Shown here: one piece after another, positions 1 to 64,000 of the stretch | Layout: each line of letters begins with the position of its first letter | Numbering within the stretch: position 1 is the first letter of the stretch | Assembly (NCBI RefSeq): GCF_012295575.1 | Contig: NZ_CP051180.1 | Location: 1,116,001 to 1,180,000 of the forward strand | Reading direction: 5' to 3' | Origin: Ferrimonas lipolytica | GTDB taxonomy: Bacteria > Pseudomonadota > Gammaproteobacteria > Enterobacterales > Shewanellaceae | Length of the DNA: 64,000 bases | Program-made: the position numbers and the translations under genes | Notes under the pieces: model-generated | The model's input: only the letters and a program-made list of their open reading frames with translations | Databases searched by the model: none | What the model was told of the DNA's origin: nothing

Positions 1-159
1 GCCAGGATAAGCGGTGATCACCATCGCTTCTTTAATGGTAAATGACGGGTCCTCTAGACGACCCAAGTTCAAAAAGGAGTTGGATCCGCCGATGGCTAAC
101 AGGATAAGGAATAGCCAGCTGATGACACGGTAATTAATCGATAGTGATGCGATGTTCAT
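1..159 (-). CDS. RND efflux transporter, N-terminal fragment (runs off window)
   Basis: Reading leftward from an ATG at 159, the first 53 codons give a protein beginning MNIASLSINYRVISWLF, followed by a hydrophobic stretch and then LGRLEDPSFTIKEAMVITAYPG. This is the usual start of an AcrB/MMPL-type RND inner-membrane pump: first transmembrane helix, then the conserved LEDPxFTIKxAxVxTxYPG segment. The remaining roughly 1000 residues lie outside the window. The start codon overlaps the stop of the adaptor gene to its right by four bases (ATGA), so it is the third gene of a translationally coupled efflux operon. The pump would use the proton gradient to export drugs, solvents or metabolites through an outer-membrane channel not encoded here. 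The substrate cannot be read from the sequence. Confidence 0.88.
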   Translation of the reverse strand, partial: MNIASLSINYRVISWLFLILLAIGGSNSFLNLGRLEDPSFTIKEAMVITAYPG

Positions 160-1229
160 TGAGCGCTGTGCTCCTGTGATACGACTTCAACCTGTTGCTG
201 TGGACGCAGTTGCGATAAACGTGTAGTGACGAGCTGCTCACCCGGAGTGATTGGTCCGGATATCAGCGCCCCTTGTTGGCCAATGTTTTCAACAGTGACT
301 GGCACCGGTGCTACCACACCATCTTCAACTCGCCAAACTTGAAAACCGTGATTATCGCTTTGTGGTTGGACTGCGCTTAAAGGCACTAGGTAGCCGTTAA
401 TGACCGGCAAGCCAGCATCGGCGAGGTTGATGCGGATCCGTACTGCTTCACCAGGAAGCAGTTTGGTTGGCTTATCGGTGCTGATCCGTGCGTGGAACGC
501 GCCGGTGGAGCTGTCGATCTGCAATGAGTGTTCGAGGTAATTCATGGCTAACGGCTCTGGATGCGAGTCCGACTCGACCATCGGTTGATAATCTTCGTTG
601 CGGGTTAGGCCGCCGGTACCCATCAGAAGCGTATCGGAGATCTGCAGCTCGACATCCGTTCGGTCGTCTCGATAGATACTGATGACACTTTCCCCAGCCG
701 CTGCAGTTTCGTAGTTTTCTTTATTTATCTGGTCTATTACCCCTGCAAACGGTGCACGTAACTCGGTGTAGCTAAGCTGCGCCGCTGCGATTCCCAAATT
801 CACGCTGGCCAAACGTAGGTTGGCACTGAGTTCATCGAATTCAGATTGTGCTAATAATCCTTTTTTTAACAGCTGCTCGCTACGGCTGTAGTTACGCTGC
901 AGCAGCTGGTGTTGCGCGTTGGCGTCGTACCAGTTTTGTCGTGCACTGGTATCGTCAAGTTGCGCCAATAGTTGCCCTTTGCGTACCTTTTGACCTTGAA
1001 CTAGATCGAGTTGCTCCAGCTTACCTTCGATTCGAAAACTGAGGTTAGTTAGCTCGGCAACCACTACCTGACCGGTGAAGTAGCGTTCGGTCTTTTGTTG
1101 TGATTGTGCAACGGTAACGACGTTGACTGCGGCGATAGGGAGCGCGGTTTCGTCCGGTGCTCTACCACAACCGCTCAACGTAAGTGCGGCAACTATCGCT
1201 GTTACTGCGCGAAGATTGTTATTGTTCAT
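156..1229 (-). CDS. RND pump periplasmic adaptor (HlyD/AcrA family), lipoprotein
   Basis: Membrane-fusion protein that would link the RND pump to an outer-membrane channel. I start it at the ATG at 1229 (MNNNNLRAV), because this places a lipobox (LTLSGC) about 20 residues in and overlaps the upstream stop codon by one base (TAATG). A start eight codons earlier is possible. The order is lipoprotein signal, beta-barrel edge and lipoyl half (SFRIEGKLEQLDLVQGQKVRKGQLLAQLD), helical hairpin (residues about 90-140), second lipoyl half (LRAPFAGVIDQI), then beta-barrel and membrane-proximal domains. It is the second adaptor in a row before one pump gene; the two adaptors differ clearly in sequence. 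Confidence 0.9.
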   Translation of the reverse strand: MNNNNLRAVTAIVAALTLSGCGRAPDETALPIAAVNVVTVAQSQQKTERYFTGQVVVAELTNLSFRIEGKLEQLDLVQGQKVRKGQLLAQLDDTSARQNWYDANAQHQLLQRNYSRSEQLLKKGLLAQSEFDELSANLRLASVNLGIAAAQLSYTELRAPFAGVIDQINKENYETAAAGESVISIYRDDRTDVELQISDTLLMGTGGLTRNEDYQPMVESDSHPEPLAMNYLEHSLQIDSSTGAFHARISTDKPTKLLPGEAVRIRINLADAGLPVINGYLVPLSAVQPQSDNHGFQVWRVEDGVVAPVPVTVENIGQQGALISGPITPGEQLVTTRLSQLRPQQQVEVVSQEHSAQ

Positions 1230-2278
1230 TAGATCCCGCGTTCCCTTTCCCAAATACGAACCAATTGTTGTGACTTGAGCTTATCGACACCAGTTGCAAC
1301 AACTCGGTCACCGTGTTTTAGCCCTGCGAGCAGTTTGCCGTGTTCATCGACTTCAATATCGACCGCGGTAATGCGGTTATCGCTGTTTATTTTCCAAACC
1401 TTCGCCTTGTTGCCAGTGCGATTGAACAGTGCACTAGTTGGTAGGTGTACCTCGTTAAGGCCAGCACTTTGGCCTACTTCGACCCAAGCATTCATGCCGG
1501 TTAATGGGTTGATGTCTTCAGGCTTATCAAGGGTTAAGGTTACGCGGTAGCTGTTAGTGTCTGGATCTGGAGTTGAGGAGTACTCCTTAACCGCCGACGC
1601 TTTGTAGATCTGCTGCATCCCACCAAAGCGTATGCTGGCTTCGGTTAGCCCAGCCTCTTGACCATAATGGGCGTGCGGTACTGGTAGGTTAAAATGGACA
1701 TCGATATGACTGTTATTTTCAACCGTCATAATGGCTTGGTTGGCTGGCATTACTTCGCCTTGTTTGGCCATGGTGTAAGACACGTAACCATCAAATGGAG
1801 CGCGCAGAACAGTATCGTCCAGATCGACTTTAGCTTGGCGCAGTCGAGCTTGGGCGGTGAGCTGTGCGGTCTTACTGCGGTCGAACTGGTCTTCACTGAT
1901 TAAGTTTTGGCTATACAGCTTTTGGTCGCGTTTGGCGCGGATCACCGCAAGGTCAAACTCAGCTTGGCGAGCTTGCAGCGCCAATTGATAGTCAGTGGGA
2001 TCTAACTCAGCCAATAGTTGACCCTCTAGAACATCATCACCCATTCGTACCCATACTTGCTGTAGCTGTCCAGCAATGCGAAATGCAATCTGCACGTGTT
2101 CGCTCGCCTCAATATCAGCAGCAAACGGCGCCAGTGTAGTTGGTTGCCTGATCTGCAGTGCTTTGACTGGTTGAATTAGTGGAGCTGATGTATTGGTATC
2201 AGTAGCCAAGACTGGAACTGAGACGCCCACTAACATGGCTAAAGCGACTACTTTGTACGTTGATAATGTCGATATCAT
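1229..2278 (-). CDS. RND pump periplasmic adaptor (HlyD/AcrA family), first of two
   Basis: Adaptor protein of the same operon. Domains in order: cleavable signal peptide (MISTLSTYKVVALAMLVGVSVPVLA), lipoyl half with FRIAGQLQQVWVRMGDDVLEGQLLAELDP, a coiled hairpin rich in Q/R/A, second lipoyl half (VLRAPFDGYVSYTMAKQGEV), then a beta-barrel with NSYRVTLTLDKP. I choose the ATG at 2278 because it gives a normal signal peptide and has a weak GAGTG ribosome site. An ATG at 2314 would add 12 residues before the signal. It is first in the leftward operon and faces a divergent TetR gene, the usual arrangement for locally repressed efflux pumps. Confidence 0.88.
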   Translation of the reverse strand: MISTLSTYKVVALAMLVGVSVPVLATDTNTSAPLIQPVKALQIRQPTTLAPFAADIEASEHVQIAFRIAGQLQQVWVRMGDDVLEGQLLAELDPTDYQLALQARQAEFDLAVIRAKRDQKLYSQNLISEDQFDRSKTAQLTAQARLRQAKVDLDDTVLRAPFDGYVSYTMAKQGEVMPANQAIMTVENNSHIDVHFNLPVPHAHYGQEAGLTEASIRFGGMQQIYKASAVKEYSSTPDPDTNSYRVTLTLDKPEDINPLTGMNAWVEVGQSAGLNEVHLPTSALFNRTGNKAKVWKINSDNRITAVDIEVDEHGKLLAGLKHGDRVVATGVDKLKSQQLVRIWERERGI

Positions 2279-2316
2279 AACTACACTCGGGGGAGAAATT
2301 AATTTACTATCCATTT

Positions 2317-2377
2317 GTATAGTCGTTATGCTACACGAACGTATAGTAACATTGCACGCGTTTATTTATGGTATAGT
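2317..2377. promoter_or_regulatory. Three GTATAGT repeats between efflux operon and tetR
   Basis: The heptamer GTATAGT occurs three times on the + strand at 2317-2323, 2341-2347 and 2371-2377, 24 and 30 bases apart. The last copy can act as a -10 (TATAGT) for the TetR gene. The others sit where the divergent efflux promoter and a TetR-family operator would be. A TGTA-N12-TACA dyad lies at about 2316-2335. The operator role is inferred from position only. Confidence 0.35.
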
Positions 2378-2405
2378 CCGGCCGCCTGAAGATGAGAGAA
2401 GCCAA

Positions 2406-3119
2406 ATGACAGCGAAAAAATCCGGTCGGCAATCCGCTGAATCCGCCAACCAAACCCGTGATAATATCGTCTGTGCTGCAGCCGAACTGTTTAGTCGTAA
2501 GGGGTTTAATGCCGTATCAATTCGTGAGATCGCTGATGAAGTTGGGGTTTCACATGGGTTAATTCGCCACCATTTTGGTAATAAGCTGCAGATTTGGATA
2601 AAGATCTGTGAGTTTATTCTGGATGACGTTTACCAAGAGCTGGAATTCGTTCTAAACAATCTTGATCCGGCTTTGGCACCAAATCAACGCTTCTTCACCT
2701 TGATTACGACGTTGCAGGCATCGCACATCAACGATCCAAAGATGATGAAGCTGATGGCCGATGGTTTTCGCGGTGATGATGAACGCTTTGCGCTGTTCAG
2801 AGAGTTACCGCAGCAGATTGAGGCGTTGTTCGAAAAGGAGCTGATTAAGGTACAACAGCAGGGTTACCTAAAGGGGATGTTGGCTAGTGAAGTTAAGTGG
2901 ATGATGTGCATCTTCGCCGAGGCGCCAGCGCTACTGGAACCGATGATGCGCGACACCTACGCCAGCGATTTGGAACAAGCTAGATTGCAACACTGGCGCT
3001 TAGTTTGCCGAATGGTCGCCGCCATGCTCGATATTGATATGGAACAGCTACCTAAGGTTAACAGTTTGAGTCAGGTAGCTACTCCACCAATAAAGTATCG
3101 TAGTTGCTCAGCTTGTTAA
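2406..3119 (+). CDS. TetR/AcrR-family transcriptional regulator
   Basis: A 237-residue regulator. The open frame extends upstream, but I start at the ATG at 2406 (MTAKKSGRQS), preceded by GAGAG. Residues about 20-65 form the TetR helix-turn-helix: RDNIVCAAAELFSRKGFNAVSIREIADEVGVSHGLIRHHFGNK, shown here only as a description of the domain's span, with the typical turn VGVSHGLIRHHFGNK. The rest is an all-helical ligand/dimer domain with no close match I recognise. It is divergent from the two-adaptor RND operon and probably represses it and itself, with an unknown ligand as inducer. The C-terminus ends in an unusual SCSAC. Confidence 0.85.
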   Translation: MTAKKSGRQSAESANQTRDNIVCAAAELFSRKGFNAVSIREIADEVGVSHGLIRHHFGNKLQIWIKICEFILDDVYQELEFVLNNLDPALAPNQRFFTLITTLQASHINDPKMMKLMADGFRGDDERFALFRELPQQIEALFEKELIKVQQQGYLKGMLASEVKWMMCIFAEAPALLEPMMRDTYASDLEQARLQHWRLVCRMVAAMLDIDMEQLPKVNSLSQVATPPIKYRSCSAC

Positions 3120-3122
3120 GCT

Positions 3123-3929
3123 TCACTCGTCTTCGAGCAAAACCCCATATAGATTTTCATGATCTGCGAATTCGATGGCTACCCAAATAAAATCGCCGAC
3201 GTTAACATCGTATTCGCCGCCAACAATCACTTTACCCAAACCGTAGGACTGGCCAAAGTAACGGCCAATAGCACCATCCTCGCCAATCTCATCAATCAGC
3301 ACCAACAGCTCATCCTCAACTCGGTTGTAATTCTTGCTTGCGCTGATGGGTTCTTGCAACTGTTGCAGTTGCCCCTGACGTAAGTTGGCAATGGTGGCCT
3401 CACCACGGGTTGCGATTTCGACTCGGTCGAGTTGAGCGGCAGCCAACCAGTCTTGCATTAACTCGAATTGACCTGGGGTGTCATCGCCAATGCTTAAATG
3501 GCCAACGACCACTAAATCTGGACACTGCTCTCGCCAATAGTCGAGCTGGTCGAGCGTATTGATATCGATGCTTGGATGATGCTGCGGTAACAGCTCTGGG
3601 CTGGCATGGATGTAATTCAGCTCAAAGTACGGCAGCACTTGCCCAGTTACGAGCAGTGGTAATAGTTCATCGAGTTCGGTACTCGGCAAACAGAGTGGTA
3701 AGCGGATCCACACTCCGAGTTGAGCTAACTGTTGGCATAAACTGAATAGCGCCGTTTGTTGATGTTGTTGGTTATCGTTATAGCCACTGCCGTTGTTATC
3801 AATCAGATGGATCTCAACCGAACCTTGCTGGGCTAAATGGGTAGCTTGCTCAACCAAATTGGCGATACTGAAATAATGATTATGGTTATCCGCTAATGGT
3901 AACTGCGCAATGTGCGAGGGTAAGGTCAT
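3123..3929 (-). CDS. RimO-derived protein without the radical-SAM cysteines (probable pseudoenzyme)
   Basis: A 268-residue protein that lines up from end to end with the C-terminal two thirds of RimO, the ribosomal protein S12 methylthiotransferase. Matching blocks are LGVWIRLPLCLPSTELDELL (family: LGVWxRLHYVYPYPHVDELI), VLPYFELNYIHASPELL (VLPYLDIPxQHASPRIL), WREQCPDL, AQLDRVE, and a TRAM domain with VLIDEIGEDGAIGR and GDFIWVAIEFADHENLYG. RimO's N-terminal MTTase domain is absent. The CxxxCxxC motif is replaced by ADNHNHYFS (residues 13-21), and the SAM-side GFPGET by IGDDTPGQ. The only cysteines (65, 80, 136) cannot form the cluster. It therefore cannot be an active radical-SAM enzyme, though the intact frame suggests a retained role, perhaps in ribosome or RNA binding through TRAM. 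That role is inference. Start ATG at 3929 has GGGAT upstream. Confidence 0.8.
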   Translation of the reverse strand: MTLPSHIAQLPLADNHNHYFSIANLVEQATHLAQQGSVEIHLIDNNGSGYNDNQQHQQTALFSLCQQLAQLGVWIRLPLCLPSTELDELLPLLVTGQVLPYFELNYIHASPELLPQHHPSIDINTLDQLDYWREQCPDLVVVGHLSIGDDTPGQFELMQDWLAAAQLDRVEIATRGEATIANLRQGQLQQLQEPISASKNYNRVEDELLVLIDEIGEDGAIGRYFGQSYGLGKVIVGGEYDVNVGDFIWVAIEFADHENLYGVLLEDE

Positions 3930-4024
3930 TGTGATCCCATTGACTGTGGTCTAATAAACCGGAGTGTAGCATTCAGCGGGCAAAAACAAGGAACGCAATG
4001 CGCTCCTGAACTAAATATCGTTAG

Positions 4025-5887
4025 TTACCAGCCACATTGACGATCAGCGGCTTCGTTTTGCAGGTCTAGCCACTGTTGTAGTGGCGCAAAATAGTTGAGC
4101 AGCGCTTGGCCACTCATCTGTTCGTTGCCAGTGATGCTAGCCAAGGCTTTTGGCCAAGGTTCACTCAAGCCCATCTCCAGCATGTTATTTAGCTTAGCGC
4201 CGGCCTTCTTGCTGTTATAGATGGAGCAACGATGGATAGGCCCTTCATAACCGGCCTCTTTGCACAACGCCTGAAAAAACTGGAACTGAAGAATGTGCGC
4301 TAAGAAATAGCGGCTGTAGGGAACGCTGGCGGGAATATGGTACTTTGCACCGGGATCGAAATCCGCTTCAGTACGTGCAACGGGCGCCATCACTCCTTGG
4401 TAATGTTGCCGCAGTTGCCACCATGATTGATTGTAGTTTTCTGGAGTGATCTCGCCGGAGAACACCTGCCAACGCCATTGGTCGATCATCAAACCGAACG
4501 GCAGGAACGCCACCTTATCTAATGCTTGGCGCAACAGTAAGCCTATATCGGCTTCTGCACTGGGTTGTTTATCAATCAGGCCGATTTGCTTAAGGTAATT
4601 GGGACCCAGTGACAGTGAGATAACGTCGCCGATCGCTTCATGGAAGCCGTCGTTAGCGCTGCCTTTAAATAGGAACGGTTGATCTTTGTAAGCGCGCTGA
4701 TAGATGTTATGCCCGAGTTCATGATGGATAACGTTAAAATCTTCACCATTTTTACGAATGCACATCTTAATGCGAATGTCGTCTTTGTTGTCCAGATCCC
4801 AGGCGGAGGCGTGACAAACTACGTGTCTATCTTGCGGTTCTACGAATAACGACCGTTGCCAGAATGTTTGCGGCAGTGGCTCGAACCCCATCGAGGTAAA
4901 GAAGCGTTCGGCTTGCTGCACCATGGTGATCTCATCATAGCCGTTTGCATTCAGCAGTTCGGTGAGATCGTAATCCGCTCCGGGAGTCTCTTTAGGGGCA
5001 ACGATAGGGTAGATAGCCCCCCATTGCTGTGCCCACATGTTGCCCAGTAGGTGGGCAGGAATTGGCGAGCGTGGTGGCACCACGTTGTCACCATAATTCT
5101 GGTTGAGTTCACCACGAACATAGCAGTGCAATGATTCATACAGTGGCTTTACCTCTTCCCAGAGGGCATCTAGTTGTTGCGGGAATTGCTGCGCCGGCAT
5201 GTCGTATTTACTTCGCCACAACTCGCCGACGTCGTTATATCCCAGTGCCAGAGCCCCTTCATTGGCAAGTTGTACCTGCTCGGTAAAGAGCGCCCGCATC
5301 GGTTTGGCTATCTCTCGCCACCCCTGCCACACCTGTTTTAGCTGCTCAGGGTCGCGACTGTTGGCCATAATCGATGACAGTTGTGGTTGGCTTAGGCAGT
5401 TGTCTTGGCTTAAACAGAAGCGACCTTTGCCGTAGAGCCCGTTAAGTTCGGTGCCAAGGTTGGCCAGACGCTGACTTTTACTCGGATCCGCTGGAGAGGG
5501 TAGGGTTATTGCTCGTTTGAGCATTTCGAGTTTACGCTGCTCAACCGTACTAAGTTTACTGTTGTCTAAGGCTGCAGCGTCGGAGGCATATCGTACTGCC
5601 TTTTCGGTGTAGATCCGGCCCGCTTCACTAACCAGTGCCGCGGTATCTTCAGTAATAAAGTTAGCGTAGATCCATTTGGCGCGACCGGCTATCTCACTGC
5701 TGTGTTCCATATCCTTTTCGGCATTTTCTATGAATCGTTTTGGATCGATAGCTAGTGGTTGAATTTCTGCCACGGCTGCATGTGCGGTTTGTTCTGCAGG
5801 GGCACAGCCTGGCAAGACTGCGAGGCAGGTTGCGCTAAAAATCCATTTGAGATGTTGATGCACAGTGATTTCCCTATTTTTGTTCAA
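4025..5887 (-). CDS. M2-family peptidyl-dipeptidase (angiotensin-converting-enzyme type), lipoprotein
   Basis: A zinc dipeptidyl carboxypeptidase of 620 residues, the usual length of a single ACE-like domain. The N-terminus MNKNREITVHQHLKWIF leads into a lipobox (LAVLPGC), so the enzyme should be anchored in the periplasm. The zinc site is HHELGH at about residues 390-395, with the third ligand glutamate in NDGFHEAIGD about 24 residues later. The family segments around GNMWAQQW and the C-terminal LQFQFFQALC are also present. It would remove C-terminal dipeptides from peptides for nutrient use. It is divergent from psrA with 225 bases between them. I see no evidence that the two genes share a function. 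Confidence 0.93.
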   Translation of the reverse strand: MNKNREITVHQHLKWIFSATCLAVLPGCAPAEQTAHAAVAEIQPLAIDPKRFIENAEKDMEHSSEIAGRAKWIYANFITEDTAALVSEAGRIYTEKAVRYASDAAALDNSKLSTVEQRKLEMLKRAITLPSPADPSKSQRLANLGTELNGLYGKGRFCLSQDNCLSQPQLSSIMANSRDPEQLKQVWQGWREIAKPMRALFTEQVQLANEGALALGYNDVGELWRSKYDMPAQQFPQQLDALWEEVKPLYESLHCYVRGELNQNYGDNVVPPRSPIPAHLLGNMWAQQWGAIYPIVAPKETPGADYDLTELLNANGYDEITMVQQAERFFTSMGFEPLPQTFWQRSLFVEPQDRHVVCHASAWDLDNKDDIRIKMCIRKNGEDFNVIHHELGHNIYQRAYKDQPFLFKGSANDGFHEAIGDVISLSLGPNYLKQIGLIDKQPSAEADIGLLLRQALDKVAFLPFGLMIDQWRWQVFSGEITPENYNQSWWQLRQHYQGVMAPVARTEADFDPGAKYHIPASVPYSRYFLAHILQFQFFQALCKEAGYEGPIHRCSIYNSKKAGAKLNNMLEMGLSEPWPKALASITGNEQMSGQALLNYFAPLQQWLDLQNEAADRQCGW

Positions 5888-6045
5888 CGCGAGTCAGCTG
5901 AAATATCGTATCGAAGTCACTACCGATAACACAAATATCGGCGGGAGTGGGAACGACTCACTGGTGATAACGGTTGGCTGCCATTCATTTATTCGATAGA
6001 TATCGCTGAATATGAATAAATAACGTTGATGTGACGGTCATTACT

Positions 6046-6088
6046 TTGACAACAGAAAGCGCCCCGCTTATTTTAAACAAACGTTTAA
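6046..6088 (+). promoter_or_regulatory. psrA promoter with PsrA-type operator
   Basis: TTGACA (6046-6051), a 17-base spacer and TATTTT (6069-6074) make a good sigma-70 promoter. Overlapping the end of the -10 is a perfect inverted repeat, TTAAAC-AAAC-GTTTAA (6073-6088), which fits the known PsrA site form (G/C)AAAC-N4-GTTT(G/C) in its AAAC and GTTT halves. This placement would give auto-repression of psrA, relieved by long-chain fatty acyl ligands as known for the family. Confidence 0.75.
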
Positions 6089-6112
6089 TTACTTCTGCGC
6101 GGAATTAGAGCC

Positions 6113-6781
6113 ATGGCTAATAGACTGACTACCAAAGATAGAATCTTGAATGCAGCGGAACGTTTGTTTGCTGAACGCGGCTTTTCAGAAACGTCATTGC
6201 GTTTGATTACGAGTAAAGCAGAGGTCAATTTAGCTTCGGTAAACTATCACTTCGGCTCGAAAAAGGAGTTGATTCAAGCGGTGCTCGCACGCTATCTCGA
6301 TCACTCTATGCCGGCGATGCATAAAGAACTTGAAGCATTGGCCAAGCGTCCAACGCTTGAACTGCAAGATGTGTTTGAAGCGATGGTGACACCGCTGATG
6401 TCGGTCAATCAGGTGCGGCAAAACGGCACCGCCATCTTTTTGCAGCTGCTAGGGCGAGGCTATATTGAGAGCCAAGGCCACTTACGCTGGTTTGTCACCA
6501 CGCACCATGGTGATGTGTTGTCGTATATGTCGACGCTGGTTCATAGGGCGGCACCGCACGTATCACCGGTCGAAGTGTTCTGGCGATTGCACTTTACCTT
6601 GGGAACACTGGTATTCACTATGAGTTCGTTTGATGCATTAGCGGACATCGCCCAAGCCGATTACGACCAATCGAATGATGTTGAATCAGTATTGCGAAGA
6701 ATTATTCCATACCTTGCCGCTGGCGTCGCGGCGCCGATGCCACAATTTGCGGCTCAGCCGGAAGCGGTATTTGGCAATTGA
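6113..6781 (+). CDS. psrA: PsrA-type TetR regulator of fatty-acid metabolism
   Basis: A 222-residue TetR-family protein. The start MANRLTTKDRILNAAERLFAERGFSETSLRLITSKAEVNLASVNYHFGSKK spans the DNA-binding domain (quoted as a landmark: RILNAAERLFAERGF and NLASVNYHFGSKKELIQAV). This is almost the same as Pseudomonas PsrA, and the C-terminal half keeps the PsrA pattern (SQGHLRWF, FWRLHFTLGTL, IIPYLAAGV). PsrA senses long-chain fatty acids or acyl-CoA and controls beta-oxidation and, in Pseudomonas, rpoS. A perfect TTAAAC-N4-GTTTAA operator overlaps its own promoter. Start at 6113 (ATG) with a weak GAG upstream. An intrinsic terminator follows. Confidence 0.85.
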   Translation: MANRLTTKDRILNAAERLFAERGFSETSLRLITSKAEVNLASVNYHFGSKKELIQAVLARYLDHSMPAMHKELEALAKRPTLELQDVFEAMVTPLMSVNQVRQNGTAIFLQLLGRGYIESQGHLRWFVTTHHGDVLSYMSTLVHRAAPHVSPVEVFWRLHFTLGTLVFTMSSFDALADIAQADYDQSNDVESVLRRIIPYLAAGVAAPMPQFAAQPEAVFGN

Positions 6782-6808
6782 ACTAAATAACAGCTAAGCG
6801 CGCTAACC

Positions 6809-6845
6809 AAAGCACTGCCCGATGGCAGTGCTTTGTTGTTTTTGG
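6809..6845 (+). terminator. Intrinsic terminator after psrA
   Basis: Perfect 11-bp stem AAAGCACTGCC / GGCAGTGCTTT (6809-6819, 6824-6834) with loop CGAT, followed by GTTGTTTTTG. Confidence 0.85.
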
Positions 6846-6876
6846 TGCAAGTTACTGAAATTGTGGTAAAAGTTGC

Positions 6877-7167
6877 GGCTAACCAACTAAGTGTTGTCCT
6901 CTCCAATGCTGTTAAAGCAGAGCTTAAGCGAGTGTTGATACAAAGATAAAGTACTACCGCCGTCGCTCTTTTGCCGCATTGGAGCAGTTCAGCGAAGCGT
7001 TTAGGACTGCGACCTAAGGCAAGGGGGGGATTCCAACGGTGGCGAAGCTCGCCGCTGATGCAAACCAGAATGTGCTGTTGCCACCGCGACATACCCCGCT
7101 TAAGAGTACTGCTATCGGTAGAGCCGAAGGCTTGATATAAACCTCAACATTTTACTGTGACACAGCC
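6877..7167 (-). mobile_element. MITE copy A (291 bp)
   Basis: First of five related non-autonomous elements in the window. Its ends are GGCTAACCAACTAAGTG (left, missing a few bases of the terminal repeat) and ...CTGTGACACAGCC (right). Internal landmarks shared by all copies are GCATTGGAGCAGTTCAGCGA, GACTGCGACCTAAGGCAA and GAATGTGCTGT. It has no transposase gene; the 112-codon open frame across it is not conserved among copies. No target duplication is visible, so it is probably old. Its right end directly abuts the A-run of the terminator at 7168. Confidence 0.8.
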
Positions 7168-7199
7168 AAAAAAAAGCCCGCCGATAATCATCAGCGGGC
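7168..7199 (-). terminator. Intrinsic terminator for a leftward transcript with no recognised gene
   Basis: On the minus strand GCCCGCTGAT-gatt-ATCGGCGGGC is followed by eight T, then MITE copy A. A second hairpin (AGATTG...CAATCT, 7201-7223) lies just upstream of it. No leftward gene is seen between here and 7633. Confidence 0.75.
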
Positions 7200-7633
7200 G
7201 AGATTGAATAAAATCAACAATCTAATAAGGGAAGTTAAGCAAAGAACCAGGGAACGCAGTCAAGGTGCTCAATCTCAATCGCGTCGGATATGTCTGACGA
7301 ATCAGTGTGCTCCGATAATGCAATGCATTGTAGGGATGGACGGTCGGCCTAACAACCAAGAAAAACTACCTACCAATCATTACTTTTTCTAATCTACTGA
7401 TGGGTGTTTCTGCTGTCGCTAGTGGTTGCATTTGGCTAGCTTAACTCAAGCTGTACAGCATTCGACACAATATCTGCAAATTACATAGTGATACATAAAT
7501 CCATACAAAAATTGTTATGAAGCTGCAATGCATAAGCAGTCATTTGCCTTGCGTAATTGATCCGGCCATCGCTACACTTGTGCACTGTTTAATAGCATTG
7601 TGTCGAAAAATAATAATCCATAGGGAGAAGTGG
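7200..7633. other. Intergenic stretch, possible leftward small RNA
   Basis: About 430 bases between the orphan terminator and the prolyl oligopeptidase gene. A 62-codon + strand frame at 7204-7392 has no ribosome site and low-complexity composition, and I reject it. On the minus strand a 21-codon frame (about 7374-7431, starting ATG CAA CCA) has no clear ribosome site. The hairpin plus terminator at its left end suggest a small RNA or a leftover leader. The right-hand part should hold the promoter of the S9 peptidase. Confidence 0.3.
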
Positions 7634-9772
7634 ATGAATATCATAAAAGCCTCTATTGCGGCGGTGACGGTTTCGTTGCTGTGTGCCTGCCAACAAAGCG
7701 CAAATGTAACTCAGTATGAGTTGCATCCCCCGGTTTCTCAGCAAGAGCCTCTGGTTGAACAACTCCATGGAGTGGCCGTTACCGATCCCTACCGGTACTT
7801 GGAGCAGCTCGATAGTGCCAAGACCAACCAATGGGTTAACGCACAGCGACAATACGGTGATAATTATCTCGCCCAGATCCCCAATCGCGATGTTGTTGAG
7901 CAACGGATCTCTGAACTGTGGGATTACGCCAGTAGCCAAGCGCCGTTTTTTCATAATGGTCGCGAGTTCTTTTTCGCCAATAACGGTCTGCAAAGCCAGA
8001 ACGTTTTATATATGAAGGCCAGCGAGGGCGCGCAAGCCCAAGTGGTGATTGATCCCAATACGTTCTCTAGTGACGGCACCATTGCCCTGACTGATGTTTC
8101 AGTGAGTCCTGATGGCAAAACTCTTGCCTACGGCACTTCGGTTTCAGGCTCTGACTGGCAAACGTGGCAATTTATCGATATTGATAGCGGTCAATCCCGT
8201 GGTGATAAGCTTAAATGGCTTAAGTTTACTGGCGCTACTTGGGCTAAGGATGGCAGTGGCGTTTGGTATGCTCGTTATGATGAGCCTAAAGATGGCAATA
8301 AGATGGAGCAGGTCAACTATGACCAGAAGCTCTATTTCCATACCTTGGGGCAAAGCCAACAACAAGATCGTTTGGTGTACCAACGTCCAGATCAGAAGGA
8401 ATGGGGCTTCAGTGTCGATCTGACAGAAAGCGGTAATCAGCTTATTATTTATGCTTCACAAGGCACAGATCCGCGCCGTCGGGTATTCATTCAGGATCTA
8501 ACGACCTTAAAGGTATCGCCGTTGTTGCCTGAGCTTGAGGCTGCCTATGATTATTTGGGCGAACGCGACGATCGTTTGCTGTTTTTTACCGATTACCAAG
8601 CGCCTAAGGGCCGGATCGTCGCAATTGATCCGAACGCCCCAGCAAAAGCCAATTGGGACGAGGTAATCGCTGAGACTCAACAACCAATCTCCGACATGGC
8701 ACTGGTTAACGAACGCTTGGTGTTGGTGAGTTTAAAAGATGTGCTGGCGGACATGAATGTCTACCGTCTTGACGGTACTTTGGAAACGCATTTGCAATTA
8801 CCGGCAGCGGGTCGCGTTCGTCACTTAAAGGGAAAGCGCAACTCGAGCTCGCTATTCTTTGAGTTTAATAGTTACATCCATCCTACTGGCGTGTACCGCT
8901 ATGATTTCGACGGCAAAGGTATTCAAACATACAACTTGCCAGAGGTCGCTTTTAATCCAGGTGACTATCAAACCGAACAGGTGTTTTATAGCAGCAAAGA
9001 CGGTACCCGAGTACCGATGTTGATCTCCTACAAGAAAGGCTTAAAGAAGGACGGCAGCAACCCAACGCTGCTGTATGCCTACGGCGGCTTTAACATCAAT
9101 ATTACCCCTCGTTTTTCACCGGCGAACATTGCCTGGATGGATCTGGGCGGTGTTTATGCGGTGCCAAACATTCGTGGTGGCTCTGAGTATGGCGAAGAGT
9201 GGCATCAAGCTGGGATGCTGGAGCACAAACAAAATGTGTTTGATGATTACTATGCTGCGGCAGAGTACTTGATTGATCAGGGTTACACCACTTCGACCTC
9301 GCTCGGTGCTTATGGTCGTTCCAATGGCGGTTTATTGATGGGCGCCGCCCTGACTCAACGGCCCGATCTATTTGCTGCGGTATTACCGGCAGTAGGGGTG
9401 CTCGATATGCTCCGTTTCCATAAATTCACCATCGGCTGGGCATGGGTATCGGAATACGGCAGTGCCGATTCAGCGAAGCAGTTTGAATATCTCTATAAGT
9501 ACTCGCCATACCACAATCTTAAGGTTCAAGATTATCCGGCGACAATGGTGATGACCGCCGATCATGATGACCGAGTGGTGCCAAGTCATAGCTTTAAGTT
9601 CACCGCCATGATGCAACAGTTACAGCGTGGTGATGCGCCAGTAATTGCCCGAATTGAGCATAACGCTGGCCACGGAGCTGGTAAGCCGACCGCCATGAAA
9701 ATTGCCGAATATCGCGACATTTTTGCCTTCTTAATGACCAACTTCGAGAAAGATTTACCAAGTAAAATCTAA
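7634..9772 (+). CDS. S9A prolyl oligopeptidase, lipoprotein
   Basis: Serine peptidase of 712 residues that cleaves after proline in short peptides. I place the start at the ATG at 7634, which has AGGGAGAAG upstream and opens a lipoprotein signal (MNIIKASIAAVTVSLLCAC). An upstream in-frame ATG at 7517 would give a meaningless extension. Layout: lipobox, N-terminal HGVAVTDPYRYLEQLDS segment, seven-bladed propeller (about residues 80-430), then the alpha/beta hydrolase domain. Catalytic residues are visible as Ser in GRSNGGLLMG, Asp in TADHDDRVVPSHS and His in EHNAGHGAGKP. The product would be exported and membrane-anchored. A terminator follows at 9801. Confidence 0.94.
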   Translation: MNIIKASIAAVTVSLLCACQQSANVTQYELHPPVSQQEPLVEQLHGVAVTDPYRYLEQLDSAKTNQWVNAQRQYGDNYLAQIPNRDVVEQRISELWDYASSQAPFFHNGREFFFANNGLQSQNVLYMKASEGAQAQVVIDPNTFSSDGTIALTDVSVSPDGKTLAYGTSVSGSDWQTWQFIDIDSGQSRGDKLKWLKFTGATWAKDGSGVWYARYDEPKDGNKMEQVNYDQKLYFHTLGQSQQQDRLVYQRPDQKEWGFSVDLTESGNQLIIYASQGTDPRRRVFIQDLTTLKVSPLLPELEAAYDYLGERDDRLLFFTDYQAPKGRIVAIDPNAPAKANWDEVIAETQQPISDMALVNERLVLVSLKDVLADMNVYRLDGTLETHLQLPAAGRVRHLKGKRNSSSLFFEFNSYIHPTGVYRYDFDGKGIQTYNLPEVAFNPGDYQTEQVFYSSKDGTRVPMLISYKKGLKKDGSNPTLLYAYGGFNINITPRFSPANIAWMDLGGVYAVPNIRGGSEYGEEWHQAGMLEHKQNVFDDYYAAAEYLIDQGYTTSTSLGAYGRSNGGLLMGAALTQRPDLFAAVLPAVGVLDMLRFHKFTIGWAWVSEYGSADSAKQFEYLYKYSPYHNLKVQDYPATMVMTADHDDRVVPSHSFKFTAMMQQLQRGDAPVIARIEHNAGHGAGKPTAMKIAEYRDIFAFLMTNFEKDLPSKI

Positions 9773-9800
9773 CGCTTAGCGTTAACTCGCTGGCAGTTTA

Positions 9801-9847
9801 TATGCGCCACTAATTTTGCTTTTAGAAAAGGTGGCGTATTTTTATTT
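9801..9847 (+). terminator. Intrinsic terminator after prolyl oligopeptidase
   Basis: Stem ATGCGCCAC / GTGGCGTAT (9802-9810, 9831-9839, one G-T pair), long loop, then TTTTTATTT. Confidence 0.7.
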
Positions 9848-9981
9848 GGGCTTGGATCAAAAATGCACCGGAGCGGCATTGATTGTCGTATTTGTGGCCA
9901 ATATCAACCACGTTTGCCCCTCCCAGCACTGCGCTTGGTCGGGTATAGTAGTAGGATTGACTATTTACTGGCGGCGTATCG

Positions 9982-10392
9982 GTGAGCAATCCAATTTTTT
10001 CTTGGCCAATTCGAGTCTATTACTCAGATACCGATGCCGGCGGTGTGGTTTATCATGGCAGCTATTTGAACTTTTTCGAACACGCACGGACTGAAATGCT
10101 ACGAAGTGTGGGTTATCAACAATCCCACGATAATAGCCAGAGTTGGATGTTTGTGGTTGCAGATTTGTCGATTAAGTATCGTAAACCAGCCAAGTTAAAT
10201 CAAAGCTTAGTGGTGGTAACTGAGATAACCCAAGCTCGTGGCGTAAGCCTCGAATTTACTCAAACACTGATTGATGACGCTAACACCGAGTATTGCCAAA
10301 CGGTAGTAACGGTAGTTTGCGTTGATTGCCAACATTTTCGGCCATGCCGGATCCCCCAACCCATTCGCAAGGAGTTAATGCGTGCACGCTGA
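9982..10392 (+). CDS. ybgC: Tol-Pal-associated acyl-CoA thioesterase YbgC
   Basis: A 136-residue single hotdog-fold thioesterase, first gene of the Tol-Pal operon. The start is a GTG at 9982. The 4-hydroxybenzoyl-CoA-thioesterase signature is present at residues 13-30: YYSDTDAGGVVYHGSYLNFF, with the catalytic Asp and the following Tyr-His. It acts on short-chain acyl-CoA and is thought to serve phospholipid metabolism at the envelope. It overlaps tolQ by 11 bases. A TATAGT at about 9945 with a preceding GGG may be an extended -10 promoter. Confidence 0.95.
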   Translation: MSNPIFSWPIRVYYSDTDAGGVVYHGSYLNFFEHARTEMLRSVGYQQSHDNSQSWMFVVADLSIKYRKPAKLNQSLVVVTEITQARGVSLEFTQTLIDDANTEYCQTVVTVVCVDCQHFRPCRIPQPIRKELMRAR

Positions 10393-11071
10393 AATCTCGT
10401 TTATTGGATTATTTTTGCAAGCCAGTGTGCTGGTAAAGCTGGTGATGTTGCTGCTGTTAGCGTTGTCGATTGCCGCCTGGGCGGTAATTTTCCAGCGTCA
10501 GCGGGTGCTAAAACACGCCGAATTGATTGCCAAACGATTTGAAGACCGGTTCTGGTCTGGGGTTGATCTTAACCAGTTATATAAAGAGTTGTCTGCTCGT
10601 GGCGAACGTAACAGCGGTATGGAGCTGATGTTTACTAATGGCTTTCGGGAATATATCCGTCTGAGCAAAAGTGCGACCCACGCTGATGCCGTAATGGACG
10701 GCAGTTACCGAGCGATGCGAGTGGCGCTTAGCCGCGAAGTCGACAAACTCGAAATGAATCTACCTCTGCTAGCAACCGTCGGTTCGACCAGCCCATACAT
10801 CGGCCTGTTTGGTACCGTATGGGGGATCATGAACTCATTTATTGCGTTAGGTGAGGTTAAGAATGCCACCCTCACCATGGTTGCCCCTGGTATTGCTGAA
10901 GCATTGATTGCAACGGCTATGGGTTTGTTTGCCGCGATCCCAGCGGTGATCTTTTATAACCGTTTGAGCACTAAGGTAGAAAAGCTGGAAAACAGCTACG
11001 CTAACTTTATGGATGAATTCTCAGCGATTCTGCACCGCCAAGCCCATAGCAAAACGGAGCGCGCCCAGTAA
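10382..11071 (+). CDS. tolQ: TolQ, inner-membrane proton-channel subunit
   Basis: Member of the TolQ/ExbB/MotA family, 229 residues, starting with a GTG at 10382. Three membrane segments can be seen: residues about 14-36 (VLVKLVMLLLLALSIAAWAV), 135-155 (GSTSPYIGLFGTVWGIMNSF) and 170-190 (GIAEALIATAMGLFAAIPAV). The Gly/Thr-rich second and third helices hold the polar residues of the proton path. With TolR it forms the motor that energises TolA to keep the outer membrane invaginating at division. Its stop codon overlaps tolR by one base (TAATG). Confidence 0.96.
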   Translation: MHAEISFIGLFLQASVLVKLVMLLLLALSIAAWAVIFQRQRVLKHAELIAKRFEDRFWSGVDLNQLYKELSARGERNSGMELMFTNGFREYIRLSKSATHADAVMDGSYRAMRVALSREVDKLEMNLPLLATVGSTSPYIGLFGTVWGIMNSFIALGEVKNATLTMVAPGIAEALIATAMGLFAAIPAVIFYNRLSTKVEKLENSYANFMDEFSAILHRQAHSKTERAQ

Positions 11072-11502
11072 TGCAGTATCAGCCACGGAAACGGCGCCGT
11101 AAGGTCGCCGAAATTAACGTGGTGCCCTACATCGACGTGATGTTGGTACTGCTGATCATCTTTATGGCTACCGCTACTGCCATTACCCAAGGCGTGAGTG
11201 TCGATCTTCCGCAAGCGGAAGCTGAACCGATGTCCACTGATAGCAAGCCGCCACTAGTTGCTTCGGTCACTCTTGAGGGGGAGTACTTTCTGGACAATGG
11301 CTCTGTCGACGAAGGCATGCCGTTGCAGCTAGACGAATTGGCAGCGTTGGTGGCCGCTGAATTGCAAGTACACCCAGATCGACCAGTTGTTGTTAATGGT
11401 GACCGCCAGGTTGCTTACGATCAGATCATTCAGTTGATGGTGTCGTTGCAAAGTGCTGGTGTGCCATCGGTTGGGTTAATGACGGAGCCAGGCGATGAAT
11501 AA
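11071..11502 (+). CDS. tolR: TolR, ExbD-family stator subunit
   Basis: A 143-residue protein with one N-terminal membrane segment. Residues 13-36 read EINVVPYIDVMLVLLIIFMA, with the essential aspartate (D23 region) that carries protons in TolR/ExbD proteins. The periplasmic part (residues 45-143) binds peptidoglycan. It ends eight bases inside tolA, consistent with tight coupling. Confidence 0.96.
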   Translation: MQYQPRKRRRKVAEINVVPYIDVMLVLLIIFMATATAITQGVSVDLPQAEAEPMSTDSKPPLVASVTLEGEYFLDNGSVDEGMPLQLDELAALVAAELQVHPDRPVVVNGDRQVAYDQIIQLMVSLQSAGVPSVGLMTEPGDE

Positions 11503-12448
11503 AGATAAAGCCGCGCTTGGTCTGCCAATTACTGGAGCCATCTTCCTGCACATCGGTGTGGTGGCGCTGTTGATGTTCAGTGTTGATTTCTCCCATCAGC
11601 CAAAGCCACAACCAAGCTCAGCAACGGCAGCGCCAATCGTTAAAGCGACCATGGTAGATCAAGCCAAAGTGCAAGCTCAGGTAGAACGGATTAAAAAGCA
11701 GGAACAAGCTCAGCGAGCTGCGGAGAACAAGCGTCAGCAGGAACTTGAGCGTCAATTGGCGGAAGCAAAACGCAAAAATAAAGCTGAGCAAGAGAACTTA
11801 AAGCAGCTGGAGCAAAAGAAGAAGCGGCAACAAGCTGAGGTTAAGAAGGCTGAAGAAGCAGCTAAGCAAGCCAAGTTGAAAAAGGACGCCGAAGAGAAGA
11901 AAGCGAAGCAAGCGGCAGAGCAGCGACGTAAAGAGGAACAAGCGCAAAAAGCCGCAGAGCAAAAACGCAAAGATGCCGAAGCGCTAGCGCGCAAACAGGA
12001 AGCCGATCGTAAGGCCAAAGAGCAAGCCGCCGCTGCGGAGCGTAAACGTAAAGCTGAAGAGGAAGCAGCGCGCAAAGCCAAAGAGGCCGCGCGCCTGGCG
12101 GCGGAAGCGGAACTGGCGGCGCAGATGGCCGCTGAGCAAACTGAGCTGAATCAGGCGCGGCAGCAGCAGGTGTTAACGGAAGTACAGCGTTATTCCATCT
12201 TGATACGGCAAGCGATTAAGCGAAACCTACGCTCAGATCCAAACACCATTGGTAAAGAGTGTCAGGTGCGACTGAGCTTGGCCCCTGATGGGTTTGTGTT
12301 TAGCTCGAAGGTATTAGGTGGAGACGCTAATCTTTGCCGTGCCACAGAAGCCGCCATTCGCGCCGCTGGTAACCTGCCAGTATCGCCAGAAGCGGATGTA
12401 TACGAACAGATGAAAGAGATTAACTTGCGCATCGCGCTAGAACAGTAA
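11495..12448 (+). CDS. tolA: TolA, periplasm-spanning envelope protein
   Basis: A 317-residue protein: one N-terminal membrane helix (residues 12-32, [20 protein letters not shown]), a very long Lys/Ala/Glu/Gln helix (about residues 50-225) with [13 protein letters not shown]-type repeats, and a small globular C-terminal domain ([14 protein letters not shown]..., cysteines at CQVRL and LCRAT that probably pair). TolA is pulled by TolQR and contacts Pal and TolB at the outer membrane. Composition makes the opposite strand open, giving a 109-codon shadow frame that is not a gene. Confidence 0.95.
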
Positions 12449-12461
12449 GGATATGATAACT

Positions 12462-13805
12462 ATGCGAAACCCCTTAGTAACAGCTGCATTTGCGCTGTGG
12501 GCAGCCGTTAGCACTAGCTCTGCGTGGGCCGCTTTGGATATCGTCATTACCGAAGGGGTAAATGCCGCACGTCCGGTTGCAGTTGTCCCTTTTGTATATC
12601 AAGGCACCTCGCCACTGCCAAGCCAAGTGGGTGATGTGGTTAGCTCTGATCTGCACCGCAGTGGATCCTTTAACCCGCTGCCGCTGTCAGAACTGCCACA
12701 AACCGGGGTCGGCAGTGAAGATCAGATGACCCTTGATGATTGGGTTGCAACCGGAGCGGAAGCTGCGGTAGTAGGCACCATTACTGAAATTGGCCCTGAT
12801 CAGTTTGAAGTTGCGTTTGATTTAGTGGATCTATTGCGTGCTCAAGCAAAACAAGAAACGACTGCGGGACCTGAGCTAACTAAGGCTCACATTCTGGAAA
12901 GCCGCAAGACGGTGATCCCTGCGGCGCAGTTTCGTCGCTTTGGCCACCGTATTTCCGACATTGTTTATGAAGCGCTTACCGGTAATAAAGGGGCATTCTT
13001 AACCAAGATTGCCTACGTCACGGTGGCGGATGCAGGTAGCAAGAACCGCTATCAATTGCGGGTTGCTGATTACGATGGTTATAACGAAATTATGTTGCTT
13101 GGCTCCAGTGAACCGCTGATGTCGCCATCTTGGTCACCGGACGGCCGAAAGTTAGCTTATGTTTCCTTTGAAAATCGTCGCTCCGAAATCTACGTACAGG
13201 ATCTTTATAGCCGCCAACGCGAGCGGGTAACCTCGTTCCCAGGCATTAATGGCTCACCGCAATGGTCACCAGACGGCAAGTCGCTGGCAGTAACGCTGTC
13301 GAAAGATGGCAGCACTGAGATCTATATCTTGGATTTGGCCACTAGAGATTTGAAGCGAGTAACCAACCATTACTCCATCGATACCGAGCCATCTTGGGCC
13401 CCAGATGGCCAGTCATTGGTATTTACCAGTGAGCGTGGCGGTCGACCGCAGATCTATCGGGTCTACCCAGCGACCGGTAAGGTCAAGCGAATCACCTTTA
13501 AAGGGGAATGGAATTTAGGCGGTTCGATTACGCCTGATGGCCGTAACTTGGTGATGGTCAACCGCACCAACGGCAAATATAACATTGCTCGAATGGATCT
13601 AAGCAGTGGCCAGATCGATGTACTGACGGAAACCTATTTGGATGAATCTCCAAGTGTGGCACCAAACGGCAGCATGATCATTTATGGCACCAGTCATAAC
13701 GGTCGCCAAGTGTTGGCGGCAGTTTCAATGGACGGACGATTCAAAGCACGGTTACCGATGCAAGTCGGGCACGTTAAAGCACCCGCATGGTCACCGTTCT
13801 TATAA
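12462..13805 (+). CDS. tolB: TolB, periplasmic beta-propeller
   Basis: Periplasmic partner of Pal, about 447 residues. I prefer the ATG at 12462 ([23 protein letters not shown]): the AAGGA at 12447-12451 is about ten bases from it but only one base from the alternative ATG at 12453. Cleavage after AWA is likely. An N-terminal alpha/beta domain (residues 25-160) precedes six TolB propeller blades, each with [12 protein letters not shown]-like repeats (five WSPDG/WAPDG/ITPDG copies visible). It regulates the TolA-Pal interaction. Confidence 0.95.
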
Positions 13806-13837
13806 TTTTTAGTAAAAATATAAAAGGATTCATAGAG

Positions 13838-14380
13838 ATGAAACTTAACCAAATCTTGAAGGGAATGTTGATTGTTATCCCTGCATTGGCAATGACCGCA
13901 TGTAGCTCAACCTCAGGCGTTGATGCTGAATCAGAAACCGCAATCAATGAATCTGCGGGCAATGGCGGTGTGAATGGTTCTGGGCCAGAGTTGGGTGGCA
14001 TCAATGCACCAATGACTCCAGAAGAGATTCAACGTGAAAAATACGCTGAACTTCGTCAAGAGCATATCCTTTACTTCGATTACGATCGCAGTGATATCCG
14101 CCCTGAGTTCGCGCAGATGTTGGAAGCCCATGCAGCGTTCTTGGTTGAGAACCAATCGACTCGGGTGATTGTTGAAGGCCATGCTGACGAGCGTGGTACG
14201 CCAGAATACAACATCGCTCTGTCGGAGCGTCGTGGTAAAGCGGTACAACGTTACTTGCAGAGCCTCGGTGTGCTTTCCAGCCAGATGGAAGTAGTTCCTT
14301 ATGGCGAAGAGAAACTGTTGGATAGCGCCGCAACCGATGCCGCTCATGCCAAGAACCGTCGTGCCGTTTTGGTGTACTAA
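13838..14380 (+). CDS. pal: Pal, peptidoglycan-associated lipoprotein
   Basis: Outer-membrane lipoprotein, 180 residues. The frame is open further upstream, but the ATG at 13838 gives MKLNQILKGMLIVIPALAMTAC, a standard lipoprotein signal, and has AAAAGGATT upstream. The C-terminal OmpA-like domain contains ILYFDYDRSDIRPEF and the peptidoglycan-binding signature VEGHADERGTPEYNIALSERR (landmark VEGHADERGTPEYN). It ties the outer membrane to the cell wall and is recycled to the septum by TolQRA. Confidence 0.97.
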   Translation: MKLNQILKGMLIVIPALAMTACSSTSGVDAESETAINESAGNGGVNGSGPELGGINAPMTPEEIQREKYAELRQEHILYFDYDRSDIRPEFAQMLEAHAAFLVENQSTRVIVEGHADERGTPEYNIALSERRGKAVQRYLQSLGVLSSQMEVVPYGEEKLLDSAATDAAHAKNRRAVLVY

Positions 14381-14395
14381 TCGGAAACTAGCCTA

Positions 14396-15142
14396 ATGAA
14401 AAGAGCCGTGATTGTTGCGGCACTGCTCAGCTGGGGGACGCAGTCGATGGCTGCGTCTGTTCCAGTTGTCGAGGTGTCTAATGGAGCCACATCAGCAGTT
14501 GCTGCTGGTGATCTTAATAGTCGAGTTGCTCGGCTTGAACAACTGCTGCGTAGCAATGGCCAATCTCAACTGCGTTTAGAGCAGATGGTTGATCAGATGC
14601 AGCGAGAAATTGGCGAGTTGCGTGGTATCACTGAAACGCAAAGCTACCAGATTGAACAGATGCTGGAGCGTCAACGTCAGCTTTATCAGCAACTGGCTAA
14701 AGTAAAGAGTACACCTGCTAAGGCTGTTGCTACTCAAGCGTCGGCAACCTCAGCATCGACCACTACGGTGTCGTTGTCTGAAGCGGACAGTTACACCGCA
14801 GCATTAAACCTAGCGACCAAAGAGCGTCGCTTCGATGATGCTATTCCAGCGTTCCGTGACTTTATCAAGCAATATCCAAAGTCGAACTACACACCTAATG
14901 CCTATTATTGGCTCGGACAGCTGTTATATAACAAAGGTGAGATGGCGGAAGCCGCTAAGATGTTTGCTAGCGTTGCTAATCAGTTTCCAAATTCAGGAAA
15001 ACGGGCTGATTCGATGTTGAAGCAAGGACTTATTGCGGATCGGCAGGGCGATCGAACGGCTGCCAACGGCTATTTTTCAAAATTGATTGAACAATACCCA
15101 GGTAGTAGCGCAGCTAAAATGGCGCAGAAACACATTAAGTAA
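14396..15142 (+). CDS. cpoB: CpoB (YbgF), coordinator of Tol and peptidoglycan synthesis
   Basis: A 248-residue periplasmic protein, last gene of the Tol-Pal operon, 15 bases after pal. Signal peptide MKRAVIVAALLSWGTQSMA, then a coiled-coil trimerisation segment (residues 40-105, VARLEQLLRSNGQSQLRLEQ), a Ser/Thr/Ala linker and three TPR repeats (YTAALNLATKERRFDDAIPAF; NAYYWLGQLLYNKGEMAEAA; ADSMLKQGLIADRQGD). In E. coli CpoB couples PBP1B to Tol constriction. The tRNA-Lys array starts 174 bases downstream, as tRNA-Lys/Val genes do after cpoB in E. coli. Confidence 0.95.
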   Translation: MKRAVIVAALLSWGTQSMAASVPVVEVSNGATSAVAAGDLNSRVARLEQLLRSNGQSQLRLEQMVDQMQREIGELRGITETQSYQIEQMLERQRQLYQQLAKVKSTPAKAVATQASATSASTTTVSLSEADSYTAALNLATKERRFDDAIPAFRDFIKQYPKSNYTPNAYYWLGQLLYNKGEMAEAAKMFASVANQFPNSGKRADSMLKQGLIADRQGDRTAANGYFSKLIEQYPGSSAAKMAQKHIK

Positions 15143-15235
15143 AAGTCAGTTAGCGCTTCTTTGGGCAGATTGTTTTTGTTTTTTGTTCATTTAGGCGCTT
15201 TTGTGGGCAGGCGGCACGGATATATGATTTTCCTA

Positions 15236-15263
15236 TTGCAAGCCAAAACGAACTTGGTATTAT
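15236..15263 (+). promoter_or_regulatory. Promoter of the tRNA-Lys array
   Basis: TTGCAA (15236-15241), 16-base spacer, TATTAT (15258-15263), then a GC-rich discriminator (GCCGCCCG), the usual sign of stringent control on tRNA and rRNA promoters. It lies about 53 bases before the first tRNA. Confidence 0.7.
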
Positions 15264-15316
15264 AGCCGCCCGTCAGCAGGGGAGGCCGTAAACGCCGACA
15301 CCGCAGACAGTTAGAT

Positions 15317-15392
15317 GGGTCGTTAGCTCAGTTGGTAGAGCAGTTGGCTTTTAACCAATTGGTCGAAGGTTCGAATCCTTCACGACCCACCA
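15317..15392 (+). tRNA. tRNA-Lys(TTT), array copy 1
   Basis: 76 nt with encoded CCA. Acceptor GGGTCGT / ACGACCC, D loop AGTTGGTA, anticodon loop CTTTTAA (anticodon TTT), T loop TTCGAAT. All arms pair perfectly. Followed by an A-type spacer. Confidence 0.98.
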
Positions 15393-15452
15393 TCTTCCTT
15401 ACTTTCGTTACCAAAGACGGGAGTAGCGCTACGGCGCAGAAGAACACAATTT

Positions 15453-15528
15453 GGGTCGTTAGCTCAGTTGGTAGAGCAGTTGGCTTTTAACCAATTGGTC
15501 GAAGGTTCGAATCCTTCACGACCCACCA
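15453..15528 (+). tRNA. tRNA-Lys(TTT), array copy 2
   Basis: Identical to copy 1. The spacer after it has the G variant (GCGCTGCGG). Confidence 0.98.
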
Positions 15529-15588
15529 TCTTCCTTACTTTCGTTACCAAAGACGGGAGTAGCGCTGCGGCGCAGAAGAACACAATTT

Positions 15589-15664
15589 GGGTCGTTAGCT
15601 CAGTTGGTAGAGCAGTTGGCTTTTAACCAATTGGTCGAAGGTTCGAATCCTTCACGACCCACCA
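15589..15664 (+). tRNA. tRNA-Lys(TTT), array copy 3
   Basis: Identical to copy 1. A-type spacer follows. Confidence 0.98.
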
Positions 15665-15724
15665 TCTTCCTTACTTTCGTTACCAAAGACGGGAGTAGCG
15701 CTACGGCGCAGAAGAACACAATTT

Positions 15725-15800
15725 GGGTCGTTAGCTCAGTTGGTAGAGCAGTTGGCTTTTAACCAATTGGTCGAAGGTTCGAATCCTTCACGACCCACCA
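15725..15800 (+). tRNA. tRNA-Lys(TTT), array copy 4
   Basis: Identical to copy 1. A-type spacer follows. Confidence 0.98.
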
Positions 15801-15860
15801 TCTTCCTTACTTTCGTTACCAAAGACGGGAGTAGCGCTACGGCGCAGAAGAACACAATTT

Positions 15861-15936
15861 GGGTCGTTAGCTCAGTTGGTAGAGCAGTTGGCTTTTAACC
15901 AATTGGTCGAAGGTTCGAATCCTTCACGACCCACCA
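15861..15936 (+). tRNA. tRNA-Lys(TTT), array copy 5
   Basis: Identical to copy 1. G-type spacer follows. Confidence 0.98.
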
Positions 15937-15996
15937 TCTTCCTTACTTTCGTTACCAAAGACGGGAGTAGCGCTGCGGCGCAGAAGAACACAATTT

Positions 15997-16072
15997 GGGT
16001 CGTTAGCTCAGTTGGTAGAGCAGTTGGCTTTTAACCAATTGGTCGAAGGTTCGAATCCTTCACGACCCACCA
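15997..16072 (+). tRNA. tRNA-Lys(TTT), array copy 6
   Basis: Identical to copy 1. A-type spacer follows. Confidence 0.98.
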
Positions 16073-16132
16073 TCTTCCTTACTTTCGTTACCAAAGACGG
16101 GAGTAGCGCTACGGCGCAGAAGAACACAATTT

Positions 16133-16208
16133 GGGTCGTTAGCTCAGTTGGTAGAGCAGTTGGCTTTTAACCAATTGGTCGAAGGTTCGAATCCTTCACG
16201 ACCCACCA
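16133..16208 (+). tRNA. tRNA-Lys(TTT), array copy 7
   Basis: Identical to copy 1. A-type spacer follows. Confidence 0.98.
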
Positions 16209-16268
16209 TCTTCCTTACTTTCGTTACCAAAGACGGGAGTAGCGCTACGGCGCAGAAGAACACAATTT

Positions 16269-16344
16269 GGGTCGTTAGCTCAGTTGGTAGAGCAGTTGGC
16301 TTTTAACCAATTGGTCGAAGGTTCGAATCCTTCACGACCCACCA
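16269..16344 (+). tRNA. tRNA-Lys(TTT), array copy 8
   Basis: Identical to copy 1. A-type spacer follows. Confidence 0.98.
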
Positions 16345-16404
16345 TCTTCCTTACTTTCGTTACCAAAGACGGGAGTAGCGCTACGGCGCAGAAGAACACA
16401 ATTT

Positions 16405-16480
16405 GGGTCGTTAGCTCAGTTGGTAGAGCAGTTGGCTTTTAACCAATTGGTCGAAGGTTCGAATCCTTCACGACCCACCA
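16405..16480 (+). tRNA. tRNA-Lys(TTT), array copy 9
   Basis: Identical to copy 1. The spacer after it has two changes (GTGGCGCTGC), unique in the array. Confidence 0.98.
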
Positions 16481-16540
16481 TCTTCCTTACTTTCGTTACC
16501 AAAGACGGGAGTGGCGCTGCGGCGCAGAAGAACACAATTT

Positions 16541-16616
16541 GGGTCGTTAGCTCAGTTGGTAGAGCAGTTGGCTTTTAACCAATTGGTCGAAGGTTCGAAT
16601 CCTTCACGACCCACCA
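16541..16616 (+). tRNA. tRNA-Lys(TTT), array copy 10
   Basis: Identical to copy 1. A-type spacer follows. Confidence 0.98.
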
Positions 16617-16676
16617 TCTTCCTTACTTTCGTTACCAAAGACGGGAGTAGCGCTACGGCGCAGAAGAACACAATTT

Positions 16677-16752
16677 GGGTCGTTAGCTCAGTTGGTAGAG
16701 CAGTTGGCTTTTAACCAATTGGTCGAAGGTTCGAATCCTTCACGACCCACCA
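16677..16752 (+). tRNA. tRNA-Lys(TTT), array copy 11
   Basis: Identical to copy 1. Its last 13 bases overlap the stop codon and last codons of the leftward flippase gene on the opposite strand. Confidence 0.98.
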
Positions 16753-18014
16753 TCTCTTCTTGTAATACCTCGTTTAATCCCCCTAAAAATCATTACGGTT
16801 ATCAAAACTGCCATGTTGCTGATAGCGACTGTCATCGCTAACGTCTGCGCAATGTCGGTATTTAGCATCATCAAAGCGGTTGCTAACACCAGCAAGCTGT
16901 AAAGCGATAACATCACTTCAGTACTTACCTGATCTTTTGCACGCATTATCGTGGCAGTGACGTCGATAAATAGAATTGGTATCGCGCTGAGGCAGAGGAT
17001 AGCCATCAATGAAGCAGCATCATGCCAACGTTGACCAAAGAGCAATTCGATATACAGGGGCGCAAGTAACGCTTGAACCATAAATATCACCGAGATCGCT
17101 GCGGCAATAAGGTAGGCCTTGTTGATGCTTGCAGGCAAAGCGTTGTGGCGCTGTTGTTGGGTCAAGTAGGGGTAGAGGCTGCTTAGGTAACTGTTGCTTA
17201 ACGACTGTGATAAGCCTACGCCGGCGCTTTTGGCAAAGCTGTATAGGCCGAATAGATCTGGGGATAGGATCTTTGCAGCAAAGAGGGTATCTATCTGTAA
17301 TCTTAGCGTTTTGGTTAACTCACTGGTGAGGATCTTACTGGAGTAGCCAAGCAGTTGGCGCATACAATTACGATTGAACGTAGCGGGGTAGTGGGCAACG
17401 CGTGCCCACGCAAAAAGAACAACCCACGCGAGTGCTGCAGCCACTTTAGCGTAGGCAACGGCCATTACGCCTAAGCCACAGATCACCAACAACGCCGTAC
17501 CTAGATTCTCAATAATGATTGTGATTGCCGTTGCCATAGCAAAGTAACGCATGTTGTTGTCTCGTTGGAGCAAGAACACCCGAATGGTTACCAATGGGTA
17601 GAGCAGATTGCACAGCGCCATCAGTTGCAGCGGTAGCACCAGCTGCGGGTTTTGATAGTAGTTGGCGGCCATCTCAGCGGTAAATAATTGCACTACGGTA
17701 AGGCTAATGCATACCGCCCACTGCAATGTGACAGCATTACCTGCAAATGCTGGCAGTTGTTGTGAGGTACATTGAATCACCTTGGCACCGGTGCCGATGC
17801 GGGTAAATACCCGCAGCAGATCATTGCAAACGATGGCGAGCATCGCCGTACCATATTGCACTGGAGTTAGGTAAGCCCCAAGACAAACAACGGTGACAAG
17901 GCGAGATAGTCGCGCTGCAACTTCAGCCAACAACATCCAAGATAGGTTACTAAATAGCCCCTTATGGCGAAATAGGGCAGCAAGTTGTTGCTGGGTCGCT
18001 TGTAGGGAGATCAT
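16740..18014 (-). CDS. Polysaccharide flippase (Wzx/MOP superfamily)
   Basis: An integral membrane protein of 424 residues with about 12 predicted hydrophobic segments. The N-terminal helix pattern (LSWMLLAEVAARLSRLVTVVCLGAYLTPVQYG) is typical of Wzx/PST flippases that move lipid-linked repeat units across the inner membrane. I start at the ATG at 18014 (MISLQATQQQ), which overlaps the preceding stop as ATGA. Third gene of the leftward glycosyltransferase operon. Its last residues (RRDGGS) are encoded by sequence that is also the 3' end of tRNA-Lys copy 11, so its C-terminus was set by the junction with the array and may be altered. Confidence 0.85.
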   Translation of the reverse strand: MISLQATQQQLAALFRHKGLFSNLSWMLLAEVAARLSRLVTVVCLGAYLTPVQYGTAMLAIVCNDLLRVFTRIGTGAKVIQCTSQQLPAFAGNAVTLQWAVCISLTVVQLFTAEMAANYYQNPQLVLPLQLMALCNLLYPLVTIRVFLLQRDNNMRYFAMATAITIIIENLGTALLVICGLGVMAVAYAKVAAALAWVVLFAWARVAHYPATFNRNCMRQLLGYSSKILTSELTKTLRLQIDTLFAAKILSPDLFGLYSFAKSAGVGLSQSLSNSYLSSLYPYLTQQQRHNALPASINKAYLIAAAISVIFMVQALLAPLYIELLFGQRWHDAASLMAILCLSAIPILFIDVTATIMRAKDQVSTEVMLSLYSLLVLATALMMLNTDIAQTLAMTVAISNMAVLITVMIFRGIKRGITRRDGGS

Positions 18015-18844
18015 TGCTGCTCCCACAAGCGTGATTTACTCGATGGCGCTGCTGAGTATGTGCTTTGATTGGTGGGACGACTAGGGTGGCTGAAACAGTC
18101 ATAGTGGCGCTCAACACGGGTTACCAGCTGGTCGATTTCAACTTGCAATGACTGCGGTTTAGTTCGAGCTAGCCGATGCGCTATTCGTGTCCAAACTTTA
18201 ACTAGAAAGCAGCCATAGTGGTATAGCCGAAAGCGGAGTCTATCGGTAAGGTTGGCGCGGTGAAGATGGTATAGCGGCCCACGACTGTAGTGACGAATGT
18301 AGTCGTCTAAATCAGCGCTAGTGTTGTTGTTCCAGCGTTTATCGATAAAACAGACGAACGGCTGTTGGTGGGCAAAATAGATAAGATGGCCGTTTTCTCC
18401 CCAGCCGACATCATCAGCCGGTGGCAAGGGCATGTGAGCATGGCGCAAGGCTTGTTGAAAGTAGTCGATAACACAACGGCTATTGTTGACAATAAGCACC
18501 CCTGAATTGAGACGTCCACTAAAGCCTTTAGCGACATAAAGGTACTTATCTGGGCGCTGTAGTTGGCAAAGATCAGGGGTATCAGCTCCGATATATGCAT
18601 CGGCATCAACATACATCACCCAGCGGTAGCCCCGTTGCAGCGCCTTTATCATCAGCGCGACTTTAAGCCACACCGCCTCTTTGCCTAAATGTGATAAGCG
18701 TGGCTGCTGGACGCATTGGTAATGGTAGCCGTGGCCATCAGCGTATTGCTGATGGCTGGCAAGATTACGCCGATACAGTTGCTGGTAACCATTCACTGCG
18801 ATGCTGAATACCAATACGTTATTGCTTGTTGCTGTCCCTGTCAT
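18011..18844 (-). CDS. Putative glycosyltransferase with DxD motif (GT8/GT34-like)
   Basis: A 277-residue protein. The ATG at 18844 (MTGTATSNN) is chosen because AGGAG lies seven bases upstream; a TTG at 18862 is the alternative. The segment RGYRWVMYVDADAYIG (about residues 80-95) carries the DxD-type metal/sugar-nucleotide motif, and GFSGRLNSGVLIVNN and DVGWGENGHLIYF fit GT-A enzymes of the galactosyltransferase GMA12/MNN10 or GT8 kind. I cannot choose between families or name the sugar. Second gene of the operon, four-base overlap with the flippase. Confidence 0.7.
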   Translation of the reverse strand: MTGTATSNNVLVFSIAVNGYQQLYRRNLASHQQYADGHGYHYQCVQQPRLSHLGKEAVWLKVALMIKALQRGYRWVMYVDADAYIGADTPDLCQLQRPDKYLYVAKGFSGRLNSGVLIVNNSRCVIDYFQQALRHAHMPLPPADDVGWGENGHLIYFAHQQPFVCFIDKRWNNNTSADLDDYIRHYSRGPLYHLHRANLTDRLRFRLYHYGCFLVKVWTRIAHRLARTKPQSLQVEIDQLVTRVERHYDCFSHPSRPTNQSTYSAAPSSKSRLWEQQ

Positions 18845-18866
18845 AGCTGCTCCTATTGGCAAATGA

Positions 18867-19871
18867 TTATGCGCGAGTGCCTATGGTGCCAATCGCCAAT
18901 TTTTGTAATGAGCTGTAGGATTTTTGCGGCAACAACGAACACAGAGTGGCTGCATATGTCACTAAAGTTCGCGCTGGCTCCTGGGTGAGAATGCGCACAT
19001 CGGTGAGTAATGCTCGATGCATCCAGCGCAGTGCTTCAACTGAGTTGCCTGATTGTGCGGCTCGGCGTGCCAGATAGCGCTGTTGATATGACTTAGCCAG
19101 TGAGAACCATTGACCAAAAAAGGCCGGGTGGTTGGCGCGGTTCTTCTGCATGCCGTCACACCAAAAGTTGTACTGCTTTACTAAGTTGGCTGATAAACCG
19201 GATGCGTTGACGCGGTAACAGGTTAGGGGTTCAGCAATGCCTTCAAACTGGGCATTCATGTCTAAGGCTGAGCGCAGCCAGAATTCAATATCTTCAGACT
19301 GACGCAAACTTTCATCAAAGTACTCAGTTCGAATTGGTGCAGAGCTGTAAGCTGGTTCTTGAAACCGTTGTAAAAAGGCGTGCCGTAACACCGCTGCGGA
19401 GCCATTACCAACTGGGTTACGGCAGATAATATGTTCAGCTTCGATGTTGCGTAGTCTCGGATTTTGGCCTATGCCCATCGGCTTACCCTTGCTATCGACA
19501 AACTCCGAAGCTGAGTAGCTGATGTCGATAAGTGGGTTTTGGGTTAGGTGACGAAAGTGTTTCGCCAGCTTGGTGGGAAGCCAAAAATCATCTGCATCCA
19601 ATAACGCCACAAATTCACCTCGACTGTGGTTTATGCCGGTGTTGCGGGCGGCCGAGAGTCCTGCATTCGGTTGGTGAATAATGTGGATGCGAGGGTCGCG
19701 GTACTGCTCTACTAACTCAATGGAGTTGTCGAGACTGCCGTCGTTAACGCAAATAACTTCGAAATCGGTAAATGTTTGTTTGAGTACCGAATCAAGACAC
19801 TGCTCAATATAAGCTGCGACATTGTAGATTGGAATTACTACCGAAAAGGCTGGGCGTGGTTCTGTTTTCAT
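18867..19871 (-). CDS. Family 2 glycosyltransferase
   Basis: GT-A fold transferase of 334 residues. The ATG at 19871 has GAGGT seven bases upstream; a GTG one codon earlier is possible. The N-terminus shows FSVVIPIYNVAAYIEQCLDS, CVNDGSLDNS and the DxD-containing FVALLDADDFWLP, with the acceptor-side EDIEFWLRSAL near residue 200. It would add a sugar to a lipid-linked EPS repeat at the inner membrane. First gene of the leftward operon, directly behind a strong sigma-54 promoter at 19910-19926. Confidence 0.9.
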   Translation of the reverse strand: MKTEPRPAFSVVIPIYNVAAYIEQCLDSVLKQTFTDFEVICVNDGSLDNSIELVEQYRDPRIHIIHQPNAGLSAARNTGINHSRGEFVALLDADDFWLPTKLAKHFRHLTQNPLIDISYSASEFVDSKGKPMGIGQNPRLRNIEAEHIICRNPVGNGSAAVLRHAFLQRFQEPAYSSAPIRTEYFDESLRQSEDIEFWLRSALDMNAQFEGIAEPLTCYRVNASGLSANLVKQYNFWCDGMQKNRANHPAFFGQWFSLAKSYQQRYLARRAAQSGNSVEALRWMHRALLTDVRILTQEPARTLVTYAATLCSLLPQKSYSSLQKLAIGTIGTRA

Positions 19872-19909
19872 CACATTTACCTCGAATTTCAGAAAGTCGA
19901 AGTAACTAA

Positions 19910-19926
19910 AGCAATCTAAGTGCCAA
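19910..19926 (-). promoter_or_regulatory. Sigma-54 promoter of the glycosyltransferase/flippase operon
   Basis: On the minus strand TTGGCACTTAGATTGCT, a near-perfect match to the -24/-12 consensus TGGCACN5TTGCT with GG-N10-GC spacing. Predicted transcription start is about 19900, giving a 5' leader of about 29 bases that includes the GAGGT ribosome site. Confidence 0.85.
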
Positions 19927-20000
19927 TATTTAAGTTGTTGATTTATAACTATTTAATTTTTATTTTTTGATTTTGTTAACCGAACTTTCTATTCTGCATT

Positions 20001-20056
20001 GCGATATGCGATATGCGATATGCGATATGCGATATGCGATATGCGATATGCGATAT
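20001..20056. repeat. Eight tandem copies of GCGATAT
   Basis: A perfect 56-bp array of a 7-bp unit, preceded by CTGCATT. It lies about 100-157 bases upstream of the predicted start of the sigma-54 operon at 19900, the normal place for an activator-binding site. The perfect short repeat is expected to change copy number by slippage. It is also six bases from MITE copy B. Confidence 0.95.
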
Positions 20057-20061
20057 AGAAA

Positions 20062-20389
20062 GGCTGTGTCACAGTTAGCTGTTGAAGTTTATCTTAAGCC
20101 TTCGGCTTCACCGGTTGCGGTGCTTTTAGGGGACGATGTTGCGGTGGCGACGGCATATTCTTGTATGCATTTTTGTATGCATTTTTGTGTGCATTCTTGT
20201 GTGCATTAGGGGGGGGAGCTTCGCCCCCCCTTTGGAATCCCCCTTGCCTTAGGTCGCAGTCCAAAACGCTTCGCTGAACTGCTCCGATGCGGCAGAAGAT
20301 CAACGACGGCAGTGCTTTACCCTTGTATCAACACTCGCCAAGTCGGTGCTTTAACAGTATTGGAAACAACACTTAGTTGGTACACAGCC
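20062..20389 (+). mobile_element. MITE copy B (328 bp, internally expanded)
   Basis: Full-length copy with both terminal repeats (GGCTGTGTCACAGTTAGC... and ...ACTTAGTTGGTACACAGCC). It is longer than the others because a 12-bp unit resembling TTGTATGCATTT is present four times (about 20158-20206) where the other copies have one. A perfect G/C-rich hairpin GGGGGGAGCTTCGCCCCCC follows. No clear target duplication. It separates the sigma-54 activator gene from the promoter region of the glycosyltransferase operon. Confidence 0.88.
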
Positions 20390-20434
20390 AAAATTATTTA
20401 GGGCGTCTAAAGGCAGTAACAGCAACCTAATAGG

Positions 20435-21892
20435 TTAGTTCTCCCACGCTTGCATCTTGCGATATAGAGTTGACGGGCTCACTTCCAGATAACCGGCAGC
20501 CTTAACCACCTTGTCATCACATATAGAAATCGCCTGCTGGATTGCGGCTTTTTCGACTTCCGCCAGAGGAACAATATGCTGTGGCAACATAGGCTCATTG
20601 CACGGTGGTGAAGCTTGGTGTTCAACGGTGCTGATAGCAGTGCGTGGCTTGCTATGTAACAGGGGTTCAGCTTCAGTATCACTGAGCGACAAGGCGTTAA
20701 TTAAATCGCTATTATCCAACAGCGATTCGGTCGCCATAACCACACAGCTATAGATACAGTTTTCCAATTGACGCACGTTACCGGGCCATGGGTATTGAGA
20801 TATCAACAGTTCGGCCTGCTGTGACAGCCCAACGACGTCTTTATTTTCAAGTTGCGCGTAATGGTGGACAAAGTGCTGTGCTAGCAGTACCGGATCAGCA
20901 TCGCGGTCGCTAAGAGCCGGTAGGTTTAGGCTGATTACGTTCAAACGGTAGTACAGATCCTCACGCAGCTTATTATCTTTAATAGCGACGAGCGGGTCGC
21001 GATTGGTCGCGCAGATAAAACGGATACTAACCGTTTCCATCGTGCTGCTACCCACCTTTTGAAAGGTGCCAGTTTGGATAAATCGCAACAACTTAGCTTG
21101 CAGGCCGATATCCATCTCTGAAAGTTCATCCAGAAACAGTGTGCCACCGTCTGCTAGTGTTGCCGCGCCATCGCGATGGCTTATCGCCCCAGAGAACGCA
21201 CCTTTGACATGACCAAAGATCTCCGATTCGATCAACTCATTAGGAATAGCGGCACAGTTAAGGGTTAAGAATGGTTTGCTGGCCCGTTGACTTAAATCGT
21301 GAATCGCTTTAGCTGCTAACTCCTTACCAGTACCACTCGCTCCGGTGATGAATACCGATGCCGAGCTCGGTGCTGCCCGCTCGATGGCACTATAGATGAA
21401 TTGCATCGGTACAGAGCGACCGATAAACCCCTGAAATTGCTCTTTGTTGGTTAATTGATATTGCGCGAGCGTTCGGCGTAACAGCGCGCGTTCAGCAATC
21501 AGTTGTTGGGTGTATATTGCTTGCTCAAGGGTTAGGATTAGCTGCTCATCGTCCCACGGTTTATTGATGTAGCTCCAGATCCGGCCCTCGTTTACCGCTG
21601 CCATCACCATATCGCTGTCACTGTGGCCAGACAACACGATACGGATAGACTCCGGGTAAAAATCTGCTACTGATGCCAGTAGCTCGGCGCCGTTCATCTC
21701 CGGCATTCGCATATCTGACACAATCACATCGATGTTGTTTTGCGCCATTAATTGCAGTGCTTCAGCACCGCTAGTAGCGAATAGACACTGGGCATCAAGT
21801 TTACGCACTAAACGTTTGAGCGAAGACAAAATCTCCCGTTCATCATCTACAAACAGTACTGTGGCGGTACTTATCTTATCGCCGTTATACAT
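20435..21892 (-). CDS. NtrC-family sigma-54 response regulator, output of the H-NOX system
   Basis: A 485-residue enhancer-binding response regulator. Start ATG at 21892 with AGGAG eight bases upstream. Domains: receiver (residues about 10-120; VLFVDDE, phospho-Asp in VIVSDMRMPEMNG, then KPWDDEQL), AAA+ sigma-54 activator domain (about 145-375; Walker A GASGTGKE, GHVKGAFSGA, Walker B GGTLFLDEL, sensor NRDP), and a Fis-type helix-turn-helix at the C-terminus (VKAAGYLEVSPSTLYRKM). The sigma-54 contact loop reads GAFSGA instead of GAFTGA, a conservative change. It is the last gene of the H-NOX/kinase operon, so it is the likely phospho-acceptor. It is also the only sigma-54 activator in the window, near three sigma-54 promoters. 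Confidence 0.92.
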   Translation of the reverse strand: MYNGDKISTATVLFVDDEREILSSLKRLVRKLDAQCLFATSGAEALQLMAQNNIDVIVSDMRMPEMNGAELLASVADFYPESIRIVLSGHSDSDMVMAAVNEGRIWSYINKPWDDEQLILTLEQAIYTQQLIAERALLRRTLAQYQLTNKEQFQGFIGRSVPMQFIYSAIERAAPSSASVFITGASGTGKELAAKAIHDLSQRASKPFLTLNCAAIPNELIESEIFGHVKGAFSGAISHRDGAATLADGGTLFLDELSEMDIGLQAKLLRFIQTGTFQKVGSSTMETVSIRFICATNRDPLVAIKDNKLREDLYYRLNVISLNLPALSDRDADPVLLAQHFVHHYAQLENKDVVGLSQQAELLISQYPWPGNVRQLENCIYSCVVMATESLLDNSDLINALSLSDTEAEPLLHSKPRTAISTVEHQASPPCNEPMLPQHIVPLAEVEKAAIQQAISICDDKVVKAAGYLEVSPSTLYRKMQAWEN

Positions 21893-21918
21893 AAGGCCCA
21901 CTCCTATGGGAAAACACG

Positions 21919-22884
21919 CTATTGATGCTGCAGTGGTCTGTCGAGTATGGGTAAACAGATAGTAAAGGTGGTGCCTTGATCCGTTTGCGTCGTTACATCG
22001 ATATTACCGCGGTGTTTCTTGATGATTGCATGGGCAATGGACAGCCCTAAGCCAGTGCCGCTATCGCTGTCTTTGGTGGTAAAAAATGGGTCAAAAATCT
22101 TACTGAGATGATGTTCGCTTATCCCACAACCGTTGTCGCTAACCCGCAGTTCAATGAGGTTATCGTTGCAGCTCGTGGTTACGGTGATGGTGCCAGTATC
22201 GTCAATTGCATGGGTGGCATTAACCAACAGGTTGAGAACTACCTGACTTATCTCTCCGGGATAACCAACGGTATCTGGAACCTCCGACAATGACACATCT
22301 AGTTTGGCCTTGTACTTAATCTCGTTCCAAACCAGCTTAATGGTGTTTTTGATGCAATCGTTGATATTGAACGGTTCACTTTGGTCACTGGGTGGGCGGG
22401 CGAATGACTTTAGCCCCTTAACGATGTCTTCAATTCGGGTAATGCCAGACAGCGACTCCGACATCAGATCGTCAAGATCCTCAAGCAAATGCGCCATATC
22501 CAACTCACTCCTCATTTGCTCGATGTGACTATTAAGGCCCGGCGGCAGTTGCTGCTCTGATAGCTGTGCAAAGGCTTGTTCATAACACTCGAGCATCAGT
22601 TTAAAGTTTGCGGTGTAACGTCCAAGCGAATTGAGATTACTTTTTACAAATGCGAGCGGGTTGTTGATTTCGTGTGCAACCCCAGCGGATAGCTGTCCTA
22701 TTGAGGCCAATTTTTCTTTATGGACCAACTGCGCCTTGTGAGCTTTGAGGTTGTTGTACGCTTCAACCAACGATTGATTTTTGTCGTACAGCTCTCGTGA
22801 CTTAGTCTCAAGGATATCTTCAGCCTTAGCTCGTGCTTTCTTTTGTCTTTCGTAGGCGGCTTTATAGTTTACGGCACTATTCAT
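21919..22884 (-). CDS. hnoK: H-NOX-associated histidine kinase
   Basis: A soluble 321-residue kinase without membrane helices. Residues about 1-55 are a coiled coil. The H-box is LSAGVAHEINNPLAFVKSNL (phospho-His about residue 71), and the ATPase domain shows the N box (NLLVNATHAID), G1 (VSDNGCGIS), F box (IFDPFFTT) and G2 (GTGLGLSIAHAI). The ATG at 22884 overlaps the H-NOX stop by eight bases, so the two are made together. In known Hno systems NO-bound H-NOX inhibits the autophosphorylation of such a kinase. The symbol rests on context rather than on sequence identity. Confidence 0.85.
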   Translation of the reverse strand: MNSAVNYKAAYERQKKARAKAEDILETKSRELYDKNQSLVEAYNNLKAHKAQLVHKEKLASIGQLSAGVAHEINNPLAFVKSNLNSLGRYTANFKLMLECYEQAFAQLSEQQLPPGLNSHIEQMRSELDMAHLLEDLDDLMSESLSGITRIEDIVKGLKSFARPPSDQSEPFNINDCIKNTIKLVWNEIKYKAKLDVSLSEVPDTVGYPGEISQVVLNLLVNATHAIDDTGTITVTTSCNDNLIELRVSDNGCGISEHHLSKIFDPFFTTKDSDSGTGLGLSIAHAIIKKHRGNIDVTTQTDQGTTFTICLPILDRPLQHQ

Positions 22885-23452
22885 TGGCAACGCCGTGGGG
22901 TGGTTGCGGGCTATTTATACGCAGTAATATCAGGCATTCGTCGGCGCCGTGGTGCATGCACTGTTGGTGCTCTATGGTGCAATCAACCTTGTAGTGTAAG
23001 GCGGCACCAGCGATCAATCCCTCTGCCAATACACACAGCTTGCGCGGTGAGTTGTAGAGCATAAGCAGTTCATCGTTGTTGTTGTTGCTGCACTGGATTT
23101 TAGGCAGGTGTGCGTTGGTGTAAAGCTTGTTTACCTCTTTATGGATGGTGCCATCGATGCTTTTAATGAAGCTAAAGAAAGTCTCTTCTTGGGCGGTAAA
23201 CTGAGGGTATTTATCATTGAGTGACTTGAATAACGAACGGCCGAAGGCCTCAACCAGGCTAGCGACTTCAATACCACTGATCTCCGACAACGCTTGCACC
23301 AGGTTAAACAGCTCTTCGTCGGGATAGCTTTCAACCGAGGTATAGACTCCGTCGGATTGCGGCTGCACCTTTTGTAATAATTGCTCCCACGTATCGATCC
23401 CCGCGGTGGACTCAATCATTTCATTAAACGCAATAAAAACAGCACCTTTCAT
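22877..23452 (-). CDS. hnoX: H-NOX heme nitric-oxide sensor
   Basis: A 191-residue HNOB-domain protein beginning MKGAVFIAFNEMIE (ATG at 23452; the open frame extends eight codons further). The heme ligand His is in GTIHKEVNKLY (residue 104) and the heme-propionate motif Y-x-S-x-R is YNSPR (Y133, S135, R137), both at the standard positions. It lacks an obvious distal-pocket tyrosine, as expected for NO-selective proteobacterial proteins, though that needs a structural alignment. First gene of a three-gene leftward operon: sensor, kinase, sigma-54 response regulator. Confidence 0.94.
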   Translation of the reverse strand: MKGAVFIAFNEMIESTAGIDTWEQLLQKVQPQSDGVYTSVESYPDEELFNLVQALSEISGIEVASLVEAFGRSLFKSLNDKYPQFTAQEETFFSFIKSIDGTIHKEVNKLYTNAHLPKIQCSNNNNDELLMLYNSPRKLCVLAEGLIAGAALHYKVDCTIEHQQCMHHGADECLILLRINSPQPPHGVANE

Positions 23453-23786
23453 GGTTAAACCTCTGATTACAAGCACACGTTTTTGAGCCTCGGCAACAAT
23501 GCTCGCTTCTGGGCCCAGCCTGCTTGAGTATGAGAATCGTGGCTATCATCGTTTGCCAGTAGCGGTTGATGAGTTGTTAAATCTCAAATAAAGCGATTGT
23601 TATTGGTCATTGTTAGGCCAGCGATTTGCATTTTGCAAGGGTTAGCTAAAATGGAAAACTGGTGTGAACAGCAGGCAATGGTGACGATGAACGTCGATCT
23701 AGTGCTATCTAATGTTGTTGCGACTAGCGCATTCAGTTGAACGCGGTAGATGAGGAAAGGGGCAGTGTAATCAACTTTTTATCTAA
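23453..23786. promoter_or_regulatory. Region upstream of hnoX with a TTGCA-TTT-TGCAA dyad
   Basis: No gene seen. TTGCATTTTGCAA at 23626-23638 is a perfect dyad and matches the two enhancer-like motifs upstream of the export operon (TTTGCACTGTGCGAA) at 11 of 15 positions. A weaker GG-N10-GC sigma-54 pattern (AGGCCA...TTGCA, 23615-23630, + strand) points rightward, away from hnoX. I find no sigma-54 promoter for hnoX itself, so this operon probably uses another sigma factor. Confidence 0.4.
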
Positions 23787-23814
23787 AAAGCCCCCGAACC
23801 GTTTCGGGGGCTTT
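23787..23814 (-). terminator. Terminator after the lruC-like/lipoprotein operon
   Basis: Stem AAAGCCCCCGAA / TTCGGGGGCTTT (23787-23798, 23803-23814). The better T-tract (TTTTTAG) is on the minus strand, so it mainly ends the lipoprotein operon. Confidence 0.85.
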
Positions 23815-23850
23815 GCTCAATAACTTTGATTGTAGGCGGAAATCCAAAGG

Positions 23851-24420
23851 CTAGAAGTGATGACTTAGCGAGTCCTCGTTGATGTTAAGCAGCGCTTTGT
23901 TGTCAATGCCTAAGGTAGCAACCACCACCATCACCTTTTGTATCGTTGGGGTTAACTCAACAATGCGATCTATCACACCATTGTCGTTAGTCATGCCGAT
24001 AAAAATCAGTTGGCTGTCCTCAGCGGTTAGATCTTCGACGGCTTCAATATTATTAGGCACGGCATACATCTTAATGATGGTGTCTGTTAGTGGTTCGCCT
24101 AAGGCATCATTAGCACTTAAGAACACATTGACCTGACGGGTAAGATCGAAATTAAAGTCCGGAGCAGCGTATAGCTCGCTTGAACTTTCTGCCTCGTTTG
24201 TCAATCGTTCGCTGTCAGGCTCATAGCTATTATCCGGTTCTGGTGTGGTTGGATCTTCTGCCGGTGGTGGTGTCGTTGGCGGCGCAGTTACCGGTGGTGT
24301 TGTTACGCCGGCGTCCACTTCGCTTGGATCTGAGCCCGATCCACCGCCTCCACCACAAGCACTAAGCAGCAGTATGCTGGCACCGATAAGCACGTGATAG
24401 CGAGTAAAGTAATTGTTCAT
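23851..24420 (-). CDS. Small lipoprotein of unknown function, partner of the lruC-like gene
   Basis: A 189-residue exported protein. Start ATG at 24420 with GGAG ten bases upstream. A lipobox (ILLLSAC) is followed by GGGGGSGS and a Pro/Thr linker (TTPPVTAPPTTPPPAEDPTT, residues about 45-64), then a compact domain (NVFLSANDALGEPL, FIGMTNDNGVIDRIVELTPT) with beta-rich periodicity, ending in DNKALLNINEDSLSHHF. I do not recognise the domain. It follows the DUF4114/LruC gene by 42 bases and should be co-transcribed from the sigma-54 promoter at 26143. A surface-anchored partner of that protein is a reasonable inference. Confidence 0.7.
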   Translation of the reverse strand: MNNYFTRYHVLIGASILLLSACGGGGGSGSDPSEVDAGVTTPPVTAPPTTPPPAEDPTTPEPDNSYEPDSERLTNEAESSSELYAAPDFNFDLTRQVNVFLSANDALGEPLTDTIIKMYAVPNNIEAVEDLTAEDSQLIFIGMTNDNGVIDRIVELTPTIQKVMVVVATLGIDNKALLNINEDSLSHHF

Positions 24421-24462
24421 AATTGTTCTCCAAACTGACAAGGGGTCGACATCGGTGTTGGC

Positions 24463-26085
24463 TTAATAGAAATGGCTATCTAAATCGCTAGTGGTGAACC
24501 AGTTGGTTGCTTCACTGCCTGACGATTCCACCCATACCTCGTAATCCGGGTAGGCCCAAATTACATCGATATATTCTTGTGGGTAGCGCCATTTTGTTGG
24601 GATCTTTAACGCCCATGGCAGGTTGTCGCTGTTGCGGAAATAGCGTGCGCTGGCTACGTCAGAGGTGTCATCTTTACGGCCAAGTTGGCTGTAATCGAAC
24701 AGATCCGTTGGTGGGTAGTCGGCGAAGTGGATCTCACGGCCGCGGTAATCACGACGGAACAGGAAGAAGTCGAAGCTTGAATGGGGCAGGGCGTCGATGG
24801 TTTCGCTTAAGCGCACGTCCAGACTAAAGGGAACTGGGTCGAACTGGGTACAGCTCTTAACCGTATTAAAGTGTTGGCATTTACCCGGCTCGTTGGTTTG
24901 AGTAAAACGATGGCTGTCATTCCATAGGGTAATTACCGCATCGGTTTGATCCGCTTCGGTAGTTTTATCGAATGACTCCCCATTCACCTCTAACGCCGCA
25001 CTGGCAATAGTGTCCGGCTCGATGCCCATCAATCGTAACGCAAAGCCGTTGTGAAAGTCGGCGCCACGGGCATCAATAAAGCCAGCCAGTTTAAACCCTG
25101 AGATGGCACCGTCAGCATTGTAGATGGTTTGTAGACGCTCTCGAATCACCAGATCATTCATATCGTAATCGCCGACGTTCGGCCAGTTGTCTTCGAACGC
25201 TAACGTTACCCAATCGGAGTCACTAGGGTAGTACGAGCTGAACGCCCGCTGGTAGTCGTTAGGGAACTGATCTTCGCTGTCGGCAATGCCATCGGCGTCG
25301 CTGTCATCAACGTCTGGCATAACCACGATATTACTGGTATCAATGGCGGTTTCAGGGGTGGTCTTTACCGAAAATACGGCATCGTTAAAATCGTTATCGC
25401 CCCAAGTACGAGGTAGATCCTCAAAACCAATAATTACCTCAGCCACCTCTTGATCGAACAGCAAGACATTGTGCTGTCTCAATTCGTCAGTGGGATCGGG
25501 ATTTAAGTGTTTGAGTGAGTAGTAATAGGGAACTGGGTTGGATTTAACGCCGGTGTAGTAGGAAAAGCCATTGGCGGCGATGAAAAAACCGATGCTGGTT
25601 CCCGCCGGAAATACCCCCAAACTCACACGGTGACCATTAGCTAGGTGCGGGAACGACAGATTGGGAAAGGCGATGATCTCATCAATCTCGTCAGCAGTTT
25701 GCGGTGGATTATTTTTATCGAAGGTAAAGTAACCGAACGCATTCTTATAGCCAGCTCCTTCGTGAATAAAGGTGATGAATACCTCTGCTTCTTCAGTCAA
25801 GGTAACGTTGGATCCGTCGTCCGTCGTCATAAAGGCTTCGTTCACCCGCGCCTCGGGTAGCGCGTTGTTGATCCTAGCGAAGAACTCCGGCGAGTAGTCG
25901 TTGTAGTGCCACGCTAGAGTGTCCGGTTTACCGGTATTTTGGTTATAGCCAATGGGCCAGTTCTCTCCGCTAAGAAATTCCCAAACGTATTGATTGTTAA
26001 CTTGGTTGGTCGCGCTTGTCGGCGCCGATAAGCCCATAGACATACAGGCAATTAAGCCCAAAGGTAACCCCAGCTTTTTATCCAT
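24463..26085 (-). CDS. Secreted DUF4114 + LruC-domain protein (likely matrix/adhesion protein)
   Basis: A 540-residue exported protein. Start ATG at 26085 (MDKKLGLPLG) with AGGAG upstream; signal peptide to about residue 25 (SAPTSA). Then an N-terminal domain ending in a DUF4114 segment (GFEDLPRTWGDNDFNDAVFSV), a calcium-binding thrombospondin-3-like stretch (DVDDSDADGIADSEDQFPND), and an LruC domain (AFSSYYPSDSDWVTLAFEDN, NVGDYDMNDLVI) running to the end. Such proteins are typical of marine bacteria and leptospires and are probably surface or matrix proteins; their function is mostly unknown. It has its own sigma-54 promoter and is divergent from the EPS export operon. Confidence 0.85.
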   Translation of the reverse strand: MDKKLGLPLGLIACMSMGLSAPTSATNQVNNQYVWEFLSGENWPIGYNQNTGKPDTLAWHYNDYSPEFFARINNALPEARVNEAFMTTDDGSNVTLTEEAEVFITFIHEGAGYKNAFGYFTFDKNNPPQTADEIDEIIAFPNLSFPHLANGHRVSLGVFPAGTSIGFFIAANGFSYYTGVKSNPVPYYYSLKHLNPDPTDELRQHNVLLFDQEVAEVIIGFEDLPRTWGDNDFNDAVFSVKTTPETAIDTSNIVVMPDVDDSDADGIADSEDQFPNDYQRAFSSYYPSDSDWVTLAFEDNWPNVGDYDMNDLVIRERLQTIYNADGAISGFKLAGFIDARGADFHNGFALRLMGIEPDTIASAALEVNGESFDKTTEADQTDAVITLWNDSHRFTQTNEPGKCQHFNTVKSCTQFDPVPFSLDVRLSETIDALPHSSFDFFLFRRDYRGREIHFADYPPTDLFDYSQLGRKDDTSDVASARYFRNSDNLPWALKIPTKWRYPQEYIDVIWAYPDYEVWVESSGSEATNWFTTSDLDSHFY

Positions 26086-26142
26086 AATAAAACTCCTGGC
26101 AAAGGTAAGTTGAACGCGTGATTGAACGTTGATGCAAACCAA

Positions 26143-26159
26143 TGCGAAAACGATGCCAA
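26143..26159 (-). promoter_or_regulatory. Sigma-54 promoter of the lruC-like operon
   Basis: Minus strand TTGGCATCGTTTTCGCA: GG-N10-GC spacing is exact, with one mismatch in the -12 element (TCGCA for TTGCA). Predicted start about 26132, 48 bases before the ATG. Confidence 0.7.
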
Positions 26160-26254
26160 TAATTTGACTCTAAAAATAATCTTTATTAAACAGGTGCTTA
26201 ATTGGGAGGTGGCGTTGTTTGTTGGTCTGTTCTAACCAGGGTTAGCCAGTACCA

Positions 26255-26269
26255 TTTGCACTGTGCGAA
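26255..26269. promoter_or_regulatory. Enhancer-like dyad 1
   Basis: TTTGCACTGTGCGAA: GCAC-T-GTGC core with near-symmetric flanks. It lies about 265 bases upstream of the export-operon start and about 130 bases upstream of the lruC-like start, both usual for sigma-54 activator sites. An outer ATTTGCA...TGCAAAT repeat (26254-26282) surrounds it. Confidence 0.55.
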
Positions 26270-26341
26270 ACAAACTGCAAATGACTAGCATCGATTAGCT
26301 AAATGAGAATTGGCGTGACTCTTATTTGATGATGTTGGATT

Positions 26342-26354
26342 TTTGCACTGTGCG
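26342..26354. promoter_or_regulatory. Enhancer-like dyad 2
   Basis: TTTGCACTGTGCG, identical over 13 bases to dyad 1 and 87 bases from it. It lies about 178 bases upstream of the export-operon start and about 215 from the lruC-like start. Confidence 0.55.
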
Positions 26355-26498
26355 TACTCATATCGGCTAGCAAGCGTCCCTTGCCAATTTGCGAATAGTT
26401 CGAGTAATGGTTTTTGTTTTGCGAACATCAGCAAAGGCTCTCTCTCATCTGCCACATTAAATTTAGGTTAAGTGTTTGATTTTATTTAATTGATGTTA

Positions 26499-26515
26499 TT
26501 GGCATGACGGTTGCT
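26499..26515 (+). promoter_or_regulatory. Sigma-54 promoter of the EPS export operon
   Basis: TTGGCATGACGGTTGCT, an excellent -24/-12 match (TGGCAYG-N4-TTGCT) with exact GG-N10-GC spacing. Predicted start about 26526, 35 bases before the ATG at 26561. Confidence 0.85.
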
Positions 26516-26560
26516 TTAGCTATAGCCAGAAGCAAAGGGGCTTGGAGCTTGGGGGATAAG

Positions 26561-27832
26561 ATGGATAAGACTAAACGTTTATGGGCAGTATTAGCGGCAG
26601 CGATGGTGACGATGGGCTGTACCCAGCATCACGGTCTGCAAGACTCAGCCGTCCCCCACGACAACTTCTATGGCAACGCCTACCAGCAAGTTGCTGGAAC
26701 CGGTGAGTTTATCCAGCACCAACAACCCGCTGACTCGTTGCGCTATGGCACCAAAGATTGCCGCGCCTACAGCAGTAATTTTGCTGCGGTTAATTACCGT
26801 GCCGATCAAATTATCAGTGATGGCGCTGAACATGTGCCTCTGTCACGACCAACCGATCCCCATTTCCATGGCACTGTGCCGCTTAGCCCCGGCGATCTAG
26901 TGTCGTTATCTATCGAAAATGGCGACGGCTTTAGTGGTAACTATGTCGTTAACACCAATGGTTTGCTGGTTGTGCCATACCTAGAGCCGATGATGGTATT
27001 TGGCCTACCAATTGAACTGGTGGCTGAGAAAATTGAGTTGGCTTTGGTACGAGCAGAGTTGTTCCGTCCAGCAACTGCACGGGTCGATCTGCGTTTATTA
27101 CAGTGGTCAGACATTGAGGTAACGGTTTCTGGGGCGGTGTTTGAACCAGGCCGAGTGCGGATTAATCGCAACATCCCTGAACAGGTGCTCGAGCAACGGA
27201 TTAACGCCTATGGCGATTACAGTGGCGATAGAATGTTGTCAGAAGCTCTGCGTGCAGCATCGGGGATCCGTCCAGACGCCAAACTCGACCAAGTTACCCT
27301 AATGCGCAGTGGTTGGCAGGTACAGCTTGATATGAGCGGGGTAATGACTGGTACCTCTTCCCGTGATATCGCCTTGGTCGCGGGGGACCGAATCGTTGTG
27401 CCAAGCACCGGTTGTTTTCAACCCCATCTGGTTCGACCGACCCAAATTACCCCTAAAGGGTTGCGAGTATTTATGTCCAACCTGATTGACTCAGCTGCAA
27501 ATAACTCCAGTGCCGCAGTAGGGCGTTTTAGCAGCAACATGCCTTACGGTAGTCGCTTATTGCAAGCGGCTGTATCAGCCAACTGCATCGGTGGCAAACA
27601 GTGGACCAACGCGCCACGTAAAGTACTCCTCGCCGGGCACAACCCGCTTACCGGACAGGTTCAGGTGATTGAACGCTCGGTCGAACAATTAATGCGCCAG
27701 CCTCACATTGCCGCGGTGAATCCCTACCTTATGCCCAATGACGCGGTGGCTTGCTATGACTCGGATCTAACCAACCTCCGTGACATTGCCCGCAGTTTGG
27801 TTGACGTTATTTCACCGTTCAAATTACTGTAG
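26561..27832 (+). CDS. Outer-membrane polysaccharide export protein (Wza/GumB family)
   Basis: A 423-residue lipoprotein. Start ATG at 26561 after GGGGGATAAG. Signal MDKTKRLWAVLAAAMVTMGC, then a Poly_export domain beginning PLSPGDLVSLSIENGDGFSG (about residue 110), SLBB-like segments (VTVSGAVFEPGRVRINRN; VTLMRSG...LVAGDRIVVPST) and a long C-terminal part with SNLIDSAANNSSAAVG and an amphipathic end (ARSLVDVISPFKLL), as in the barrel-forming end of Wza-like proteins. It would form the outer-membrane pore for the polymer. First gene of the rightward EPS operon. Confidence 0.88.
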   Translation: MDKTKRLWAVLAAAMVTMGCTQHHGLQDSAVPHDNFYGNAYQQVAGTGEFIQHQQPADSLRYGTKDCRAYSSNFAAVNYRADQIISDGAEHVPLSRPTDPHFHGTVPLSPGDLVSLSIENGDGFSGNYVVNTNGLLVVPYLEPMMVFGLPIELVAEKIELALVRAELFRPATARVDLRLLQWSDIEVTVSGAVFEPGRVRINRNIPEQVLEQRINAYGDYSGDRMLSEALRAASGIRPDAKLDQVTLMRSGWQVQLDMSGVMTGTSSRDIALVAGDRIVVPSTGCFQPHLVRPTQITPKGLRVFMSNLIDSAANNSSAAVGRFSSNMPYGSRLLQAAVSANCIGGKQWTNAPRKVLLAGHNPLTGQVQVIERSVEQLMRQPHIAAVNPYLMPNDAVACYDSDLTNLRDIARSLVDVISPFKLL

Positions 27833-27844
27833 GGATATACCGAT

Positions 27845-29242
27845 ATGTCGATGACCTATCCAATAGCAGTAAGAACCCGAGCAGACTCCCGCCGGGCGGC
27901 GCTGTACCAGTTTTGTCGCAGTCGTTATGTGCTGGTTGCTGGCTTAGGCTACGCCCTAGTGGTAATTCTGGTGACCATCTATCTGTTGCAAGCGCCACGT
28001 TTCCACAGTGACATGGCGTTAGTGCTACCTGGCTCAGGCTCCAGCAGCAATTTCAGCCTTGAGGATGTTGGTCAGGCCAGCGCCCAAACTAAGTCGCCCT
28101 TTAGTGGCGGTGGCTTCAACCCTAGGGTCAATTACAAAGAGATCTTAACCAGCCGCGACGTGATTCGACGAGCTGCAAATAACATCGGTTTAGATGAGAC
28201 TCAATTTGGAGACCCACGAGTCACCTTAACTGAACAAACATCGATTTTGGCCATTACCGTCGCTGGCTCATCAGCGCTTGGTGCGGAAGATAAAGCGTGG
28301 AGCTTATACCAATCGTTCCAGCAACAACTTGATAATCTCCGTAGTGACGAAGTGTTGCGCCACAGTCAGGGGGTTGAGCGAGTATTAACTGAGTATGAGG
28401 CCCAGCTGGCAGAGAAGCGCCGCGCTGTGGTTGAGTTTCAGCAACGTTCGTTATTGGTATCGTCGGCACAGATGGAGCAAACCATACGCACCTTAACCGA
28501 GCTTAAAGAGAAGCGGTTGTACGCGGAGTCGGAGCTCACTAGTCGTGAAAATTTCGTCCGTCAATTGAGTCTTGATTTAGGTGTATCGCCGGCGCTAGCA
28601 GGGCAAGCTTTTGCCCTTAATACCGACACTCAATTTCGTGGCTACATGCGTGAGCTAGATGACAGTTCGGCGCTTATCACTCGTTTCTCCTCACACTGGG
28701 GCGAAAACCACCCAAAGGTTAAAGCCGAGCAGCAGCGTTTAGCTTTTGCTCGCACCGCGCTCTTTCAACGCAGCGCCTCATTGATTGGCGAGCCAACTGC
28801 AGAGTTACTGCACACTATGGATTTGAGCGTTAGCCCTGGGCGAGCACAGCTGTTTGCCGATTTAGTTGATGCTTATGCGCGCGCACAAGGGGATCAAGCC
28901 AAAATTGAATCGATGGTGTTGGCGCAACAACAACTGCAGGACCGCTTAAAGGTGTATGCGCGGGAGTCCGCAGAGCTCGAACGTTTGCAACGACAAGCCC
29001 GACTGGCTGAAGCGGTTTATACCTCCGCTGCTGCCCGTCTGGAAGCGGGCCAGGCTAATATATTTGCCTCTTACCCGGTTGTGCAGATGCTTACTCCACC
29101 GGCAGTACCAACCAAACAACGTAGCCCCAACCCAGTTATCGCCATTGCGGCTGCGCTGTTTGGATTCATTTTGATAACCGTAGGAGTGCTGATCGCATGG
29201 CAACGCCACTACTTAATCAAACAACTGTTGAAGAGAAGCTGA
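27845..29242 (+). CDS. Polysaccharide co-polymerase / chain-length protein (GumC/Wzz type, no kinase domain)
   Basis: A 465-residue inner-membrane protein. First membrane helix at residues about 29-50 (YVLVAGLGYALVVILVTIYLLQ), large periplasmic coiled-coil part (residues 150-400, e.g. LTEYEAQLAEKRRAVVEFQQ), then the Pro-rich PPAVPTKQRSPNP motif before a second helix (VIAIAAALFGFILITVGVLI), which is the Wzz signature. There is no Walker-containing tyrosine kinase domain and none elsewhere in the window. It would control chain length and link to the Wza-like pore. Overlaps the next gene by 46 bases. Confidence 0.88.
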   Translation: MSMTYPIAVRTRADSRRAALYQFCRSRYVLVAGLGYALVVILVTIYLLQAPRFHSDMALVLPGSGSSSNFSLEDVGQASAQTKSPFSGGGFNPRVNYKEILTSRDVIRRAANNIGLDETQFGDPRVTLTEQTSILAITVAGSSALGAEDKAWSLYQSFQQQLDNLRSDEVLRHSQGVERVLTEYEAQLAEKRRAVVEFQQRSLLVSSAQMEQTIRTLTELKEKRLYAESELTSRENFVRQLSLDLGVSPALAGQAFALNTDTQFRGYMRELDDSSALITRFSSHWGENHPKVKAEQQRLAFARTALFQRSASLIGEPTAELLHTMDLSVSPGRAQLFADLVDAYARAQGDQAKIESMVLAQQQLQDRLKVYARESAELERLQRQARLAEAVYTSAAARLEAGQANIFASYPVVQMLTPPAVPTKQRSPNPVIAIAAALFGFILITVGVLIAWQRHYLIKQLLKRS

Positions 29243-30474
29243 TCTGGTATGGGCTGGTGCTCAGTTATCCGATGTATGTGCTTGGGGCGTTGTATGTCTG
29301 GGGCAGTGTTTTGGGTTGGTTGATGTTAGCGCTGGTGATATTGCGCTGCTGGGTCGATGGGCGCGCTGATTATGGCCCAGTTCCCCTAATCGTATGGTTA
29401 TGGGTTACCGCGATGGCGTTGATGCTAGTAGCGTTAATTGTGGCTCATATTGATTGGCAGTTGGGTTTAGCTAAAACCATCAAATCGACCATCGGTTGGG
29501 CCAAAGGCTGGGCATTGTTGGCGCTGTTTCTGTTGTTGGGGGCAGTGTTGCCATTTCGGTTAGCTCTGCTTACTCGCGGCACCTGCATCGTTGCAGCTCA
29601 GTCGATCATATTGGCGTTGATCTCGTTAGTTGCAGTGGCTTTGGGCTGGTCGGGAGAGATCTACCTGTCGCCGCTCAAAGCGATTGGTGGCCCCGGTTAT
29701 GAGTTTTTTACGGTGCGGTGGTTTGCGTTAAACCTAGAGACTGGGTTGCCGCGGTGGAGCTTCTTCGCACCATGGGCTCCTGCTGCCGGCTTGATGAGCT
29801 GCATCTGCTTGGTTATCTGTTGGCAAGAGCAGAACCCTCGCTGGCGGGCATTGGGTATTATCGGCACGGCGGTGATGTGTCTATTGTGTCAGTCGCGAGC
29901 CGGTTGGGTGTTGTTTGCTGGATTGATTCCGTTACTGGTGTTGTTTGGGCGCGCTATTAGCCCGTCGATGTTGTTGGTGGCTGCTATTGCCACAGTCGTA
30001 ATGATGCTATCGAGCCAGTGGCTGTTCGAGCATGGCAATGATGCTTATCAGCATATTAAAGATAGCCGACCAGACTCGACCCGGGTGCGAAGCGCTCTGG
30101 CCGATATTGCGCTGCAGCGGTGGCAAGCTGAAGCGCCGATTTGGGGCCATGGAATCGTTGAGCGTGGCCCTAAAATGGTTGAGTACATGCCCATTGGCAC
30201 TCATCACAGTTGGTATGGCTTGCTGTTTGTTAAAGGAGCAGTGGGTGCCTTAGCGTTAGCATTGCCGCTAGCCATTACGGTTATTTATCTGCTCGTTGAT
30301 GCGTTTCGCTCTGCTGTCTCGCGTACCGCGCTGTTGTTGGCACTGACTTTGGTTGGCTACAGCTTCTTTGAAAATCTAGAGATTTTGGTTTATCTGTTTT
30401 GGCCTGCGTTACTTTGGATAGGCGCAGCGCTGAACCCCCTTAAAACCAACGCATTGCAAAAGGTGGCGTACTAA
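29197..30474 (+). CDS. O-antigen ligase/polymerase-like membrane protein (Wzy/WaaL family)
   Basis: A 425-residue protein with about ten hydrophobic segments. A large periplasmic loop (about residues 280-340) carries the family signature HGIVERGPKMVEYMPIGTHHSWYGLLFVKGAVG: a GHGI start and an H-H-S-W/Y motif (THHSWYG), as in Wzy_C/O-antigen ligase domains. The start ATG at 29197 lies inside the previous gene but has AGGAG ten bases upstream. It probably polymerises lipid-linked repeat units. The flippase it needs is in the leftward operon at 16740, which ties the two operons into one pathway. Confidence 0.82.
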   Translation: MATPLLNQTTVEEKLIWYGLVLSYPMYVLGALYVWGSVLGWLMLALVILRCWVDGRADYGPVPLIVWLWVTAMALMLVALIVAHIDWQLGLAKTIKSTIGWAKGWALLALFLLLGAVLPFRLALLTRGTCIVAAQSIILALISLVAVALGWSGEIYLSPLKAIGGPGYEFFTVRWFALNLETGLPRWSFFAPWAPAAGLMSCICLVICWQEQNPRWRALGIIGTAVMCLLCQSRAGWVLFAGLIPLLVLFGRAISPSMLLVAAIATVVMMLSSQWLFEHGNDAYQHIKDSRPDSTRVRSALADIALQRWQAEAPIWGHGIVERGPKMVEYMPIGTHHSWYGLLFVKGAVGALALALPLAITVIYLLVDAFRSAVSRTALLLALTLVGYSFFENLEILVYLFWPALLWIGAALNPLKTNALQKVAY

Positions 30475-31583
30475 TGATGACTCGATTTGATACCTGCATC
30501 GCCGGTTACTACGGCATGAAAAACAGTGGTGACGATGCACTGCTTGCGGCCACCGCTTGGGGCGCGCAAACCTATCTGCATGCACGTCAATTAACGGTTA
30601 CCACTCAAGCGGATGTGCGAGTGAATCAGAAATTAACCTTTGCTGCTACCTTAGCAACGGCACAGCGCTTTCGTGCGCAGCACCGGTTGCAACGTTATGC
30701 CCAAGCGATACAAGCTCAACGGGTTATTTTTGGCGGCGGTTCGGTATTCCACAATGAGCAAGACATCAACGTTAAGCGCCATATGATGATGATCGCTGGC
30801 AACAACAACCACCTTGCATTGGGGGTTGGCTTAGGACCCTTTGCTAATGTTGCCGCTGAAAAAGCTTGTGCCAAATTCCTTAATAGTTGCTCGTTTGTCG
30901 GTCTGCGCGACCAGCAAAGCTATCAGATGGCAACCGCATTGGCTCCTGCGGCTAACGTCAAGCTAACCTTTGATCTGGCGCCACTGCTGCTGTGCAATGC
31001 CGATGCGTCTATTGCCATGCCTCAACGTCAGCATCGAGCTGGTATCGCAGTATGTTTATGCCCGAAAGAGCGGCTTAGTGGCAACCCGCAGGCTGAACAG
31101 CGTCGTATCGAGCGCTTGGCACAAGCTTTAACTGCGGTTCATAATCTCAGCGGCGAAACCATCTATCTGGTTAATCTCAACGGCCATCCATCTTTGGGTG
31201 ATCGTCAGGTACATTTGCAGCTACAGCAATGTTTAGGACCGCAGGTACCGGTACAAATGGTTGAATATAACGCCGATCCGCAGCAGGTATTACGATCGCT
31301 TGCGGCATTTAAGGTGGTTATCAGCATGCGCTTGCACGGCTCAATCTTGGCTTATTTAGCCGAGACCCCAGTGGTTTCACTGAACTATCACAGTAAATGC
31401 GAAGGTTGGTGTGACCAAGTTGGTATGGCGCCAGAGCTGCGCTTTAACGCGACTGACGTAGACCCAGCTCAGCTAACTAAGGTGATGCTGCAGGGGCTAG
31501 AGCACGGTTTTACTCAGAGCCAATTGTGTCGCGCCGAGGCAATCGCCGCTGCTAAACAAAATTGGAGCTGTAATTATGGTTAA
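30474..31583 (+). CDS. Polysaccharide pyruvyl transferase family protein
   Basis: A 369-residue enzyme of the CsaB/WcaK family. Visible features are the N-terminal GYYGMKNSGDDALL, the central VIFGGGSVFHNEQD, LGVGLGPF and VGLRDQQSY, and the C-terminal VVISMRLHGSILAYLAETPV with the conserved MRxHG. It would place pyruvate ketals on sugars of the EPS from phosphoenolpyruvate, adding negative charge. The start overlaps the previous stop (TAATG). Confidence 0.88.
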   Translation: MMTRFDTCIAGYYGMKNSGDDALLAATAWGAQTYLHARQLTVTTQADVRVNQKLTFAATLATAQRFRAQHRLQRYAQAIQAQRVIFGGGSVFHNEQDINVKRHMMMIAGNNNHLALGVGLGPFANVAAEKACAKFLNSCSFVGLRDQQSYQMATALAPAANVKLTFDLAPLLLCNADASIAMPQRQHRAGIAVCLCPKERLSGNPQAEQRRIERLAQALTAVHNLSGETIYLVNLNGHPSLGDRQVHLQLQQCLGPQVPVQMVEYNADPQQVLRSLAAFKVVISMRLHGSILAYLAETPVVSLNYHSKCEGWCDQVGMAPELRFNATDVDPAQLTKVMLQGLEHGFTQSQLCRAEAIAAAKQNWSCNYG

Positions 31584-32499
31584 TCAACCGACTTTACCGC
31601 CGACCATTGCGGTGGTTATCCCACTCTTTAACAAGGCGCTGCACATTGCAGACACCTTAGCTTCAGTGTTTAACCAAACTCTCCAGCCAACTGAAATTAT
31701 TGTTGTTGATGACGGTTCTACTGATGACGGCGCTGATATCGTCCGCCAGTATCAACGCGTGACCTTGGTGCAGCAACAAAATGCCGGCGTGTCAGCCGCG
31801 CGTAATACGGGTGTTGCTGCGGCCAGCAGTGATCTTATCGCCTTTATCGATGCCGATGACCGTTGGTTACCACAATTTTTGCAAGAGATAGTCATCTTAA
31901 CGAAAGGTTTCCCGCAAGCGGGGGTATTTACCACTGGTTATCAATTCTGCATCAATAAACAGGAATATCGCCTGCCTAAGATCCGTTTCGGTGGGCGAGG
32001 AGGGCAGCAGTCACGACTACTTGACGATTACTTTGATATCGGCGCCCGTGGTGATCTTCCATTTACGATGTCGTCCATCGCTGTTCGGGCGGATGTTATG
32101 GCTCAACTAGGAGGTTTTCCACTGAACGAACCTATGGGGGAAGATCAAGAGCTGTTTTGTCGAGCGGCACTGTTTAGCAGTATCGCTTATAACCCTAAGG
32201 TACTGGCGAATTATCATTTAGATGCTTCTAACAGAGCTTGTCTGCAGCATATCCCCGCCAAGGAGTGTCCGTTTAGTGTTCGCCTACATCAGCTAACACA
32301 AACGCTTGAGTCTGAATCGTTGTGCAGTAGCATCGACAATTATCGCGCCGCTCATATTCTTCATCTGGCTTCGCTGCATGTTCGCAATAAGCAGGTGACG
32401 ATAGCTAAAGACCTGTTACAGCAAAAGGTTGTCGATAGACTGTGGTTAAGAAAATGGTGGTGGTGGCTACGCTGTCAGCTGGTTGCGGTTCAGCATTAG
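31576..32499 (+). CDS. Family 2 glycosyltransferase
   Basis: GT-A transferase of 307 residues, last gene of the rightward EPS operon, overlapping the pyruvyl transferase by eight bases. The domain begins IAVVIPLFNKALHIADTLAS, then VVDDGSTDDG, AGVSAARNTG and FIDADDRWLP with the DxD. Acceptor-side GEDQELFCRAAL is near residue 190. It is of the same broad family as the gene at 18867 but clearly not a recent duplicate. Confidence 0.9.
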   Translation: MVNQPTLPPTIAVVIPLFNKALHIADTLASVFNQTLQPTEIIVVDDGSTDDGADIVRQYQRVTLVQQQNAGVSAARNTGVAAASSDLIAFIDADDRWLPQFLQEIVILTKGFPQAGVFTTGYQFCINKQEYRLPKIRFGGRGGQQSRLLDDYFDIGARGDLPFTMSSIAVRADVMAQLGGFPLNEPMGEDQELFCRAALFSSIAYNPKVLANYHLDASNRACLQHIPAKECPFSVRLHQLTQTLESESLCSSIDNYRAAHILHLASLHVRNKQVTIAKDLLQQKVVDRLWLRKWWWWLRCQLVAVQH

Positions 32500-32568
32500 G
32501 GGGTTAGAGCTCACCGTCTAATTTTTCTAATAAAATTGATAAAGTTAGCGTAAATTCTATATTTAGGG

Positions 32569-32597
32569 TTGACGCCGTGGGGGTTCACCCTCATAAT
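32569..32597 (+). promoter_or_regulatory. Promoter of the single tRNA-Lys
   Basis: TTGACG (32569-32574), 17-base spacer, CATAAT (32592-32597), then a GC-rich discriminator (GCGCGTCG). Confidence 0.75.
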
Positions 32598-32660
32598 GCG
32601 CGTCGTTCTAAGGGGTGCCGCAATATACGGTGCTTGGATGGTAACTCATCCGAACCAAAC

Positions 32661-32736
32661 GGGTCGTTAGCTCAGTTGGTAGAGCAGTTGGCTTTTAACC
32701 AATTGGTCGAAGGTTCGAATCCTTCACGACCCACCA
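32661..32736 (+). tRNA. tRNA-Lys(TTT), twelfth identical copy
   Basis: The 76 nt are identical to the eleven array copies, but both flanks differ. It has its own promoter and terminator, so it is a working gene, not an attachment-site remnant. With the array it brackets the 15.9-kb EPS/H-NOX region as direct repeats. Confidence 0.98.
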
Positions 32737-32776
32737 AATACAATTGTTGTGGCCTCGCCGCGACAACAATGAATAA

Positions 32777-32810
32777 AACCCACAAGCATCTTATGCGGTG
32801 GGTTTTTTTT
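32777..32810 (+). terminator. Terminator after tRNA-Lys
   Basis: Stem ACCCAC-aa-GCAT / ATGC-g-GTGGGT followed by eight T. A second hairpin (TTGTTGT...ACAACAA, 32743-32769) lies between it and the tRNA. Confidence 0.88.
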
Positions 32811-33020
32811 CGTCTTGAAAAAAACTCGATGAGCGTTATTCACAGTTCTATGGGCTGCAATTAGTCTCGATTCCACAAGAACTCATCTAGCGTAAAATAT
32901 CGACTTCGGTTGCTTTAGTTAGCAACAACCACTTGCGAAAGTGATATTTTTGGATGAATTTCGTTATCGTTTATTGAATTATGTTTCATTATTGTGTAAT
33001 GCCGACTAACCCACTAAACT

Positions 33021-33034
33021 TTGATCTAAATCAA
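33021..33034. promoter_or_regulatory. FNR-type box
   Basis: TTGAT-CTAA-ATCAA, a perfect match to the FNR/Anr consensus TTGAT-N4-ATCAA. It is only 20 bases before the small gene at 33054, closer than an activating site would be, so repression or a later start codon is possible. Confidence 0.6.
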
Positions 33035-33053
33035 TAACTGGTTGGCGGTAATT

Positions 33054-33305
33054 ATGCAGGGTGAATCCAAGGTTTATTCATTACTTCAAGTTCGTTACAG
33101 TCGTTTGCATCAGGCTCGATTGAAGCGAGACAGAGAGACTGATCTGTTTGCTTTAGAAAAGCTCGTAACCGATATTGCAGCTCAGCTTCAGGTCATTGAG
33201 CGCATTGAAACCATGGAAACCAGTGCCGTTGGTGACGATAAACCAGTCGCTGTTGCATCGACTAATTGGTTGCTTAATAGTAAGGCTAAGTTTTTATTTA
33301 ATTAG
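33054..33305 (+). CDS. Small protein of unknown function
   Basis: An 83-residue frame starting at the ATG at 33054 (MQGESKVYSLLQVRYSRLHQ) with a poor GGCGGT ribosome site. It is charged and helical with no membrane segment; KLVTDIAAQLQVIERIETME could form a short coiled coil. I do not recognise it. An FNR-type box lies 20 bases upstream, and no terminator is seen before the porin promoter. A real gene seems likely because composition and codon use look normal, but this is not certain. Confidence 0.5.
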   Translation: MQGESKVYSLLQVRYSRLHQARLKRDRETDLFALEKLVTDIAAQLQVIERIETMETSAVGDDKPVAVASTNWLLNSKAKFLFN

Positions 33306-33518
33306 TTTGCTCGTTACCAATTACTGATTAGGCATGGATCGCCTTCTCGGTTTTGCTAAGCGTTTTATATAACGTTAGATATTTTTTCTATATTACTCCC
33401 ACCTTGTCGCTCTGTTTTTATTAATAACTTCATATTCCTTATTAGGTATTTACCTTCCCGATTTGGTTATTTTTAGAATATTAGTCATATTCCGTCAAAG
33501 CCTTCCAATGATATGCAA
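33306..33518. other. AT-rich intergenic stretch before the porin
   Basis: About 210 AT-rich bases with no open frame worth reporting. Nothing recognised apart from the CRP site at its right end. Confidence 0.5.
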
Positions 33519-33534
33519 TGTGATCATGGTCACA
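33519..33534. promoter_or_regulatory. CRP site upstream of the porin gene
   Basis: TGTGA-TCATGG-TCACA with flanking AA/TT: near-perfect CRP consensus. An AATATT -10 candidate at 33575-33580 would place the site near -61, a normal class I activating position. Confidence 0.75.
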
Positions 33535-33665
33535 TTCATTTTTCACTTATCTGGGGTGAGATCATGGTAATGGCAATATTGTGACGATCAGTCGAACATT
33601 TTGTTGAATGGGGTTATAAATCAATCAATAGTGACGCTGTTTCATCACAAACAGGGAGAATATTG

Positions 33666-34829
33666 ATGAACTGTACAGCTTTTTCTCGAGCGGCTGTTGC
33701 CGTAGCAGTCTTGGCAGCTGTTCCTTTTGCTCAAGCGAATGACACTGCTTTTAAGTTTGGTGGTTACATTAAATTAGACGTATTGGTATCTGATTACAGT
33801 GAAGGTGCGCCTGCAGATGACAGCACAGGTCGTGACTTTTATGTGCCAGGCACAATAGTCGGTGGTGATGAGAATAGAGATAGCGCGGTAACCGATATTA
33901 CTGCTCGTGAGTCTCGCTTTAATTTATCCAGCACCACCAACCTCGATGGTCATAAATTAAAATCTTTTATTGAACTGGACTTTTTGCCACATAAAGATGG
34001 CACTGAAACCGTTTCGAACAGTTATTCCCCTCGTATCCGCCACGCCTATGTTTCCTATGATAATTGGTTGGCTGGTCAAACTTGGAGTACCTTCCAAAAC
34101 CCAGGAGCATTACCAGAAGCATTAGACTTCATCGGTGCAGCTGAAGGTACGGTGTTCGTTCGCCAAGCGCAGTTACGCTATACCAACGGTGGCTTGCAGT
34201 TGTCATTAGAAAACCCAGAAACGGTTATTTCTGATGTACGCGCGAATACCTATGAGAAAGAAACCACCAGTAGCTCACTACTGCCAGATGCTGTTGCTCG
34301 CTATAACTTCAACGCTGGCGGAGCCAAGATGTCAGTGGCGGCGCTGTTGCGTCAGATCAGTGTTGAAGAAACAGTAAATGGCACAAAGGTGGATGAAACT
34401 GATACCGGTTACGGTGTGAGTTTTTCTGGTGTTGTGCCGGTTGCAGGCAACGACAAATTCAAGTTTATGGTTAACTACGGCGACGGCTTTGGTCGTTACT
34501 TGGCGGTAAACTACATTAATGATGCGGTGCTTACGGGCAACGATGAGTTAGAAACGATCGAAGTGATGTCTGGTTTTGCGACCTACCAGCATTGGTGGAG
34601 CGATAAATGGCGTTCTAACTTTGTGGTATCGGCATTAGAGGCGGATTACGATACTAACCCAACGGTTGCAATGAATGAGAAGTCGATGAGCTACTTGGCT
34701 AACATTTTGTACTCGCCAATTAAGCCATTAACTGTCGGCATTGAGTACATGCATGCAGAGAACGAAAAAACTGATGGTAGCGACGCCGATATGGATCGTG
34801 TCCAGATGAGCGTTAAATACGCTTTCTAA
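33666..34829 (+). CDS. DcaP-like outer-membrane porin
   Basis: A 387-residue trimeric-porin-type protein. Start ATG at 33666 with GGGAG upstream (a TTG one codon earlier is also in frame). Signal peptide to AQA (residue about 25), then FKFGGYIKLDVLVSDYSEG, the DcaP start. The strand-and-turn pattern continues with NLSSTTNLDGHKLKSFIELDF and ends in MDRVQMSVKYAF, with the C-terminal aromatic residue needed for outer-membrane insertion. DcaP-like porins take up negatively charged small molecules. The CRP site upstream suggests control by carbon supply. Confidence 0.85.
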   Translation: MNCTAFSRAAVAVAVLAAVPFAQANDTAFKFGGYIKLDVLVSDYSEGAPADDSTGRDFYVPGTIVGGDENRDSAVTDITARESRFNLSSTTNLDGHKLKSFIELDFLPHKDGTETVSNSYSPRIRHAYVSYDNWLAGQTWSTFQNPGALPEALDFIGAAEGTVFVRQAQLRYTNGGLQLSLENPETVISDVRANTYEKETTSSSLLPDAVARYNFNAGGAKMSVAALLRQISVEETVNGTKVDETDTGYGVSFSGVVPVAGNDKFKFMVNYGDGFGRYLAVNYINDAVLTGNDELETIEVMSGFATYQHWWSDKWRSNFVVSALEADYDTNPTVAMNEKSMSYLANILYSPIKPLTVGIEYMHAENEKTDGSDADMDRVQMSVKYAF

Positions 34830-34850
34830 GCTATTGGTTAGATTGTCGTA

Positions 34851-34880
34851 AAAGCCAGAGCAATGCTCTGGCTTTATTGT
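34851..34880 (+). terminator. Terminator after the porin gene
   Basis: Perfect stem AAAGCCAGAGC / GCTCTGGCTTT with loop AAT, then ATTGTT. Confidence 0.85.
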
Positions 34881-34901
34881 TAGCGCGAGTTAGGCAATAA
34901 A

Positions 34902-34924
34902 AAAGCGACCATTGAGGTCGCTTT
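34902..34924 (-). terminator. Terminator after grxA
   Basis: Stem AAAGCGACC / GGTCGCTTT, loop ATTGA; on the minus strand it is followed by a T-rich TTTTTATTG. Confidence 0.8.
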
Positions 34925-34940
34925 GTTTGAACAAGCTAGC

Positions 34941-35204
34941 TTAAGCGTAAAGGCCTAAGTTTGCTTTGGCGTAGGCTTCGAACTCATCACAACCACCAAC
35001 GTGGTTTTGATCAACGAAGATCTGCGGCACGGTGTTAACCGGCTTGCCAACGGTTTTTTCTAACTCTTCTTTACTCACGCCTTCAGCGTGCATATCAACG
35101 TAACGGAACTTAAAATCGTCACGGTTTTCTTTAAGTGTTGCGGCGATCTCTTTCGCACGAACACAGTAAGGACAGCCAGGGCGGCCAAAGATTACTACAA
35201 ACAT
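34941..35204 (-). CDS. grxA: Glutaredoxin 1
   Basis: An 87-residue dithiol glutaredoxin with the same length and order as E. coli GrxA: MFVVIFGRPGCPYCVRAKEI (active-site CPYC at residues 11-14), the RDDFKFRYVDMHAEG stretch, the cis-Pro TVPQIFVDQ and GG-containing HVGGCDEF. It uses glutathione to reduce ribonucleotide reductase and other disulfides in the cytoplasm. The extra cysteine in GGCDEF replaces GGYTDF of E. coli. Ends at its own terminator. Confidence 0.96.
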   Translation of the reverse strand: MFVVIFGRPGCPYCVRAKEIAATLKENRDDFKFRYVDMHAEGVSKEELEKTVGKPVNTVPQIFVDQNHVGGCDEFEAYAKANLGLYA

Positions 35205-35249
35205 GTTTGCTCCTTTTACGCAGTGCCCCGTTATACCATAGTTTCGGGG

Positions 35250-36986
35250 CTAGCCGGCGCTATCTGCCTTGCGATAGCGGCCAGAATAATCAAATAGGGT
35301 TTCAATCACTTTCCAGAATCGTTTTTTTTCCAATCGAGCGATGACAAAGTCTGGGTGGCGCAACAGTTGTTGTTGGGCGATTACTTCGTCGATGCTATTC
35401 AATCGCAACGGTTGGCCAGGATTCTTTAAATGCTGTCGCATGAACTGATGATAAAAATGCCCTTTTTGTGCTGGCGCGTCAAAGGCAAATGTTCGATTAA
35501 GTTCATCGCCGTCTTCGTCAAACCAGGTTACTTTTAATCGCGCGTTGCCATCTTTGCCTTGGCTCTTACTCAGTTGTACTCCGCCGCAACGAATCACTTT
35601 ATAGTCTTTGAGTTTAAGCACCTCTTGTAAACGCTTGTCTGGGTCAACAAGTTGCTTGTTACAGCTGTGGCACACTCGTGCGGCAATGTCATTTTCAGCG
35701 AGGCAATCGGGACACTCTTTATAGCGAAAACGATAGTCGCATTGCTCCGTCTTACCTTCATACTGGTGCGAGCCTTGGCACCGCCGGCCGAAGTGTTCAA
35801 TGACCAAATCGAACTCGTCCTTGCGTCCCCAAAATGCATTTTGATGGCCACATTTAGGGCAAGGAACTTCAACCGCAACGGTGTCGCTATGAGGCCGAGG
35901 CTCGCCGACTTCAGGCGAATAGATTGAATAGCCGTTGCCTGCATAATCAAGCACCAAGCAGTCAGTCTTACCTTCCGCTAAGCGCAAGCCACGGCCGACC
36001 ATCTGTTGAAATAGCGCCGCTGAGTCGGTGCGTCGCATCAACGCAATAAGATCGACGTGAGGCGCATCAAAGCCGGTGGTGAGTACAGCGACGTTAACTA
36101 GGTACTTAAGCTTCTTCAGTTTGAACTGTTCAATCAATTCAGCGCGCTCTGCCTTACTGGTTTTAGCAGTAAGCAGCGCCGCTTGCGCAGTGGGAAGCTG
36201 GGTTAGGACCTCTTCTCCATGTCGCACCGTAGCAGCGAAGATAATTACCCCTTGGCGCTGTTGTGCCTGTTCTATGATTTGTTGACAAATAAGGGTGGTA
36301 GCACGGCCGCGCAGCTCTGGGTTTACCTGCGGCAGTTCTCCCTCTTCATTAGGCAGTAGCCAGCTGGCAACGGCACCATCAACCATGGTTGGCGGAGTTA
36401 GGAACCCTTGTTTAATCAATTGACCGATAGGCAATTCAAACACGCAGTCTCGAAATGGTTTTGGTTCGGTACTGCGAACTGTACCGTTGATGTGTTGTTG
36501 ATAGATCCAGCCGCTGTCCAGTCGGTAGGGTGTTGCGGTTAATCCCAGTACACACAAACGGGGATTAAGTTGACCGAGTCTAGCCAGTAATCGTTGGTAT
36601 TGGCTATCGTCAGTGAGGCTTATCCGGTGACACTCGTCAATGATAACAATGGAGTAGGCCTCGGTTATTTTATCGCTGATTTGAGCCAACGATTGTACCG
36701 AAGCAAATACTACCTTAGCGCTGCGATCTTTTTGGCCAAGTCCTGCTGAATAGATGGTGCTGTATTCGCCAAAGGCGGCAAACTTTTCTTGGTTTTGCGC
36801 CACCAACTCCTGTACATGGGTTAGCACTAATACTCTGCCTTTGGCGAGCCTTGCCAGCTCCGCGATCACTAAGCTTTTGCCTGCACCGGTGGGCAGTACC
36901 ACCACCGCGGGGGCTCGATGTTTTCGAAAGTGCTTAACAACGGCATCAACGGCGTCTTGCTGATAGGGGCGAAGGGTATAGGCCAT
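35250..36986 (-). CDS. radD: RadD (YejH) DEAD/H-box DNA repair ATPase
   Basis: A superfamily 2 helicase-like ATPase of 578 residues. I start at the ATG at 36986 (MAYTLRPYQQDAV), matching the family start; an earlier start would add 11 residues. Motifs: Q-type RPYQQDAVD, I VLPTGAGKS, Ia VLTHVQELV, II IIDECHR, III LTATPYR, V TTGFDAPHVD, VI QMVGRGLR. After residue 390 comes the RadD zinc region with four CxxC pairs (CPKCGH, CPDC, CHSC). RadD helps resolve recombination intermediates. Confidence 0.94.
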   Translation of the reverse strand: MAYTLRPYQQDAVDAVVKHFRKHRAPAVVVLPTGAGKSLVIAELARLAKGRVLVLTHVQELVAQNQEKFAAFGEYSTIYSAGLGQKDRSAKVVFASVQSLAQISDKITEAYSIVIIDECHRISLTDDSQYQRLLARLGQLNPRLCVLGLTATPYRLDSGWIYQQHINGTVRSTEPKPFRDCVFELPIGQLIKQGFLTPPTMVDGAVASWLLPNEEGELPQVNPELRGRATTLICQQIIEQAQQRQGVIIFAATVRHGEEVLTQLPTAQAALLTAKTSKAERAELIEQFKLKKLKYLVNVAVLTTGFDAPHVDLIALMRRTDSAALFQQMVGRGLRLAEGKTDCLVLDYAGNGYSIYSPEVGEPRPHSDTVAVEVPCPKCGHQNAFWGRKDEFDLVIEHFGRRCQGSHQYEGKTEQCDYRFRYKECPDCLAENDIAARVCHSCNKQLVDPDKRLQEVLKLKDYKVIRCGGVQLSKSQGKDGNARLKVTWFDEDGDELNRTFAFDAPAQKGHFYHQFMRQHLKNPGQPLRLNSIDEVIAQQQLLRHPDFVIARLEKKRFWKVIETLFDYSGRYRKADSAG

Positions 36987-37069
36987 GAACGTGAGTGTGG
37001 TCTGCAATGAGGGTGACAATAGCGTTATTGTAACCAGTAATTGGACAAGATAGATGCCCTTAGAATGAC

Positions 37070-37095
37070 AAACCCCAGCATTTGCTGGGGTTTTT
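37070..37095. terminator. Terminator between radD and the antiporter gene
   Basis: Perfect stem AAACCCCAGCA / TGCTGGGGTTT; T-tract on the + strand, shorter one on the minus strand. It lies at the 3' end of the leftward antiporter gene. Confidence 0.75.
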
Positions 37096-37112
37096 CCATA
37101 CTGGTTAACTGA

Positions 37113-38459
37113 TTACAGCACCATTGCTGCTACCCAACCTGATACCAACAGCGGCAGGTTAAAATGCAGGAAGGTCGGGATCACAGAGTCGCGGATGTGA
37201 TCATGCTGGCCGTCGGCGTTCAAACCAGAGGTTGGTCCCAAGGTTGAATCAGACGCTGGCGAACCGGCGTCACCCAATGCTGCTGCGGTACCAACCAAAG
37301 CGATGATCGCCATTGGTGAGAAGCCGAAGCTGATCCCAAGAGGTACGTAAATGGTGGCAATAATTGGAATAGTGGAGAACGACGAACCAATCCCCATGGT
37401 GATGAACAAGCCTACAACCAGCATAAGCATGGCTGCCAGTGCCTTGCTGTCACCGATCATGTCTTGGATGGATTCAACCAGCATTGGAACTTCACCGGTT
37501 GCTTTTACTACGTCGGCAAAACCTTGTGCAGAGATCATGATAAAACCGATGGTAGCCATCATATGAACGCCGCGAGTAAAGGCGTCCTGAGCGCTGATCT
37601 CTTTTTTGTCGATACCAGCCAAAGAGAGAATAACGAAGCCGATAAGGGCACCAAAGATCATCGAGCCAGTCGATATCTGTACGCCTAAAGTGACAACAAT
37701 GGCAATGGCTGCAACGGTAATACGACGTTTGTTTAATGGCCCGTCGTGCTGGGGTGATACCGCCGCAGTTTTGGTCTCATCGTATTGGCGTGGCTTGTTG
37801 TAGCTGATGAAGATAGCCACCAACAAACCGCCAATCATACCAAGGGCAGGGATGATCATCGCGGTAGCAACGTTGGCAACGGTAATGCTGTCGCCGGCTA
37901 CTTCGGCTAGACCATTGCTAAGCAGATTTTTCAGCAATAAGCCTTCTTGGAAGATCAGACCAAAGCCAATTGGCACCGACATGTAGGTGGTAACCAAACC
38001 AAAGGTGATACAACAAGCAACAAGGCGGCGATCAAGCTTGAGCGATTCCATCACATGTAATAGTGGTGGGATAAGAATAGGGATAAAGGCGATATGCACC
38101 GGAATCACGTTTTGCGACATGACAGCCATTGCCATGATGGCAACCAACAGTAACACCTTAAGGTGTTTGGCGGTGTTTGGGTCGTTAGACGCGCCTAAAC
38201 GACTGATGATACCGCGCGACAGTAAATCGGTGATGCCGGTATGCGCTAGGGCAACTGCGAATGCGCCAAGTAGTGCGTAAGACAGAGCAACTTCAGCTCC
38301 GCCTCCCAGACCGCTGTTAAAGGTGGAGATGGTATCGGATAAGCTCATACCAGAGCTTAGTCCGGCCGCTAATGCCGAAATAATTAAGGCGATAACGACG
38401 TTAACTCTAACTAGGCTTAAGCCCAACATTAGAACTACGGCGATGATGACAGCGTTCAT
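37113..38459 (-). CDS. Na+/H+ antiporter-family transporter (NhaC/YuiF-like)
   Basis: A 448-residue membrane protein with about 12 helices. It starts [20 protein letters not shown], contains [23 protein letters not shown] (re-entrant-type segment) and near the C-terminus [23 protein letters not shown], the Asp/Ser/Thr-rich loop typical of NhaC and related ion-transporter families. The substrate could be Na+/H+ or an amino acid, since some relatives carry histidine. A 13-bp direct repeat (TTTATTTTGAGCT, twice) lies about 35 bases upstream of the start. Confidence 0.85.
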
Positions 38460-38767
38460 GCTTTTAGGTTCTCTCTATTCTTCTTTAATTTAGCTTTATT
38501 TTGAGCTTTATTTTGAGCTTGAACATATTAAGGCGAAAACGCATTGTGTGCAGCTGCGCAAGTGTAATATCGTGTCCGAGGCTAGCAAAATAGTGATGTG
38601 ACCCACAGTTTCTCACTTAATTAGTCATTCAAAATACCTAATGTTGCAATCGGTAAAATCGAAACCAAATGCAATTGCCAGTATGAAAAATCGATTTATA
38701 ATGGGTCCATCGGTTAACGCAAGGTTAGCCATTACGGAATATCTAACCATAGTATTGGAGAGTAAAC
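38460..38767. other. Divergent intergenic region, antiporter/peroxiredoxin
   Basis: No gene. Contains the two direct TTTATTTTGAGCT repeats on the antiporter side (38493-38520) and a GGAG ribosome site for the peroxiredoxin. I see no clear OxyR-type site. Confidence 0.5.
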
Positions 38768-39373
38768 ATGAGCGTATTAGTAGGCCGTCCGGCACCTGAT
38801 TTCACAGCAGCAGCAGTTTTAGGCAACGGCGAGATCGTTGAGAACTTTAACCTGGCTACTGCGATTAAAGGTAAGCCAGCGGTAATCTTCTTCTACCCAC
38901 TAGATTTCACCTTCGTATGTCCTTCTGAGTTGATCGCTTTCGACAAGCGCTTTGAAGAGTTCCAGAAGCGCGGTGTTGAAGTAATCGGTGTTTCTATCGA
39001 CTCTCAGTTCAGCCATAACGCATGGCGTAACACTGCTATCGAAGATGGCGGCATCGGCCAAGTTAAATACCCATTGATTGCAGACGTTAAGCATGAAATC
39101 TGCAAAGCCTACGATGTTGAGCATCCAGAAGCAGGTGTTGCTTTCCGTGGTTCATTCCTAGTAGATAAAGAAGGTCAGGTTCGTCACCAAGTAGTGAACG
39201 ATCTGCCACTGGGTCGTAACATCGACGAAATGCTGCGCATGGTTGATGCACTGCAGTTCCACGAAGAGAATGGCGAAGTATGCCCAGCTCAGTGGGAATC
39301 AGGTAAAGAAGGTATGGACGCTTCTCCAGACGGCGTAGCACGCTTTCTGTCTGAGCACACCGACGACCTGTAA
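38768..39373 (+). CDS. Typical 2-Cys peroxiredoxin (AhpC/TSA family)
   Basis: A 201-residue thiol peroxidase. Peroxidatic cysteine in FFYPLDFTFVCPSELIAF (about residue 51) and resolving cysteine in NGEVCPAQW (about residue 170); the GGIG and C-terminal helix of sensitive 2-Cys enzymes are present (DGGIGQ). It is longer and more like eukaryotic/Vibrio 2-Cys Prx than E. coli AhpC, and no ahpF is next to it, so thioredoxin or glutaredoxin is the likely reductant. Start at 38768 with GGAG. A strong terminator follows. Confidence 0.94.
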   Translation: MSVLVGRPAPDFTAAAVLGNGEIVENFNLATAIKGKPAVIFFYPLDFTFVCPSELIAFDKRFEEFQKRGVEVIGVSIDSQFSHNAWRNTAIEDGGIGQVKYPLIADVKHEICKAYDVEHPEAGVAFRGSFLVDKEGQVRHQVVNDLPLGRNIDEMLRMVDALQFHEENGEVCPAQWESGKEGMDASPDGVARFLSEHTDDL

Positions 39374-39401
39374 GACGGTTTAGTCGTACCAGTTCACGGT
39401 A

Positions 39402-39434
39402 ACGGGCCGGTCAGTTTTCTGACCGGCCCGTTTT
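39402..39434 (+). terminator. Terminator after peroxiredoxin gene
   Basis: Stem ACGGGCCGGTCAG / CTGACCGGCCCGT with TTTT loop and T tail. Confidence 0.92.
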
Positions 39435-39451
39435 GTATGTCGCTAACAGCA

Positions 39452-39481
39452 AAAATGCCAGTCAGCGATCTGACTGGCATT
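39452..39481 (-). terminator. Terminator after rnt
   Basis: Stem AATGCCAGTCAG / CTGACTGGCATT, loop CGAT; minus-strand tail TTTTTGCTG. Confidence 0.85.
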
Positions 39482-39512
39482 GGCATATTCAGCTAACTTT
39501 AGCGGTTTGTTG

Positions 39513-40187
39513 CTACTGCTCGCTGGTGGTTTCGCTTGGGGTTTGTGGTTGCTCAGCCACCAATGGCCAGCCGCCTAACTGCTTCCAGCGGTTGACGATA
39601 AAACAGAACAGTTCAGCAGTGCGAAGGGTATCGTACAGGGCGCTATGAGCTTCTTTGTTATCAAACGGAATTTGCGCTGCGCGACAGGCTTTGGCCAGTA
39701 CCGTTTGTCCTAACGCCAAACCGGCGAGGCTGGCGGTATCGAAGCTGGCGAAGGGATGAAAAGGCACTCGCTTAATTTTAGCGCGTTCACAGGCCGCGTT
39801 AACGAAGCTCTGATCAAAGGTCGCATTGTGAGCGACGATAATGGAGCGATTACATCCTGCTGCCTTTTGGCCTTTGCGTACCCCTTTAAAGATCTCGGAC
39901 AGTGCTTCCTTTTCGTCTACTGCACCACGTAAGGCGGAGAACGGTTCGGTGATGCCATTAAACTCCAACGCGGCAGGCTCGAGGTTCGCCCCCTCAAATG
40001 GGGCTACGTGGTAATGGAAGGTCTGATCGATCTGCAACCAGCCATTATCGTCCATTTTCAGGGTAACAGCAGCGATCTCGAGCAGCGCATCGGTTTGAGA
40101 GTTGAAGCCGGCGGTTTCAACATCGATAACCACGGGGTAGTAGCCGCGGAATCGTTGGGATAACAAGTTGTCTTCGGTGTTGCTCAT
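39513..40187 (-). CDS. rnt: Ribonuclease T
   Basis: A 224-residue DEDDh 3'-5' exonuclease that trims tRNA 3' ends and stable RNAs. ATG at 40187 (MSNTEDNLL) chosen over one three codons earlier by family length. Exo [21 protein letters not shown]; Exo [15 protein letters not shown]; Exo [15 protein letters not shown] with the catalytic His. Divergent from motY with about 120 bases between them. This pairing is also common in Shewanella and Vibrio. Confidence 0.95.
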
Positions 40188-40306
40188 GCAATTCATTAGG
40201 CCTTATGATTAGCGCGCCATTATTACATACCGAGACGCGCTAGCAAACGCTCTAAAGCTTTTGCTGGCGAAGTCGATAAATAATTGAACGGTAGACTTTG
40301 AGGATT

Positions 40307-41167
40307 ATGATGACAAGATTGGCGGCACTGCTATTAACTATGGCAGCCACAACCAGTAACGCAGGAATTCGCCAGTATCAAGCTGAGTTGGATAACTCGC
40401 AATGGCAACTCAGTGAATCTTCGCCGTTGCAATGTGTGTTGCGCCATCAGATACCGGGCTACGGCAGCGCCGAGTTCGTCAGTCATGCCTCGAAGTTGCT
40501 TAATATGCAGTTCACCCTGCATATGTTACGCAAACCAGACTCGAAAACCGAAGTGAAGCTGCAATCTGTGCCACCAAGTTGGCGCCCCGGTGTACCGTCG
40601 CAACCGCTAACCGAACTGACCTTTTATCGTCAGTTTGACGGTGAGTTAGAGAAGGACGATGCATGGCTTATCTTGAGTGAGTTAGAGCGGGGTATGCAGC
40701 CAACGTTTTACTACCAAGATTGGCAAGATAAACAAGCGGTTTCGGTTGCTCTTTCCAGTGTCAATTTTGCCCACAGTTATAATCAGTTCTCACAGTGCCT
40801 CAATAGCTTATTGCCTTACAATTTTGACGATATCTCGTTTACCGTGTTGCACCACGATAAGTACGGTGAGCTGACTCGTGAGTCGGTGGAACAGTTAGAC
40901 CGGATTATCACGTTTTTAAGTTTAGATCCGCGCTCGGAAATCATCTTGCTTGACGTCTATACCGATTCCTACGGCACAGATAAAACCAATATGGCGCTAA
41001 CCCGACAACAAGCGCAAAAGCTGAAAGAGGATCTTATCTCTAATGGCATCAATGAACAGCGAATTACATCTCAAGCGCACGGTGAAAAACGGCATGTAGC
41101 GGACAACCGCAGCGATCAAGAACGCCAGCGTAATCGCCGAGTTGTGCTAAGAATCGAGCCGTTCTAG
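40307..41167 (+). CDS. motY: MotY, T-ring protein of the sodium-driven flagellar motor
   Basis: A 286-residue exported protein. The ATG at 40307 (MMTRLAALLLTMAATTSNA) has GAGGA upstream; the open frame begins at an earlier TTG. The N-terminal half (residues 22-150, with QWQLSESSPLQCVLRHQIPGYG) is the MotY-specific stator-binding domain. The C-terminal half is OmpA-like (DVYTDSYGTDKTNMALTRQQAQ, NRRVVLRI) and binds peptidoglycan. It shows that the organism swims with a Na+-driven polar flagellum. No other flagellar gene is in the window. Confidence 0.93.
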   Translation: MMTRLAALLLTMAATTSNAGIRQYQAELDNSQWQLSESSPLQCVLRHQIPGYGSAEFVSHASKLLNMQFTLHMLRKPDSKTEVKLQSVPPSWRPGVPSQPLTELTFYRQFDGELEKDDAWLILSELERGMQPTFYYQDWQDKQAVSVALSSVNFAHSYNQFSQCLNSLLPYNFDDISFTVLHHDKYGELTRESVEQLDRIITFLSLDPRSEIILLDVYTDSYGTDKTNMALTRQQAQKLKEDLISNGINEQRITSQAHGEKRHVADNRSDQERQRNRRVVLRIEPF

Positions 41168-41187
41168 TAATTAGCCCGGTTAACAGC

Positions 41188-41477
41188 GGCTGTGTAGTAA
41201 CTAAGTGTTGTTTCCAAGGCTGTTAAAGCACCGGCTAGACGAGTGTTGATACAATGGGAAAGCTCTACCGCGGTTGATCGTCTGCTGCATTGGAGTAGTT
41301 CAACGAAGCGTTTTGGACTGCGACCAAAGGCAAGGGGGGATTCTAAAAGGGGGCGGAGCTCCCCGCTAATGCATACAAGAATGTGCTGTCGTCACCGCGA
41401 CATCCTCCCCTAAAAGCACCGCAATCGGTGAAGCCGAAGGCTTAAGATAAACTTCAACAGTTAACTACGACACAGCC
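41188..41477 (-). mobile_element. MITE copy C (290 bp)
   Basis: Ends GGCTGTGTAGTAACTAAGTG and ...TTAACTACGACACAGCC. Same internal landmarks as the other copies (GCATTGGAGTAGTTCAACGA, GAATGTGCTGTCG). Its right end sits one base from the A-run of the pyrC terminator. No target duplication is visible. Confidence 0.85.
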
Positions 41478-41502
41478 CAAAAAAGCCCGCAAGATGCGGG
41501 CT
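41478..41502 (-). terminator. pyrC terminator, abutting MITE C
   Basis: Minus strand AGCCCGC-atctt-GCGGGCT followed by TTTTTG and then the MITE end. Confidence 0.85.
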
Positions 41503-41525
41503 AATAGAAGTAATTAGCAATGGGC

Positions 41526-42872
41526 TTAACGGTTGAAAGTCAGCGCCTGGCCGACGGCTTCGCTAGAAGCGTGGCTACCGTCAAATACCCGATGGCCACC
41601 AACCCAAGTAGAGCTGATGGTGCTGCGCATTACGGTGTTTTCAAATGATGACCAATTACATTTATATAGCAGGTTTTGTTTGTTCACTGGATAAGGCTTA
41701 TCAAGGTCAACCAATACCAAATCGGCGTGATAGCCTTCGCGTAGGTAGCCGCGATCCTTAAGGTTGAAGCGCTCAGCAACTGCGTGACTGGTCTTTTGTA
41801 CGATGGTTTCTAGGCTCAATGCACCCTCATGGTAGTGCTCAAACAACGATTGGAGGGCGTGTTGAACCAGCGGTACACCAGATGGCGCCTTAAAGTAGGT
41901 ACCCTGTTTCTCTTCCCATGTGTGTGGGGCGTGATCAGTAGCAATAATATCAATTACGTCACGACGAACCGCATCAAGTAGAGCCAAACGATCTCGTTCA
42001 GTCTTCACTGATGGGTTGCACTTAATCTGGCTGCCGAGGGTTAAGTAATCTTGCTCGCTGTAGAACAGGTGGTGAACACATGCCTCAGCGGTAATGTTGG
42101 CGGTCGCTAATGAAGAAAGCTTCTTATGTGCCTCGAATAACGCCAGCTCTTCCGCGGTTGAGATATGCAATACGTGCAAACGGGTGCCGTAACGGCGTGC
42201 TAGCTCCATCGCGGTTTTGGTGGATTTGATGCAGGCTTCGCGGGAACGAATGTTAGCGTGCATCTGCATCGGTACCGCTTCACCATATTTGGCACGAGCT
42301 TGCTCTTCCAGTTGAGCAATCATCGGGCTGTCTTCACAGTGAGTCGCTACTGGGATTGGTGCATTAGCGAAGATCCCCGCAAGGGTTTCCTCGTTATCCA
42401 CCAGCATGTTACCGGTCGATGCACCCATAAAGATTTTTATGCCACAGGCGGCGTTGGGGTCTAGTGCCTTAATCTGCTCTAAGTTATCGTTGGTGGCGCC
42501 GAGATAGAAGCTGTGGTTAGCAACTGAAACTTCAGCCGCGCGGGCAAACTTAGCTTGTAACGCTTCTATATTGGTGGTTTGCGGGTTAACGTTAGGCATC
42601 TCCATAAAGGAGGTGATGCCACCGGCAACGGCTGCGCGCGACTCAGTCGCCATGCTACCTTTTTGGGTTAAGCCAGGTTCGCGGAAGTGAACTTGGTCAT
42701 CAATCATACCCGGCATCAATAGCTTGCCTTGGGCGTCGATTACCTCAGCACCAGCTGGCGCGGCAATCTGGCCACCGATTTGTTCAATTCGGCCATTTTT
42801 GATAAGAAGATCACCGCTTTGGCGGATCCCTTCGTTGAGAATATTCGCATTACTGATCAAAGTGGTGGTCAT
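41526..42872 (-). CDS. pyrC: Dihydroorotase, long (class I/allantoinase-like) form
   Basis: A 448-residue amidohydrolase that closes carbamoyl-aspartate to dihydroorotate in pyrimidine synthesis. Metal site: GMIDDQVHFREPG (the HxR motif), carboxylated Lys in CGIKIFMGASTG, His in VATHCEDSP and LHVLHIST, and Asp in IATDHAPHTWEEK. Length and the FREPG motif place it with the bacterial long dihydroorotases and not with the 348-residue E. coli PyrC. No other pyr genes are adjacent. Confidence 0.92.
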   Translation of the reverse strand: MTTTLISNANILNEGIRQSGDLLIKNGRIEQIGGQIAAPAGAEVIDAQGKLLMPGMIDDQVHFREPGLTQKGSMATESRAAVAGGITSFMEMPNVNPQTTNIEALQAKFARAAEVSVANHSFYLGATNDNLEQIKALDPNAACGIKIFMGASTGNMLVDNEETLAGIFANAPIPVATHCEDSPMIAQLEEQARAKYGEAVPMQMHANIRSREACIKSTKTAMELARRYGTRLHVLHISTAEELALFEAHKKLSSLATANITAEACVHHLFYSEQDYLTLGSQIKCNPSVKTERDRLALLDAVRRDVIDIIATDHAPHTWEEKQGTYFKAPSGVPLVQHALQSLFEHYHEGALSLETIVQKTSHAVAERFNLKDRGYLREGYHADLVLVDLDKPYPVNKQNLLYKCNWSSFENTVMRSTISSTWVGGHRVFDGSHASSEAVGQALTFNR

Positions 42873-42957
42873 ATTATTTTTTCGTCTTGTTCTGACTAAC
42901 AGGGCATTGTTAATAATAACGGGTTATCACACATATGCCCATTAAAGGAGTAACTCG

Positions 42958-43764
42958 ATGGTTCGTTTATTGTCAGCATCTGTGCTGATTTCAGTGAGTT
43001 TTTTAGCGCAATCTATCGAGCTGGATGGAGAACTTACCCAAGGAAGCTTAGTCCGTGGTGAAGTAGAAGCCGGTAGCACTGTTCGTTTGAACGGTGATGA
43101 TGTGAACGTAACTGAAACCGGCCACTTCGTTATTGGCTTTGGCCGCGACACACCGTTGGGACACACGCTGGAGGTTGTGAGCCCTGCAGGTGAAGTTCAA
43201 AGCCAAGCCATTACACTAACTAAACGTGATTATCGCATTCAAAGAATTGAAGGTATTGCCAAAAAGATCATGAAGCCCAATCCGGCCAATGTTGACCGCG
43301 CGCAACAGGATGCTAAACAAGCTCGACAAGCTCGCAGTCGATTTGAACAGCGCCAAAGTTGGCAGCAGCAATTTATCTGGCCAGTTACAGGACCTATCAC
43401 TGGCGTATACGGCAGCCAGCGTTTCTATAACGGCGAGCCGAAAAGCCCGCACTATGGTGTTGATGTTGCCGCGCCGACCGGTACCACTGTGGTCGCCCCA
43501 GCCGATGGCATCATCACTTTAGCGGTGCCGGATATGTTCTATTCTGGCGGCACGGTGATTATTGACCACGGTTACGGTGTTAGCTCAACCTTTCTTCATT
43601 TAAGTAAGCTATCGGTCGAGGTTGAGCAAGAGGTCAAGCAGGGCGAGTTAGTCGGTCAAGTCGGTGCGACGGGACGAGTCACAGGACCGCACTTAGATTG
43701 GCGCATGAACTGGTTTGGAGAGCGGGTTGACCCACAGCTGCTAGTGCCAGCAATGACAAAGTAG
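42958..43764 (+). CDS. M23-family (LytM) peptidase
   Basis: A 268-residue exported protein with AAAGGAG before the ATG at 42958. Signal peptide to about residue 18 (SFLAQS), beta-domain (ELDGELTQGSLVRGEVEAGS), coiled region (residues 100-135), then the LytM domain: HYGVDVAAPTGTTVVAPADG (first zinc ligands), TFLHLSKLSV, and GPHLDWRMNWFG with the HxH replaced by HLD. The usual third-ligand motif is HxH, so loss of the last His (HLDW) is notable, although many relatives in gammaproteobacteria carry this form. Confidence 0.88.
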   Translation: MVRLLSASVLISVSFLAQSIELDGELTQGSLVRGEVEAGSTVRLNGDDVNVTETGHFVIGFGRDTPLGHTLEVVSPAGEVQSQAITLTKRDYRIQRIEGIAKKIMKPNPANVDRAQQDAKQARQARSRFEQRQSWQQQFIWPVTGPITGVYGSQRFYNGEPKSPHYGVDVAAPTGTTVVAPADGIITLAVPDMFYSGGTVIIDHGYGVSSTFLHLSKLSVEVEQEVKQGELVGQVGATGRVTGPHLDWRMNWFGERVDPQLLVPAMTK

Positions 43765-43802
43765 CCTTGGATTAAGTGAACATTGCGTTTAAAGGGATAG
43801 AC

Positions 43803-44930
43803 ATGCAATACGATTTTCAGCAACACATTGATCGCCGTCATGGCGATAGTATCAAGTGGAACCGCTACGGTGATGAGGATGTGATCCCGATGTGGGTCGC
43901 CGACATGGACTTTGCCATTGCACCAGCCATTAAGCAGGCGCTGGCGGATAGGGTTGACCATGGCGTGTTCGGCTACGCCCATGTTGATGCACAGCTCGTC
44001 CATGCTGCCATTGCCTGGTTCGCCAAACGTTGGGATTGGCATATCGATCCGAGTTGGTTAGTGGCTATTCCAGCGGTGGTTCCTGGATTAAACTACGCGG
44101 TTCAAGCCCTTGATAACCCAGGCAAGATAACTTGGCCTAATCCGGTCTACGGGCCGATTGCTAAGGTGGCTAGTCACCTCAACCTTGGCGGCGGTACCTT
44201 CGGCGTAGATGCCGATGGTTGGGACCTACAACAGCTAGAGCAACAGCTACAAGCAGGTGCCCGCACGGTAATGCTGTGCTGCCCCCAAAACCCGATTGGC
44301 CGATGTTTTAGTCAGGACGATTATCAAGCCTTGGCTGAGCTAATTGAGCGTTTTGATGCCTATGTGGTCAGCGACGATATTCACGGCGACCTAATGCTTG
44401 ATGGTCAGCAGCATTTGCCGCTCATTAAAGCTTGCCCACAGATAGCAGAGCGTGTACTAACGTTGGTCGCTGGCGGTAAAGCGTTCAATATCGCCGGCTT
44501 ACCCTTTGCCTTTGCAGTTGTGCCGAACCGTCATTGGCGTAAATCGCTGCAAGATAAACTCAGTGGTTTTGCCCCATCTCCGTGCGTGGCGGCGATGACA
44601 GCGCTAAAGGCGGCGTGGTTACATGGTGAGGCGTGGTTAGATCAGCTGTTGACGGTGTTAACCGAGAATCGTGATTATCTGATGTCGACGCTGGCGGATC
44701 TGCCCGAGATTGAGGTGATAAGACCTGAAGCGACCTATTTGGCTTGGATCGATTGTCGCAAGCTAAATTGGAGCAAACCGGCGCAACATCTACGCCGATT
44801 TGGACTTGGGGTTTCTGACGGCACCGAATTCGCTAAACCGGGCTTCGTTAGGATCAATTTTGGTTGCCCTAAAGAGACCTTAGCGCAGGGATTGGCACGA
44901 TTTAGGTTAGCGGTGGAAGCGAGTCGTTAA
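43803..44930 (+). CDS. MalY/PatB-type cystathionine beta-lyase (PLP)
   Basis: A 375-residue aminotransferase-fold enzyme. ATG at 43803 with AGGGATAG is preferred to an upstream GTG at 43776. Family features: IPMWVADMDFAIAPAIKQAL at the start, the CCPQNPIGRCF PLP segment, VVSDDIHGDLML, PLP-lysine in LVAGGKAFNIAGL, and FVRINFGCP near the end. It would cleave cystathionine or cysteine to pyruvate, ammonia and homocysteine or sulfide. It ends convergently with yecM, four bases overlapping. Confidence 0.92.
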   Translation: MQYDFQQHIDRRHGDSIKWNRYGDEDVIPMWVADMDFAIAPAIKQALADRVDHGVFGYAHVDAQLVHAAIAWFAKRWDWHIDPSWLVAIPAVVPGLNYAVQALDNPGKITWPNPVYGPIAKVASHLNLGGGTFGVDADGWDLQQLEQQLQAGARTVMLCCPQNPIGRCFSQDDYQALAELIERFDAYVVSDDIHGDLMLDGQQHLPLIKACPQIAERVLTLVAGGKAFNIAGLPFAFAVVPNRHWRKSLQDKLSGFAPSPCVAAMTALKAAWLHGEAWLDQLLTVLTENRDYLMSTLADLPEIEVIRPEATYLAWIDCRKLNWSKPAQHLRRFGLGVSDGTEFAKPGFVRINFGCPKETLAQGLARFRLAVEASR

Positions 44931-45502
44931 ACATCTTCTACCGGCATAAGGCCAAGAATTTGGCGAATATCCCAGGGGTGAACCTTTACCGTTATTCCGT
45001 CGTGGCGAAACGCCACGGTGGGGTTTGATAGAGGTTCGCCTTCACCTTTAGGGCAGCTAGCCTTCATCTCGATGCCAATACTGCTATCAGACAATACTGG
45101 CCACTTGGCGATAATTGCGGGAACTTGGCGAATCGCCAATAGCATTTGCGCTTTATCTTCTGCATCACAGGGTAACACCAACTCGACGTGCTCCCAGCCA
45201 TCGCGACGTTTCTTACCATCAGGGAACGGCAGTTCAACTAACTCAATCGCCCATGGACCGACCTGCATTGGCGTATCTAATTGAATCAATAGAATGGGGC
45301 GGCCATTGATCTGCTTTTCTGATAGCAGTTTGCCCCGTTGCAGTAATGCCTCTTTGATGGCAATGGCGTCGGCTAATTCGGTAATGCGCAAAGCGATATG
45401 ATCGGCGTGCAGCTGGGCTCTAACAAAACCGAGGCGATCCGCCAGTCGATAAGCTTTGTCGGCAAACTCTGGCAAACCGGCCATTAATTGTTCGAAGTTC
45501 AT
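44927..45502 (-). CDS. yecM: YecM-family VOC-fold protein
   Basis: A 191-residue protein of unknown role with the vicinal-oxygen-chelate fold of E. coli YecM. Landmarks: HADHIALRITELADAIAIKE, GRPILLIQLDTPM, WAIELVELPFPDGKKRRDGW, EHVELVLP and the C-terminal VAFRHDGITVKVHPWDI. His, Glu and His residues placed for metal binding are kept. The start overlaps yfcE by four bases (ATGA), so both are co-expressed. Confidence 0.9.
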   Translation of the reverse strand: MNFEQLMAGLPEFADKAYRLADRLGFVRAQLHADHIALRITELADAIAIKEALLQRGKLLSEKQINGRPILLIQLDTPMQVGPWAIELVELPFPDGKKRRDGWEHVELVLPCDAEDKAQMLLAIRQVPAIIAKWPVLSDSSIGIEMKASCPKGEGEPLSNPTVAFRHDGITVKVHPWDIRQILGLMPVEDV

Positions 45503-46044
45503 GCGTTATTCCAAGATGCGCTGGCTAAGGTGTTGCCATCAAAATCGATAACCGAGAAGTCGTTACCGTCAAAGTGACCAAAGCTAGGTACATTACCCCC
45601 TTTTGGTGAACTGATCGAGCCAGGATTGAAATGAAGTCGATCCTCCTGCCACTGTGCAATTGGCAGGTGGGTATGGCCATAAGCAATTCCTTCCCCTGCT
45701 TTTAATGGTGGCAAGTTGTTGGGGCCTAATAAGTGGCCATGGGTAAGGCACAATCTGCGGCCATTAAGCACTAACCAGTTGTATTCGGCTAACAATGGAA
45801 AGTCGCACAGCATCTGATCGACTTCGGAGTCACAATTACCTCGAATGGCGATAATGTTGTCTGCTCGCTGGTTTAGCAGTGCCGCAACGCCTTGTGGATC
45901 ATAGCCTGCAGGGAGTGGGTTTCGGGGCCCATGATTGAGCACATCGCCTAGTATAACCAAGGTTGAGGCCTGTAATTTTTTTTGCCAACGGAGGGCAGAT
46001 TCAAGGGCGGGGAGCGAACCGTGAATATCAGCAATAAACAGCAT
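45499..46044 (-). CDS. yfcE: YfcE-type metallophosphodiesterase
   Basis: A 181-residue calcineurin-like phosphoesterase. Motifs: MLFIADIHGSLPAL (DxH), ILGDVLNHGPRN (GDxxxxG), IRGNCDSEV (GNCD), LTHGHLLG and YGHTHLPI (two His metal ligands), and NPGSISSPKGGN. YfcE hydrolyses phosphodiesters with manganese; its cell role is unclear. First gene of the yfcE-yecM pair. Confidence 0.94.
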   Translation of the reverse strand: MLFIADIHGSLPALESALRWQKKLQASTLVILGDVLNHGPRNPLPAGYDPQGVAALLNQRADNIIAIRGNCDSEVDQMLCDFPLLAEYNWLVLNGRRLCLTHGHLLGPNNLPPLKAGEGIAYGHTHLPIAQWQEDRLHFNPGSISSPKGGNVPSFGHFDGNDFSVIDFDGNTLASASWNNA

Positions 46045-46182
46045 TGGATGGCGACTCTTAATAGGTTTTTTGTGATTTTACTCGTCCAAAACCAAAGGGG
46101 CTAGTGTTAACTGCGGCTGGTTCAAATGCACCCGTTAGTGGCTGCAAAGAATAGTGTCTTTAGCGCACTGAGTAGTGTAATT

Positions 46183-46203
46183 TTAATGTTGATGAAACAT
46201 TAA
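46183..46203. promoter_or_regulatory. Perfect inverted repeat before the small gene at 46244
   Basis: TTAATGTT-GATGA-AACATTAA, 8-bp arms. It could be an operator; no family assigned. Confidence 0.4.
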
Positions 46204-46243
46204 ATTAACAAGCATTGATGGGCCTTTGCGCCGAGGAGGCTAT

Positions 46244-46591
46244 ATGAAGAACACCTCACAAGACGGTTTTCATTCAAGTCCAGCTGCGCAAGATGATTCT
46301 ACTGACAGCCTACCCAATGGCCTGTTAGCAACTATGATGTTGTGCTTACTTGCCGCTGTTGATAAACAGCATCTGGAGCAGTTTGGCGACAGCAATATGG
46401 AATTGGCATTTGATTTGGGTATTGCAGTTCAGGTGGCGGAGGAGGAAACCATTCCTTTGCCGGACATAATGGTTGAAGTGTTTGAGTTATATAACCGCAA
46501 GTTGGCACTGACGTTACCAAGCAAGCAGTTAGCGAAGCAGGTCGCTGAAAGTTATTATCATGCGCAGTTCGCCAAGCAGCATCTGCATTAA
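46244..46591 (+). CDS. Small protein of unknown function
   Basis: A 115-residue cytoplasmic protein. ATG at 46244 (MKNTSQDGFHSS) with a strong GAGGAGG, so it is surely translated. A disordered start is followed by a helical domain: LPNGLLATMMLCLLAAVDKQ, NMELAFDLGIAVQVAEEETI, VEVFELYNRKLALTLPSKQL. No membrane segment strong enough to be sure and no motif I know. A perfect inverted repeat lies upstream and a bidirectional terminator downstream. Confidence 0.75.
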   Translation: MKNTSQDGFHSSPAAQDDSTDSLPNGLLATMMLCLLAAVDKQHLEQFGDSNMELAFDLGIAVQVAEEETIPLPDIMVEVFELYNRKLALTLPSKQLAKQVAESYYHAQFAKQHLH

Positions 46592-46613
46592 TAACATCCA
46601 ATTCAATAGATAC

Positions 46614-46641
46614 AAAAAAACCCGCAGATGCGGGTTTTTTT
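46614..46641. terminator. Bidirectional terminator
   Basis: AAAAAAACCCGCA-ga-TGCGGGTTTTTTT, symmetric; serves the small gene and the leftward cold-shock gene. Confidence 0.92.
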
Positions 46642-46670
46642 AAGCTTGTGCTAAACGCACCGGCTGTTAA

Positions 46671-46880
46671 TTACAGACGAACTACGTTCGCTGCTTGAGG
46701 ACCTTTAGGACCCTGTTCGATATCGAACTTAACAGCTTGGCCTTCAGCCAAAGATTTGAAACCGTCGCCTTGGATAGAACGGAAGTGAACGAATACATCG
46801 CCGCCGCCGTTGTCTTGGCTGATGAAGCCGAAGCCTTTATCGTCGTTGAACCACTTAACGGTACCAGTTGCTTGAGACAT
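46671..46880 (-). CDS. Cold-shock-domain protein, tandem copy 1
   Basis: A 69-residue CspA-family RNA chaperone, start ATG at 46880 with GGAGAG. RNP1 KGFGFISQ and RNP2 VFVHF are intact. It differs from the next copy at only three residues (FRSIQ/FRAIQ, EGQAV/EGAAV, FDIEQ/FDVEQ). It is separated from it by a terminator and about 110 bases, so each may be controlled separately. Confidence 0.95.
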
Positions 46881-46929
46881 GGGTCTCTCCTGAATCAATT
46901 GTGCAATTCACGCTAATCAGCATGAATTT

Positions 46930-46959
46930 AAAAAAAGACTACAGCCTTGCGGCTGTAGT
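46930..46959 (-). terminator. Terminator of cold-shock copy 2
   Basis: Minus strand ACTACAGCC-gcaa-GGCTGTAGT then TCTTTTTTT. Confidence 0.85.
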
Positions 46960-46993
46960 AAGTATAGCTAAAGGGAATTATCCCCAAGAACTA

Positions 46994-47203
46994 TTACAGA
47001 CGAACTACGTTAGCAGCTTGTGGACCTTTAGGGCCCTGCTCAACGTCAAATTTCACTGCAGCACCTTCTGCCAGTGATTTGAAACCATCGCCTTGAATAG
47101 CGCGGAAGTGAACGAATACATCGCCACCGCCGTTATCTTGGCTGATAAAACCGAAGCCTTTGTCGTCGTTAAACCACTTAACGGTACCTGTTGCTTGAGA
47201 CAT
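46994..47203 (-). CDS. Cold-shock-domain protein, tandem copy 2
   Basis: A 69-residue CspA-family protein nearly identical to copy 1 (RNP1 [11 protein letters not shown]2 VFVHF). The start is the ATG at 47203 with GGAGAG; the longer open frame continues through the leader only because that leader lacks stops. Preceded by a 170-base 5' leader, the pattern known for cold-inducible csp mRNAs. Confidence 0.95.
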
Positions 47204-47387
47204 GATCTCTCCTGAATCTACTAAAACTAAACGCACACAATTCGCACAAATAGACCACTTATGTGGTCGCTTGGTGAGAAGCGCTTCACGACGACAAGGC
47301 TTGAAATTTGGTAGAACAAGCTTTTGAGCGGAAGAGTTCAAAATCAAATTGTGGCGGTCTCGTCCAAAAACGGACAACCGCACTATA
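47204..47387 (-). promoter_or_regulatory. Promoter and long structured leader of cold-shock copy 2
   Basis: On the minus strand TGGTATAGT is an extended -10 (TATAGT at 47382-47387), placing the start near 47375 and leaving a leader of about 170 nt. The transcript begins with a hairpin, CGGT-t-GTCC...GGAC-gag-ACCG. Long leaders of this size act as RNA thermosensors in E. coli cspA; a similar role here is inference. Confidence 0.55.
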
Positions 47388-47513
47388 CCATGTGAGCCGA
47401 CGATTACCATTGTTCTGCTGCTAAATATTTGGATAAATAATATTTTCAGAAAGAAAAACAATTCTGTTGGGAGAATTATTGATCTAATCATGCATTATCT
47501 AACCAATGGAAAA

Positions 47514-48704
47514 TTACCAAACACGCACTACTAAGCCTTTGAGGTAAAAGCCTTCAGGGTAGGCACAACCAATTGGATGGTCTGCAGCTTGAGTTAGCTT
47601 CTCAATGATTTGGCCATCGCGACCCGCATCTAATGCCGCGTCAGCAACGATTTTTTGAAACAGTGGTGCGTCCATCAGACCTGAGCAGGAGTAGGTTAGT
47701 AAGATTCCGCCAGGCTTCAAGCACTGCATCGCAACCATGTTGATGTCTTTGTAACCGCGACAGGCTCCCGGTAGCTGCGCCTTATTATCAGCGAACTTTG
47801 GTGGATCAAGAATAATGACGTCAAATTGCGCTTTCTCTTCGCGATACTTGCGTAGCAACTTGAATACATCGGCTTCGACGTTGGTCAGCTTGCTGGTATC
47901 GAGTTGGTTCAACTCGGCCGTCTGTTGGGCTAACTTTAGCGCTGGCGCCGATACATCGGCGTTAACCACTTCTGCAGCACCGGCACGCAGTGCATAGGTA
48001 CCGAAGCCACCGGTATAACAGAAGCAGTTAAGTACGCGCTGGTCTTTGACGTATTTAGCAGCGATGGCGCGATTATCACGTTGATCAATGTAAGCACCAG
48101 TTTTGTGTCCATTAATAACATCAACCAACAGCTCTAAACCGTTTTCGCTGAATGTCATTGGCTGTGGTGGCAGTTCGCCATGGATCAAACCAGAGGTTGG
48201 CTTTAATCCCTCTTTTTTGCGTACTTCAACGTCGGAGCGATCGTAGATGCACAACTTTGGAAATTGCAGACGTAGTGCTTCAATCAACAACTCTCGTTGC
48301 GCTTCGGCGCCGGCACTCAATAACTGGCACACCAATACATTGTTAAAGCGGTCGATGGTGATACCTGGCAGACCATCAGATTCGCCAGCAACAAGGCGAT
48401 AACCGGTTAATCCGCCCTGGGCGATGACATGTTCGCGGCCCGCTTGAGCGCGTTCGATGCGTCGTTGGAAAAAAGCCAAGTCCACGGCTTCATCTTGATC
48501 GAAGGTCCAGATCCTTACCCGGATCTGCGATTGTGGCGAGTAAGCGCCACGGCCTAGCCATTTGCCCTCTTTAGAGTACACCTCAACGGTGCCACCAAGC
48601 TCAGCGTTGCCCTCAACGCGTTCAATACCATTGGAAAACACCCAAGGGTGACGGCGCTGTAGAGATTTATCACGGGCTTTTTTGAGGATTACTTTGGCTG
48701 ACAT
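47514..48704 (-). CDS. rlmI: 23S rRNA (cytosine-1962) methyltransferase RlmI
   Basis: A 396-residue class I methyltransferase. The N-terminal PUA domain ([22 protein letters not shown], residues 5-80) is followed by the EEHUD-like part and the Rossmann domain with [31 protein letters not shown] (motif IV) and LLTYSCSG, where the catalytic cysteine lies (motif VI). It makes m5C1962 in the large subunit. Single gene; no obvious ribosome site strength. Confidence 0.93.
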
Positions 48705-48854
48705 AGCTACGACTTTGATATTGGGGAGAAAGAGGGCGGATTGTAGGCATGGATCCGCATCAGGGCAAGTTCAGCTCAAAATTGTCGGTTCGTCATCTCG
48801 AACTAAGCTGGGAATATGGCACAATAACGCCCCATTTTTTAGTGAGGCCATGTA

Positions 48855-49640
48855 GTGAACGACACCAACTTTGACGATCGCGCCACTAAGTTTGCCAATA
48901 ACATCTACGGCACAACCAAAGGGAAGGTGCGTGAAGCGGTGTTATGGCACTTATTGCAGCAACAATTTTTACCGAGCTTGTGTTGCGGTGGTCGCGTATT
49001 GGATGCCGGTGGTGGCCAAGGGCAGATGACGTTGCGCTTAGCCCAGCAAGGGTATGAAGTCGTACTGACCGATCTCTCCAGCGAGATGTTGCAATTCGCG
49101 CAACAACAAGCGCAACAGCTAGCGGTAGCGGCTCAATTACAACTGATTGAAGGGCCGATTCAACAACTGCAGCAACACCAACTTGGCCAGTTTGATGGCG
49201 TGATATGTCATGCGGTATTGGAGTGGGTTAAGCAGCCGGAACAGGTGATCGTGCAACTGTTTGACCATCTTAAACCCGGAGGTTTGTTGTCGTTGGCATT
49301 CTTTAATCTTCGCGGCGCTGAACTGCACAATTTGGTCTCTGGCAACTTCGATAATGTCGGTGCCGCACTAACCGCCAAAAAAACCAAACGAGTTCGATTG
49401 GTACCCCATAGCCCACTCCAAAATGAACAGGTGTTGGCCATGACACAAGCGCTGGGGTTTGAGCTGGTGTCGCAGGCTGGAGTGCGGGTGATTCACGATT
49501 ATCTGCGTGATAAGTCGCATCAACAAACCAAGTTGGAACGTTTGATAGAGTTGGAGATTGAGTACTGCCAGCAACCGCTATATCGCGATTTAGGACGTTA
49601 TACTCATTTGTTGCTGCGTAAACCTTATCTTACCGATTAG
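48855..49640 (+). CDS. cmoM: tRNA 5-carboxymethoxyuridine methyltransferase CmoM
   Basis: A 261-residue SAM methyltransferase beginning with GTG at 48855. DDRATKFANNIYGTTKGKVR is the CmoM opening, then motif I VLDAGGGQGQMTLRLA and the C-terminal GVRVIHDYLRDK with LGRYTHLLLRKP. It finishes the mcmo5U34 wobble base. In E. coli cmoM sits just before mukF-mukE-mukB; here the neighbour is an SMC operon of a different kind, on the opposite strand, overlapping the cmoM stop by four bases. Confidence 0.92.
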   Translation: MNDTNFDDRATKFANNIYGTTKGKVREAVLWHLLQQQFLPSLCCGGRVLDAGGGQGQMTLRLAQQGYEVVLTDLSSEMLQFAQQQAQQLAVAAQLQLIEGPIQQLQQHQLGQFDGVICHAVLEWVKQPEQVIVQLFDHLKPGGLLSLAFFNLRGAELHNLVSGNFDNVGAALTAKKTKRVRLVPHSPLQNEQVLAMTQALGFELVSQAGVRVIHDYLRDKSHQQTKLERLIELEIEYCQQPLYRDLGRYTHLLLRKPYLTD

Positions 49641-50506
49641 CGCTTTAGCGCAGCAGGGGTTAGCGGCACCACGACTAACGGTACCTTTTGTGCTAGCACT
49701 TGCTGTTGCATCCAGCAGGTTTTATGCGGTTTTAGCTGCTGCCATATTGGTTTGATTGCGTGGTTTGCTACTTGCTCTAATTGCTGTTGTTGTCGGTCTT
49801 GTTGGAGCCATTTATGCGGATCCCCTTTGAGCTTGTCGAACGACGCAGGTAGAACAATGGCGCCGGCTCCAAACTCTACTGCCAGCAGCAAGCCCTTAGG
49901 ATCCCAATCCCCAAACCAAATTACCTTCAGTTGAGGCCGCGCAGCTAATAGCGCTTTGACTGCTTTGGCATCGATGCCATGGCCACGATAGATAACCGGC
50001 AGCTTGGCCAACTCATCAGTAAGTGGATACTGGCGAATGCAATCGAAGCTATCAAGGTTTTCCACCAACAGTACCGAGGTTAATGGTGGTAGCTGCTGCC
50101 ACGCAATCCGCAGGCTCATATCGACGCGATCATTAGCTAAGCCCCAATGAACCAGATCATCGGCGCCGGGACGATAGTAGATTTTATCGTGGGAGGGGGT
50201 GTGTGCGGCTAACTTTTCTTGACTACTGATGCCCGCCATTTGGTGGCGGTCTCCGCAACGCTGGGCCACTTCTCGGCTGTCGGCAAAACCACCCAGTGCC
50301 GTGATCTCGCGTTCTAATTGGGCTAATTGCTCTGGGGTATAACGAAGATAGCCATGCTCGAGAACGGTGCTGCCAAACTCAAACTGCAGGTGCAGCTTGT
50401 TGAGGTTGACGTTAAGCTTGGCACGGCCACTGGGGTCGCGCCGAAGTTTATCGACCTGCTTGACCATGCTACGGGTGAGCGTTGTAACTTGACCTACTGC
50501 AGCCAT
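49637..50506 (-). CDS. jetD: TOPRIM-domain protein, JetD/MksG-like nuclease subunit
   Basis: A 289-residue protein, last gene of the SMC operon, overlapping the previous gene by 13 bases. The TOPRIM-like block runs from LLVENLDSFDCI (E149) through PVIYRGHGIDAKAV to KVIWFGDWDPKGLLLA (D200, D202): the E...DxD pattern of topoisomerase VI/JetD DUF2220-type nucleases. The N-terminal part (residues 1-110) is shorter than in well-known JetD proteins (about 400 residues). In Wadjet this subunit cuts plasmid DNA that the SMC complex has extruded. The symbol is by role, not by close identity. Confidence 0.75.
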   Translation of the reverse strand: MAAVGQVTTLTRSMVKQVDKLRRDPSGRAKLNVNLNKLHLQFEFGSTVLEHGYLRYTPEQLAQLEREITALGGFADSREVAQRCGDRHQMAGISSQEKLAAHTPSHDKIYYRPGADDLVHWGLANDRVDMSLRIAWQQLPPLTSVLLVENLDSFDCIRQYPLTDELAKLPVIYRGHGIDAKAVKALLAARPQLKVIWFGDWDPKGLLLAVEFGAGAIVLPASFDKLKGDPHKWLQQDRQQQQLEQVANHAIKPIWQQLKPHKTCWMQQQVLAQKVPLVVVPLTPAALKR

Positions 50507-51711
50507 ACCCGTACATCTTCGATAAAGAGGTTGCCGGAAAATTGCGGATGTGGGGTTTGCTCGTACTCCAACTCGAAGAACTGCCGCTGCTCTAACGGCA
50601 AGCTATCAAAGCCACAAATTACCTGATAGAGCCAGGTCTCCTCGGCAAAGGTTAACTCAGCTTTTTGGTGGTATTCGAGCGCTGACATTTTAACACCACT
50701 GCCATCAATGGCTTCGATATAAAACTGATCCACTGCTTGTTTAAGCGCTTCATCTGGCAATTCAAACGCTTCAGCTTGGCCTAACTCAAATGCAGTCGCC
50801 TGGTTTGTCGTTGCGTGGCTATCGTTATTCTGGCTACGCCGGATCTGACTAACCAGCTGCAGTAGGGTGTGTTCTTCATTGCTGTCGTTCACGTTTACTG
50901 CAGCGGGGGTGATACAGGCGCTGGCTTGGTTAAATAGTGGCGGTACATTAACTCGGTCGGCGTGTTCTCCAACCCGATAATCAGGGTGCTGTTCAACGTG
51001 CAACAAGAACCCTTTGAGCAAACGAGTACGGCCTTGGATTTCGCGAAAACGGCCAAGCAGGGCGAGCAAACGGTTCTGTACTACCCCAAGCTCTTGCGCG
51101 CAATCGACCAAAGCGTGTTGCAGGCTTATTACCAACAAACGGCGCAGCTCGCGGGCGTCGCCGGCCAATTCTGCCAGTTCGTCGAAGCGGAAAAGTTCAA
51201 GGCTGATAAGGAGTTCACTGACCTGCTCTTGGGCTAGTTGGTTTTCACGGATCTTTGCGTCGATGGAACCCACATAGCCAAAGTCATTGTTAATACGCGA
51301 CCACAAACTGCGAGTGCTTTGACGCAAGCTCTCTTTGAGGCTAAACACCACCTCAGTGAGATCGCCTAAATAGACGTCAGCGTCACTGAAGCGCTTGTGG
51401 TGCAAGGCTTCTTTGTAATGTGCAGCTAGGGTTTTCATGGTGCTGATGGCCGAGCCAACGTTGGCATCGACTTGGCGATTGCGTTCATCTTTGAGCGCTT
51501 CGCCGAGCATATCGCGCACCGATGGCGCTAGGCGTAACGATTCACCAGCATCGGGGCGCCGTAACACGCCCTGTTTTACCAGCTTGTCGACCGCTTTCGG
51601 ATCCGCGTCGTCGTTAACGGTGCCAGATAGATAGGTGTCGAGTAACAGATCGGCATTGCGATTAAGCAGCGCTAGAAACTTTTTACCTACCTGCTTGAGG
51701 TTCTCGCTCAC
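50494..51711 (-). CDS. jetA: Kleisin subunit, MukF/MksF (JetA)-like
   Basis: A 405-residue protein that overlaps its neighbours (four bases upstream, 13 downstream). The N-terminus has a winged-helix-like segment (FLALLNRNADLLLDTYLSGT, GVLRRPDAGESLRLAPSVRD), followed by a long helical middle (LAAHYKEALHHKRFSDADVY through LFRFDELAELAGDARELRRL) and a C-terminal winged-helix candidate (KMSALEYHQKAELTFAEETW). This is the layout of MukF/MksF kleisins that bridge the two SMC heads. Assignment rests on layout and gene context, since I see no short signature motif. Confidence 0.7.
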   Translation of the reverse strand: MSENLKQVGKKFLALLNRNADLLLDTYLSGTVNDDADPKAVDKLVKQGVLRRPDAGESLRLAPSVRDMLGEALKDERNRQVDANVGSAISTMKTLAAHYKEALHHKRFSDADVYLGDLTEVVFSLKESLRQSTRSLWSRINNDFGYVGSIDAKIRENQLAQEQVSELLISLELFRFDELAELAGDARELRRLLVISLQHALVDCAQELGVVQNRLLALLGRFREIQGRTRLLKGFLLHVEQHPDYRVGEHADRVNVPPLFNQASACITPAAVNVNDSNEEHTLLQLVSQIRRSQNNDSHATTNQATAFELGQAEAFELPDEALKQAVDQFYIEAIDGSGVKMSALEYHQKAELTFAEETWLYQVICGFDSLPLEQRQFFELEYEQTPHPQFSGNLFIEDVRVWLQ

Positions 51712-52340
51712 AACAAGCTCTCCTGACTGCCGGACTCCGCTTTCTGCTCTAGTGCGAGCGACTCGGTCTCGTCAATAAAGCGGATAACTTCATACAGGTA
51801 CTCAATTTTACCGGTTACCTGATAGATCTGTTTTTCGATATTAGGACGGATGAGATAACCCATCTCGACCAAACGCTTGAAGATCTGCTTGAGCTGACCA
51901 TCAACCGCTGCAGAGGCTGAATTAAACAGGCGATAGCGGCTGATTTTTTCCAACTGCTCGCGCAGCGCCGGCACATCTTCCACCGTGGTTTGAATCTCAT
52001 TAAGACGAATTCGAACCCCTTCACTCAATGGTTCATCGCCACTGGCAGCTTCTTGCACTAATACCATCCAGTTTACCAACGGTTGCAACGCGGCTACGGT
52101 ATCGTTGAACTGACTACCGATAACCTTGCGTTCATTATCACCAAGATCTTGGTAACTACAGAAAAACACCGTACCAGCCGCCGCGGTTGCCACACTGCGG
52201 TTGAGCGGGCGCAACATGTCGTTAAGCTGTTGGCGTTTGTCTTCGCTGCTCAGTAGTGTCCAGCTTTGTTCATCGCTAATGCGGCAGATAAATTGCCCCT
52301 GCAATAGCTGCTCCATCACTTGGCCTAATTCGGTTTTCAT
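51708..52340 (-). CDS. jetB: MukE/MksE (JetB)-like winged-helix subunit
   Basis: A 210-residue protein between the SMC and kleisin genes, with ATGA overlaps on both sides. It shows two winged-helix-like parts: residues 1-60 (VMEQLLQGQFICRISDEQSW) and residues 130-195 (QLKQIFKRLVEMGYLIRPNI, IYQVTGKIEYLYEVIRFIDE), typical of KITE subunits of MukBEF/MksBEF/Wadjet complexes. Length is in the family range of about 200-230. Confidence 0.7.
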   Translation of the reverse strand: MKTELGQVMEQLLQGQFICRISDEQSWTLLSSEDKRQQLNDMLRPLNRSVATAAAGTVFFCSYQDLGDNERKVIGSQFNDTVAALQPLVNWMVLVQEAASGDEPLSEGVRIRLNEIQTTVEDVPALREQLEKISRYRLFNSASAAVDGQLKQIFKRLVEMGYLIRPNIEKQIYQVTGKIEYLYEVIRFIDETESLALEQKAESGSQESLL

Positions 52341-55300
52341 GCGCTGTGCTCCTCAAGTTGGCGCTTCGCTAATCGCGCGGCGATAGGGCTGACTTTCGGT
52401 TGCACAACTTGCAACTGTTTGGTCTGTTTATTGATGATGTAGCGGTTGTTGAACAGGCTTAGCACATCTGACTCAGGGTTCGGAAATGCTCCCAGCACGG
52501 CGATACGGTTGTTTTCACAGGCGTCAAAAATCTTCTTCACGTTACCGTGGTGGAGAGTCCCCAGCTCATCGATTGGCCAGTGAATGATCGCGTTGGAGTT
52601 ACCCCGTAGCAGGCGGGTAAAGGCCAATAGGAACTTACACAGAATCAAGTAAGCCATACCGTGGCTTGACGATTCATTGAGTTGGCGGTCGGTCCGAATA
52701 ACCAGATCGGAATTGCCTTCGCGCAGACGCAACTCGATCTCCAGTAATTTCGAGACCGAGCCGGTAAGAGCAGAGCGGCCAATGACTTCAAGAGTTCGGC
52801 GGAGCAGCTGTGCGTACTCCTCCCCTGGTAGATCGTTGAAGCCCTGATCCCGCCATTTCTGGTGGGCTGCACTAAATTGCTTCAGTTCATCCCAAAACTC
52901 CAACTCACCGATTTTTGAACGGATCTTCACTGCCGAGCCCGATACGCCATCAAGGGTTAATTCGCCACTAACCTCTTTGGTGATGCGACTGGATTGAGTT
53001 CCGATGCGTTTGTCGATATCAGCCAAAATGGCGTAATAGCCTTCCAACTCCATACCATAGGTTTGACCGAGGCCACGTAGCACTTCGATCCGCTGTGGCA
53101 CCAAGTGATTCATTAGGTTACGCAACGATGGTACCAGCTTGATGTGATTTAAGCGGGCAACGCCGTTGTCGCTTTGTTCTATACATTCACTGCGCCACTG
53201 TTCCCAGTTGGCTGCGAGCTCCGGGCCAGCTTTATGACCAATCTGGCTGTCAAAGCTATCAACCTGTTCCTTGATTACGCTGCGATGTTGCTCGCGTTGT
53301 TTCAGCTGTTCATCAGCATCGCGTAAGCGCTCATCCAGTGGCGCAGTGGTGACGGTATCAGTAGCAGTAAGGCCCGGCAGAGTAAGTTTGGCTAAGGCGC
53401 TGAGCAGTTCTGTTAACTTGGTCAGCTGCTCTCGACTCTGGCTTAATTGACGGTCGTTATCGCCGTGTGCTTGCTTAAGCTCATTACGCAACGTCTTAAA
53501 GTCGCGTTCGATGGTTGCCAGTTGCTGGTCAAGGCTGAGGATCTCCTGCTTAGCGATGTTGAGCTGGGTTTGTAACTTAGGTTGTTCGATACTAAAAGCG
53601 GTAGCAAACCACCGATCGTAATCGGACACCTTATCGCGCAGGTTTTCGACCTTGATGATGCGTTGTTCAAGGGTTTGGATCTGCTCGCGTAATTCGATGA
53701 TCTGAGTGTCATCGACACCGCGATCCTTCAGTTCGGCTTGATACCAGCGTTCGCATTCGCTCAGCTCGGTTTTCTTTTGTTCGCGGCGACTGCTCAAATC
53801 GGCACTGAACTGGCTCAGTTGTAGCTCGATGTTACCGATACGCTCCTGCCAGAAGGACTCTTTATCCATTCTCGCTTCAAGCTGCTGCCCCTTTAACTCA
53901 TCAACGAAGGTACGATACTGGCTGTTCAGCTTGGCCAACTCTTGTTGAACTTGCTTAAGTTGCTGCTGCGCTTGCTGCTTGCGATCGCTTAATGCTGCTT
54001 TTTGGCTCTGCAGTAAGCTGCGCTTTTCATCCAGCAGGCGCGCGTGGGAGGCTTTATCGCTTTGGTATTGGGTATTGGCACGGATAACAACTTCCGCTTG
54101 CTGCTGCAGTCCACTTTGCTGTTTATCGATATCGCTTTCGAGCTCGGCTTGAGCGGAACGAGCCTGTTCCAACTTCAACCTAGCTTGTTCAGCGCGGCTG
54201 GCCAGTTGTGCTTCGTCTTGGGCGTATTCAGGTGGGTCTACTCGATCAAGTTCTAGCGCTATGCCATACAGACCACTAGTCTGGGCGGCGACAACGGGTT
54301 TTAGATCGTTGCGGCTAAGCAGTTCAGGGCGGATAACCTTACCGATGCTGTTGCACCAATCAGGCTGTTCTTCTCGCAAGAACTTCAACAGCGAGTTGTC
54401 TTTTGGAAAGCGCAGCTCGTCGATGGCGTTCCATTGTTGTTGTGCTTGTTCAACCACTAAGCGTTGTTGGGTCAGCTGCTGTTGCAACTGTTGACGCTGT
54501 TGGTTGAGCTTATGTTCTTCACGACGTGCCTGTTCTAAGCCATTCTCCGCTTGTTGGCTTTGGCTAAAGGCCCGCTCAATGCGTCCTTCAAGCAGTTCGA
54601 CCTGTTGTCGTTCATCGGCGGTGAAACTGACCGCATCGATCTGCAGCTGCCATTTTTGCTGGCTCAGCTCCAACACCTTAGTTTGTTGGTGATGTTGCTG
54701 TTCGGCGGCGCTGGCTTGATTACGGAAACCATCTTCTAACTGGCGCAGTTCGTTTTGCTGCTGACGTTGGAGGTCGGTCTGTTGCTGGCGGGCCTGTTCC
54801 TGTTTTTCCCGCAGACTTTCTATCGCAGCGTTGTTGCTGATCTCAATCTGGCCGCGACGTTGGTTATAGCTGGCTTCAATATCGAGGTGTTTCTCGGTCA
54901 GGAGCGCGAGCCGTTGTTGCATCGACTCGCCATCGGCTCGCCACTGCGGTAGTCGGTCGAGATCGCGCTTAACCTCTTCGATGCCAAGATCTTCCCAGTT
55001 TTGATGATCTTGTTCGATTAGGTCGAGGCGTTTGCTAAAGCTGTCTTCATCCGCTTTGGCATCACTGCGTAGACCTTTCTTTACTGCGGACTGTTCGTCG
55101 TACTGCTTTTGCGCTTCATCTTGCTGATAGCGAATTTCGCGGAGTTCGCGTTCGAGTTGTTCTATCGCTTCAGTCAGCAGGATCTTGTCGCTATCAAAGC
55201 CAAAGGCTAAGGCCTTCAGTTGCAGTTCGCAGTGTCCCAACGCGTCGTAACGCTGTTCCAGTTTGACAAAATCTGGCCGAATCGACTCGAAGTGAGCCAT

Positions 55301-56023
55301 TAACATGCTCTCTTTGATCCACTCGTCGACGTTGCTTGCTTTTAGTTTTGTGCTTGGGGTTTCTACGCCATCCTCTTCCAAAATGGCCGCTACCATCGAG
55401 CGGATGGTCTCCATTTTGCCTTCTTTGGAGTGAACCGCGCGCACCAGTTTTTCGATGTGGCGCAGATTGGCGTTGGATTCGGCTAAGGAGAATACGCTAG
55501 CGAGCTGGCGTAATTCGCGGGCATTGCTGGCGGTGTTCATCAAGCTACGGTCATTCTGGATAACCGCGCGATACTCTTTTACGCTACTAATTGCGTTGGA
55601 GAAGGGCACGCCTTGCGCTTTGAAGACGCGGCGCAACTCGGTGGCGTTGTTACACTCAACGCTGTTGCCGTCACGGCGCTTGATGTAATCGTCCATATCG
55701 AAGGCTTTACCAACAAAGCGGTATTGAACCCCTTTGCCGTCGCCACTGCTGGACATCACCGTTTGCGCTAGCTCGCCACTAGGACGGAGGTATTCGTAGA
55801 TGATAAAACTGGATTCTGTCGGCAGGTACCAACGCTCGAAACTATCGCGAGTCGCGGGGACAACCTTACTCGGATACTCACCATAAAACACCGGAACAAG
55901 TCGTTGGAGCGTGGTCTTGCCGGAGGCATTGGTGCCACAAATGTTGGTGTGTCCATTCAATTTGAGCTCAACCTCACCACTAAGGTGGGTGTTGATCAAG
56001 AGTATCCGATTTAGTGTCGACAT
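52337..56023 (-). CDS. jetC: SMC-like ATPase, MksB/JetC type (DUF3584-like)
   Basis: A 1228-residue SMC-family protein, first gene of the operon. Walker A GTNASGKTTL (residues 30-39) in the N-terminal head, two long coiled coils (about 250-560 and 660-960) around a hinge-like part (WCNSIGKVIRPELLSRNDLK, SGLYGIALELDRVDPPEY), then the C-terminal head with signature-like SSSHGMAYLILC (from about residue 1118) and Walker B AIIHWPIDELG (D1152, E1153). Shorter than MukB (about 1480) and lacking its hinge. It would extrude DNA loops. I believe it belongs with DUF3584-type ATP-binding proteins; a profile search would settle this. Confidence 0.82.
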   Translation of the reverse strand: MSTLNRILLINTHLSGEVELKLNGHTNICGTNASGKTTLQRLVPVFYGEYPSKVVPATRDSFERWYLPTESSFIIYEYLRPSGELAQTVMSSSGDGKGVQYRFVGKAFDMDDYIKRRDGNSVECNNATELRRVFKAQGVPFSNAISSVKEYRAVIQNDRSLMNTASNARELRQLASVFSLAESNANLRHIEKLVRAVHSKEGKMETIRSMVAAILEEDGVETPSTKLKASNVDEWIKESMLMAHFESIRPDFVKLEQRYDALGHCELQLKALAFGFDSDKILLTEAIEQLERELREIRYQQDEAQKQYDEQSAVKKGLRSDAKADEDSFSKRLDLIEQDHQNWEDLGIEEVKRDLDRLPQWRADGESMQQRLALLTEKHLDIEASYNQRRGQIEISNNAAIESLREKQEQARQQQTDLQRQQQNELRQLEDGFRNQASAAEQQHHQQTKVLELSQQKWQLQIDAVSFTADERQQVELLEGRIERAFSQSQQAENGLEQARREEHKLNQQRQQLQQQLTQQRLVVEQAQQQWNAIDELRFPKDNSLLKFLREEQPDWCNSIGKVIRPELLSRNDLKPVVAAQTSGLYGIALELDRVDPPEYAQDEAQLASRAEQARLKLEQARSAQAELESDIDKQQSGLQQQAEVVIRANTQYQSDKASHARLLDEKRSLLQSQKAALSDRKQQAQQQLKQVQQELAKLNSQYRTFVDELKGQQLEARMDKESFWQERIGNIELQLSQFSADLSSRREQKKTELSECERWYQAELKDRGVDDTQIIELREQIQTLEQRIIKVENLRDKVSDYDRWFATAFSIEQPKLQTQLNIAKQEILSLDQQLATIERDFKTLRNELKQAHGDNDRQLSQSREQLTKLTELLSALAKLTLPGLTATDTVTTAPLDERLRDADEQLKQREQHRSVIKEQVDSFDSQIGHKAGPELAANWEQWRSECIEQSDNGVARLNHIKLVPSLRNLMNHLVPQRIEVLRGLGQTYGMELEGYYAILADIDKRIGTQSSRITKEVSGELTLDGVSGSAVKIRSKIGELEFWDELKQFSAAHQKWRDQGFNDLPGEEYAQLLRRTLEVIGRSALTGSVSKLLEIELRLREGNSDLVIRTDRQLNESSSHGMAYLILCKFLLAFTRLLRGNSNAIIHWPIDELGTLHHGNVKKIFDACENNRIAVLGAFPNPESDVLSLFNNRYIINKQTKQLQVVQPKVSPIAARLAKRQLEEHSA

Positions 56024-56400
56024 AGGGTGTTAATGAAGCCTGATTAAATTACAAATTAGTTTGTGTGTTTGCCAGTCAGGGCGCTGTCGATAAAGCAGAC
56101 AGAGTGCGAGCAATAACACTGTCAAAGTAATGTACCTAAGTTTTATCTTTAACGCATTGCTCTATGCATCGACTTGAATGCTAAATCGCCATAAATAGCC
56201 GAGCTAATGTATTGATTGGCCATTAAATGTTCGAAAATGGCAGTTCACTCGGAATGAGCATTGGCGGCAGATCCCTTGTAACGGTTGTCACAGCTCAGTT
56301 TCAGGGATGCGGGCTGGGTCATAATCCTCGCATTCCAATTTGACGTTTCCATTTTGCTTCTGCATCGTAGACCGCGTTTTATTTTGCAAAGAGTGAAAAA
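56024..56400. other. Divergent intergenic region, SMC operon / M23 peptidase
   Basis: No gene seen. Contains a small dyad ACAAA-TTAG-TTTGT (56050-56063) just upstream of the SMC start, which could be an operator. I find no clear -35/-10 pair and no terminator. Confidence 0.4.
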
Positions 56401-57954
56401 TTGTTGTTTAACTGGCTAAAAACACGTCGCGAACGTGCCATCTTCAGCGGTCCCAAACGTCGATTCCGTCCCCAAGCTCGGCGTCATTCTTATGGTGCTT
56501 CTCGACGTTCAAAATTGCTGTGTTTGTTACCGACGACTCCGGCCGCGCAAAAAACGATGTTGTGCTTGCTGGTGTTGGTCGGACTCGGCTACCTATTTAG
56601 TCAGCAGCAAACGGCACCGCTATCCAACAATCAACGTCAAAGCCTGCCGGCGCTCGACTTTTCCAAGCGAAGTGATGTTACGGCAGTGTCCAGCTCAACC
56701 CCAGTGTTGGTTAACAACTCCATCAGCAGCACTGCGCCAGTGGCTTCATCAGTAACCGGCAATCCTTTAGCCGAACGCACTATTGATGCCGCGCCAACTC
56801 CAGCAGTAACAACTGACGAACAAGTGCAAGCGCCGGAACCGTCGATATTCAGCCCCCAAGTTGAATATCAGATCCAAAAGGGCGATACCCTAAGCGGTAT
56901 TTTTGACCGGTTTGCGGTTGGCCAACAACAGATGTACCAACTGCTCGAAGCGGATTATGCGCTGTTGGCTCTGGATACTTTGATGCCGGGCAATTTGATT
57001 AAATTGTGGATTGATGCTGACAGTACGCTTACCAAGTTTGAGATTGAGTTCGATCGCAGCCATCAGGTGGTATTTACCCGTGCTGCAGAGGGTTACGAAG
57101 TAAACGAAGTTATCGTAGAAGGCGATTGGCTCGCAAAAAGTATCGAAGTTTCGATTGAAGGTAGCTTTTCTGGCTCGGCGCAAAAAGCTGGTTTGAGTAG
57201 TGCACTCAATCAGCAGATCTACAACATGTTTAAGGACAAGCTCGACTTCCGCCGGGCTTTACGTGCCGGTGATACCGTGCGGGTGCTGAAACAGCAGCAG
57301 TCAATCGACGGCGAGCTTACCGGTAACGAACGTCTACTGGCGATCGAATTTGAAGGCCGTAACTGGCAGCACACTGCCTACCTCCACGATGACGGTAGTT
57401 ACTACGACGCCGAGGGCCAGAGCCTGGCGCGAGCGTTTTTACGCCACCCATTTGCCAACGATCAACGGCTAAGTTCGCGTTTCAACCCCCGTCGTTTACA
57501 CCCGGTAACCAAACGAGTTTCACCGCATAATGGTACGGATTACGCTGCCCCATACGGTACGGCAATTTTGGCAGCAGGTGATGGTGTGGTTAAAAGAGTC
57601 GAAAATCACCCTATCGCCGGTAAATACGTGGTTATCCAACATGGGGGGGAGTACCGAACTCGTTACCTTCATATGTCGCGCATTGACGTTCGACGTGGCC
57701 AAACGGTAAGCCGTGGCCAGCGAATTGGTGCTGTAGGTAAAACCGGTCGAGTGACTGGAACTCATCTTCACTATGAGTTCCATATTCGCGGCCGTGCGGT
57801 GGATTCGTTACGGGCGAAAATCCCGATGGCGACATCAGTAAATAGTGATGAAAAGCAGCAGTTTTTGGCTAAGGTAAATCGCTACCGTACCCAAATGAAT
57901 GAGATGTTGGCCAGACAGCAGGGTGGTACGTCGGAGCTAGCCAGCACCAACTAA
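56401..57954 (+). CDS. MepM/YebA-like M23 endopeptidase with LysM/OapA-type region
   Basis: A 517-residue inner-membrane-anchored murein endopeptidase. The start is a TTG at 56401 (MLFNWLKTRR); no ATG upstream is in frame. Cytoplasmic basic start, membrane helix at about residues 52-68 (TMLCLLVLVGLGYLFSQ), linker, LysM-like QKGDTLSGIFDRFAVGQQQM (about 160-200), then the M23 domain: SSRFNPRRLHPVTKRVSPHN, GTDYAAPYGT, YLHMSRIDVRRGQ and GTHLHYEFHIRG with the HLHY zinc His pair. It would cut D,D-cross-links for wall growth. Confidence 0.92.
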   Translation: MLFNWLKTRRERAIFSGPKRRFRPQARRHSYGASRRSKLLCLLPTTPAAQKTMLCLLVLVGLGYLFSQQQTAPLSNNQRQSLPALDFSKRSDVTAVSSSTPVLVNNSISSTAPVASSVTGNPLAERTIDAAPTPAVTTDEQVQAPEPSIFSPQVEYQIQKGDTLSGIFDRFAVGQQQMYQLLEADYALLALDTLMPGNLIKLWIDADSTLTKFEIEFDRSHQVVFTRAAEGYEVNEVIVEGDWLAKSIEVSIEGSFSGSAQKAGLSSALNQQIYNMFKDKLDFRRALRAGDTVRVLKQQQSIDGELTGNERLLAIEFEGRNWQHTAYLHDDGSYYDAEGQSLARAFLRHPFANDQRLSSRFNPRRLHPVTKRVSPHNGTDYAAPYGTAILAAGDGVVKRVENHPIAGKYVVIQHGGEYRTRYLHMSRIDVRRGQTVSRGQRIGAVGKTGRVTGTHLHYEFHIRGRAVDSLRAKIPMATSVNSDEKQQFLAKVNRYRTQMNEMLARQQGGTSELASTN

Positions 57955-58003
57955 ATGGATCTATTGAAGCGCAGCGATTGCGCTTCGGACCAGATAACGG
58001 ACG

Positions 58004-58603
58004 CTAAGCTGACGCTGGCGTCTTTTGGTATGGCGGGTTGAGTTCGAAATCGGGTGGCAGGCGGTTGTCGATGCTCACCATGTAATCTCCCTCTTCCCAT
58101 ACTATTTGGCAGGGATAGCCGAGGCTCTTAAACAGCCGCAGCATCGGCCCATTTTGTGGGTGTACCAAGGCAACCACTTCGGTAATGCCCCAAGCGCGGG
58201 CTTGGTCAATTAATGTTGCCACCAACAGTCGACCTAATCCCTTACGCTGCATCTTATCGATCATCATGCACGACAGCTCACCAATCGACTCTTCCGGTTT
58301 GGTACGGATAATTCTGCCAGCACCACACAGCTTTTGCTCAGGGCCGTAGAGCACCACTAGCCCGAGATGGATATCAAAATCGACATTGGTATAACGCTGC
58401 ACTTGCTTGAGGGTCGGTTTATCAATGACACGTAAAAAACGCATGTATAACGAGCGAGTGGAGATCTCAGGGTAGAGGTCGAGAATGGTTTCCGCGTCTT
58501 GTGGGCGGGTGGCACGGATCAGCACCGCTTCGCCATCAGTGGCGTGGGCTGGAATCGATATCTGTGCCGCCTGCTCAGCGGTTAAACGATTGGAATTAGT
58601 CAT
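58004..58603 (-). CDS. GNAT-family acetyltransferase
   Basis: A 199-residue protein with one GNAT domain (residues 25-180). Motif: LIRATRPQDAETILDLYPEI at the start, acetyl-CoA loop MMIDKMQRKGLGRLLVATLI (Q/RxxGxG as QRKGLG), LFKSLGYP near the end. It resembles the acetyltransferase part of Pat/YfiQ-type proteins, which in other bacteria acetylate acetyl-CoA synthetase, and an acs gene is only 620 bases away. That link is suggestive, not shown. The substrate is otherwise unknown. Confidence 0.85.
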   Translation of the reverse strand: MTNSNRLTAEQAAQISIPAHATDGEAVLIRATRPQDAETILDLYPEISTRSLYMRFLRVIDKPTLKQVQRYTNVDFDIHLGLVVLYGPEQKLCGAGRIIRTKPEESIGELSCMMIDKMQRKGLGRLLVATLIDQARAWGITEVVALVHPQNGPMLRLFKSLGYPCQIVWEEGDYMVSIDNRLPPDFELNPPYQKTPASA

Positions 58604-58826
58604 TGTTTAGCACCTCTATTAATTCCAGTATAACCAGCCCGTTACGGTGCAAGTGTGGCGCCGCACTAAATTTGTTAACCAAATGATAAAAATTAAATTT
58701 ACGTGACCGAAGCCACTAGTGACTATAACCCTTTCTGGGTATAAGTCTTTAACTCTATTGGAATTGATTGACACACAGGTTGTAAAAACCGATGTAAATT
58801 GACTCGGATTATACAGCCAATTAAAT
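58604..58826. other. Upstream region of the GNAT gene
   Basis: About 220 AT-rich bases with no gene. A TTGACA (about 58767) and a TTGACT (about 58799) are on the + strand, but I cannot pair them with convincing -10 elements. Confidence 0.4.
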
Positions 58827-59119
58827 GGCCGTGTACCAACTAAGTGTTGTTCTTTACAATGCTGTTAAAGCACCGACGAGACGAGTGTTGGTACATGGGA
58901 AAAGCACTACCGTCATTGATCTTCTGCCGCATTGGAGCAGTTCAGCGAAGCGTTTTGGGCTGCGACCTAAGGCAAAGGGGGATTCCAAAGGGGGCGGAGC
59001 TCCCCCCCTAATGCATACAAGAATGTGCCGTCGCCATCGCTACATAGTTCCCTAAAAGCACCGCAGTCGGTGTAGCTGAAGGCTTGATATAAACCTCAAC
59101 ACTTAACTGCGACACAGCC
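58827..59119 (-). mobile_element. MITE copy D (293 bp)
   Basis: Ends GGCCGTGTACCAACTAAGTG and ...TTAACTGCGACACAGCC. Flanking octamers AATTAAAT and AATGATAA match at five of eight positions, possibly a decayed target duplication. It lies about 50 bases beyond the acs terminator. Confidence 0.85.
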
Positions 59120-59167
59120 AATGATAACAGCCAAAAGCTAATGGAAGTGGTTGCTGTTACTAACAGC

Positions 59168-59200
59168 AAAATGCCAGACAGCTAAGCTGAATGGCATTTT
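59168..59200 (-). terminator. Terminator after acs
   Basis: AAAATGCCA / TGGCATTTT stem with an inner AGCT-t-AGCT; minus-strand tail TTTTGCTGTT. Confidence 0.7.
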
Positions 59201-59222
59201 GTAGTTTGGGTGACCTTATCGG

Positions 59223-61178
59223 TTAGTCGCAGCCGCGATTCATCCGTTGATCGATCAGGCCATCAAGTACTGTTGGATCCGCTAAGGTACTGGCGTCGCC
59301 CAAGGCTGATACTTCATCCGCGGCGATCTTACGGAGAAAACGACGCATGATCTTGCCCGAGCGGGTTTTTGGTAACCCAGGAGCCCACTGCACCAGATCT
59401 GGAGAGGCGAGGGCGCCAATTTCGGAGCGAACCCATTGGCGTAACGCCTGACGTAGCTCTTCACTCTCCTCTTTATCGGCATTAAGGGTAACGTAGGCGT
59501 AGATCCCTTGTCCTTTGATATCGTGGGGGTATCCAACGACAGCAGCTTCGGCTACATCAGGGTGAGCAACCAAGGCGGATTCAATCTCCGCCGTACCCAA
59601 ACGGTGGCCAGAAACGTTAATTACGTCATCAACGCGACCAGTAATCCAGTAGTAACCATCGCCGTCGCGGCGGGCACCGTCACCAGTAAAGTACATGCCG
59701 CGGAAGGTCTTAAAATAGGTTAAGACAAAGCGTTCATGATCGCCGTAGACGCTGCGCATTTGTCCGGGCCAGGAGTCGAGAATAACTAAGTTACCCTCAC
59801 CTTCGCCATCAATCAGGTTACCCATGTTGTCTACTAACGCTGGTTGTACCCCAAAGAATGGGCGAGTGGCTGAACCGGGCTTAAGATCGGTCGCGCCGGG
59901 CAGCGGGCTAATTAAGACCCCACCGGTTTCGGTTTGCCACCATGTATCAACAATAGGACACTGCTCTTTACCAATCTCTTGGTAATACCAACGCCACGCT
60001 TCTGGGTTAATCGGTTCGCCAACCGAGCCCATAATACGCAAACTGCTGCTGTCGAAATTTGGGTATCCTTCTGTGGCTTGCGCCATCAATGCGCGAATTA
60101 GAGTTGGCGCTGTGTAGAGGATATTGACGTTGTGACGTTCAATCATCTCTCCCATGCGGCTGATGTCTGGCCAGTTAGGTACCCCTTCGTGCATCAGCAC
60201 TGTGGCACCATTGGCTAGCGGACCATAAACCATATAGCTGTGACCGGTGATCCAACCTACATCGGCAGTACACCAGTACACCTCGTCTTCACGGTAATCG
60301 AAGACATACTCATGGGTCATCGAGGCGTACACCATATAGCCGCCTGTGGTGTGCAGCACACCCTTAGGTGAGCCAGTTGAGCCGGAGGTATAGAGAATAA
60401 ACAGCGGATCTTCTGCGTTCTGCTCTTCCGCTTGGCAATATTCAGACGACACAGCCATAAGCTCATGCCACCATACATCTCGACCTTCGACGAAGTCGAT
60501 ATGGCCGCCAGTACGATTTAGTACTATCACTTTTTCGACGGTTTTAACGTCAGGCGACTGCAGTGCTAAATCGATATTAGCTTTCAAAGGGATAGTGCGG
60601 CCACCGCGGATGGCTTCGTCTGAGGTAATAACCACTCGAGATGAACCATCGTTGATGCGAGAAGCGATAGAGTCTGGCGAGAAGCCGCCAAAGATCACCG
60701 AATGTACCGCACCAATGCGGGCACAACTTAGCATCGCTATCGCAGCTTCTGGCACCATTGGCATATAGATGGTCACTACATCGCCCTTGCGAACCCCTTG
60801 ACTACGAAGCGCGTTGGCAAACTTTGATACTTCTATATGCAGTTGACGATAGGTCAGAGTACGCTGCTCAGAGGGGTCGTCACCTTCCCAAATAATGGCG
60901 GTCTTGTCGCCGCGTGCTTCAAGGTGGCGATCAACGCAGTTGTAGGTTGCGTTAAGGGTGCCGTCGGCAAACCAATTGATGAATAAGTTATGGTCGTCGA
61001 AAGAGACCTTCTTAATCTTGGTAAAAGGCTTAAACCAGCTAATTCGTTGACCGTGTTCGCGCCAGAAACCCTCAGGGTTAACCACGGATTCTTGGTACAT
61101 CTTGCGATATTGGTCTTCATTAATTTTACTGTTTTCGGCCAGTTCAGGACTCACTGGATAGAGAGACTGCGTACTCAT
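59223..61178 (-). CDS. acs: Acetyl-CoA synthetase
   Basis: A 651-residue AMP-forming ligase that turns acetate, CoA and ATP into acetyl-CoA. Family landmarks: [20 protein letters not shown] near the start, P-loop [18 protein letters not shown] (about residue 265), [31 protein letters not shown] and the acetylatable lysine region [11 protein letters not shown] (about residue 610). Start ATG at 61178 with GGAGAGGG. A CRP-type site lies about 170 bases upstream, matching the known CRP dependence of E. coli acs, and a CrbS-like kinase gene is on the other side. Confidence 0.97.
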
Positions 61179-61343
61179 TAGGTTTTTCCCTCTCCTAACT
61201 AAAGAATTAATTTAAGTGTCGCAATCACATCGGATCGCAACCATTAGACCATGGTCTACCGGCCAATATCGCATCGTAACCGTTTGATTGTTAGGTTTTA
61301 AATGTTTTTGCGTGAGCTGGATCTCATTGGGTTTGGTGTTGAG

Positions 61344-61359
61344 TGTGATATAAGTCACG
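61344..61359. promoter_or_regulatory. CRP-type site upstream of acs
   Basis: TGTGA-TATAAG-TCACG inside a longer dyad with GAG/CTC flanks. One mismatch to consensus. Confidence 0.65.
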
Positions 61360-61564
61360 CTCAATGGGGCGCAAAGATTGCTTTTTTGCTTAGCTTTTTT
61401 GCAAGCTATCCGGCGTTATTGTGTCGGTGCAATGTTGTTTAAATAGAGATGTGACCATCAACATTGTACCCAGATAAGCAGCAATGGTGCCGTCACTCTA
61501 TAGTCGTTTACCAGCAAGCACGGTGCATATAGCAACTACTAAAGCCATGCCCTTAAAAACTCTA

Positions 61565-61593
61565 GCCACGCAAGGCTACAGTGGCTTTTGTTT
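61565..61593 (+). terminator. Hairpin with T-tract, target of MITE E
   Basis: AGCCAC / GTGGCT with an 11-base loop, then TTTTGTTT, which is exactly the left target duplication of MITE E. It points rightward, although no + strand gene is seen before it, so it may end a small RNA or be an attenuator of the kinase gene. Confidence 0.5.
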
Positions 61594-61884
61594 GGCTGTG
61601 TCACAGTTAAGTGTTGCGGCTGATATCAAGCCTTCGGCTCTACCGGTTGCAGAACTCTTAAGGGTTATGTCGGGGTGGCGACAGCACATTCTTGTATGCA
61701 TTAGGGGGAAGCTTTGCCCCCTTTGGAATCCCTCTTTACCTTAGGTCGCAGTTCAAAACGCTTCGCTAGACTGCTCCAATGCGGCGCAAGAGCAACGGCG
61801 GTAGTGCTTTCCCCTTGTATCAAAATTCATCTAGCTGGTGCTTTAACAACATTGGAAAGAACAACACTTCTTTGGCACACAGCC
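61594..61884 (+). mobile_element. MITE copy E (291 bp) with 8-bp target duplication
   Basis: Intact terminal inverted repeats GGCTGTGTCACAGTTAAGTG and, at the right end inverted, GGCTGTGTGCCAAAGAAGTG. Flanked on both sides by TTTTGTTT (61586-61593 and 61885-61892), a perfect 8-bp direct repeat, so this is the most recent insertion. It carries no transposase. It ends 76 bases before the kinase start codon, inside its regulatory region. Confidence 0.95.
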
Positions 61885-61959
61885 TTTTGTTTTGTAAGCG
61901 GTTGATTGTTAGGGCGAGATGTCACAATGTGAACAAGTTATCATCAAGGAATAAGGCTC

Positions 61960-64000
61960 ATGAATAGCTCGCTTGGCATTGTCACCATCTCATTGCTCTA
62001 TATTTCCTTGTTGTTTTTGGTGGCGTGGGCTGGAGAGCGGTGGACCGGAAAGCGGATGGAGCGAGCGCTGCCAGCAATTTATGGTTTGTCGTTAGCGGTG
62101 TATTGCTCAAGCTGGAGCTTTCTTGGCACGGTTGGCCAAGCGGTCGAAAGTCCGTGGGCATTTTTGCCTATTTATATCGGCCCGATTCTGCTGTTTAGCC
62201 TTGGCTTTGGCTTCCTGCGTAAGGTTGTTGGGGTTGCCAATGATCAAAGCATCACCTCGGTAGCTGACTTTATTGCCGCACGATATGGCAAGTCACAGGT
62301 GCTGGCCGTTGTGGTTACCTTGTTAGCTCTGTTGGGATTGATGCCTTACATCGCTCTGCAGTTGAAAGCAATGGTGGTATCGATAAATCTTTTTCAAGAT
62401 CAGCACCCCATCGACCCCAGCCTATTAGCTTTGGGCATTGCCATCAGTCTGGCGATATTTGCTATCTTTTTTGGTACCAGAAAGCTCGATGCCACCGAGC
62501 ACAACCCCGGCATGATTATGGCGGTGGCGTTTGAGTCCATTATTAAGTTGGCGGCCTTTATTTTGGTTGGTTTGGTGGTGGTCTACACCGCCTTTGATGG
62601 CCCGTGGGATCTGTTTGCACAGGCTAAGCAGCAACAGAAGTTACCGCCACTTAGCCTCGATCTATTAGATGTTGCTCCAGACACCATTATTGCGATGGCA
62701 GCCTTTGTGGCGCTGCCGCGCATGTTTCATGTATTGGTGGTTGAGAATCAGCGGCCGCAGGACATCAATCGTAGCCGCTGGTCGTTACCTATCTATTTAA
62801 TGTTGTTCTCGCTGTTTGTGATTCCCCTTGCGATAGCCGGGCGGGTATTGATTGGTGACCAAGCCAGCCCCGATACTTACGTAATTGTGTTGCCCCAAGT
62901 ATTGGAGATGCAGTGGCTAGCGGTGGTTGCACTGCTTGGGGCGATCTCTGCGGCCAGTTCGATGGTGATCGTGGCGGTGGTTAGTGTTGCCATCATGATC
63001 TCTAATGAATGGATGATCCCGCTGTTACTGCGCAGTGGTCGTATTCGAGGCAAAAATTTTAATCAATTCTCAACCCGGCTACTTAACACCCGCCGATTTA
63101 TTATCGTAGTGGTGTTGTTTGGTGCCTACGGCGCCTATCTGCAAGTCGGTGATGCGCCAAGCTTGGCTCGGATAGGTATGCTTGCTTTTGGTGCCTTTGC
63201 TCAACTTGGACCCGCACTAGTAGGCGCGGTGTATTGGCGTGGTGGACATCGTCACGGGGTTTTAGCGGGACTGAGCATAGGGATCATTGGCTGGGCAATG
63301 GTGCTGGCGAAACCTATTTGGCCAGCGGTTGAAATGCCATTTGATTGGTTTGGGCTAACCAGTGATATGAGCCAACTGTTGTTGGTAATGACCATCAACG
63401 GGCTAATTTATGTCGCCGTATCTACCATGGTTAGGCCGTCGGTAACAGATAGAGTACAGGCGCGGATCTTCACCCAAACGCAGGTAAGCGACAAAAATAG
63501 CGAGCGCCGGTCAGGGGCGATTTCGCAACAAGACTTGTTACTGCTAGTGAGCCGTTTTGTTGGCCCAGAGCGGGCCTATCAACATTTTGCCCAGCAATTC
63601 CCCAGTTCGATCGCCCGCGATACGTGGAACAAGCACGCTGACCCTGCCATGGTGGAAACCGGCGAACGGTTGATAGCTTCGGTACTTGGGGCGGCATCGG
63701 CATCGGCGGTACTCGATAGTGTGTTATTGGGGCAAGATCTGGCCATTGACCAAGTGTTCAGTTTGGTTGATGACGCCAGTGCCAAGATTCTGTTGAGTCA
63801 AGATCAGATGCGCGGCGCTATTGAGCATGCTGCAGAAGGGATCAGCGTGGTCGATGGGGATCTAAATCTGGTGGCATGGAATCGTACCTACGAAACCTTA
63901 TTCGATTATCCACAAGACTTTCTGGTGGCGGGAATGCCAGTGGCAGATATTGTCCGTTATAACGCTAGCTTAGGGCGCTGTGGACCAGGAACCGTTGAAG
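61960..64000 (+). CDS. crbS: CrbS-like sensor: Na+/solute symporter-fused histidine kinase (partial)
   Basis: At least 680 codons from the ATG at 61960 (AAGGAATAAGG upstream) to the window edge, without a stop. Residues 1-500 are a sodium:solute-symporter-like domain with about 13 helices (VYCSSWSFLGTVGQAVESPW, FFGTRKLDATEHNPGMI, LGAISAASSMVIVAVVSVAI). Then a linker and a PAS domain starting GAIEHAAEGISVVDGDLNLV with WNRTYETLFDYP. Kinase domains are expected beyond the edge. This layout and the neighbouring acs match CrbS, which with CrbR switches on acs for acetate use in Vibrio and relatives. CbrA-type proteins share the layout and are the main alternative. Confidence 0.85.
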   Translation, partial: MNSSLGIVTISLLYISLLFLVAWAGERWTGKRMERALPAIYGLSLAVYCSSWSFLGTVGQAVESPWAFLPIYIGPILLFSLGFGFLRKVVGVANDQSITSVADFIAARYGKSQVLAVVVTLLALLGLMPYIALQLKAMVVSINLFQDQHPIDPSLLALGIAISLAIFAIFFGTRKLDATEHNPGMIMAVAFESIIKLAAFILVGLVVVYTAFDGPWDLFAQAKQQQKLPPLSLDLLDVAPDTIIAMAAFVALPRMFHVLVVENQRPQDINRSRWSLPIYLMLFSLFVIPLAIAGRVLIGDQASPDTYVIVLPQVLEMQWLAVVALLGAISAASSMVIVAVVSVAIMISNEWMIPLLLRSGRIRGKNFNQFSTRLLNTRRFIIVVVLFGAYGAYLQVGDAPSLARIGMLAFGAFAQLGPALVGAVYWRGGHRHGVLAGLSIGIIGWAMVLAKPIWPAVEMPFDWFGLTSDMSQLLLVMTINGLIYVAVSTMVRPSVTDRVQARIFTQTQVSDKNSERRSGAISQQDLLLLVSRFVGPERAYQHFAQQFPSSIARDTWNKHADPAMVETGERLIASVLGAASASAVLDSVLLGQDLAIDQVFSLVDDASAKILLSQDQMRGAIEHAAEGISVVDGDLNLVAWNRTYETLFDYPQDFLVAGMPVADIVRYNASLGRCGPGTVE

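Follow-up and report, generated by a model that had tools for sequence, protein, structure and literature searches.

A candidate nitric-oxide-responsive exopolysaccharide module with a LuxO-like sigma-54 activator in Ferrimonas lipolytica

In the window, i.e. the whole stretch of 64,000 nucleotides analysed here, an H-NOX sensor, a simple histidine kinase and a sigma-54 activator are encoded amid three operons for exopolysaccharide (EPS) and an LruC-domain protein. Judged from the sequence, this locus is probably a self-contained NO-responsive EPS module, in which the simple kinase would act through the LuxO-like activator on three sigma-54 operons and NO would shut them off. Without NO, the H-NOX-associated kinase would autophosphorylate and, needing no Hpt relay, phosphorylate the activator receiver directly. 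In this state, the activator would bind TTGCA-N3-TGCAA sites located about 75–245 bases ahead of the three -24/-12 promoters, from which sigma-54 polymerase would transcribe the flippase/glycosyltransferase, the LruC/lipoprotein and the export/polymerase/pyruvyltransferase operon. Binding of NO to H-NOX would inhibit the kinase, and the three operons would be off. We infer the phosphotransfer and the sign of the NO effect, while gene content, promoter and activator sites, site conservation, H-NOX linkage and receiver kinship were established by computation.

Some bacteria respond to NO by building biofilm and others by leaving it, which is usually explained via c-di-GMP. A NO sensor kinase acting directly on matrix-gene transcription would add a second design, shorter and with a predictable sign, and such a conserved cassette would help to explain opposite effects of the same NO sensor. 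A path this direct from a gas signal to biofilm is unusual; it appears to exist in a marine bacterium and in a number of distant relatives. The cassette would also supply candidate binding sites and a regulator for many marine EPS clusters with their LruC proteins; our literature search turned up no regulator of these.

Gene content of the locus

The signalling genes are:
22877..23452, minus strand: H-NOX protein, putative haem NO sensor (hnoX-like), PF07700 with 145 bits, ATG at 23452
21919..22884, minus strand: simple histidine kinase, HATPase_c; HisKA with 26.7 bits (cut-off 26.9 bits)
20435..21901, minus strand: sigma-54 response regulator (activator) with receiver, AAA+ and Fis-type HTH

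The ATG of the kinase (22884) overlaps the stop of H-NOX by 8 bases and a gap of 17 bases separates kinase and activator, for which an alternative start at the ATG at 21892 is possible. H-NOX, simple kinase and sigma-54 activator are a single tight operon. H-NOX proteins are recognised by an HNOB domain that contains the haem-binding His and a YxSxR motif. Both the His and the YxSxR stretch are retained in the alignment to 4u9b, 4u99 and 2kii; among solved structures, the NO-binding sensor 4u9b/2kii comes closest (E 1e-38). The genome has one H-NOX copy. Neither receiver nor Hpt domains were found by the domain search of the kinase.

The activator has the composition of a group I sigma-54 activator, i.e. 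receiver, AAA+ and HTH, a phosphorylatable Asp and a GAFTGA-type loop. D20 and D63 were invariant in an alignment of 15 rows; the loop reads GAFSGA in the window and in 11 relatives with the cluster, and GAFTGA in three distant rows. L182 and L187 were omitted from the alignments, L182 was kept in the tree and L274 is absent from it. One sigma-54 factor is present in the genome, with a single hit to its DNA-binding domain; the sigma-54 activator domain has 16 hits, 12 of them strong (at least 197 bits) and four weak (at most 30 bits).

The surrounding operons contain:
18867..19871, minus strand: gt2a, family 2 glycosyltransferase, PF00535
18011..18862, minus strand: gtA34, weak glycosyltransferase-34 match (PF05637, 20.6 bits, below cut-off), recurring in relatives
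16740..18026, minus strand: Wzx-type flippase, PF13440 and PF01943 above cut-off
24463..26085, minus strand: LruC-domain protein (DUF4114 + DUF4842), PF13448, PF16130, TIGR04456 with 254 bits
23851..24420, minus strand: small protein, lipoprotein-like at its start, encoded together with LruC
26561..27832, plus strand: Wza-type export protein, PF02563 27.5 bits (cut-off 28), SLBB 23 bits (cut-off 27)
27845..29242, plus strand: Wzc-like chain-length protein, assigned from gene position and from relatives
29197..30474, plus strand: Wzy-like polymerase without Pfam match, assigned by place and conservation
30474..31583, plus strand: polysaccharide pyruvyltransferase, PF04230
31576..32499, plus strand: gt2b, family 2 glycosyltransferase, PF00535

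H-NOX, kinase, NtrC-type activator and the three operons lie at the positions given by the sequence-only reading. Of the four parts of a Wzx/Wzy-type EPS cluster (flippase, polymerase, chain-length protein and outer-membrane exporter), the flippase scored above its Pfam cut-off and the exporter just below. No Pfam family matched the small lipoprotein-like protein; its gene recurs beside LruC in relatives and is followed by a hairpin terminator. For the Wzc-like protein, neither a Pfam match nor a kinase domain was found, and its gene is kept between wza and wzy in relatives. The product is presumably a biofilm polysaccharide, and LruC presumably a matrix protein. The predicted structure of LruC had pLDDT 56 and pTM 0.40, and its fold matches (best 3oqq with TM 0.25) were disregarded.

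Receiver kinship and distribution in relatives

The receiver of the activator is 36–50% identical to the receivers of 12 HD-GYP regulators encoded next to kinases of this kind (one of the 12, L173, from a genome without H-NOX, and six called by tblastn only) and 23–33% identical to the seven other receivers of its own genome that were compared. When an H-NOX-linked HD-GYP regulator was used as query, the best match in the genome was the activator receiver, followed at 29% by a receiver/HD-GYP protein encoded elsewhere.

Colwellia, Pseudoalteromonas and Ketobacter are among the relatives that also carry the cluster. H-NOX was searched in the genomes of 42 of 80 named loci (40 from the top of the list, with L210 and L211 added) as well as in G074 and G190. 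It is present in 33 of these 44 cluster genomes, matches with in-frame stops included, compared to 48 of 295 genomes of the order. L210, L211 and G074 had been picked knowing that H-NOX is present; leaving these three out gives 30 of 41. The Fisher value of 9e-15 overstates the association, since the cluster genomes are related and the samples differ in taxonomy. In 18 genomes H-NOX lies within 13 kb of wzy, at 3.7–12.6 kb in 17 of the 42 named ones and at 4.3 kb in G074; contigs were matched by size, except for L183 (by a match inside the locus) and L193 (by contig number). The order hnox-kinase-activator is repeated in L262, L263 and L245. No H-NOX was found in ten of the 42 named cluster genomes searched; thus, NO cannot be the universal input.

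That the H-NOX kinase feeds the adjoining activator, as first read from the sequence, is supported by inference from the operon, the receiver kinship and the recurrence in the same order. Alternatively, the EPS regulon might be real but its activator driven mainly by another kinase. The H-NOX kinase would then, as in Shewanella oneidensis, serve chiefly c-di-GMP regulators, and would lie in the operon incidentally. This would fit the HD-GYP regulators, which usually adjoin the H-NOX kinase in relatives, the clusters without H-NOX, which have other kinases of the periplasmic-binding-protein or CHASE5 type, and the receiver/HD-GYP protein elsewhere in this genome. However, the domain search of the locus found neither an EAL nor an HD-GYP c-di-GMP-type regulator, no other receiver in the genome comes nearly as close to those of H-NOX-linked regulators as the activator receiver does, and the overlapping hnox-kinase-activator operon is not confined to this genome. 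We consider control by another kinase unlikely.

A further reading, which we find about as easy to accept as to doubt, joins both output types. One receiver family would have swapped outputs, and the H-NOX kinase at EPS clusters of marine Gammaproteobacteria would read both an HD-GYP regulator and a LuxO-like sigma-54 activator, with one NO sensor setting EPS transcription and c-di-GMP together. In the organism of the window, the HD-GYP arm would have been lost, leaving a single step from NO to EPS transcription that bypasses c-di-GMP, and NO would reduce biofilm instead of raising it. The cluster would spread across families as a cassette whose sensor can be exchanged (H-NOX, FIST/NosP-like, periplasmic-binding-protein kinases). 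Base composition gave no sign of transfer (0.494 in the locus versus 0.493 and 0.494 outside).

Comparison with known systems

The activator shares domain order and DNA motif with LuxO and is 44–46% identical to a Vibrio LuxO, but it reaches 466 bits against the NCBIfam LuxO cut-off of 800 and forms a separate clade. A search of 60 relatives for the activator yielded only homologues with 40–46% identity, which were rejected as orthologues; neighbours and tree place most of those included in LuxO/SypG-like groups. The PEP-CTERM EPS response regulators (TIGR02915) are sigma-54 response regulators of EPS loci; for this family, the activator scored 342 bits at a cut-off of 503.

The Syp system comprises a hybrid Hpt kinase and a receiver/phosphatase-STAS partner switch with the activator. 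Such a hybrid Hpt kinase and phosphatase-STAS partner switch are absent among the genes of the locus and present in a Shewanella relative. According to PMC12369376, NO/HnoX of Vibrio fischeri controls HahK, which acts via SypF and LuxU on SypG and the syp polysaccharide genes; SypG is a sigma-54 activator (PMC10162802). Both systems have an H-NOX-kinase operon, a sigma-54 activator of LuxO/SypG type, a polysaccharide target and LuxO-type upstream sites. In contrast to the simple kinase found here, HahK is a hybrid kinase that depends on an Hpt protein, and the syp genes are separate from hnoX-hahK, whereas here kinase and activator share one operon amid the target operons. In the tree, the activator belongs to a different clade from SypG. 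A sigma-54 output to EPS, which the sequence-only reading took for a different design, thus has a close precedent in HnoX-HahK-SypF-SypG (PMC12369376, PMC10162802).

PMC6335343 and PMC8738867 name HnoK, HnoB, HnoC and HnoD as members of the Hno network of S. oneidensis. As there, H-NOX and kinase form an operon and the receiver is akin to those of H-NOX-linked HD-GYP regulators; the outputs described for S. oneidensis, however, are a phosphodiesterase, a degenerate HD-GYP protein and the hno repressor HnoC, instead of a sigma-54 activator next to EPS operons. In Burkholderia pseudomallei, NosP-NosK-NosR (PMC12570481) likewise combines a haem NO sensor, a kinase and a response regulator of a kindred receiver family, NF053512 matching residues 15–147 of the activator, but the Burkholderia sensor is NosP instead of H-NOX and its output is HD-GYP.

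The sequence-only reading let NO turn on the EPS genes. This direction was not supported: NO-bound H-NOX inhibits its kinase in V. fischeri and V. parahaemolyticus, and hence NO should lower transcription. If NO or oxidation of H-NOX instead stimulated the kinase, NO would turn the genes on, which we regard as rather improbable. In S. oneidensis, NO raises biofilm through loss of a downstream phosphodiesterase, which counts against such a reversed sign. The variation of H-NOX signs between species and the raised biofilm itself (PMC6335343) would favour it; the inhibition of the kinase by NO-bound H-NOX in V. fischeri (PMC12369376) and V. parahaemolyticus (PMC8738867) opposes it.

Promoter and activator sites

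The -24/-12 elements are:
19910..19926, minus strand: gt2a-gtA34-wzx operon, 16.1 bits, exact genome-wide match
26143..26159, minus strand: lruC-lipoprotein operon, 13.3 bits, window rank 3
26499..26515, plus strand: wza operon, 15.9 bits, exact genome-wide match

All three have the GG-N10-GC spacing and the short leaders with ribosome sites noticed earlier, and end about 40–60 bases 5' of the ATG (gt2a 19871, lruC 26085, wza 26561). The lruC site is weaker, with an imperfect -12 end (TTCGCA). By score, they take ranks 1–3 among 153 window sites of at least 6 bits (next 12.3 bits), and each points to an operon start. Seven sites with at most one mismatch were counted in the window against 7.7 expected, and three sites score 13.2 bits or more, where 30 first-order random sequences gave 3.8. 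These counts are at chance level; match counting was therefore dropped as evidence, and placement is the evidence. Over the genome, 17 perfect matches contrast with five for the reversed pattern. In relatives, sites of at least 12 bits precede wza in 31 of 71 loci (reversed matrix: 0 of 71), and also wzy (13/80, control 1) and gt2b (13/72, control 2); before lruC (6/26) and gtA34 (2/31) they are sparse. Chance matches, with the operons using ordinary promoters, would agree with the site number in the window but are very hard to reconcile with the placement, the cross-genome conservation, the independently derived activator sites and sigma-70-like sites that do not exceed shuffles in the region (17 versus 20.6).

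In relatives, the same operons are preceded by a LuxO-type candidate activator site, TTGCA-N3-TGCAA. PMC10162802 gives the TTGCAWWWTGCAA-type LuxO motif, and an upstream TTGCAWWWTGCAA site is present at the locus. The candidate sites in the window are:
23626..23638, unstranded: perfect site TTGCATTTTGCAA upstream of hnoX, 18.4 bits, best in the window
19999..20056, unstranded: TTGCGATATGCGA and overlapping weaker sites, 15.6 bits
26256..26268, unstranded: TTGCACTGTGCGA between lruC and wza, 15.7 bits, window rank 2
26343..26355, unstranded: weaker second site TTGCACTGTGCGT, 9.8 bits

TTGCATTTTGCAA is one of five exact activator sites in the genome; the sigma-54 scan of the window yielded no -24/-12 partner for it before hnoX. 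The TTGCGATATGCGA sites sit in a TGCGATA array of 8.1 repeats, starting 74 bases upstream of the -24 element of the gt2a operon. TTGCACTGTGCGA is located 98 bases from the -24 element of lruC and 232–244 bases from that of wza, the latter distance exceeding that in most relatives.

Among 45 loci (two of them, L109 and L156, stretches of one genome), activator sites were detected upstream of wza in 27/41, wzx in 20/28, gtA34 in 18/30 and lruC in 15/25; internal genes of the clusters are seldom preceded by them. With a matrix built from other genomes only, the top three matches in the window fell into the three intergenic regions of this locus. Three matches of at least 15.5 bits occur in the window, compared to a mean of 0.47 (maximum 3) in 60 random sequences. 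The top-ranked promoter sites and the conserved promoter and activator sites bear out the proposal of a single sigma-54 regulon of all three operons under the neighbouring activator. A strong activator site lies upstream of only two of the 17 perfect sigma-54 sites of the genome, and both belong to this locus.

Structure of the locus

The genome of Ferrimonas lipolytica consists of one contig of 4.13 Mb, with the window at 1,116,001-1,180,000. All genes assigned to the locus by the sequence-only reading are present. H-NOX (ATG at 23452), kinase and sigma-54 activator form a single operon, in which the kinase gene begins before the H-NOX gene has ended. The kinase (323 aa) carries HATPase_c and a HisKA match slightly below the cut-off. 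The preceding lruC operon ends with a stable hairpin and T-run (z -4.6). A WecG-type glycosyltransferase and an initiating sugar transferase, neighbours of gtA34 in relatives, are absent at 16740-32499. Hence, chain initiation must rely on a gene elsewhere.

Sigma-54 sites

For sigma-54 sites a matrix with weights from consensus values was used. Three operons had been proposed to start with sigma-54 promoters of exact GG-N10-GC spacing. The number of matches to the proposed sigma-54 pattern in the window is at chance (7 found, 7.7 expected), as is that of sites of at least 13.2 bits (3 compared to 3.8 in random sequences). Their placement, however, is not expected by chance: the three top-scoring sites of the window are exactly the proposed ones and face the three operon starts, about 40-60 bases upstream of each. 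The suggested genome scan yielded 17 perfect matches, compared to 5 for the reversed pattern. One sigma-54 factor match and 16 activator-domain matches, 12 of them strong, were detected in the genome.

Related loci were collected by a Wzy profile search, and the 80 named loci are the best 80 of 559. Sigma-54 sites of at least 12 bits were counted upstream of each gene with the reversed matrix as control. For the activator the LuxO box, TTGCA-N3-TGCAA, was tested; it was counted 50-300 bases before the start, and one mismatch was allowed. In the excerpt of PMC10162802 the LuxO box is printed as TTGCAWWWTGCAA.

Upstream sites in related loci (gene: loci with sigma-54 site, control; loci with LuxO box)
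wza: 31/71, 0/71; 27/41
wzx: 7/59, 0; 20/28
gtA34: 2/31, 0; 18/30
lruC: 6/26, 0; 15/25
wzy: 13/80, 1; 7/43
gt2b: 13/72, 2; 3/45
gt2a: 6/64, 1; 3/45
pyrT: 4/36, 0; 2/36
ntrC (activator): 1/38, 0; 4/32
hnox: 2/10, 0; 0/8
hk (kinase): 0/27, 0; 0/19
wzc: 0/78, 1; 2/43

The sigma-54 counts for wzy and gt2b speak against a clean promoter picture. Mean sigma-54 scores upstream of lruC and gtA34 were 9.9 (controls 4.7 and 3.8). Five Shewanella EPS loci have sigma-54 sites upstream of STAS-wza genes.

Activator sites

As control for the LuxO box, 59 permuted palindromes gave on average 0.05-0.41 matches per gene, with a single maximum of 7. A matrix was then built from 70 distinct sites, none taken from the genome of F. 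lipolytica. Its top three matches in the window are located at 23626 (before hnox), 26256 (lruC/wza interval) and 19999 (before gt2a). The next match down scores 13.8 bits and lies within coding sequence. Random sequences contained on average 0.47 matches as strong as the top three, and at most 3. A strong activator site lies less than 300 bases away from only two of the 17 perfect sigma-54 sites of the genome, both at the locus (16.0 and 15.7 bits); beside the other 15 the score was at most 5.3 bits. The spacing of the wza activator site, 232-244 bases, exceeds that of most relatives.

Five exact activator sites were found in the genome (control 1). No sigma-54 site of at least 11 bits was detected within 1.5 kb of the exact site of the locus, before hnox, or of the other four, except for the one labelled L286, where it lies 0.9 kb off inside a gene. 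Between 23541 and 23638 no -24/-12 partner with N10 spacing was seen for the perfect site before hnox, and from the sole TGGCA downstream there are 12, not 10, bases to the next GC. Thus, autoregulation, if any, would not proceed via the usual sigma-54 arrangement.

Upstream of the gt2a promoter (20000-20056) lies a microsatellite of the 7-base unit TGCGATA with 8.1 copies. It forms a row of overlapping activator-like sites, and a change in copy number could tune expression.

Linkage of H-NOX and proposed pairing of kinase and activator

Of the 44 cluster genomes searched, 33 encode H-NOX, or 30 of 41 without three chosen knowing that it was present; the background was 48 of 295 genomes sampled evenly across the order. 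Among 42 named cluster genomes it is on the wzy contig in 17 (3.7-12.6 kb from wzy) and on a different contig in 15; no H-NOX was found in 10. In one genome of the order survey (G074) the distance is 4.3 kb. Ketobacter (L262) and two MAGs, one from Pseudomonadales (L263) and one from Oleiphilus (L245), share the order hnox-kinase-activator. A Kangiellaceae MAG (L215) has this order with a less closely related activator.

A receiver/HD-GYP regulator stands beside H-NOX in 17 of 30 short H-NOX loci (Pfam-checked in L109 and L202); none is present at the window's locus. This type of output is known from NosR of Burkholderia (excerpt of PMC12570481), and HnoD is a degenerate HD-GYP output (excerpt of PMC6335343). 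The receiver of the window's activator is 36-50% identical to receivers of 12 HD-GYP regulators, 11 of them from H-NOX genomes; with seven other receivers encoded in its own genome it shares 23-33% identity. Conversely, an H-NOX-linked HD-GYP regulator searched against this genome matched the activator receiver best (44%, 1e-28; next 29%, 5e-19). The simplest reading of these sequences would be that kinase and receiver remained a pair, with a different output domain.

In Croceicoccus (Alphaproteobacteria; L221, L233) hnox adjoins a sigma-54 activator (39-40%) beside wza-wzc-wzy. Another activator clade, 37-39% identical to the window's, is close to H-NOX in three genomes that belong to a different family within the order (L134, L147, L148), with receiver proteins beside the activator.

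The sensor of the cluster appears exchangeable. Clusters without H-NOX or with extra sensors have other candidates: a periplasmic-binding-protein gene adjoining a 598-aa kinase (L164) or a CHASE5 kinase (L168). In a Glaciecola MAG (L183) the cluster is flanked by a FIST (NosP-like) gene plus kinase on one side and by H-NOX on the opposite side. This MAG would combine two kinds of candidate NO sensors at one EPS cluster.

Comparison with known systems

In V. fischeri HahK is under negative control of HnoX, and NO inhibits biofilm in an HnoX-dependent manner (excerpt of PMC12369376). NO-bound H-NOX of V. parahaemolyticus inhibits its kinase (excerpt of PMC8738867). By analogy with these two systems, NO would be expected to lower EPS transcription at the locus. 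The opposite sign, NO raising EPS transcription, is kept as a rival to this analogy.

The predicted route works like HnoX-HahK-SypG of V. fischeri. What differs, judged from the genes, is a simple kinase without relay that shares an operon with the activator and lies among its putative targets. No description of this arrangement was found in the literature searched, which left most subscription papers out of reach; papers combining H-NOX and sigma-54 terms were mainly on Vibrio. The activator was rejected as a LuxO member (466 bits, cut-off 800), and the locus as a Syp system, whose parts are absent there. The related Shewanella EPS locus L113 encodes a hybrid Hpt kinase and a syp-like set of receiver/phosphatase, ATPase and STAS proteins (Pfam).

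Related clusters and origin of the locus

The proposed search for the gene set in relatives recovered much of it in many of the first 40 loci, carried by Colwellia, Pseudoalteromonas, Glaciecola, Paraglaciecola, Ketobacter, Oleiphilus, Cellvibrionaceae and others. Recurring genes are wzx, gt2a, gtA34, wza-wzc-wzy and a small lipoprotein, often also pyrT and gt2b. Full-length activators within the locus flanks are 52-62% identical to the window's. LruC is 58-68% identical in most full-length cases (59-67% by alignment in L166, L168, L172, L175, L188, L190, L191, L193 and L201) and 34-38% in a few. This conservation, above that of most sugar enzymes, suggests a specific role with the polymer of the cluster.

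Three genomes from a different family within the order have wza-wzc-wzy-pyrT-gt2b directly followed by kinase and H-NOX. Four genomes of the genus of those three hold activators 57-64% identical to the window's, whereas the best relative in 13 congeners of F. lipolytica reaches 43% or less. In a tree of 35 rows (midpoint root) the activator falls with cluster activators into a clade of 17 rows (99/95); LuxO, SypG-like proteins and the activators found at Shewanella EPS loci lie outside it. Thus, judged from these sequences, the locus was probably acquired by transfer. Base composition does not differ between locus and surroundings and hence gives no sign of transfer. The locus is flanked on both sides by tRNA-Lys genes, which looks like an integration hot spot:
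15317-16752, tRNA-Lys array of 11 tandem genes
32661-32736, twelfth tRNA-Lys gene, identical to the array copy compared
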